Shown here piece after piece: positions 1 through 31,225 of a stretch of DNA of 31,225 bases. Every line of letters starts with the position of its first letter. The first letter of the stretch is position 1. Both the position numbers and the translations under genes were made by a program. The notes below the pieces were generated by a model that had not been told where the DNA came from, searched no databases, and worked only from the letters and a program-made list of their open reading frames with translations. Where the stretch lies: assembly GCA_035591015.1 (NCBI GenBank), contig JAXIUW010088894.1, positions 1 to 31,225 of the forward strand. Reading direction: 5' to 3'. The stretch comes from Cephalothrix simula. Its lineage: Eukaryota > Nemertea > Palaeonemertea > Archinemertea > Cephalotrichidae.

Positions 1-634
1 TAGTAATCGGTACAATTTACAAGTAATGCGTACATTTTATGGTTGTTTTTTTGAAGTAATTTAAGTTTTTAAACTCCATAATATTTGAACACTCGGCGCC
101 CCATATACATTACATTCTAACTTATGTGACTTACGTACAGTTTCACATTTGACAAGTTCTTTAAGCTCAATTTTGCAATTTTAACGTCATAGAAATAAGG
201 AAAACCCTTAGAGTGGTTCCCTCCGGGGGTTCCCTTCCGGTTTCCTGAGACCTCGTTTTGGGTACATGTAGCTTTTTCTTGCGGTTCCCGAAAGTCCTCT
301 ATCGCGCATCTTTTGGTATGCGCAACACCATATTTTTGCGCATTTGGAAGGGCTTGAAATTAGTTTGAATTTTCGTTGTTTTTGTGCATGTGAGAGAAGC
401 GTAGTGTACCCTAATTGCTGACATGCAGACTAATAAGACTTATAAGAATATACATACCCGTTAGCATTGTATCCAGAATCCAGGTATTAAGCTGCACCAT
501 GAGTTTAATGCTTAGTTTTCCTAACCTTGTGGCTTGATTTGACCATTTGTATTTTCGTTTTTTAGGCCGAAATGGACTTCGATGACTGAGATAGTCATTA
601 CATTTTTGTATTTTAACTGGGCTGTTAAGTACAA

Positions 635-1150
635 TAGTCGATTTTATTTTTCTATTTCATTGAGCTATGTTTTTAAGGCCTTTTTAAAAATTAGTTGGAT
701 TATGGGTCCGCCGCCCGAATTTTTCAAAAATGGAAAAAAAATGTTTTCCCACTCGCCGCCCAAAATAATTTTTAAAAACAAAATTGCGGAAATGGTAGAA
801 AAGTTATTTGTAATGACAATTTTAACTCAAGGTTTGTAGGTCATTTATAACTGATTATTTCAGTTCACATAAAAAACCAATTGATATAAAAAGGTAAATG
901 CGATTTTTTTCAACCCGCCGCTCTTGTTTAGAAATCAAACTTGATCAAACTTAGATGCGCGTCGCCCATATTGTTGAAGATCAAGTCCCGAAATCCAACT
1001 AATTAAAAAAAGGCCTCAGTAGTATGCAGGTAGGGGTTTCTACGATTCACCAAGATCGGAAAGTATGGTAAATCGCCAACTCCCAAGTTTAAAGTTGGGA
1101 GTTGGTGAATCGTAGAAACCCTGCATGTAGTCGATTTTATTTTTCTATTT
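635..1150. repeat. Foldback-like repeat block
   Basis: A roughly 23-bp word (TAGTCGATTTTATTTTTCTA plus three more T) occurs in direct orientation at about 635-657 and 1128-1150. Between these copies, 675-700 (AAGGCC...TTAGTTGGAT) is repeated inverted at 993-1016 (ATCCAACTAATT...GGCCT). The arrangement suggests a small non-autonomous foldback element or nested insertions. No transposase is present. Confidence 0.5.
1026..1124. repeat. Interrupted inverted repeat (hairpin)
   Basis: GGTTTCTACGATTCACCAA on the left is the reverse complement of TTGGTGAATCGTAGAAACC on the right. The inner part is a tight palindrome, CCAACTCCCAA / TTGGGAGTTGG, around an 8-bp spacer at about 1076-1105. The left arm is broken by about 23 bp of unrelated sequence, as if an insertion split a longer perfect hairpin. 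Confidence 0.7.
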
Positions 1151-1300
1151 AAGTCACCCGGTATGTCAATTTTGGCCGTTCAAAAAGATTGAAAATAAAA
1201 AGCCCGATTTTCAACACTCACGCTTTTAATTCTGGTAGAAATAAGACATAATTGCATGGTCATATGTTTACATGAAACAATATTAAAATTAAGAACAACT

Positions 1301-1771
1301 CAGGGGGGGGGGGGTGGGGGGTTGTCAGACAACCTCAGACAAACGACCCAAAAAAATTAAATGACATGTCAGATAAATTGGTGGAGTCAAGGAAATTTTG
1401 CCAAAAATTTTATCTGACGTCAGATAAAGTGGGTGGTGTCAACGAAATTTTGCCCAAATTTTTATCTGACGTCAAATAATTTGGGTGGTGCCAAGAATTT
1501 TTTATCCAAAATTTATCTGACGTCAGTTAAATTGGGTGGTGTAGAAGGTCGATGTCAGATAAAGTGGGTGGTCTCCTGGGCCGATGTCAGATAAAGTGGG
1601 TGGTCCTCAGGGCCGATGTCAGATAAATTGACATTGTGTCAGATAAAGTGGGTGGTCCCCTGGGCCGATAACTTGACCAAATGTCAGATAATTTGGGTGG
1701 TGGGTGTCAAGACCCAGATTTCAGTAATCTGACGCTAGGTGTCTGAAGTTGTCGGACAACCCTCCCCCCTG
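1301..1771. mobile_element. hAT-like non-autonomous element with internal minisatellite
   Basis: The ends are inverted copies: CAGGGGGG then GGTTGTCAGACAACCTCAGAC-like sequence on the left, and GTTGTCGGACAAC then CCTCCCCCCTG on the right. Candidate 8-bp target-site duplications are GAACAACT (1293-1300) and GAACAGCT (1771-1778), matching at 7 of 8 positions. CAGGG termini with 8-bp duplications are typical of hAT elements. The interior is a variable tandem array of GTCAGATAAAGTGGGTGGT-like units with spacers of different length, and there is no coding capacity. The class call is inference from the termini. Confidence 0.6.
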
Positions 1772-1845
1772 AACAGCTTCATAATTAAATTTATAATATC
1801 ATATTCCTTGGAAAGAATATTATAAATTTAATTACGAAGCTGTTC
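1771..1845. repeat. Long near-perfect palindrome
   Basis: Two arms of about 36 bp, beginning GAACAGCTTC and ending GAAGCTGTTC, fold on each other around a 2-bp centre with few mismatches. The left end abuts and overlaps the hAT-like element and its putative target duplication. Confidence 0.75.
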
Positions 1846-1860
1846 TTAATGAAACATTGC

Positions 1861-1922
1861 ATCAAGAATCCATTCTTGATTGCATGGAGCACAGCAAAAG
1901 CACATCATGTGATGTGCTTTTG
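1861..1922. repeat. Two adjacent short perfect palindromes
   Basis: ATCAAGAAT-CC-ATTCTTGAT lies at 1861-1880. CAAAAGCACATCA-TG-TGATGTGCTTTTG (13-bp arms) lies at 1895-1922, flanked by direct GAGCACAGC repeats. They follow directly on the larger palindrome, giving a cluster of hairpin-forming sequence. Confidence 0.75.
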
Positions 1923-2807
1923 AGCACAGCCAAATCAAAGACAAATCGAGTTAAAAATATAACCCGAAGAAACAACAACGAGGTCAAATACTACGATATC
2001 TTTTTTATTAAGTGCAGATGATTTTTATTACATGATTTTAATGCCAGCAATCGATTGACATTTTTTAAAAACAAAATCAACTCTTAAATCTAATTCATCA
2101 ATATATACGAGGGGAGTAAAATAACAGTATTAACAAAAATATCAAAACAAATCATTCTTAAGAGCAGAACGTAATATCTGTTCTGTTACAATATCAAGAG
2201 GAGACTCATACCAAGAATGGATTCCATTCTTGCTCATACTGATATTACCTTTGTATTCTTAGGAATTGTTTATTTTAACATATTTAGTGAACACAGTCAT
2301 TTTACTCCAAATGCATATATTTAATAAAAGCCAAAATATCAGGGTTCACTGCGAGCAGGATACCCAACCCCAACTCCTTTTTTTCATTTCTTCTTTTTTC
2401 TAGGAGGGGGAGGTATGTTTCCCTGAGGCTCTGTCCAGTATTCAGGGTGTTGTCTCACCCCCCTGATTGTAACGGAATTTTGAATTTTAAACCTAACCCT
2501 AGTTCATATATTTACTTTAATAGTTATTTTTTTAGCATATTATCTTATGCACTCTTCATCGAGATTGCCTTCATGACAGAACCTTCCTTGCCTGGACTTT
2601 GACTTCTGAAGACATCTTAAGGAGGATCCATAAATCAAACTTGGATACTTTCAGCTATCTGAAAAACCTTAGAGCCAAATTAAACCCACCCCAGCCCGAA
2701 AATTCGATCTAGGCACTTTCGTTTTATGATAATTAATAAAAACAACCTTGCCTACTCATCACTAATCGTACCTTCAAATCTAAGATAGAAATAAAATTAT
2801 TATTTAC
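1923..2807. other. Stretch downstream of the array, no unit recognised
   Basis: Contains a further palindrome (CAAGAATGG-ATT-CCATTCTTG, 2212-2232) and a pyrimidine run ending in TAG on the plus strand (about 2377-2401). A region at 2430-2500 has a telomere-like CCTAACCCTAG. If the minus-strand gene ends here, AATAAA-type signals exist on that strand (TTTATT on the plus strand near 2005 and 2268), but no end can be fixed. Confidence 0.4.
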
Positions 2808-2907
2808 TTATTTGAAACCATATTAAACGAAGAGCTCCTCTATCTATGAGAATAGTAGGCCTCTTAAGATCTGTTCTTGTGAAAGTGCTGAAATGAAAAA
2901 TCCGTAC
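2808..2907 (-). ncRNA. Predicted exon, family Z
   Basis: Acceptor CCTCAG follows a T-rich tract; donor is AA-GTAAATAAT. 100 nt. The body shares the GTTTAAT...GGTTTC 3' segment with the exons at 3456, 3839 and 4948. Confidence 0.5.
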
Positions 2908-3035
2908 CTGAGGAAATAAATTGGAAAATTAAGCCCCTCCCCCACACAAGAAATTCAATTGCCTACCTTATCTAATTACACTATTCAGATGCTAGTTTTA
3001 ATTTAAAAAATATTAGGCTATAGATTATTTCATAC

Positions 3036-3076
3036 CTAAAAATATGTTATTGTCATTTTCTTCCTAATATTTCCCC
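3036..3076 (-). ncRNA. Predicted 41-nt exon, family Z
   Basis: Branch point CGTAATC and acceptor ACTTTCAG; donor TTTTTAG-GTATGAAAT. Short exon of the same size as those at 5235 and 5387. Confidence 0.4.
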
Positions 3077-3455
3077 CTGAAAGTTTTGATTACGAAAAAG
3101 ACAGCATACATTATTTCATATGAATTGAATATTTCTTTCTAAATTTATTCAAACACTAGAAATCTGTGATCTGTAAATGGTTATTATTAATACAAAAAAT
3201 GGCAAGGTATTTTGTTTGTATACATTTCCTATTTCCAAATACTATTGGAATACTTTCCATTCTTTATGCTCAAATTTTATGGGCTGTAAAAGTTTAGATT
3301 ACAAAAAAGGCATAGCCACCCTATAACACTCATGGATAACTACTGAAACAAAATTTTTCTAATAACGAACATGAAATTGAGAATCCGCTCCATCCGTAAA
3401 CTAATACTCAAATTATACCGAACCTGCCACAAATTATGACAAAAATATTATTTAC

Positions 3456-3523
3456 TTGTAATAAACCAGATTGATTGTAGAGTTCCAGAGATTGTTCTTC
3501 TTGTCGTAAGATAATGGTTGTAC
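3456..3523 (-). ncRNA. Predicted exon, family Z
   Basis: Acceptor CCTCAG with upstream GTGGGGGAGGGG; donor ACAA-GTAAATAAT. 68 nt, shorter than its relatives because the middle is partly deleted. Confidence 0.45.
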
Positions 3524-3838
3524 CTGAGGAAATAAATTGGAAAATAAAGCCCCTCCCCCACAGAACACATTCAATTGCCTAGCTACTCAAAGTCACTAAA
3601 CTCACATGGCTATAAGTTTTGATGAAAAAGATATAATATTATTTCATTATAATCAACATAATTCTGGAAAATCTTTTTTCGGAAATGAAACCCGATTAAC
3701 TAGAAATTTTCCTTTTTTTTGATAAAGAATGATGAGAGTCCACTTCATCGGTAAACAACTATAACAATGAAATAGTACCCCACCCTTCCCACAAAAAATT
3801 TTAAAAAGATTTTGACATGGCAATAAAAAATTATTTAC

Positions 3839-3953
3839 TTATTCAAACCTCATAAATGTTGCGAAAGAGAATGGTACTTAGATCTCGTTTTCTTCTTGTC
3901 GTGGGAGAATGCAATGCGAATGTTCTGAAATGCTGTTGAAACCTCGGTTGAAA
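3839..3953 (-). ncRNA. Predicted exon, family Z
   Basis: Acceptor CTTCTCAG with diverged context; donor GTAAATAAT. 115 nt. Carries ATTCGCATTGCATTCTCCCA, shared with the exon at 4948-5046. Confidence 0.45.
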
Positions 3954-4094
3954 CTGAGAAGATAAATTGGAAATTTAACCTCCCCCTCCCCACAGAAGAC
4001 ATTCAATTGGTTAACACTATTCAAATTCATTAATTGTTTTAAGTTTTCAAAAAAATTTTAATATTTAAATAAAGTTTACATTTTTTTTGTTTAC

Positions 4095-4170
4095 CTTTCT
4101 CTTAGCGTTAGATGTTTTTTAAAACATAGTGAATTATTCATCCTAACATTTCTTCCTGAATTTATCAGAT
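4095..4170 (-). ncRNA. Predicted exon, family Z
   Basis: Branch region CGTACTCAAAGCC and acceptor TTTTACAG; donor AAAG-GTAAAC. 76 nt, diverged from its neighbours. Confidence 0.35.
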
Positions 4171-4947
4171 CTGTAAAAGGCTTTGAGTACGAAAAAGATA
4201 GCATACATTATTTCATGCGGTACAAAACAATTGAATTCATTAAATACTCTTAAATCTGTTAATCTGTATGCTAATTATTACGAAAAGTGGCAGAGCATAC
4301 ACTAATTTTATGAAGTACAGCATACACTAATTTTATAAAGTACAGACAATCTTTTGAAATACTTGCAATTCATACTCCTGTCCTCATAAAGGTACTAAAT
4401 TTTGGAATATTTTCCTTTTTCACATCTCAGGACCATAATTAACTTTCATTGCATACATGTATTTCTAAGATGTATTACATTTCATTAGAATCCTTATCTG
4501 TAAAAAGTTCTGATTACGAAAAAGAATACATAGATAACAAACTATAGAATTTCTTTTCTTTTGAAAACATTTCATTTAAAATCCCTCTTGAATTTTAAGA
4601 TCTGTAAAAATATTAGCAAGGCATAATTTGTTTCATTTAGTTCTGTTTAAACACATACTTGTTATTTGTATCATCCTTTGGAACACACGATTATCTTTCA
4701 TGGAACTTTAATTTCTTTGTTCAAAGAATTTTTTCTGTAAAAAGTTTTGGTTACGAAAAAAGGCAATTTCTATCTAAAACTTTTAACGATAACGTAAACA
4801 AGACAGTCTAACTTTAAATCTTGGATGTAAATCAAAGCCTAATAATAAACTAAGAAAATTTCATTTTTATGATAAATAATGTAAAAAATGAGATTCCTTT
4901 TCTTCTGTAAACAACTAATATAACATGGTAATATAAAGATTATTTAC

Positions 4948-5046
4948 TTGTCAGAAACCAGATTAAACGAAGAGTTCCTTCTAAGAGAATTTTCTTCTTA
5001 TCATGGGAAAATGCAATGCGAATTATGTGCTGGAATGTGGGTTTAC
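4948..5046 (-). ncRNA. Predicted exon, family Z
   Basis: Acceptor TTTATTTCCTCAG with a G-rich block about 25 nt upstream; donor ACAA-GTAAATAAT. 99 nt and the best preserved Z exon of this type. Confidence 0.5.
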
Positions 5047-5234
5047 CTGAGGAAATAAATTGGAAAATTAAACCCCTCCCCCACAGTACACATTCAATAG
5101 CCTAATCAGATTTACACTACTCAAAATCACTTAATCACAAAAAATTATGATTATTTCATTATACCTAACATTTAAAGATACCTTCTGTTTTTAAGTTTCA
5201 CCATTTCTGAGTTTATACCTTTCTTTTCTCTCAC

Positions 5235-5274
5235 CTTAGGGCCACAACTCATTACATTTCACCAAAATGTTGTT
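5235..5274 (-). ncRNA. Predicted 40-nt exon, family Z
   Basis: Branch point CGTAAGC and acceptor CGTTTACAG; donor CTAAG-GTGAGAG. A weaker alternative donor, TTAG-GTATAATG, would extend the exon to 5165. Confidence 0.45.
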
Positions 5275-5386
5275 CTGTAAACGTTTTGCTTACGAAAAAG
5301 AAGGCATACATTGTACCTAACATTTAAAGATACCTTCTGTTTTTAAGTTTCACCATTTCTGAGTTTATACCTTTCTTTTCTCTCAC

Positions 5387-5427
5387 CTCTAGGGCCACAA
5401 CTCATTACATTTCACCAAAATGTTGTT
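5387..5427 (-). ncRNA. Predicted 41-nt exon, family Z
   Basis: Duplicate of the exon at 5235-5274, with acceptor CTTTTACAG and donor AGAG-GTGAGAG. Confidence 0.45.
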
Positions 5428-5743
5428 CTGTAAAAGTTTTGCTTACGAAAAAGAAGGCATACATTGTTTCATACAGTAAAAACCAGTTGAATAATACTAT
5501 TCATTCATGAAAAAATTCAGTTAAGTTCTCTCGCTCTTGGACTTTTAGACTCTTTTAAGTTGAGTGCTCTCTTAGACTTTACCTGTAAAAGGTTATGATT
5601 ACGAAAAATTGCATGGCATACATTATTTCATAACTAAGCTAGGTCATCGACAAATCAAATCCTATATTTCTTAATTTTTAATGACTAATCCATATAAGAA
5701 ATCTTACAGAAAGTTGCAAAATATAGCTAAAAACTGGCTTTAC

Positions 5744-5884
5744 CGTTCCTTTGCCCAGGCCTTTTGTGAGACTTGTCAATCATATGTCGAACACTTGTTA
5801 GAATATATGGAAATTTCATGGTGGAGGACTTCATGTCATTTTCTCATAAAAATTTGCAATTGAAACTATAAGGTACTTGATTTC
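5744..5884 (-). ncRNA. Predicted exon, family A (leftmost)
   Basis: Branch/acceptor block GTGTCCCTAAAT...GTTTCAG-G, with a mutated branch point; donor AACG-GTAAAG. 141 nt, the most diverged A unit. Confidence 0.35.
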
Positions 5885-6064
5885 CTGAAACAAAGTCTAT
5901 TTAGGGACACCTATGGCATTTACGAAATTTAAACAAATGTGAAACTTATCACATGAAATAAGAAGCTTGATGAAAAAAGTTATCATACCAATTATAACGA
6001 ATTAAAATTTGTTTCTTCAGGTTTGCCTCTAATGATTTTTCAAATACTCGAAATGTCATCTTAC

Positions 6065-6165
6065 TTTTCAGGAACATTGGAAGCGGGAATTATGATTTCG
6101 GGACAGCAACACTATGATCGTCAGGTATGTAGATCTATTCTCCATTTTACGTTTTTACGGATACC
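6065..6165 (-). ncRNA. Predicted exon, family A
   Basis: Branch point CCGTAACC, acceptor AATTTCAG-G, donor AAAA-GTAAG. 101 nt, stops in all three frames, core CTGTCCCGAAA. Confidence 0.55.
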
Positions 6166-6410
6166 CTGAAATTGGATCTGGTTACGGACACCTACGATGA
6201 CATTTCACGCAAATCTCAGGAGAAAGAGAAATTCTTTTAAGGAAATTTTTCAATTAAGTGCATTTTAACGCATAAAAAGGTATTTGAATACCTGAAACTG
6301 TGTCTCGTTCTGTTAGGAACACCTATGGTAACATTTGCGAAATGAAATTTCAAATATATAATTAATGCTGAAAAATCCACCTATTTATAGCAAATAAACG
6401 ACCTTTTTAC

Positions 6411-6512
6411 CTGTCGATCTTTTTAATTCATGTTCATTCCATGCAAAGGACTCGGAAACGTCAGGAGAAAACAGCATTTTGATTTTAACTGTTAAAATTT
6501 CCAAACGGTGAC
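6411..6512 (-). ncRNA. Predicted exon, family A
   Basis: Branch point CCCTAACC, acceptor AGTTTCAG-G, donor GACAG-GTAAAAA. 102 nt, with the TTTCCGAGTCCTTT segment of type a exons. An extra acceptor-like block at 6291 has no room for an exon plus intron and is probably a relic. Confidence 0.55.
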
Positions 6513-6658
6513 CTGAAACTGGATCTGGTTAGGGACACCTACTGTAATATTTCGTATATTTCACATTAAAGAAAAACTATTACTTTCCTGTAAGTTAATT
6601 GAACATAACTACTTTTAAAGAGTTAACGCTTAATGATAATGAAAAAGATCCACTTTAC

Positions 6659-6797
6659 CTATTTCAGTCATTTTCACACACTAATTGCTTTTTCAGTATG
6701 ATGCAAGTGTAAAGAAAGTTTTGGGACATTAACCAACAATCACTTCTCATTTTGGACCAGAAAGGATTCTGTTTGGATAGGTAAAATTCTTAATTTC
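6659..6797 (-). ncRNA. Predicted exon, family A
   Basis: Branch point GCCTAACC, acceptor TAATTTCAG-G, donor AATAG-GTAAAG. 139 nt, core ATGTCCCAAAAC. Confidence 0.55.
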
Positions 6798-6952
6798 CTG
6801 AAATTAGGTCTGGTTAGGCATACCGAAAACATCGCGAATTTCATAACAACTTATCAATAACATTCATTTAAAAATTTCCTGGTTATGAAACAAATAAAAT
6901 GCAATTTAAAAGTTTCTTAAGTCTAAATTATGAAAAAATGAACTGTTTTTAC

Positions 6953-7116
6953 CGAGACCTCCTCTCACCAATTCACATTTCACACCATGGGTAAATTGAT
7001 GTAGGGAGTTCATCATGTTTAAGTGGAATTATTTGAAATGTAATTTTGGACGGAACAGCAATCATTCTTCAACGATATCTCTCATGAAACTTTGGTATAG
7101 GGAGCTTGAATATTTT
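6953..7116 (-). ncRNA. Predicted exon, family A type c
   Basis: Branch point CCCTAAC, acceptor TTAGTTTCAG, donor CTCG-GTAAAAAC. 164 nt. The body holds CCATGATGAACTCCCTAC, shared by the other type c exons. Confidence 0.6.
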
Positions 7117-7279
7117 CTGAAACTAAGTCTAGTTAGGGACACCTACGATATCATTCGCTAATGAAATTTAAAATCTGTAATTAATGCAGAAAAACCATCA
7201 AGCACTTTTTATTGCAAGTATTATTTAGTTTTATACCTGTTAGGTTGATCTTTTTTAATCATAATAAAATTAACCTTAC

Positions 7280-7388
7280 TTTTTCAGCTTGATTCCGTGT
7301 AAAAGTCTCGCGCCAGGTTTGACAATCATTTGAACTGGCATGGCGTGGGTATGTGTTCCCTCTAAATGGTAAAATTTTACACGATAAC
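7280..7388 (-). ncRNA. Predicted exon, family A type a
   Basis: Branch point CCCTAACC, acceptor AGTTTCAG-G, donor AAAA-GTAAGG. 109 nt. Confidence 0.6.
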
Positions 7389-7665
7389 CTGAAACTGGAT
7401 CTGGTTAGGGACACCTATGGTAATATTTCGCGTATAACAGAAGCTAATTCCAAAATGTTTTTTTCAAATTTTCCAATTAGTTCATTATATTCCTTTAAAT
7501 TTACTGTTAATTTTTTTAAAAATAATTACTTCAAATGTAATAAAATATATAGACTTTACCTATTTCAGGCATTTTCTCATACCCTGTGTGGAAGTTTTGG
7601 GTTATCAACATTCATCATTAATTGTTTGGCTTTGATCTTTTTGCTCACACTCAAAATAACCATAC

Positions 7666-7788
7666 TTTTTCAGGACGATAAAAAAGACTCTGAAGTGCCA
7701 GGTTTGAAGAGTGAAGACTTGAGACAGCACTCTGATTTGAACTATTGCTAGTATGTATTTTACTTCTAAATTAATTTTACACGATAAC
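7666..7788 (-). ncRNA. Predicted exon, family A type a'
   Basis: Two nested acceptors (TTTCAG, then TTACAG-G) follow branch point CCCTAACC; donor AAAA-GTATGG. 123 nt. One frame is open, but the equivalent frame is not kept in sister exons. A second donor, AATAG-GTAAAG, at 7560 would give a 229-nt version. Confidence 0.55.
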
Positions 7789-7959
7789 CTGTAACTGAAA
7801 CTGGTTAGGGACACCTACGGTAATATTTCGTGGACTTCAGCACAAAGTTTAAGTAATAAATTTCAAATAGCATTTTAGACATTTACAGTAAACGTTAATG
7901 ATTACTTATAATACTTGATAAGACTTAACACATAATGATAATGAAAACGTTAACATTAC

Positions 7960-8107
7960 CTTACACATTCTCTTACACTTTTCTCATTCAGCATTTTAGA
8001 GCAGTTAAAAGAGTCAGAAAAGAAAATTTGGGACATCAACCAATGTATTCATCACGAATAATCCTTGGATTGGTAACGATAGGTAAGATTCTTGATTACT
8101 TAATTAC
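7960..8107 (-). ncRNA. Predicted exon, family A type b
   Basis: Branch point CCCTAATC, acceptor TAGTTTCAG-G, donor AAG-GTAATG. 148 nt. The first 11 nt (GTAATTAAGTA) contain stops in all three frames. Confidence 0.6.
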
Positions 8108-8456
8108 CTGAAACTAGGTCTGATTAGGGACACCTAACGTCGAAAATTTCAGAAGAAATTAAATATAAACTCTTAATTTTATAAAACATCAGTTTACTTG
8201 ATAAATTTCGAAATAACGATTTTGATTTTAACTAAAGAAATACGCGTTTGTTCAGATTTTCTTAATAATATATTTCATCCAGTATCTAAATTCATCCTTT
8301 GCCCGAAATTAGGTCTGGTTAGGAATAACCGAATATCGCGAATTTCAGAACAACTTAAATTGAATTCCAAACTTAATGATATTCAATACAAATTTCCCAG
8401 TTATGAAATTTGCGATTTAACAACCTAAATTATACAGCAAAATGAAATGTTTTTAC

Positions 8457-8627
8457 CGAGACTTTCTCCTGTCATTACTTCACATTCCGCATCATTCATG
8501 GGTAAAATGAGTCCTTGTAGGGAGTTCATCATGGAGACATATATGGAGTTCTGGAACTCTTTGGACGGGACAGCAATTATTCGTCTAAGATTTGTTTCAT
8601 GAAAATTATGGGGAACTTGAATATTTC
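8457..8627 (-). ncRNA. Predicted exon, family A type c
   Basis: Branch point CCTTAACT, acceptor TTAGTTTCAG-G, donor CTCG-GTAAAAAC. 171 nt. Confidence 0.6.
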
Positions 8628-8761
8628 CTGAAACTAAGTCTAGTTAAGGACACCTACGATATCATTCGCGAATCTCAAATAAATTAAATGAAATTTTAAA
8701 GTTAACGTTTTTACCTTTTAGGCTTCGATCTTTTTTTTATTTTAACTAGAATGAACCTTAC

Positions 8762-8889
8762 TTTTTCAGCTTGATTTCATGTAAAGGACTCGGAAGCGCC
8801 TCGTTTGACAATTTTTGGGACAGCACAATGATTCGAACTGGTGCGGGTATGTACTTGTATTCCCTATAAATGGTAACATACACGATAGC
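8762..8889 (-). ncRNA. Predicted exon, family A type a
   Basis: Branch point CCCTAACC, acceptor TAGTTTCAG-G, donor AAAAA-GTAAGG. 128 nt. One frame is fully open and another nearly so, but 128 is not a multiple of three and the open frame is offset against the a' exon by a 5-nt length difference. I do not read it as coding. Confidence 0.65.
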
Positions 8890-9144
8890 CTGAAACTAGA
8901 TCTGGTTAGGGACACCTATGGTAATATTTCGCGTATAACAGAAGAAGGAGTTCTGATCCTACATTTTTTTCAATTTTTCCAATTAGTTCATTCTATTCCT
9001 TTAAATTTACAGTGATTTTTTAAAACATATTAATACTCAAAAAAATAATGAAATACATCGACTTTACCTATTTCAGGCATACACTGTGTGGAAGTTTTAA
9101 TGGTTTGGCTTTGATCTTTTTGGTCAGACTCAAAAGAACCATAC

Positions 9145-9267
9145 TTTTTCAGGACGATCAAATGTGAAAGACTCGGAAGTGCCAGGTTTGAAGACTTTTG
9201 GGACAGCACTCTGATTTGAACTATTGCTAGTATGTATTTTACTTCTAAATTAATTTTACACGACAAC
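9145..9267 (-). ncRNA. Predicted exon, family A type a'
   Basis: Branch point CCCTAACT, acceptor AGTTACAG-G, donor AAAA-GTATGG. 123 nt, the same length as the exon at 7666. Confidence 0.6.
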
Positions 9268-9444
9268 CTGTAACTGAAAACTAGTTAGGGACACCTACAC
9301 TAGTAGCACTCGTGGGCTTCAGCTTCAGCACAAAGTTTAAGTAATAAATTTCAAATAAAAATGTGCATTTTAGACATTTACAGTACGTTAATGATTACTT
9401 AATAAAGACTTAACACTTAATGATAATGAAAACATTAACATTAC

Positions 9445-9588
9445 CTTACATTTTTTTACAGTTTTCTCATTCAGAATTTTAGAGCAGTTCGGAGTCAAAA
9501 AAGAAAATTTGTGACATCAACCAACGTATTCATCATGAATAATCCTTGGATTGGTAGCGATAGGTAAGATTCTTGATTACTTAATTAC
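9445..9588 (-). ncRNA. Predicted exon, family A type b
   Basis: Branch point CCCTAATC, acceptor TAGTTTCAG-G, donor AAG-GTAATG. 144 nt, all three frames closed at once. Confidence 0.6.
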
Positions 9589-9940
9589 CTGAAACTAGGT
9601 CTGATTAGGGACACCTAACGTCGCAAATTCAGAAGAAATTAAATATATACTCTAATTTTATAAAAGGTCAGTTTACTCGATTTTGATTTGAACTAAAAAT
9701 AAATACGCATTTGTTCAGATTTCCTAGTAATATTTCATCCCATCCAGTATCTAAATTCATCTTTAGCCCGAAATTAGGAATAACCGAATATCGCGAATTT
9801 CAGAACAACTTAAATTGAATTCCAAACTTAATGCTATTCAATACAAATTTCCCAGTTATGGAACAAACAATTTGCGATTTAACAATTTTCTGGTTATGAA
9901 AACAAAACCTAAATTATACAGCAAAATGAACTGTTTTTAC

Positions 9941-10095
9941 CTAGACTTTCTCCTGTCATTACTTCACATTCCGCATCATTCATGGGTAAAATGAATCCTT
10001 GTAGGGAGTTCATCAATATGGAACTCTTTGGACGGGACAGCAGTTATTCGTCTAAGATTTTGTTTCATGAAAATTATGGGGAACCTGAATATTTC
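9941..10095 (-). ncRNA. Predicted exon, family A type c
   Basis: Branch point CCTTAACT, acceptor TTAGTTTCAG-G, donor CTAG-GTAAAAAC. 155 nt. Confidence 0.6.
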
Positions 10096-10230
10096 CTGAA
10101 ACTAAGTCTAGTTAAGGACACTTACGATATCATTCGCGAATCTCAAATAAATTAAATGAAATTTAAAAGTTAACGTTTTTACCTTTTAGGCTTCGATCTT
10201 TTTTTTTATTTTAGCTAGAATGAACCTTAC

Positions 10231-10358
10231 TTTTTCAGCTTGATTTCATGTAAAGGACTCGGAAGCGCCTCGTTTGACAATTTTTGGGACAGCACAATGA
10301 TTCGAACTGGTGCGGGTATGTACTTGTATTCCCTATAAATGGTAACATACACGATAGC
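10231..10358 (-). ncRNA. Predicted exon, family A type a
   Basis: Identical copy of the exon at 8762-8889, displaced by 1,469 bp. Confidence 0.65.
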
Positions 10359-10613
10359 CTGAAACTAGATCTGGTTAGGGACACCTATGGTAATATTTCG
10401 CGTATAACAGAAGAAGGAGTTCTGATCCTACATTTTTTTCAATTTTTCCAATTAGTTCATTCTATTCCTTTAAATTTACAGTGATTTTTTAAAACATATT
10501 AATACTCAAAAAAATAATGAAATACATCGACTTTACCTATTTCAGGCATACACTGTGTGGAAGTTTTAATGGTTTGGCTTTGATCTTTTTGGTCAGACTC
10601 AAAAGAACCATAC

Positions 10614-10736
10614 TTTTTCAGGACGATCAAATGTGAAAGACTCGGAAGTGCCAGGTTTGAAGACTTTTGGGACAGCACTCTGATTTGAACTATTGCTAGT
10701 ATGTATTTTACTTCTAAATTAATTTTACACGACAAC
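10614..10736 (-). ncRNA. Predicted exon, family A type a'
   Basis: Identical copy of the exon at 9145-9267. Confidence 0.6.
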
Positions 10737-10913
10737 CTGTAACTGAAAACTAGTTAGGGACACCTACACTAGTAGCACTCGTGGGCTTCAGCTTCAGCAC
10801 AAAGTTTAAGTAATAAATTTCAAATAAAAATGTGCATTTTAGACATTTACAGTACGTTAATGATTACTTAATAAAGACTTAACACTTAATGATAATGAAA
10901 ACATTAACATTAC

Positions 10914-11057
10914 CTTACATTTTTTTACAGTTTTCTCATTCAGAATTTTAGAGCAGTTCGGAGTCAAAAAAGAAAATTTGTGACATCAACCAACGTATTC
11001 ATCATGAATAATCCTTGGATTGGTAGCGATAGGTAAGATTCTTGATTACTTAATTAC
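10914..11057 (-). ncRNA. Predicted exon, family A type b
   Basis: Identical copy of the exon at 9445-9588. Confidence 0.6.
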
Positions 11058-11407
11058 CTGAAACTAGGTCTGATTAGGGACACCTAACGTCGAAAATTTC
11101 ACAAGAAATTAAATGTAAACTCTATTTTTATTAAACGTTAGTTGTTAAATTTCGAAATATTAACTATTTTGAATTTAACTAAAGAAATACACGTTTGTTC
11201 AGATTTCCTAAAAAGTATTTCATACAGTATCTAAATTTACTCTGCCCGAAATTAGGTCTGGTTAGGAATAACCGAACATCGCGAATTTCAGGACAACTTG
11301 AGTTGTTCTACAAATTTCCTGGTTATGAAACAAACAATTTGCGATTTAACTATTTTCTGGTTATGAAAACAAAACCTAAATTATACAGCAAAATGAACTG
11401 TTTTTAC

Positions 11408-11578
11408 CGAGACTTGTTCCTGTCACCACTTCACATTCCGCATCATTCATGGGTAAAATGAATCCTTGTAGGGAGTTCATCATGGAGACATATATGGAGT
11501 TCTGGAACTCTTTGGACGGGACAGCAATTATTCGTCTAAGATTTGTTTCATGAAAATTATGGGGAACTTGAATATTTC
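11408..11578 (-). ncRNA. Predicted exon, family A type c
   Basis: Branch point CCCTAACT, acceptor TTAGTTTCAG-G, donor CTCG-GTAAAAAC. 171 nt. Confidence 0.6.
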
Positions 11579-11713
11579 CTGAAACTAAGTCTAGTTAGGG
11601 ACACCTACGATATCATTCGCGAATCTCGAATAAATTAAATGAAATTTAAAAGTTAACGCTTTTACGATCTTTTACCTGTTAGGCTTCGACATACTAGCTC
11701 GAATGAACCTTAC

Positions 11714-11812
11714 TTTTTCAGCTTGATTAAAGACTCGGAAGCACCAGGTTCTGACAACTTTTGAGAGAGCACTATCATTTGAACTGGTGTGGGTATGTAC
11801 TTGAACTATAAC
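11714..11812 (-). ncRNA. Predicted exon, family A type a (shortened)
   Basis: Branch point CCCTAACC, acceptor CAGTTTCAG-G, donor AAAA-GTAAGG. 99 nt. The a' exon is missing from this higher-order unit. Confidence 0.6.
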
Positions 11813-11987
11813 CTGAAACTGGATCTGGTTAGGGACACCTTTCGCGGATTTCAGAACAAAGTTAAAGTAATAAATTCCAAATAAAAATGTTTCGCGGAAG
11901 TGCATTTTAGACATTTACTGTAAATATTAATAATTAGGGCCTACTTGAAAAAAGGTTTAGCGCATCATTGACATTACCCAGCATTAC

Positions 11988-12131
11988 CTATTTCAGCCAC
12001 TTTCTCAAACACTTTTCTCATTCAAAATTTCAGAGTCAAAAGACTGTTTTAATTGGGACATCAACCAACTTATTCATCATGAATAATCGTTGATTAGCGA
12101 TAGGTAAGATTTTTGATTACATATTAATTAC
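11988..12131 (-). ncRNA. Predicted exon, family A type b
   Basis: Branch point CCTTAATC, acceptor TAGTTTCAG-G, donor AATAG-GTAATG. 144 nt, again opening with stops in every frame. Confidence 0.6.
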
Positions 12132-12297
12132 CTGAAACTAGATCTGATTAAGGACACCTAACATGGCGAATTTCTGACAAATTGAAGCTCAAGCTTAATG
12201 AAATTAAAAAAATTTTCCAGCAATGAATCAAAATACAGGTCAATACAATTAAATATTTTCTGGTTATGAAACAAAAGAGCAGTTTTTACGTTTTTAC

Positions 12298-12508
12298 CTA
12301 GACGATACCCAGTCATAACAAAAATCTTCAATCTGTCAATGTAACCAGCTGATGTAACTTCTCATTGTCAACCATATTATCAGGGACATCTCTAGTCATG
12401 GGTGTGTTGAATACTTTTAGGGAGTTCGTCATTATGTTTTTAAGTTTTAGAGGAGTTCTTTGAAATTATCGGGATGGGACAGAAATCATTCTTGTAATAC
12501 TGGAATAC
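12298..12508 (-). ncRNA. Predicted exon, family A type c (long)
   Basis: Branch point CCCTAACA, acceptor TTAGTTTCAG-G, donor CTAG-GTAAAAAC. 211 nt; about 50 nt longer than its relatives. Confidence 0.55.
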
Positions 12509-12673
12509 CTGAAACTAAGTCTTGTTAGGGACACCTATGATAACATTCGCGAATTGTAGCCAAATTTGTTGATCAAAATATTTGATCACTTGTATATTAA
12601 TAAACATTAATTGCATTTAATATTAATTAAAACAATAACATTAATATTCAAAGAACTAAGTCAGGTCGTTTAC

Positions 12674-12798
12674 CTTGGGCCGTACCAACAATGCTCCTGC
12701 TTTGAGTGCCAAATGTTTGATTGTATTACTGTGTATGTTTCCTGCTTGTGTGTGATTAGGTATAAAATTATCGCTTCCGAAGTCATAGAATTGTGGAT
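12674..12798 (-). ncRNA. Predicted exon, family A (diverged)
   Basis: Branch region TTTCTAACCAG, acceptor CTAGTTTCAG, donor CCAAG-GTAAACG. 125 nt. Confidence 0.5.
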
Positions 12799-12947
12799 CT
12801 GAAACTAGGACTGGTTAGAAAGACACCTATCTTCGCGATCGAACTCATTCACATCAAAAGTAATGCATTGTGAATTAAGGTTTTTACAGAGTACCATAAA
12901 ACAACAAATCTGCCGGGCATATATGGCTTTACCTTCATGGGCCTTAC

Positions 12948-13173
12948 CGGTACTTGGCTTGCTTTTATTGCCAGATCGATAGAAGGACTCCAATGAAGAG
13001 CTGTGAGTCGAACTTTGATAGTGTTATTGACAAACTCAGCCTCTTTGTGTTTAATTGGTCTTATAGGGCTTGATTCTCTAGAAGATCTCGAGTCATGTGT
13101 GTTACAGGACGGGCTGCATTTTCAAATCAGCATTAGAAGCCATCAGACAAGTTTTGAAGCTCCAAGTTTGAAC
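12948..13173 (-). ncRNA. Predicted exon, family A (rightmost clear copy)
   Basis: Branch region CTCTAACC, acceptor GTAGTTTCAG-G, donor ACCG-GTAAGG; GAAG-GTAAAG 15 nt further on is a second candidate. 226 nt. Confidence 0.45.
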
Positions 13174-15038
13174 CTGAAACTACGATTGGTTAGAGACACC
13201 TACGCGACCGTACTATAAGACATATAAGGTTTTACGGTAACGCTGATAATCAAGCACATGACGAAGTAAATCATCACTCTCAGGAAGCTATTCTAGCCAT
13301 CATAATACCCTCGAACTAAGCCTGGTTACTGGCACCTAGGAGCATGTTTGCTCATTGAGTAATTCACTTAAGTTGGATTAATCAAAGGATTAAGAAAAAT
13401 CGATCTCACCAATTTTTCTCTTTTTGAATCTAGCAGGAAGTGGAAGAGGCACCATTTGTAGTAAACTTGGCCTTGCATTTATATCATTAAGGCGATTATA
13501 AAGTGTGCAATTGAAACTAGATGAATAACTTTTTCCAGCAAATCAATAGATTAATTATGACGTCATTCGTGGCCATCACGGAAAATCATACAGTAGACTT
13601 GTTTCTGGAAATCAAAATAAAATAAACTCCCAAAAATTAACGATGCCGCCCCCTAATTTTTCTATTATCACATGGTTTCAAATTTTATAAACCCCGTAAA
13701 AACAAACCAAAAAGGCTGCATGCATACAGGAAAAATTGATTCTCTCAACTAGCACTGTATCCAAATGAAATATTGATAGAAAAATTCAACATTCAAATGC
13801 TATAAAATTATCAAACCTTTTGAAGCTGCTTTATCTGGGAGTCGGTTACAAATAGTTAAGCAATAACTTGAGGACAGGAAACAGAATAGGAAGCGCACTT
13901 TCAGTCGTTGATCTAGAGGGCCTTATTGCTGGTAGTGTTAGATTAGCTTTCATCGAAATGATCATTTTGGTTTACAAAGAGATGAAGCTCATTGAAGGTT
14001 TATCACAGATCTGAAAATCTTCGATAGAGTTAGCAACCCACCCCAGTTTCCTATTGACATTTTATTTACACATTGTAATTACTAAATAATTTAATATTGA
14101 ATTATTAGTTAAGTCATGTTGTTCTTATTATAAAAGCTCACCACTTTAAGTCCAGGATTTACCGGAGTTTAAAAAGCAGTGTAGTAAGCTTGATTATTTC
14201 AATAACGGAAAAACAATTCACATTGTGGGATCTTGAAGGGATGGCGGATGATGCGTTGCTCTAAAGATCTCCATATCAGCCACGTTTTTCTGAAATCATA
14301 AAACCGAAAAACCGCTACCCCTATTTACGCGTCATCTATCTGCATCTTACGTTTTATATTTAATGCTTCACTTAAAAAAAAGTAGCGTCATCTAAATTTT
14401 AAAAGCATATGATTTACTTTTAAATTAAAGTAGCTTTATTGTAATTTATATGAAAAAACTTACGTTACTTGCATAAGCCACACTCTAGAGCTAAAATCAC
14501 TGTTTTGCACATATATTCACAGGACTTTATGGAATAACAGCTAGTGACGTGGGATATATTATGCTGCTTTTAGGAAAAGCTGGGCATGGCATTCAAGGTT
14601 AAAGGTTAACACAAAAGCGTACTCATACGGTTTTGACGAAGAAAATTAATGCAAAACCAAATCTCCAAGCAGCATGGTTAATAGTCTGTCCAAAATAATC
14701 CGGAAATCTATAATCCAATTACTAGCACTTGAATGGTCACTTAAAGTGAAACTCCAACACTAAAACTATAGGTCATGCTACAACATCACTTTACATTTAC
14801 TTTTAGGTATCATAGACTTACATTTGGAGATCCACTTGTTTCAAGATCTTTCAATAATCTGCCTGTAATGTTCTAAAAGGGTAGAGTTATAGCCCACCCA
14901 TAACCCATGTTCATACTTAAGGATTGGTCTAAAGATCTGTAATTGTCCTGGCATTATTTATCTATATGGACTATATGATTGTCAATTAGAAGAAGCACGA
15001 ACGAAATGTGATAACTGCTGTAAAGTGTGTAGACTCAC
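13174..15038. other. Transition between arrays A and B
   Basis: A weak A-type acceptor (branch region CAGTAACCAG, then TTCGAG) lies at 13310, but its only donor would leave a 62-nt intron. From 13.4 to 15.0 kb I see no repeat unit, no long frame and no RNA gene. A CRE-type TGACGTCA lies at 13558-13565. This may be one long intron. Confidence 0.45.
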
Positions 15039-15116
15039 CAGCTTTTTCCTTTTTTATAAAAAATCATCTTCAACACCTTTTGATAAGCTTGTCAGCTTTG
15101 TACTGTTTTCGAAAAC
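15039..15116 (-). ncRNA. Predicted exon, family B (leftmost)
   Basis: Acceptor AAAGTTTTACAG-G after a T-rich tract; donor GCTG-GTGAGTC. 78 nt. A sister acceptor is seen at 17289; the copy at 16982 has ACAT in place of ACAG and looks dead. Confidence 0.5.
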
Positions 15117-15461
15117 CTGTAAAACTTTTTGGAGGAAAACAAGGCATGCAAAATGCAACAAGTAGGATTACTTCTAAAGTGTTATGTTGTTTGGTTTACA
15201 TCGTTAAAATCAGGTGTAAGCTCCCGTTTGTAACTCAAAACTTGGGAAATATCAGTTAAAAGTACGAGTAATTTGAATTTAATAACTTTACCGATGCCGC
15301 TAGTTTTGAGCACCATTTGGCTGGTTTGCTGATGGTACTTTCCCGGATCACTGAGATGACTAGGAAAGGGATTGAACTTGTGTTTGATCTCGCTGATGTT
15401 GTTGAAGACCAACTCTTAACTGCTTCATACTAATGACTCAAGTCTTGCTTTCATTGCACTT

Positions 15462-15800
15462 TTGTTGTCTAATTGTCTGTCTAGCTTACATGGCCAAAAG
15501 TAATTTTTTGTCTAATTGCCTGCCTAGCTTACATGGCCAACATTTTAGGTTTCTTGTTATCATTTGAATTGTGTTGCAGGAGCAAGAGTTGTAATCGGCT
15601 TCTGAATACATTAGAGATTATATTTCTTCAAATAGGGGATTCGAAATCATCAGTGATTGATTGTCAAATTTTGCTTGCATTGCAACTTAGTTTTTCTTGT
15701 TTAATTGCCTGTCTCGCTTACATTGTCAAATTTTGCTTGCATGGCAGCTTAGTTTTTCGTGTTTAATTGCCTGTTTCGCTTACATGGCAAACAGGTAATC
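15462..15800 (-). repeat. Local tandem repeat of a donor-bearing segment
   Basis: AATTGCCTG...GCTTACATGGC-like segments occur four to five times on the plus strand. On the minus strand each is a donor (GCCAT-GTAAGC, or a near variant) with about 20 nt of following intron. Single copies recur at 17.6 and 22.4 kb, where they end complete exons. Here acceptors are not evident. Confidence 0.6.
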
Positions 15801-15894
15801 TTTAACCATTTTGCGATTCGACGGTTGGTTTGATCAAATTACTTGTAATAATTATCAATTTACAAGAGTAGGACACTCAGATGTTTTGACTCAC

Positions 15895-15995
15895 CAAATA
15901 TCCAAAAATGTTTGAAGGTCGAGCATTCACACCAGTGAGAACTTTTGGGATCTTTCTAAATTTTCTACACCAATGGTAAAGTTAAAGCTAGTGCA
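15895..15995 (-). ncRNA. Predicted exon, family B
   Basis: Branch point TTTAATC, acceptor TCTATTGCAG, donor TTTG-GTGAGTC. 101 nt. Paralogue of the exons at 17803, 19560 and 22619, but 14 nt are missing in the middle and an in-frame TAG appears in the frame that is open elsewhere. Confidence 0.6.
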
Positions 15996-16165
15996 CTGCA
16001 ATAGACTTGATTAAAAGAACAAGATGTCGAATCATTTGAAATAGCGCAGAAACGATCCAGTGACACAAAATAGGGCACAGTAATAACATCATCCGCTGAC
16101 ACAATACACCTAATAGATGGCGGTACGAAACTTATTGGAATTTATTTTGTAAACTTTTGACTCAC

Positions 16166-16272
16166 CAAATAAAAGGAGTTCTTTGATTTCTAACTCTTTG
16201 GACTTACATACAGGAGGTGATATGATGTACTCGTTTCTACAGTATTCTCCTGTTTACTTCTGCTGTTGTGTA
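16166..16272 (-). ncRNA. Predicted exon, family B
   Basis: Branch point TCTAATC, acceptor TCAATTACAG, donor TTTG-GTGAGTC. 107 nt, paralogue of the exon at 18122. Confidence 0.6.
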
Positions 16273-16723
16273 CTGTAATTGATTCGATTAGAAGAAAAAC
16301 AAGCCATAACAAGATATGCTCTTACTTTGTAATTTTTTAAGTGTATATTTTAAATAATTCCTTGTTGTTTGTTATCAGGTAAGACTAACTCAAAACAGTC
16401 CGCCTGTTTCATGGGCACATTTATTGTCTAGGTTTCCCTTTGATGACGTCATAATCGTAATTCACTATCAATAAATTTCTTAACACAATTATAGAGATAG
16501 GAGGCATCGGCTTATCGCAAAAACAAATCGTAAGTGTTAGTGCAGACTTACCAAACCATTAAGACAGGAGGGTAAAATTGCGTTGAGATTTCATTTTTGT
16601 CTTAGCTTGGTTAGACCTCTTAATTCGGATACCGGTATGCCTTTGGATAACCAAATGAATCTAACAATAAGTGCCTGCTCTTCTATCTGCATTACATTCA
16701 CTTGCCTAAATATTTAGACTCAC

Positions 16724-16843
16724 CAAACTTATGGAGATGTGTAATATTTCCACTGGCATCCAAAACATTGCTTTTACATGATCTTTCATGTATTTGATTG
16801 GACATTGCTTGGACTTCTTTTTTCACTTTGGACTTTAATGCAA
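16724..16843 (-). ncRNA. Predicted exon, family B
   Basis: Branch point TCTAATC, acceptor TCCATTGCAG, donor TTTG-GTGAGTC. 120 nt. A separate donor, TTTG-GTAAGTC, at 16552 marks a further, incomplete unit to its left. Confidence 0.55.
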
Positions 16844-17100
16844 CTGCAATGGACTTGATTAGAAGAAAACAAAACATGGAACAGAGCATACCATACATCT
16901 GTCCAGTGTCCATTTTATTAGAAACTTTTAATATTACACAGTATTCTAGACTACTTTTAATTGTCAGCTTTTTTGAAAACATGTAAAACTTTGGAGAACA
17001 AAACAAGGCGCAGCTATAACTACTTCTATTAAGTTTTACTTTTGTGATTTAAATTATATCATCAGTATCAGGACACAGGAAAAAAACACTATTGACTCAC

Positions 17101-17288
17101 CATATCTGTTCCGAAATGTTAGGGTTTTACACTTATGGATCAGTCATTGCATATTTTCTTGGCTTTTCCCAAAATGTCCTAACAGAAGTGTAACAGGAAA
17201 CACCGATTTTTTTATGTAACCGAAGAATCTTTAAGTCTGAGCGATATTTTTCAACTTATTTCTCAGCTTTTGGTCAATTTTTGAAAAC
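17101..17288 (-). ncRNA. Predicted exon, family B
   Basis: Acceptor ATATTTTAACAG-G; donor TATG-GTGAGTC. 188 nt; the branch point is unclear. Confidence 0.45.
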
Positions 17289-17610
17289 CTGTTAAAATAT
17301 TTTCGAAGAAAACAAGGCATGCAAAATATCACAGGTAGTGTTTCTTTTGGTATTTGTGTACGGTAGGAACTATCATAGACGAACATCGAATACGAGTGGT
17401 ATAATTCGAATTTCATAATGCCGAAAAGTAATACGAATCGCCTGGCTTTTCCATGTAGCCAAGTTAATTTAATGACGTCATAATGAAATAATTATCAAGA
17501 TGGCTACTGTATTACATGTAAAAATTAAAATCATCAGTGGTTGATAGATAGTTAACTCTTGCTTTTATGGCAGCTTAATGTTTTCTTCTCCAATTGCCTG
17601 TTTAGCTTAC

Positions 17611-17740
17611 ATGGCAAACAGGTACATGTAGAATTGTCAGAATTGGTAATGTTGCAAATTAGGAATCTTAAATTTTAATTGGTTATGATTTATCATATAC
17701 AGCTGATAATTTTTAACCGTTTTGTGATGTGAAGTGTATT
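17611..17740 (-). ncRNA. Predicted exon, family B
   Basis: Branch point GCTAACAAG, acceptor TAATCATCAG, donor GCCAT-GTAAGC. 130 nt. The intron before it is only 62 nt, the same as at the paralogous site (22557-22618). Confidence 0.6.
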
Positions 17741-17802
17741 CTGATGATTATACTTGTTAGCAAGTTCAATGTAAAAGTGGACACTTAAATATTTTGACTC
17801 AC

Positions 17803-17926
17803 CAAATACCTCAAGATGTTTTCCTTTCGAGTATTCCGCACCAGTGAGAATTTTTGGGCTATAGTGTATCTTCCTAAATTTTCTACACCAATGGAGATCA
17901 CGTTGGGAAAATTTTGTGCTAGTGTA
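17803..17926 (-). ncRNA. Predicted exon, family B
   Basis: Branch point TTTAATC, acceptor TCTATTGCAG, donor TTTG-GTGAGTC. 124 nt. Open in one frame through acceptor and donor. The sister at 19560 is 11 nt shorter, so the frame is not kept. Confidence 0.65.
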
Positions 17927-18121
17927 CTGCAATAGACTTGATTAAAAGAACAAGGCACCGGAAAGGCATTCGAAATAGCGCAAAAAAGAATCCAGAGATA
18001 ATATAGTAAGACTACAAAATAGGGCACAGTAGTTAACATCATATGTTGACATATACAATACACCTTTCCTTGATCTTGAATCTCGAAACGTATTTGCATA
18101 TTTTGTAAATTTTTGACTCAC

Positions 18122-18258
18122 CAAATATGATCAGTTCTTTGATTCCAAAACACTTTGTACTTTAACTGGACGGGTACTCTTAACTCTATAGGTGCACTAC
18201 TTTTTCAGTATTGGTTTCTTCAGATTTTCTAATTATAACAGACTGCTTCTGCTGTGTA
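18122..18258 (-). ncRNA. Predicted exon, family B
   Basis: Branch point TTTAATC, acceptor TCTATTACAG, donor TTTG-GTGAGTC. 137 nt. Confidence 0.65.
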
Positions 18259-18371
18259 CTGTAATAGACTTGATTAAAACAAAACAAGCCATAGCAAAAG
18301 GAAGCCCTAACTTTGCAATTTTTCTAATATATTTTAGATATGTAGTTTTATCAGTTAGATTAATGACTCAC

Positions 18372-18485
18372 CGAGCCTGAAAACAGACCAATCCTCCTGT
18401 ATCATCAGCACAAAAATTGTCAAGGTAACGCATCTTTAGATACATCTTAAATCGCAGAAACATCAGTTTGTTATCACGCAATTAT
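18372..18485 (-). ncRNA. Predicted exon, family B
   Basis: Branch point TTTAAAATC-like, acceptor TATTGAGAG, donor GCTCG-GTGAGTC. 114 nt; the acceptor is weaker than in its paralogues, which read TTGATAG. Confidence 0.5.
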
Positions 18486-18751
18486 CTCTCAATAGAAGAC
18501 TTGATTTTAAAAGGGAAAACATGCCCATTGTGTTTTTACCACATGGTAGCAAACGCTTAAGCATCTTGTTTGGATCAAATTATTGGAATCCTCTAGAATT
18601 GTTGTATTCTATGCAACTGTAAAATTATGGCGCGGAGGGGCATACCGTAAACAATGTTGCCCCTTATTCATTTGCCTTTGATGGATATCCTAAGTCATAG
18701 GTAGTACTGGATGAATGACATAAGTCATAAGTGTTGGACACAAAGACTTAT

Positions 18752-18841
18752 CAAACCATAAACAGGAGGGTTTGTAGATGAAATTGCATTACTTCAATTT
18801 TGTTTTGGGATTTATTTTTTTGTACTCTAATCTGTTGAAAA
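18752..18841 (-). pseudogene. Family B exon copy with a dead donor
   Basis: Acceptor block CTTAACG...GTTACAG is intact, but the donor reads TTTG-ATAAGTC where the paralogues at 20722 and 23595 have TTTG-GTAAGTC. 90 nt, the same length as the intact copy. Confidence 0.6.
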
Positions 18842-19111
18842 CTGTAACTGAAGATTTCGTTAAGAGAAACACACAACATGGCACATCAGCAAATAAAAAT
18901 AGCATTATCTTCGCGATTACTTTTTAAGAATAGACCTAGTAATATGAATAGATGTAAATTACTGCAACCAAAATTAGTCAATACATATTAAATGTACATG
19001 TATATCATCAGCCGGGTTTATTGTGACTTAGTCCTACCATTGATGGGTCCGTTTGAATTTGGAACCTCATAACGCCTTTGAAAGTTATTGGTTAAAATAA
19101 GTTTAACTTAC

Positions 19112-19232
19112 AGCAAACACAGTACCAAACCTTTAGCTGTTGGGGTCACAGCCCAAGCCTCGGGTCTCAATATGGAATAGAGCACCTTCATACTGATGAG
19201 TATTACACTTCGTAAGGAAGCTTGCTCTCAGA
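19112..19232 (-). ncRNA. Predicted exon, family B
   Basis: Acceptor TTTAGTTACAG, donor GCT-GTAAGTT. 121 nt. Just upstream, a relic acceptor at 19337 has lost its GTAAGC donor. Confidence 0.55.
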
Positions 19233-19559
19233 CTGTAACTAAAGACTGTTATGAAAACAATGCACATCAGCCAATAATCCAACTCAGGCGTCGACAGGTA
19301 AATTCCTTTTCTGGACGAGCTTATAATCCCCTCACACTGTAACTGAAGAACCTGTTAAGAAAGCTTTGCACTCCAACTCAGGTATAATGACCTATTTTGA
19401 GAATTTAAAAACCATTCCAATGTGTGTATTTTCGATAACAAACTGCATCAAGGGACATTTGAAAGCAAACTTTCATGATCAATTATTAACATGCATGCAA
19501 AAAACTTTCATGATCAATTATTAACAAGCAAATAAACTTTCATGATTATTTTGACTCAC

Positions 19560-19672
19560 CAAATACCTCATTTTGAGCATTCCGCACCAGTGAGAATTTT
19601 TGGGCTATTTTGTATCTTCCTAAATTTTCTACACCAATGGAGATCACGTTGGGAAAATTTTGAGCTATTGTA
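19560..19672 (-). ncRNA. Predicted exon, family B
   Basis: Branch point TTTAATC, acceptor TCTATTGCAG, donor TTTG-GTGAGTC. 113 nt, with an 11-nt deletion relative to the 124-nt sisters. Confidence 0.65.
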
Positions 19673-19867
19673 CTGCAATAGACTTGATTAAAACAGCAAG
19701 GCACCGGAAATGCATTTGAAATAGGGCAAAGAAAACACAGATATACTATAGCATGACTACAAAATAGGGCACAGTATAGTAACATCATATGTTGAGATAT
19801 AAAATATACATTGATCTTGAATGGCGGCTCGAAACGTATTTGCATTTTTTGTAAATCTTTGACTCAC

Positions 19868-20018
19868 CAAATATGAGGAATTCTTTGATTTCAACTCCTT
19901 GGACTTTAACTGGAGGGGGTACTCTTAACTCAATATGTGCACTACTTTTTCAGTATTGGTTTCACCACTATAATTATCTTCATATTTCCTTATTATAACA
20001 GACTGTTTCTGCTGTGTA
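19868..20018 (-). ncRNA. Predicted exon, family B
   Basis: Branch point TCTAATC, acceptor TCTATTACAG, donor TTTG-GTGAGTC. 151 nt. Confidence 0.65.
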
Positions 20019-20146
20019 CTGTAATAGACTTGATTAGAAAAAAACAAGCCATAGCAAAAGAAAGCCCTAACTTTTGCAATTTTTCTAATATATTTTAGAT
20101 ATTTCCAATGTATTTTGTAGTTCTATCAGTTAGATTAATGACTCAC

Positions 20147-20268
20147 CGAGCCTGAAACATCAGCACAAATATTGTCAAGGTAACTCATTGATGACGTCAT
20201 AATCTAAATTCACTACAAATTCGATATATCTTAAATCCCGAAACATCAGTTTGTTATCACGCAATTAT
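20147..20268 (-). ncRNA. Predicted exon, family B, next to the assembly gap
   Basis: Branch point CTTAATC, acceptor TATTGATAG, donor GCTCG-GTGAGTC. 122 nt; contains a TGACGTCA palindrome at 20192-20199. Its acceptor region is repeated on the other side of the gap. Confidence 0.6.
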
Positions 20269-20336
20269 CTATCAATAGAAGACTTGATTAAGAGAAAACA
20301 TGCCCATGGTGTTTTTACAATATTGACACATAGTTG

Positions 20337-20436
20337 NNNNNNNNNNNNNNNNNNNNNNNNNNNNNNNNNNNNNNNNNNNNNNNNNNNNNNNNNNNNNNNN
20401 NNNNNNNNNNNNNNNNNNNNNNNNNNNNNNNNNNNN
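20337..20436. other. Assembly gap of exactly 100 N
   Basis: The 77 bp before the gap (20260-20336) and the 77 bp after it (20437-20513) are identical, so this is probably a false scaffold gap between overlapping contig ends. The true sequence most likely has one copy. Confidence 0.9.
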
Positions 20437-20721
20437 CGCAATTATCTATCAATAGAAGACTTGATTAAGAGAAAACATGCCCATGGTGTTTTTACAATAT
20501 TGACACATAGTTGCAAACGTTAAGCATCTTGTTTGTATCATCAAATCGTTGGAATCATTTAGAATTGTTGAATTCTATCCAACTATAAAATTATGGCGGA
20601 GATGGCTGGCGTACCGCAATCGATGTTGCCCCTAATTCATTTGCCTTTGATGGATAACCTAAGTCATAGGTAGTACCGGATGAATCACATAACAAGTCAA
20701 AAGTGTTGGTACAAAGACTTA

Positions 20722-20812
20722 CCAAACCATGCACAGGAGGGTTTTTAGGTGAAAGTGCATTACTTCATGTTTGTTTTGGGATTTCGTTTTTTGCACTCTA
20801 ATCTGTTGAAAA
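20722..20812 (-). ncRNA. Predicted exon, family B
   Basis: Branch point CTTAACG, acceptor TTCAGTTACAG, donor TTTG-GTAAGTC. 91 nt. Confidence 0.65.
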
Positions 20813-20957
20813 CTGTAACTGAAGATTTCGTTAAGAGAAACACATAGCACATCGGCAATGAAAAAGAAATCTTCGCGATTTCTTTTTAAGAATAGGCCTA
20901 GTAATATGAATATATGTGAATTATCGCAACCAAAATTAGTCTATAGGTTTAACTTAC

Positions 20958-21080
20958 AGCGAACACATGCATTCAGTACCTTTAGCTGTTGGGGTCACAG
21001 CCCATGCTCGGGTCTCAATATGGAATAGATCACCTTCATACTGATGAGTATTACACTTCTTAAAGAAGCTTGCTCTCGAA
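20958..21080 (-). ncRNA. Predicted exon, family B
   Basis: Acceptor TTTAGTTACAG, donor GCT-GTAAGTT. 123 nt. It contains a GACCCGAGC...GTGACCCCAACAGC block kept in all three copies. Confidence 0.6.
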
Positions 21081-21172
21081 CTGTAACTAAAGACTGTTGT
21101 GAAAACAATACACATCAGGCAATAATCAAACCCAGGCGTCAACAGGTAAATTCCTTTTCTAGACGAGCTTAC

Positions 21173-21233
21173 GTGTACAATCCTCTCACACGGATTAATA
21201 TTATAATTCGTAAGGGAGCTTGTTATTGTCAAA
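21173..21233 (-). ncRNA. Predicted short exon, family B
   Basis: Branch point CTTAACAG, acceptor TTCAGTTACAG, donor CAC-GTAAGC. 61 nt. Confidence 0.55.
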
Positions 21234-21408
21234 CTGTAACTGAAGACTGTTAAGAAAGAGTTGCATTCCAACTCGGGTAAAATGGAATACATATTTTGTT
21301 AATGGATTTTTAACTTTATTTATTTTGGATAACAAACTGCATTAAGGGACATTTGAAAGCAAAAGACTTTCATGATCAATTATTAACTTACGTGGTGGTG
21401 TGACTTAC

Positions 21409-21629
21409 TCATTCTTCGATTCCTGGATAGCTTCTTAACTTGTTAGTTTATCTTAGTTCCATCACAGGGTCTAGTTTGGACACTGAACATCATGTAATGT
21501 TTTCGAGCTCTCTTTTTCAAAAAGTTATGTTTGCGAGAAATATCTAAGGTTCGTTTCATCAGGAAACAATAGACATCATATGGAATGTGGTGCTTTTGAG
21601 ATTATTTTAAAAAAGAATTACCGGTAGCA
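21409..21629 (-). ncRNA. Predicted exon, family C inside array B
   Basis: Branch point CGCTAACC, acceptor ACATTACAG, donor ATGA-GTAAGTC. A second donor, CCAC-GTAAGTT, 17 nt further on is also kept in the paralogue. 221 nt. Confidence 0.6.
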
Positions 21630-21875
21630 CTGTAATGTAAACTGGGTTAGCGAGAAAACAATGTTTTGAATATATTCGAATGTTCTCCATAATTAAATCC
21701 ATATAATTATAAAAGGTTTTGAAACGCTAGAAAGGTGTTCGCTTTTTCACCATAACAAATGAAATGTGGTTAACATCGGATTTTTGTAGTTAAATATAAA
21801 TTTTGGTAGTTAAATATCAATTTTTTTACATCACGATTAATCTTAATTGTAACATCAAAGATATAAGAAACTCAC

Positions 21876-22035
21876 TTTATTCTTAGGGACTTCTATTCAC
21901 ACGACGAACAGCCTTTTAAGTCGATGCGACCAACACCCCATTAAGTCGATGCTACTTTGTTAATTGCTCATTCTGTGACACTTGTCATCATGAGAATTTA
22001 GGTAGAGCTTTTTCAAAATCCCAAAAGAATTAACA
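21876..22035 (-). ncRNA. Predicted exon, family C inside array B
   Basis: Branch point CGCTAACCC, acceptor ATATTACAG, donor AAA-GTGAGTTTC. 160 nt; core GTGTCACAGAAT. Confidence 0.65.
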
Positions 22036-22432
22036 CTGTAATATATGTTGGGTTAGCGAGAAAGCAATGCAATGTTGTCAACATTAAAACGTCTTTACAA
22101 TATTTTAAAAACATAAGGTAGGCCTATTGATTTTGGTACGTTGATACATAACCTCCATAGATACCCATACATTCCTAAGTTTATATTAAGCAGAAAATGA
22201 TAACTCAAACTGACTCAAAGTCGAATTTCATGTTAAATCTTCACCAACCTCTTTGCAATATTCTAAGGCCTACATTGCGACCATGGTAATTTAATTCTTA
22301 ATTGACGTCATAATGAAATCATTATCAATTGACTGTTTTACATGTCAAAATTAATCATCAGTGGTTGGAAGTTAACTCTTGCTTTTATTGCAGCTTAATG
22401 TTTTTTTCTCTCCAATTGCCTGGCTAGCTTAC

Positions 22433-22556
22433 ATGGCAAACAGGTAGAATTGGTAATGTTGCAAAATAGGATTCTTAAATTGTAATTGGTTATGATTTAT
22501 CATGTACAGCTGAAAATTTTTAACCATTTTAACCATTTTGTGATGCGAAGTATATT
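22433..22556 (-). ncRNA. Predicted exon, family B
   Basis: Branch point GCTAACAAG, acceptor TAATTATCAG, donor GCCAT-GTAAGC. 124 nt; preceded by a 62-nt intron. Confidence 0.6.
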
Positions 22557-22618
22557 CTGATAATTATACTTGTTAGCAAGTTCAATGTAGAAGAGGACAC
22601 TTGAATATTTTGACTCAC

Positions 22619-22742
22619 CAAATACCTCAAGATGTTTTCATTTCGAGCATTCCGCACCAGTGAGAATTTTTGGGCTATTGTGTATCTTCCTAAATTTTGT
22701 ACACCAATGGAGATCACGTTGGGAAGATTTTGAGCAAGTGTA
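22619..22742 (-). ncRNA. Predicted exon, family B
   Basis: Branch point TTTAATC, acceptor TCTATTGCAG, donor TTTG-GTGAGTC. 124 nt. Confidence 0.65.
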
Positions 22743-22931
22743 CTGCAATAGACTTGATTAAAAGAACAAGGCACCGGAAGGCATTCGAAATAGCGCAAAA
22801 AAGAATCCAGGGATACTATAGCATCACTACAAAATAGGACACAGTAGTAACATCGTAGACATATACAATACACCTTGATGTTGAATGGCGGCTCGAAACG
22901 TATTTGCATTTTTTGTAAATTTTTGACCCAC

Positions 22932-23081
22932 CAAATATGAAGGATTCTTTGATTTCAACTCCTTGGACTTTAACTGGAGGGTTACTCTTAACTCTGTAGG
23001 TGAACTACTTTTTCAGTATTGGTTTCAACACTATAATTATCTTCAAATTTCCTTAGTATAACAGACTGCTTCTGCTGTGTA
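22932..23081 (-). ncRNA. Predicted exon, family B
   Basis: Branch point TCTAATC, acceptor CTTATTACAG, donor TTTG-GTGGGTC. 150 nt. Confidence 0.65.
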
Positions 23082-23198
23082 CTGTAATAAGACTTGATTA
23101 GAAAAAAACAAGCCATAGCAAAAGAAAGCACTAACTTTGCAATTTTTCTAATACATGTATATTTTAGATATTTCCAATGTATTTTGTAGTTTTATCAC

Positions 23199-23315
23199 CT
23201 AGCCTGAAACATCAGCACAAATATTGTCAAGGTAACTCATTGATGACGTCATAATGTAAATTTACTAAAAATGCTTTCCTATCGCCGAAACATCAGTTTG
23301 TTATCACGCAATTAT
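23199..23315 (-). ncRNA. Predicted exon, family B
   Basis: Branch region CTTAATG, acceptor TATTGATAG, donor CTAG-GTGATAAA; the usual GCTCG-GTGAGTC has been removed by a small deletion and a near substitute is present. Contains TGACGTCA at 23244-23251. Confidence 0.5.
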
Positions 23316-23594
23316 CTATCAATAGAAGACTTCATTAAGAGAAAACATGCCCATGGTGTTTTTACACAGTAGTGCCAACGTTAAGAATCTTGTTTGGATC
23401 ATCAAATTGTTTGAATCCTTTAGAATTGTTGAATTATATGGATCTATATGCAACTGTAAAATTATGGCGGAGATAGGTGGCATACCTACCGCAAACAATG
23501 TTGCCCCTATTTCATTTGCCTTTGATGGATATCCTTAGTCATAGGTAGTACTGGATGAATGACATAAGTCATAAGTGTTGGTACCAAGACTTAC

Positions 23595-23684
23595 CAAACC
23601 ATGAACAGTAGGGTTTTTAGGTGAATGTGCATTACTTCATGTTTGTTTTGGGATTTAGTTTTTTGCACTCTAAACTGTTGGAAA
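23595..23684 (-). ncRNA. Predicted exon, family B
   Basis: Branch point CTTAACG, acceptor TTCAGTTACAG, donor TTTG-GTAAGTC. 90 nt. Confidence 0.65.
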
Positions 23685-23939
23685 CTGTAACTGAAGATTT
23701 CGTTAAGAGAAACACATAACATGGTACATTGGCAATGGAAAATAGTAACATCTTCGCGATTTATTTTTAAGAATAGGCCTAGTAATATGAATAGATGTGA
23801 ATTTTCGCAACCAAAATTAGTCAATACCTATTAAATGTATATCATCAGCCGGGTTTATTTGGACTTAATCATACCATTGATGGGTCGGTTTGAAGTTTGC
23901 AACTCACAAAAGCTATTGGTTAAAATAAGTTAAACTTAC

Positions 23940-24048
23940 AGCGAACACATGCAGTACCAAACCTTTAGCTGTTGGGGTCACAGCCCAAGCTCGGGTCTCA
24001 ATATAGATAGATCACCCTCATACTGATTTAAGGAAGCTTGCTCTCGAA
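23940..24048 (-). ncRNA. Predicted exon, family B
   Basis: Acceptor TTTAGTTACAG, donor GCT-GTAAGTT. 109 nt. Confidence 0.6.
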
Positions 24049-24139
24049 CTGTAACTAAAGACTGTTGTGAAAAAAATGCACATCAGGCAATAATCAAACT
24101 CAGGCGTCAACTGGTAAATTCCTTTTTGGACGAGCTTAC

Positions 24140-24197
24140 AAACCTCTCACACGGATCAATATTACATTTCGTAAGGGAGCTGGAGCTTGTTGTCAAA
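24140..24197 (-). ncRNA. Predicted short exon, family B
   Basis: Branch point CTTAACAA, acceptor TTCAGTTACAG, donor TTT-GTAAGC. 58 nt. Confidence 0.55.
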
Positions 24198-24377
24198 CTG
24201 TAACTGAAGATTGTTAAGAAAGAGTTGCATTCCAACTCAGGTATAATGAAATACCCATTTTGAGAATTTAAAAACGATTCCAATGTGTGTATTTTGGATA
24301 ACAAACTGCATTAAGGGACATTTGAAAGCAAAAAACTTTCATGATCAATTAATAACTTACGTGGTGGTGTGACTTAC

Positions 24378-24609
24378 TCATTCTTCGATTCCTTAGGATA
24401 GCTTCTTAACTTGTTAGTCTCATCATAGGGTCTAGTTTGGACACTGAACATCATGTAATGTTGTAGAGCTCTCTTTTTCAAAAAGTTATGTTTGCGAGAA
24501 ATATCTAAGGTTCGTTTCGTCACGAAAATGGTGTTGTGACACTAGACATCAATTGGAATTTGGTGCTTTTGAGATTACAATGTATTTTTAAAAAGAATTA
24601 CTGGTAGCA
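24378..24609 (-). ncRNA. Predicted exon, family C
   Basis: Branch point CGCTAACC, acceptor ACATTACAG, donor ATGA-GTAAGTC, or CCAC-GTAAGTT ending at 24361. 232 nt; paralogue of 21409-21629. The core appears twice in the body (GTGTCACAACACC and GTGTCCAAACTAGACCC). Confidence 0.6.
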
Positions 24610-24864
24610 CTGTAATGTAAACTGGGTTAGCGAGAAAACAATGTTTTGGATATATTGGAATGTTCTCCATAATTAAACATTTTAAACCATATAAATATAA
24701 TTGTAAAAGGTTTTGAAACGCTAAAAAGGTGTTCGCTTGTTCACCATTACAAATGTTGTCAACATCGGGTTTTTGTGGTTAAATATCAATTTTTGTAGTT
24801 AAATATCAATTTTTTTACATCATGATTAATCTTAAATATAACATCAACGATATAAGAAACTCAC

Positions 24865-25005
24865 TTTCAACTTGTTCTTAGAGATTTCTATCCATACGAC
24901 CATCATCTCATTAAGTCGATGCCACTTTGTTAATTGCTCATTCTGTGACACCTGTCATCATGAGAATTTTGGTAGAGCTTTTTCAAAATCCCAAAAGAAT
25001 TAGCA
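24865..25005 (-). ncRNA. Predicted exon, family C
   Basis: Branch point CGCTAACCC, acceptor ATATTACAG, donor AAA-GTGAGTTTC. 141 nt with stops in all frames; 19 nt shorter than its paralogue at 21876. Confidence 0.65.
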
Positions 25006-25349
25006 CTGTAATATATGTTGGGTTAGCGAGAAAGCAATGCAATGTTGTCAACATTAAAACGTTCTTTACAATATTTTAAAACCATATGGTATTGATTTTG
25101 GTACGTTAATACATCCAGTTAACCTCGGTCTATACCCATACTTTCATAAAATCTATTATTTATCTGGATGACGTTGATAGGGTCTTAATGTTTACTTGAT
25201 AGAATTGTAACATCAAAACTTATACTTATCGACTTCTATTCATGCGACCAACAGCATATACATGGAACGGTATTGGTTTTGGTACCTTGATAGGGTCTTC
25301 ATGATTCCTTAATATTTACTTGTAAGAACTATGACATCAAAGTTAAGAC

Positions 25350-25404
25350 TTAATCGACTTCTATGCATGCGACCAACAGCATATTCGGTTGATGCGACTC
25401 GCCG
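25350..25404 (-). ncRNA. Weak exon candidate, family C
   Basis: Branch region TCCCTAACCC and acceptor TTATATCAG are good, but the donor (AA-GTCTTAA) is poor. A related stretch at about 25215-25260 has a better GTATAAG donor but no acceptor, so the two may be halves of a rearranged unit. Confidence 0.3.
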
Positions 25405-25605
25405 CTGATATAAGGTGGGTTAGGGAGAAAGCCATGCTTTCAACATTTAAATGTTCTCTGATATAAATTCTAAAATATTTTAACGTCGGCAGTGTCTGTA
25501 ATTGTTAAATTTTTAAGACTTTTAGAAATGTGGCTGATATCAGTTATATTTACAACAAGATAAATTTAATTATCACGTTAAAGATTTTAAAAAGTCAACA
25601 TATAC

Positions 25606-25708
25606 TTATGTACTTAAATTCATGCGACCAACAGCATCCCGACTTTTATTGTGAGGTTGAAATCGTGTGAACTTTGGTGGAGCTCTTCGAAAATTCCGAA
25701 AAATTGCA
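25606..25708 (-). ncRNA. Predicted exon, family C
   Basis: Branch point CGCTAACCC, acceptor TAAATTACAG, donor CATAA-GTATATG. 103 nt. Confidence 0.5.
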
Positions 25709-25860
25709 CTGTAATTTAAGTTGGGTTAGCGAGAAAGCAATGTTTTCAACATTTAAATATTATTAAAAATTCTAATTTTTCAACGTCGTTAAGGTTTGTT
25801 TACTTGTTTTAAAAATGTCGCTGATATCAGTTTTAGTGATTTAAGATGTATTAAACTCAC

Positions 25861-26033
25861 TTTTTGCCTAATACCTATGGATATCTTGATGGAACATTTA
25901 TGTTTCTTATCAGGAGCTCATATTCTTGCCTTTTTATTCCAATGGATTTCTATTCATGCGGTTTGCAGGGCTTTTTTGACACTTGACACCATGAGAACTT
26001 AGGAGCTTTTTAAAAATCCCAAAATAATTACCA
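25861..26033 (-). ncRNA. Predicted exon, family C
   Basis: Branch point TGCTAACAC, acceptor CTCTTTTACAG, donor AAA-GTGAGTTT. 173 nt. Confidence 0.6.
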
Positions 26034-26206
26034 CTGTAAAAGAGTTGTGTTAGCAGGAAAGCAATGTTTTCAACATTTTAATGTTTTCTACTAATACTAT
26101 AAATCAATACTATAAATTGTATTTCATAACTATTTTTTGAACATGTGTACTTGATCGACTGGCATCAGTTAATTTATGACATCAAAGATATGAGAAACTC
26201 TCTTAC

Positions 26207-26293
26207 ACCTACTGGACTCCTCACTTGTGACACTTGACTGATATATCATGAGAACTTAGGTGGAGCTTTTTTTCGAAATTCAGACAAATTTCA
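26207..26293 (-). ncRNA. Predicted exon, family C
   Basis: Branch point CGCTAACC, acceptor TATATTACAG, donor AGGT-GTAAGAG. 87 nt. Confidence 0.55.
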
Positions 26294-26402
26294 CTGTAAT
26301 ATAAGTCAGGTTAGCGAGAAAGCAATGTTTTTGAACGTCAAAAAAAGTTATTTTTTACTTTAAATGTGACATCGAGATTGATTTAAGATGCAAGGAACTC
26401 AC

Positions 26403-26516
26403 TTTTCTACTATTACCTGTGGATTTCCATTCATGTCATTTATCACAGGACTTTTATGACACTTGACATCATGAAAAATTAGGGGCAGCTTTTTCTAAAT
26501 GCCAAAAGAATTAGCA
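26403..26516 (-). ncRNA. Predicted exon, family C
   Basis: Branch point TGCTAATAC, acceptor TTTTGTTACAG, donor AAA-GTGAGTTCC. 114 nt. Confidence 0.6.
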
Positions 26517-26731
26517 CTGTAACAAAATTTGTATTAGCAAGAAAGCAATGTTTTCAACATATACATGTTTTTTACTATAAATCATATTTCAAAACCAAAT
26601 GATTCGTTTTTGGAATGTCGGCGAGGTCTTGTTTACTAGTAGGACTTTTAAATGTGGTTGACATAAGTTTCCTTCAGATGCAGATTATTCATGTTAATTT
26701 ATGATAACAAAGATGAAAGAAACTCTTATAC

Positions 26732-26846
26732 TTATCGATTGATTCATGGGACCAACAGCCAATGAAGTTCATTCGGCTAGTCTAAAGCCTTATTTTGTGA
26801 CCCTTGACGTCATGAGAGCTTTCTTGAAATCCCATAAGAATAAGCC
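26732..26846 (-). ncRNA. Predicted exon, family C
   Basis: Branch point CGCTAACC, acceptor TTATGTTACAG, donor GATAA-GTATAAG. 115 nt. Confidence 0.5.
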
Positions 26847-27022
26847 CTGTAACATAAGTCGGTTAGCGAGAGAGCAAAGTTCTAAAAGCCATGTAATGAA
26901 TTTTGAAATTTGCATCATTTGTAAAATAAACACCGTCTTATGTACAGCATTGGATTTTCGAGCTTAAAAAATTCAGTGGTTACTAAAATGCGTTAAACTT
27001 TAGGCAGGTTTTTGGAACTCAC

Positions 27023-27193
27023 TTTTGTAATTCTACTTCAATATTGTTCATGCAGTTTCGTCACAAGGCATTTTACGACGCTTCAAAGTTTCTAGGTTTT
27101 CATGAGGCTTCACTGGGCGAATTGTGTGCATTTGAATGATTTGATGCATTCGAGAGAAGAATCGAGGTTTTTCGAAATTACAAATAATTGACA
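27023..27193 (-). ncRNA. Predicted exon, family C
   Basis: Branch point CGCTAACC, acceptor TATATTGCAG, donor AAA-GTGAGTTCC. 171 nt. One frame stays open for about 49 codons before a stop; its neighbours do not share it. Confidence 0.6.
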
Positions 27194-27436
27194 CTGCAAT
27201 ATAAATCTGGTTAGCGCGAAAGATTTCGGATGATTTTGAAAGATTGACATATTTTGTGACACATCAGATAATTTTCGTATAATTTCAAAATCACATAAGT
27301 TGGGTTAATGCAAAGCAATATTTTTCAGCATTTTCGAATGACCTTAAACGGTGGGTTGAAACATGAAAGATTATTAACACTTTATAACCATCAAGAGTTT
27401 TTGGGATTGAATTATTACATCGAGGAAAGGACTCAC

Positions 27437-27546
27437 TTTTATACTTGTTATTCTTTTGTAAGATTCGTTGCATCACCGGGTCTATTTTGTAATACTTATC
27501 AGCATATATTTCTTGCCTCAAGTTCTGTGACATAACGGGGCAACCA
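27437..27546 (-). ncRNA. Predicted exon, family C
   Basis: Branch point CGCTAACCC, acceptor TTATATTGCAG, donor AAAA-GTGAGTCC. 110 nt. One frame is open across it, but the next exon upstream has stops in every frame. Confidence 0.65.
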
Positions 27547-27649
27547 CTGCAATATAAGATGGGTTAGCGAGAAAGCAATGTTTTCATGTTACTTTCGCTT
27601 ATTCAGATTGTAATAATCAGGTTGGATGATTTTAAAACCAAGGATTCAC

Positions 27650-27792
27650 CTTATTCTAATACTTCTACTTGTATCCATTTAAGAAAAGTTTCATCACCGG
27701 GTCTATTTTGTGACACTCTTATCTTGATAAATTTCGTGCCTTTTTATGAATTTCGTTTATAACGGGGCTTATTGTGACACGTCTGGGTAACA
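27650..27792 (-). ncRNA. Predicted exon, family C
   Basis: Branch point CGCTAACCC, acceptor TATATTACAG, donor ATAAG-GTGAATCC. 143 nt; two copies of the GTGTCACAA core. Confidence 0.6.
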
Positions 27793-27932
27793 CTGTAATA
27801 TAAGTTGGGTTAGCGAAAAAGCAATGTTGTCAACATTTTTGCATTACATGTACCGTGTTTTGAAACGTTTTCCTACAGGTTCTTTTCTTTACAATATGAT
27901 ACAACCTTTTCTATTTCATTTATGATTCTTAC

Positions 27933-27989
27933 AAGGTAATTTTTGTGCGTTTCATCACAGGGATTATGTTGTGACACATCTGGGTAACA
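27933..27989 (-). ncRNA. Predicted short exon, family C
   Basis: Branch point CGCTAACCC, acceptor TATATTACAG, donor CCTT-GTAAGAA. 57 nt; core GTGTCACAAC. Confidence 0.55.
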
Positions 27990-28132
27990 CTGTAATATAA
28001 GCTGGGTTAGCGAGAAAACAATATTTTCAACATTTTGAATAACCGTGTTTTGAAACTTTTGCTTAGATATTGTTTCTATACAATATTATACAACTGCTTT
28101 GATTTCATTTATGGTAATTACAAGGTATTCAC

Positions 28133-28260
28133 CTAATTACTTCTTATACTTTAACTTGTTATCCTTTTGTAAGATTAGTTTCATCACCGGGTATGTTTTC
28201 TGACACTTTTCATCTTGCTATATTTCGTGCATTTTTATGACTTTCGTTTCATCGGTAACA
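28133..28260 (-). ncRNA. Predicted exon, family C (first of the array)
   Basis: Branch point CGCTAACCC, acceptor TATATTACAG, donor TAG-GTGAATACC. 128 nt; core GTGTCAGAAAAC then ACCCGGTGATGAAAC. No further unit is seen to its right. Confidence 0.6.
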
Positions 28261-30391
28261 CTGTAATATAAGCTGGGTTAGCGAGAAAGCAATTTTCAAC
28301 ATTCATGAATTGCCGTGTTTTGAAACTTTGCTTACAGATCCTTTCTAAACAAAATTATTCAACTGTTTTGATTTCACTTAAATACATAGTATTCATTAAA
28401 TTACTAGAGCCAGCAAACAATTATATCAATTGTGGAATAAAATTCATCCAAATGAGATTCAGGATGAAAAATTAAAAAAAAAAAACTTATTTGCCTTCAT
28501 AACCAAATGACTTCATCACCAAACTTCAAAACTTATTTTTGGTAGACTTTACGACTAGCTTTTTGTAGACTGAAAGTACAATAATTAAGGGATTTTGTGA
28601 TTTATTTAATTATAATCCAATTTAGGTAAGATTAGCTACTTCACCATTTTGTACTTACACCAGCGCAAAGATATAATTGAGATTCCACTCAGGGCCACTA
28701 TCATTTATAAAAGTTTCTTCATCAATACATATCCTTAGGACCATAAAATATTGAAAACTTAATGTCAATTCTCTTTCTTAAAGATAACAAATACTAATTG
28801 CAACTGGAGCTATTAAAGCCTGACAATTAAGATAAATTTAAGACATGGAATTTAAAATCAGCTTAGCCGTTAAATAAATCCTAGGATTTTTTAAAGTCAA
28901 CTAGAATTAAATCCAAAATTATCCCAACTAGAAATTTAAATTCTTGTTTCCTTGATATCAGCAACAATTTGATAAAGATGAAATAATCCTTACTAACCTC
29001 TTCATGGGTTTTACGAACCTCAAGTATTCATGATTCATTTATTTATTTAACCCATTTTAAAATCAGAATTCCCCTTGTCATGCTAATTCTGAATTATTTT
29101 TATATATTTCTAAAAGGTTTGCGTATTCAAAACCTTCTTCTTCTCTGATGGCTGGTTTTTTACAATGTATAACCCCATCCATTATTCTTTTCAATGCCTT
29201 TAAGTTTTAAAACTTATTATTTTTTAACCTGGATCATCTTTTATTCAACAATAATGGCTTCTAACCTTGTTATTTCGAGAACTGGCTAGCTCATTACCGA
29301 CCAAAGAGGTAGAATCAAGTTAATTTATGAATTTATGGAAGACACAAGTCTCTTTCGTCTTATATCATCATCTATCACTAAATAATTTAAATATACTAAA
29401 AGCCCAACCCTTTAAATGAATCTGACTTAGGCCGACCCAACTCATTTTCTAATGGAACAGCTGGACCTGAAAAAAACAATACCGATTTTGAGCATTCACG
29501 CGTTTATTTCCGCCTTAACACAAATGTCAGGCGGATTACCTTAAACACAAACAAATCAAAACCGCAAAATTTAACACCTAACATGTTCTTGATCCAGTTG
29601 ATCAATCAACACAGCTGGCCATCTGATATTGGTACCAACACAAAGGCAATATAAAAATAATTTCAACAAAAGAATTTAAAAGAATATTTCAAAAAAATTT
29701 CAAAAGAATTTTGAGTGTATATAAAAGAATTTAAGGTTAACCATCGTAAAAATTTAAATTCATAAAATATTTCACATTAAAAAAATACCGTAATCATCTT
29801 TTAAAGATATTTAAGCAACTTCTAAAATATTGAAATATAAATATGCAGATATGAAATCACCGCCCAGAACAACAAAATTGCATTGTACTGTTTCGTGGAT
29901 TGCAACTATAAAATGATGAAAAAAAGTTACACAATTTAGCCTAATATTGTTATTAGAAAGTATCAACAAATAACAGGTGTACTTAATTATCTTACTTTTT
30001 CATAAAAACTAAATAAAAATATTTATCATTTTATGAACTTTCGAATGGCATTATGGGATATAACTTGATGGTCGCCATTTTGTTTTCAGTTAAAAATTAA
30101 AATCAATCGTTTTTTCATCACAAAAACATAAAATTTTGATAACAGAATTAATAAGAATCATACGGAAACAATAAAATAGATTTTTGACGTGCATGGAAAT
30201 AAAATTTCAGTGATTTAGTTAATTTTTCCAGCTTTTTCAACAATCATACAATAGAGAATATATTAAAATTTATTCCCTCTTTGTACTGTTTTCGTTAATT
30301 TTATAATAAGCTGATAGAAATAATTATGTAATATTAACAATATAGAAATAATATACATCGTCAGATTAAATATATTTTGCCAAAAACTTAC
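28261..30391 (-). other. Candidate long first intron, AT-rich, no unit
   Basis: No repeat unit, frame or RNA gene is visible. On the minus strand at 30048-30081 lie a YY1-like AAAATGGCGACC and a ZNF143/Staf-like CCCATAATGC. These often sit close to promoters, so this could also hold an alternative start. The intron reading depends on the exon proposed at 30392. Confidence 0.35.
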
Positions 30392-30480
30392 CCTAAATGT
30401 CCTTAGAAAACACAAATTCACGATCAACACGTCTGAACCACATCAAGTCAACACCGGAACTACGCAGAAGAAAGAAGTTC
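30392..30480 (-). ncRNA. Candidate first exon
   Basis: The strong donor TTTAGG-GTAAGTTTT ends a less AT-rich stretch. The 5' limit is set by a pyrimidine run, CTTCTTTCTTC, just after a TATATAT element. A 16-codon ATG frame closes three bases before the exon end, so the exon does not open a reading frame into the array. The pyrimidine-rich start resembles the TOP motif of some non-coding host genes. The start position is a guess. Confidence 0.4.
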
Positions 30481-30760
30481 GCAATATATATGGTGAAGTT
30501 TTTGTATTATTGCACAAAATAGTCCCATGTCACGTTTCACGAAATACATTTGAATAAGACAGATTTTTAAATTCCAATAATATACAAAATAAATATATTT
30601 TAGGCACAGATTTTATCCAGTTTCATAGTTTTAAATAGTATAGTATATTAAAAACAAATTTTAATCGCTGGCGAACGTATACTTATTCTAAATAAAGCTT
30701 TTGTGAAGTGGTCCGACGTCGGAAAATCGCTTCGAACTGGTTCTAACCAGTTCTTTCGTG
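30481..30760 (-). promoter_or_regulatory. Candidate promoter region with two palindromes
   Basis: TATATAT at about 30485-30491 lies just upstream of the proposed start. Further up are the perfect palindromes TCCGACGTCGGA (about 30712-30723) and GAACTGGTT-CT-AACCAGTTC (about 30735-30754). The position fits an upstream regulatory region; binding factors are unknown. Confidence 0.35.
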
Positions 30761-31225
30761 TTAAATTGTTCATTGTCGTAACTACTTTTCGGGTTCTTTA
30801 TTTCGACAAGTTTCGGGAAAGAAGGGGGGGGGTGATTTTTTATTGAGACTTTGACAATTTTCTCACTTAGGCGAGAATATCTTTACTTTTGGGGGTAGCG
30901 TGGCCGATTCGGATTTAATAGGTTCCTGGTCCTGAGACAATTAAACGCAAAAATGGTATGCGGTACCAATAGGATCCATTAGGACGTGAGTGCCGGTTCG
31001 ACATACCTGACCATACCTAAATGAGCTGGCACTTTCGTGTAAGTGTACAAAACTCCAATCATAAATTGATTATTTTTTTCAAAATTGCGGCACTTCTGGC
31101 TAGCACTCAATTTTCTGGGGAGACACCCCCCAGATTAGTTTGTTAACCCTATTTTTGAAGGGGGGAGGGGCGGTTTTTCAAATATATCTGAAAAACGGCT
31201 CAGGGTAGGAAGCTGAAATTTTAGG
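30761..31225. other. Right flank, no gene recognised
   Basis: Slightly more GC-rich, with G runs at about 30825 and 31160 and a GGGGAGACACCCCCC stretch at about 31119. No splice unit of the array and no open frame of note. Confidence 0.5.

Follow-up and report, generated by a model that had tools for sequence, protein, structure and literature searches.

The question raised by this locus is why one strand of a 31,225-nt stretch of DNA, which was analysed as a whole and is called the window here, carries dozens of related splice-signal modules, and what kind of gene, if any, they build. The reading that we prefer, with a probability of roughly one in two, is that of a minus-strand gene of an animal, probably a mollusc, which would have grown by tandem duplication to about 70 internal exons, and whose transcript would be spliced into a long noncoding repeat RNA.

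Arrangement of the modules

A scan of the window detected 70 branch-point/acceptor modules on the minus strand, running from 28261 down to 3077, which fall into four groups with 9 (A), 26 (B), 20 (C) and 15 (D) acceptors. The ordered elements that the initial annotation had placed on this strand at 2808..28260 are present, and its proposal of about 65-70 tandemly amplified spliceable exons in four families is supported. A further module at 20446, which adjoins a gap of 100 N and was probably duplicated by the assembly, stands outside the 70.

Twelve of the group D acceptors form a block at 25006..28261 (28261, 27990, 27793, 27547, 27194, 26847, 26517, 26294, 26034, 25709, 25405 and 25006; signature CTTTCTCGCTAACCCAACTTATATTACAG), and the remaining three lie at 24610, 22036 and 21630, the last two interspersed among group C. 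The commonest donor of group D is AAA|GTGAGT, and examples of its predicted exons are 27437..27546 (110 nt, flanked by ATATTGCAG and AAAA|GTGAGT) and 24865..25005 (141 nt, a paralogue of 21876-22035). Group C extends over 15996..24198 with the signatures TTTCTAATCAAGTCTATTACAG and TTTCTCTTAACGAAATCTTCAGTTACAG and most commonly has the donors TTG|GTGAGT and GTAAGT; a 124-nt predicted exon at 22619..22742, with a GTGAGT donor, belongs to it. Group B, at 5885..13310, has the signature TAGGTGTCCCTAACCAGATCTAGTTTCAG and donors such as GTAAAA, GTAAGG, GTAATG and GTAAAG, and one of its predicted exons, 171 nt in length at 11408..11578, ends at GTAAAAAC. Group A, at 3077..5583, is characterized by ATGTATGCTxTCTTTTTCGTAATCAAAACTTTTACAG, with unclear donors. 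Its region contains four additional exons, recognized by eye, that have a different, pyrimidine-rich acceptor (ATTTCCTCAG) and a GTAAAT donor, and the last of these (2808..2907, minus strand) marks the lower end of the reported interval.

Acceptor and donor signals

The last three intron bases at the 70 acceptors are CAG in 65 cases, TAG in two, GAG in one and CGG in two, and as the introns end with CGG at the group B acceptors 11246 and 8303, the AG has been lost there. TAAC or TAAT occurs 14-21 nt upstream of 60 of the 70 acceptors, compared with 41 of 666 other minus-strand YAG and 76 of 744 plus-strand YAG, a contrast that is partly circular because part of the acceptor list was first chosen by a TAAY regular expression. 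Less circular are the PWM tests. With leave-one-out scoring, 57 of the 70 acceptors (A 6/9, B 23/26, C 16/20, D 12/15) scored higher than any site on the plus strand or in 20 first-order Markov shuffles. A PWM trained on the other three groups recovered 5/9, 21/26, 16/20 and 15/15 acceptors of groups A to D at 20 plus-strand false positives, or 4/9, 12/26, 9/20 and 13/15 at five. In kinase genes on three other contigs, TAAY was seen at positions -21 to -14 in 0/8 acceptors, a small sample taken beside kinase matches with approximate exon boundaries; the array acceptors therefore have the look of kin and not of the host's usual type, and generic host splice signals were rejected on this small sample. 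Two exact patterns of the array motif had no match in viral contigs.

Donors of at least 7 bits, scored with a donor table, number 75 on the minus and 28 on the plus strand inside the array, versus 9 and 10 in the flanks. Among strong donors, 37 of 77 lie 80-180 nt downstream of the nearest acceptor, where 20.1 +/- 4.3 are expected from rotation (0/1000). The gain is modest when, for 69 acceptors, the single best downstream donor is compared with that at random minus-strand positions (mean 6.9 versus 6.2 +/- 0.30; at least 8 bits in 25 versus 21.1). Acceptor 23316 has seemingly lost its donor, and group A is without convincing ones. The exon set used below consists of 50 of the 70 modules, the 20 without a trusted donor (the whole of group A, nine modules, plus eleven from the other groups) being excluded; acceptor 16844 was entered as 16849 in the best-donor comparison above and in the phase and frame counts of this set.

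Coding potential

The claim that the exons are noncoding holds up in so far as indels, phases and Pfam results oppose a conserved protein, but it is weakened by open frames in 13 of 30 representative exons, where about 5-6 are expected by chance (5.7 +/- 1.9 in shuffled sequences and 4.7 +/- 2.0 in minus-strand intron windows; the 30 were picked by hand from the 50, and several of the 13 open ones are related). For the 50-exon set, open frames amount to 23 in the sense direction versus 9.5 +/- 2.6, and to 11 in the antisense direction. This excess on the sense strand only would suit a tandem-exon coding gene, in which the exons code, or recently coded, for short peptide segments that are perhaps alternative, with many copies broken, and so would the substitutions within one gapless exon family, which are distributed 8/6/14 over positions 1/2/3 of the codons of the open frame. 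However, two other gapless pairs show 3/0/4 and 3/1/1 on few sites, only 7 of 38 gaps in 18 exon pairs have lengths divisible by three, exon lengths modulo 3 are spread as 18/14/18 over the 50 exons without a common phase, and open exons do not agree in the phases at which they start and end. The frame of exon 22619..22742 is open there and in the 17927 copy, while a gap of 11 nt is seen in the copy at 19673. None of ten ORFs reached the Pfam cut-off, with two weak matches at E 0.034 and 0.081, and no protein homologue was found for the two ORFs searched. On stop codons, gap lengths, phases, codon positions, Pfam and the two protein searches, a coding gene was rejected as the main reading, although the noncoding reading does not account for the excess of open frames, and we regard it as a rather unlikely alternative; the predicted exons are likely noncoding.

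Exon choice

Dscam1 of arthropods has coding exons in dense tandem clusters, in which phase is kept and docking/selector pairing takes place. The present array is similar in being a dense tandem series in which every predicted exon is served by splice signals of its own, whereas the equal phase of the Dscam1 coding exons has no counterpart in the array exons, which show no common phase. A related device might choose exons singly or in combination and so yield noncoding isoforms in very large number, and the conserved stretch that precedes the acceptor in each group, and that exceeds the length required for a branch point, could serve as the selector. Yet for six selector patterns, compared without G-U pairs, the window contains no complement above shuffled patterns, and thus no docking site corresponding to that of Dscam1, and nothing indicates exon skipping. 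We consider such a device unlikely.

Tandem duplication and divergence between copies

Direct tandem duplications of several sizes have enlarged the array. Of the self-matches in the window, 68 are direct and a single one is inverted, the latter being a hairpin at 1771-1845, outside the array. One higher-order tandem repeat on the minus strand, at 6784..11840, has units of about 1.45-1.5 kb with several exons (83% identity in a 3787-column alignment at offset 1454), and another, at 17461..25149 on the same strand, consists of units that measure roughly 1.8-3.0 kb and contain exons of groups C and D, the main matches being 76-87% identical. Some copies are young, as 8731-9030 and 10200-10499 are 100% identical over 300 bases.

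Such young copies, and the decay of some modules, would agree with a neutral tandem expansion of one functionless exon, in which the likeness of the splice signals reflects shared descent alone. The splice signals, however, are several-fold less divergent than the adjoining introns of the same copies. Over five block pairs, which are not fully independent since blocks are shared between pairs, the introns differ at 444 of 3711 positions (12.0%), the exons at 217 of 2958 (7.3%) and the acceptor regions at 14 of 606 (2.3%); a sixth pair, Y/Z, repeats X/Y and X/Z and was omitted. The acceptor/intron ratio of 0.19 was as low in 0/5000 rotations, and the exon/intron ratio is 0.61 (p 0.008). The introns compared come from the same copies and are thus of the same age as the splice signals, and because acceptors and exons diverge less than introns, selection appears to act on splicing and, less strongly, on exon bodies. 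Donors in one block pair are no better conserved than introns (8/45 versus 111/831). A purely neutral expansion is, in our view, quite improbable. A transposon was rejected for the parts that were queried, namely two array segments of 1.2 kb each (groups C/D and group B) and 1.6 kb of the 5' flank, which recur on no other contig beyond three matches of 37-51 bases, the array queries otherwise matching only their own contig (C71). The assembly itself is mixed: besides animal genes, it contains contigs from bacteria and a mitochondrial contig of mollusc-like type.

Small RNAs, folding and an exonic motif

The locus might also be a host gene for intronic small RNAs, similar to the SNORD115/116 arrays, and box C/D-like hits are indeed confined to the minus strand (seven versus none on the plus strand, while ten Markov controls gave 0-2 apiece). 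But a single exon family accounts for four of the seven, which are copies inside the predicted exon, the introns are the least conserved part of the array, and Rfam searches at E up to 1 gave no snoRNA, their only matches being three weak ones to hairpins at 1770-1845, each under the gathering score. The C/D scan and Rfam thus detected no intronic snoRNA array, H/ACA having been examined through Rfam alone, and ARAGORN with the bacterial code found no tRNA; on these results, a known RNA family or snoRNA was rejected, and a small-RNA host gene is highly improbable.

The exons of group D share a motif with the approximate consensus GATGWCAAGTGTCACAAAATA, which has 12 matches above the plus-strand maximum at 21968..28214 on the minus strand, 11 of them in predicted exons; of the 13 group D exons examined, 10 contain it. 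The motif search was begun from 40 random starts on the real exons but from 12 on each of four mononucleotide shuffles, and the comparison is therefore rough. No stable fold was detected in 26 exons compared with shuffled sequences (mean z 0.09), and since exon folding is no more stable than in shuffled sequences, any scaffold role would depend on sequence motifs.

Comparison with known noncoding genes

The initial annotation had stated that no lncRNA of such a build and scale is known to have been described, which is too strong, as the tandem noncoding exons of mammalian SNHG14, a snoRNA host, are comparable in scale; mammals thus have arrays broadly of this type, but the present one is built differently. 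According to published descriptions, the noncoding exons of SNHG14 are repeated in tandem within a single long transcript, with 29 SNORD116 and 47-48 SNORD115 repeats (PMC4742849, PMC11608373) and with 29 and 48 introns (PMC11608373), and conservation in the region is highest in the intronic C/D snoRNAs (PMC4742849). The likeness lies in noncoding exons that are repeated in tandem in tens of copies, ours being predicted, and the difference in the introns, which carry conserved C/D snoRNAs in SNHG14 and are the least conserved part here. In Firre, repeat (RRD) exons account for 7 of 13 human and 11 of 23 mouse exons, according to PMC4820808. A locus-restricted repeat there fills many exons of a spliced noncoding RNA, and our array, judging from the two 1.2-kb queries and the group D motif, would be similar in its predicted exons; our array differs in having about 70 predicted exons in four families over 25 kb, and sequence kinship is not expected. 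By analogy, the array is best read as functionally closest to Firre, a type of lncRNA that is also marked by nuclear retention through its repeat. Among the literature matches listed, which included searches on molluscs or gastropods, no title or opening of an abstract reported a tandem-exon lncRNA from a mollusc.

Proposed gene

If the locus is a noncoding repeat-RNA gene, an exon with its adjoining intron would have been duplicated in tandem, first singly and later as multi-exon blocks, to result in about 70 internal exons of four families. A putative single transcript, which perhaps begins near 30480 and ends below 2800 (both the promoter and the 3' end are guesses), would yield on splicing a long RNA composed of numerous short exons related to one another. 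The spliced product would work as a noncoding RNA, most likely as a repeat scaffold, in which many exons might each present one more copy of a short motif of their family to a partner, either a protein or an RNA. More tentatively, exon amplification may itself be the design of this invertebrate noncoding gene of about 70 exons, with acceptors and branch points kept by selection in nearly every copy while exon bodies drift; the long repeat RNA would then be built by splicing and not from a genomic repeat, and combinations could perhaps vary. If true, genes of tandem noncoding exons would have arisen independently once more, in addition to SNHG14 and Firre, and in this case without snoRNAs. Splicing as predicted would make the locus a source of an invertebrate repeat RNA built via tandem exon amplification, paralogues alone would reveal stronger selection on splice signals than on the exons that they join, and repeat number versus exon choice could be tested directly in such RNAs.

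A candidate promoter and first exon, identified by eye, lie at 30392..30491 on the minus strand, where the TATA-like ATATATATT (30491-30483) would be followed by about 70-85 nt that end with AGG|GTAAGT, the donor GT being at 30391-30390.

Results

On the minus strand of the window, a module of a TAAC or TAAT branch point and a CAG acceptor recurs in 70 copies from 28261 to 3077, with the branch-point A 16–19 nt upstream of the exon in 54 of them (one acceptor was placed five bases off), and within each of the groups A–D a longer conserved stretch surrounds the module. The plus-strand maxima of the group PWMs were 10.9 (A), 5.0 (B), 8.2 (C) and 8.9 bits (D), and in leave-one-out scoring 57 of the 70 acceptors ranked above every site on the plus strand and in 20 Markov shuffles. 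PWMs built from three groups recovered much of the remaining one. The recurrence of branch point and acceptor in four related families on this strand, as described by the initial annotation, is confirmed. TAAY was counted at 60/70 array acceptors, a number that is partly circular because a TAAY regex seeded part of the acceptor list, and at positions −21 to −14 it was found at none of eight acceptors that adjoin matches to protein kinases elsewhere in the assembly, on three contigs. By this comparison, small as the sample of eight is, the array acceptors look like kin descended from one ancestor rather than the usual form of the host. The acceptor upstream of the kinase match at 7883–8089 of contig C190 (locus L026) is preceded by TTCCTTAAC, which we take to resemble a minor (U12-type) branch point.

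Self-comparison of the window gave 68 direct matches and a single inverted one, a hairpin at 1771–1845 outside the array, and multi-exon units are repeated at 6784–11840 (about 1.45–1.5 kb, several exons) and 17461–25149 (about 1.8–3.0 kb), so that tandem amplification, also part of the earlier claim, is borne out. Copies of two 1.2-kb array queries were confined within the assembly to the window's own contig, C71, except for three matches of 37–51 bases (C283:10451–10487, C442:4877–4927 and C245:14098–14138) to a dispersed repeat shared with window positions ~25095–25152; the 5′ flank (29000–30600) is single-copy in the assembly. Both flanks of a 100-N gap at 20337–20436 (within 20238–20508) repeat one another, and one exon copy there is therefore probably an assembly duplicate. 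The region 1290–1860 may contain a hairpin-type element, with short tandem repeats of 52- and 32-bp units at 1368–1627, and the 75-bp inverted repeat at 1771–1845 bears a weak likeness to miRNA models.

In five block-pair alignments, partly dependent on one another through common blocks, 14/606 sites differed in acceptor regions, 217/2958 in exons and 444/3711 in the remaining introns. Under label rotation, none of 5000 draws reached the low ratio seen for acceptors, and 0.84% reached that of the exons. Donor sites were less changed than introns in five of six block pairs, the exception being X/Z (8/45 versus 111/831). Splicing, and less strongly exon content, thus seem to have been maintained as the copies diverged.

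Donors come after the acceptors: those of at least 7 bits lay 80–180 nt downstream of an acceptor in 37/77 cases (20.1 ± 4.3 under rotation). Twenty modules, including all nine of group A, have no trusted donor. Within the array interval, 75 such donors are found on the minus and 28 on the plus strand, and the best donor per acceptor showed only a modest gain over random minus-strand positions. Exons of the 50-exon set have a median length of 127 nt, and a median of 176.5 nt separates them from the following acceptor on the list.

Discussion

The array is real and strand-specific, it has grown in tandem, and its splice signals appear to have been selected; judged from its sequence, it is probably a noncoding tandem-exon gene. 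The alternative, that the exons are coding, draws on an excess of open frames, present in 13 of 30 representative exons (several of them related to each other) versus 5.7 ± 1.9 in shuffles and 4.7 ± 2.0 in intron windows; TAA is somewhat rarer and TGA commoner in exons than in shuffles. However, of 38 gap lengths in exons only 7 are divisible by three, exon lengths have no phase bias, the phases of open exons disagree, none of ten ORFs reached the Pfam cut-off, and a search with two ORFs found no homologue. The non-coding character proposed initially is likely but not clear-cut, with indels, phases and both searches in its favor and the open-frame excess against it.

Mammalian lncRNA genes offer comparisons. 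For SNHG14, the host gene of snoRNA arrays, one report gives 29 and 48 introns (PMC11608373). The window differs from it in that no intronic snoRNA array is detectable and introns are the least conserved part. In Firre, the RRD repeat, which acts as a nuclear retention signal, forms 7 of 13 exons in human and 11 of 23 in mouse (PMC4820808); our array differs in exon number and exon families.

A motif of approximately GATGWCAAGTGTCACAAAATA is common to 10 of 13 group D exons tested (total score 146 versus 64–87 in four mononucleotide shuffles, which had fewer search starts), and 12 of its 16 matches above the plus-strand maximum lie within predicted exons, four outside. A weaker motif occurs in group B (117.6 versus 63–71). 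Seven C/D-box-like hits, all on the minus strand, comprise three singles and one repeated group B exon family with a box C/D snoRNA-like arrangement (7988–8055, 9471–9536, 10940–11005 and 11993–12080). Folding of 26 exons was no better than that of shuffles, and a search of the window for docking complements to six selector patterns found none above shuffled patterns.

A TATA-like stretch at 30491–30483 and a downstream AGG/GTAAGT (donor GT at 30391–30390), both recognized by reading the minus strand, are a plausible candidate promoter and first exon; strong donors also arise by chance in the flanks. The 3′ end would lie below 2800. Upstream of this TATA, the palindromes AACTGGTTAGAACCAGTT and CCGACGTCGG (30716–30751, minus strand) are possible promoter elements.

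The assembly (8.6 Mb, 580 contigs; the window spans C71 end to end) holds two COX1 genes. One lies on a 190-kb contig and has an ordinary frame of 600 residues; the other, on a 16.2-kb contig, contains 12 TGA codons, is readable with the invertebrate mitochondrial code and sits beside ORFs recognizable as NAD2 and COX2. Among the matches listed for this second COX1, the best reach 91–93% identity, and among those named gastropods are best, Clithon retropictum first (90%). Rhodopsin-type receptor matches (13, versus none in 14 control genomes) indicate that animal nuclear DNA is present, and we infer that C71 comes from the same mollusc as the 16.2-kb contig. The assembly is mixed, with contigs of bacterial type (C1) alongside this mollusc-like mitochondrial contig (C12).
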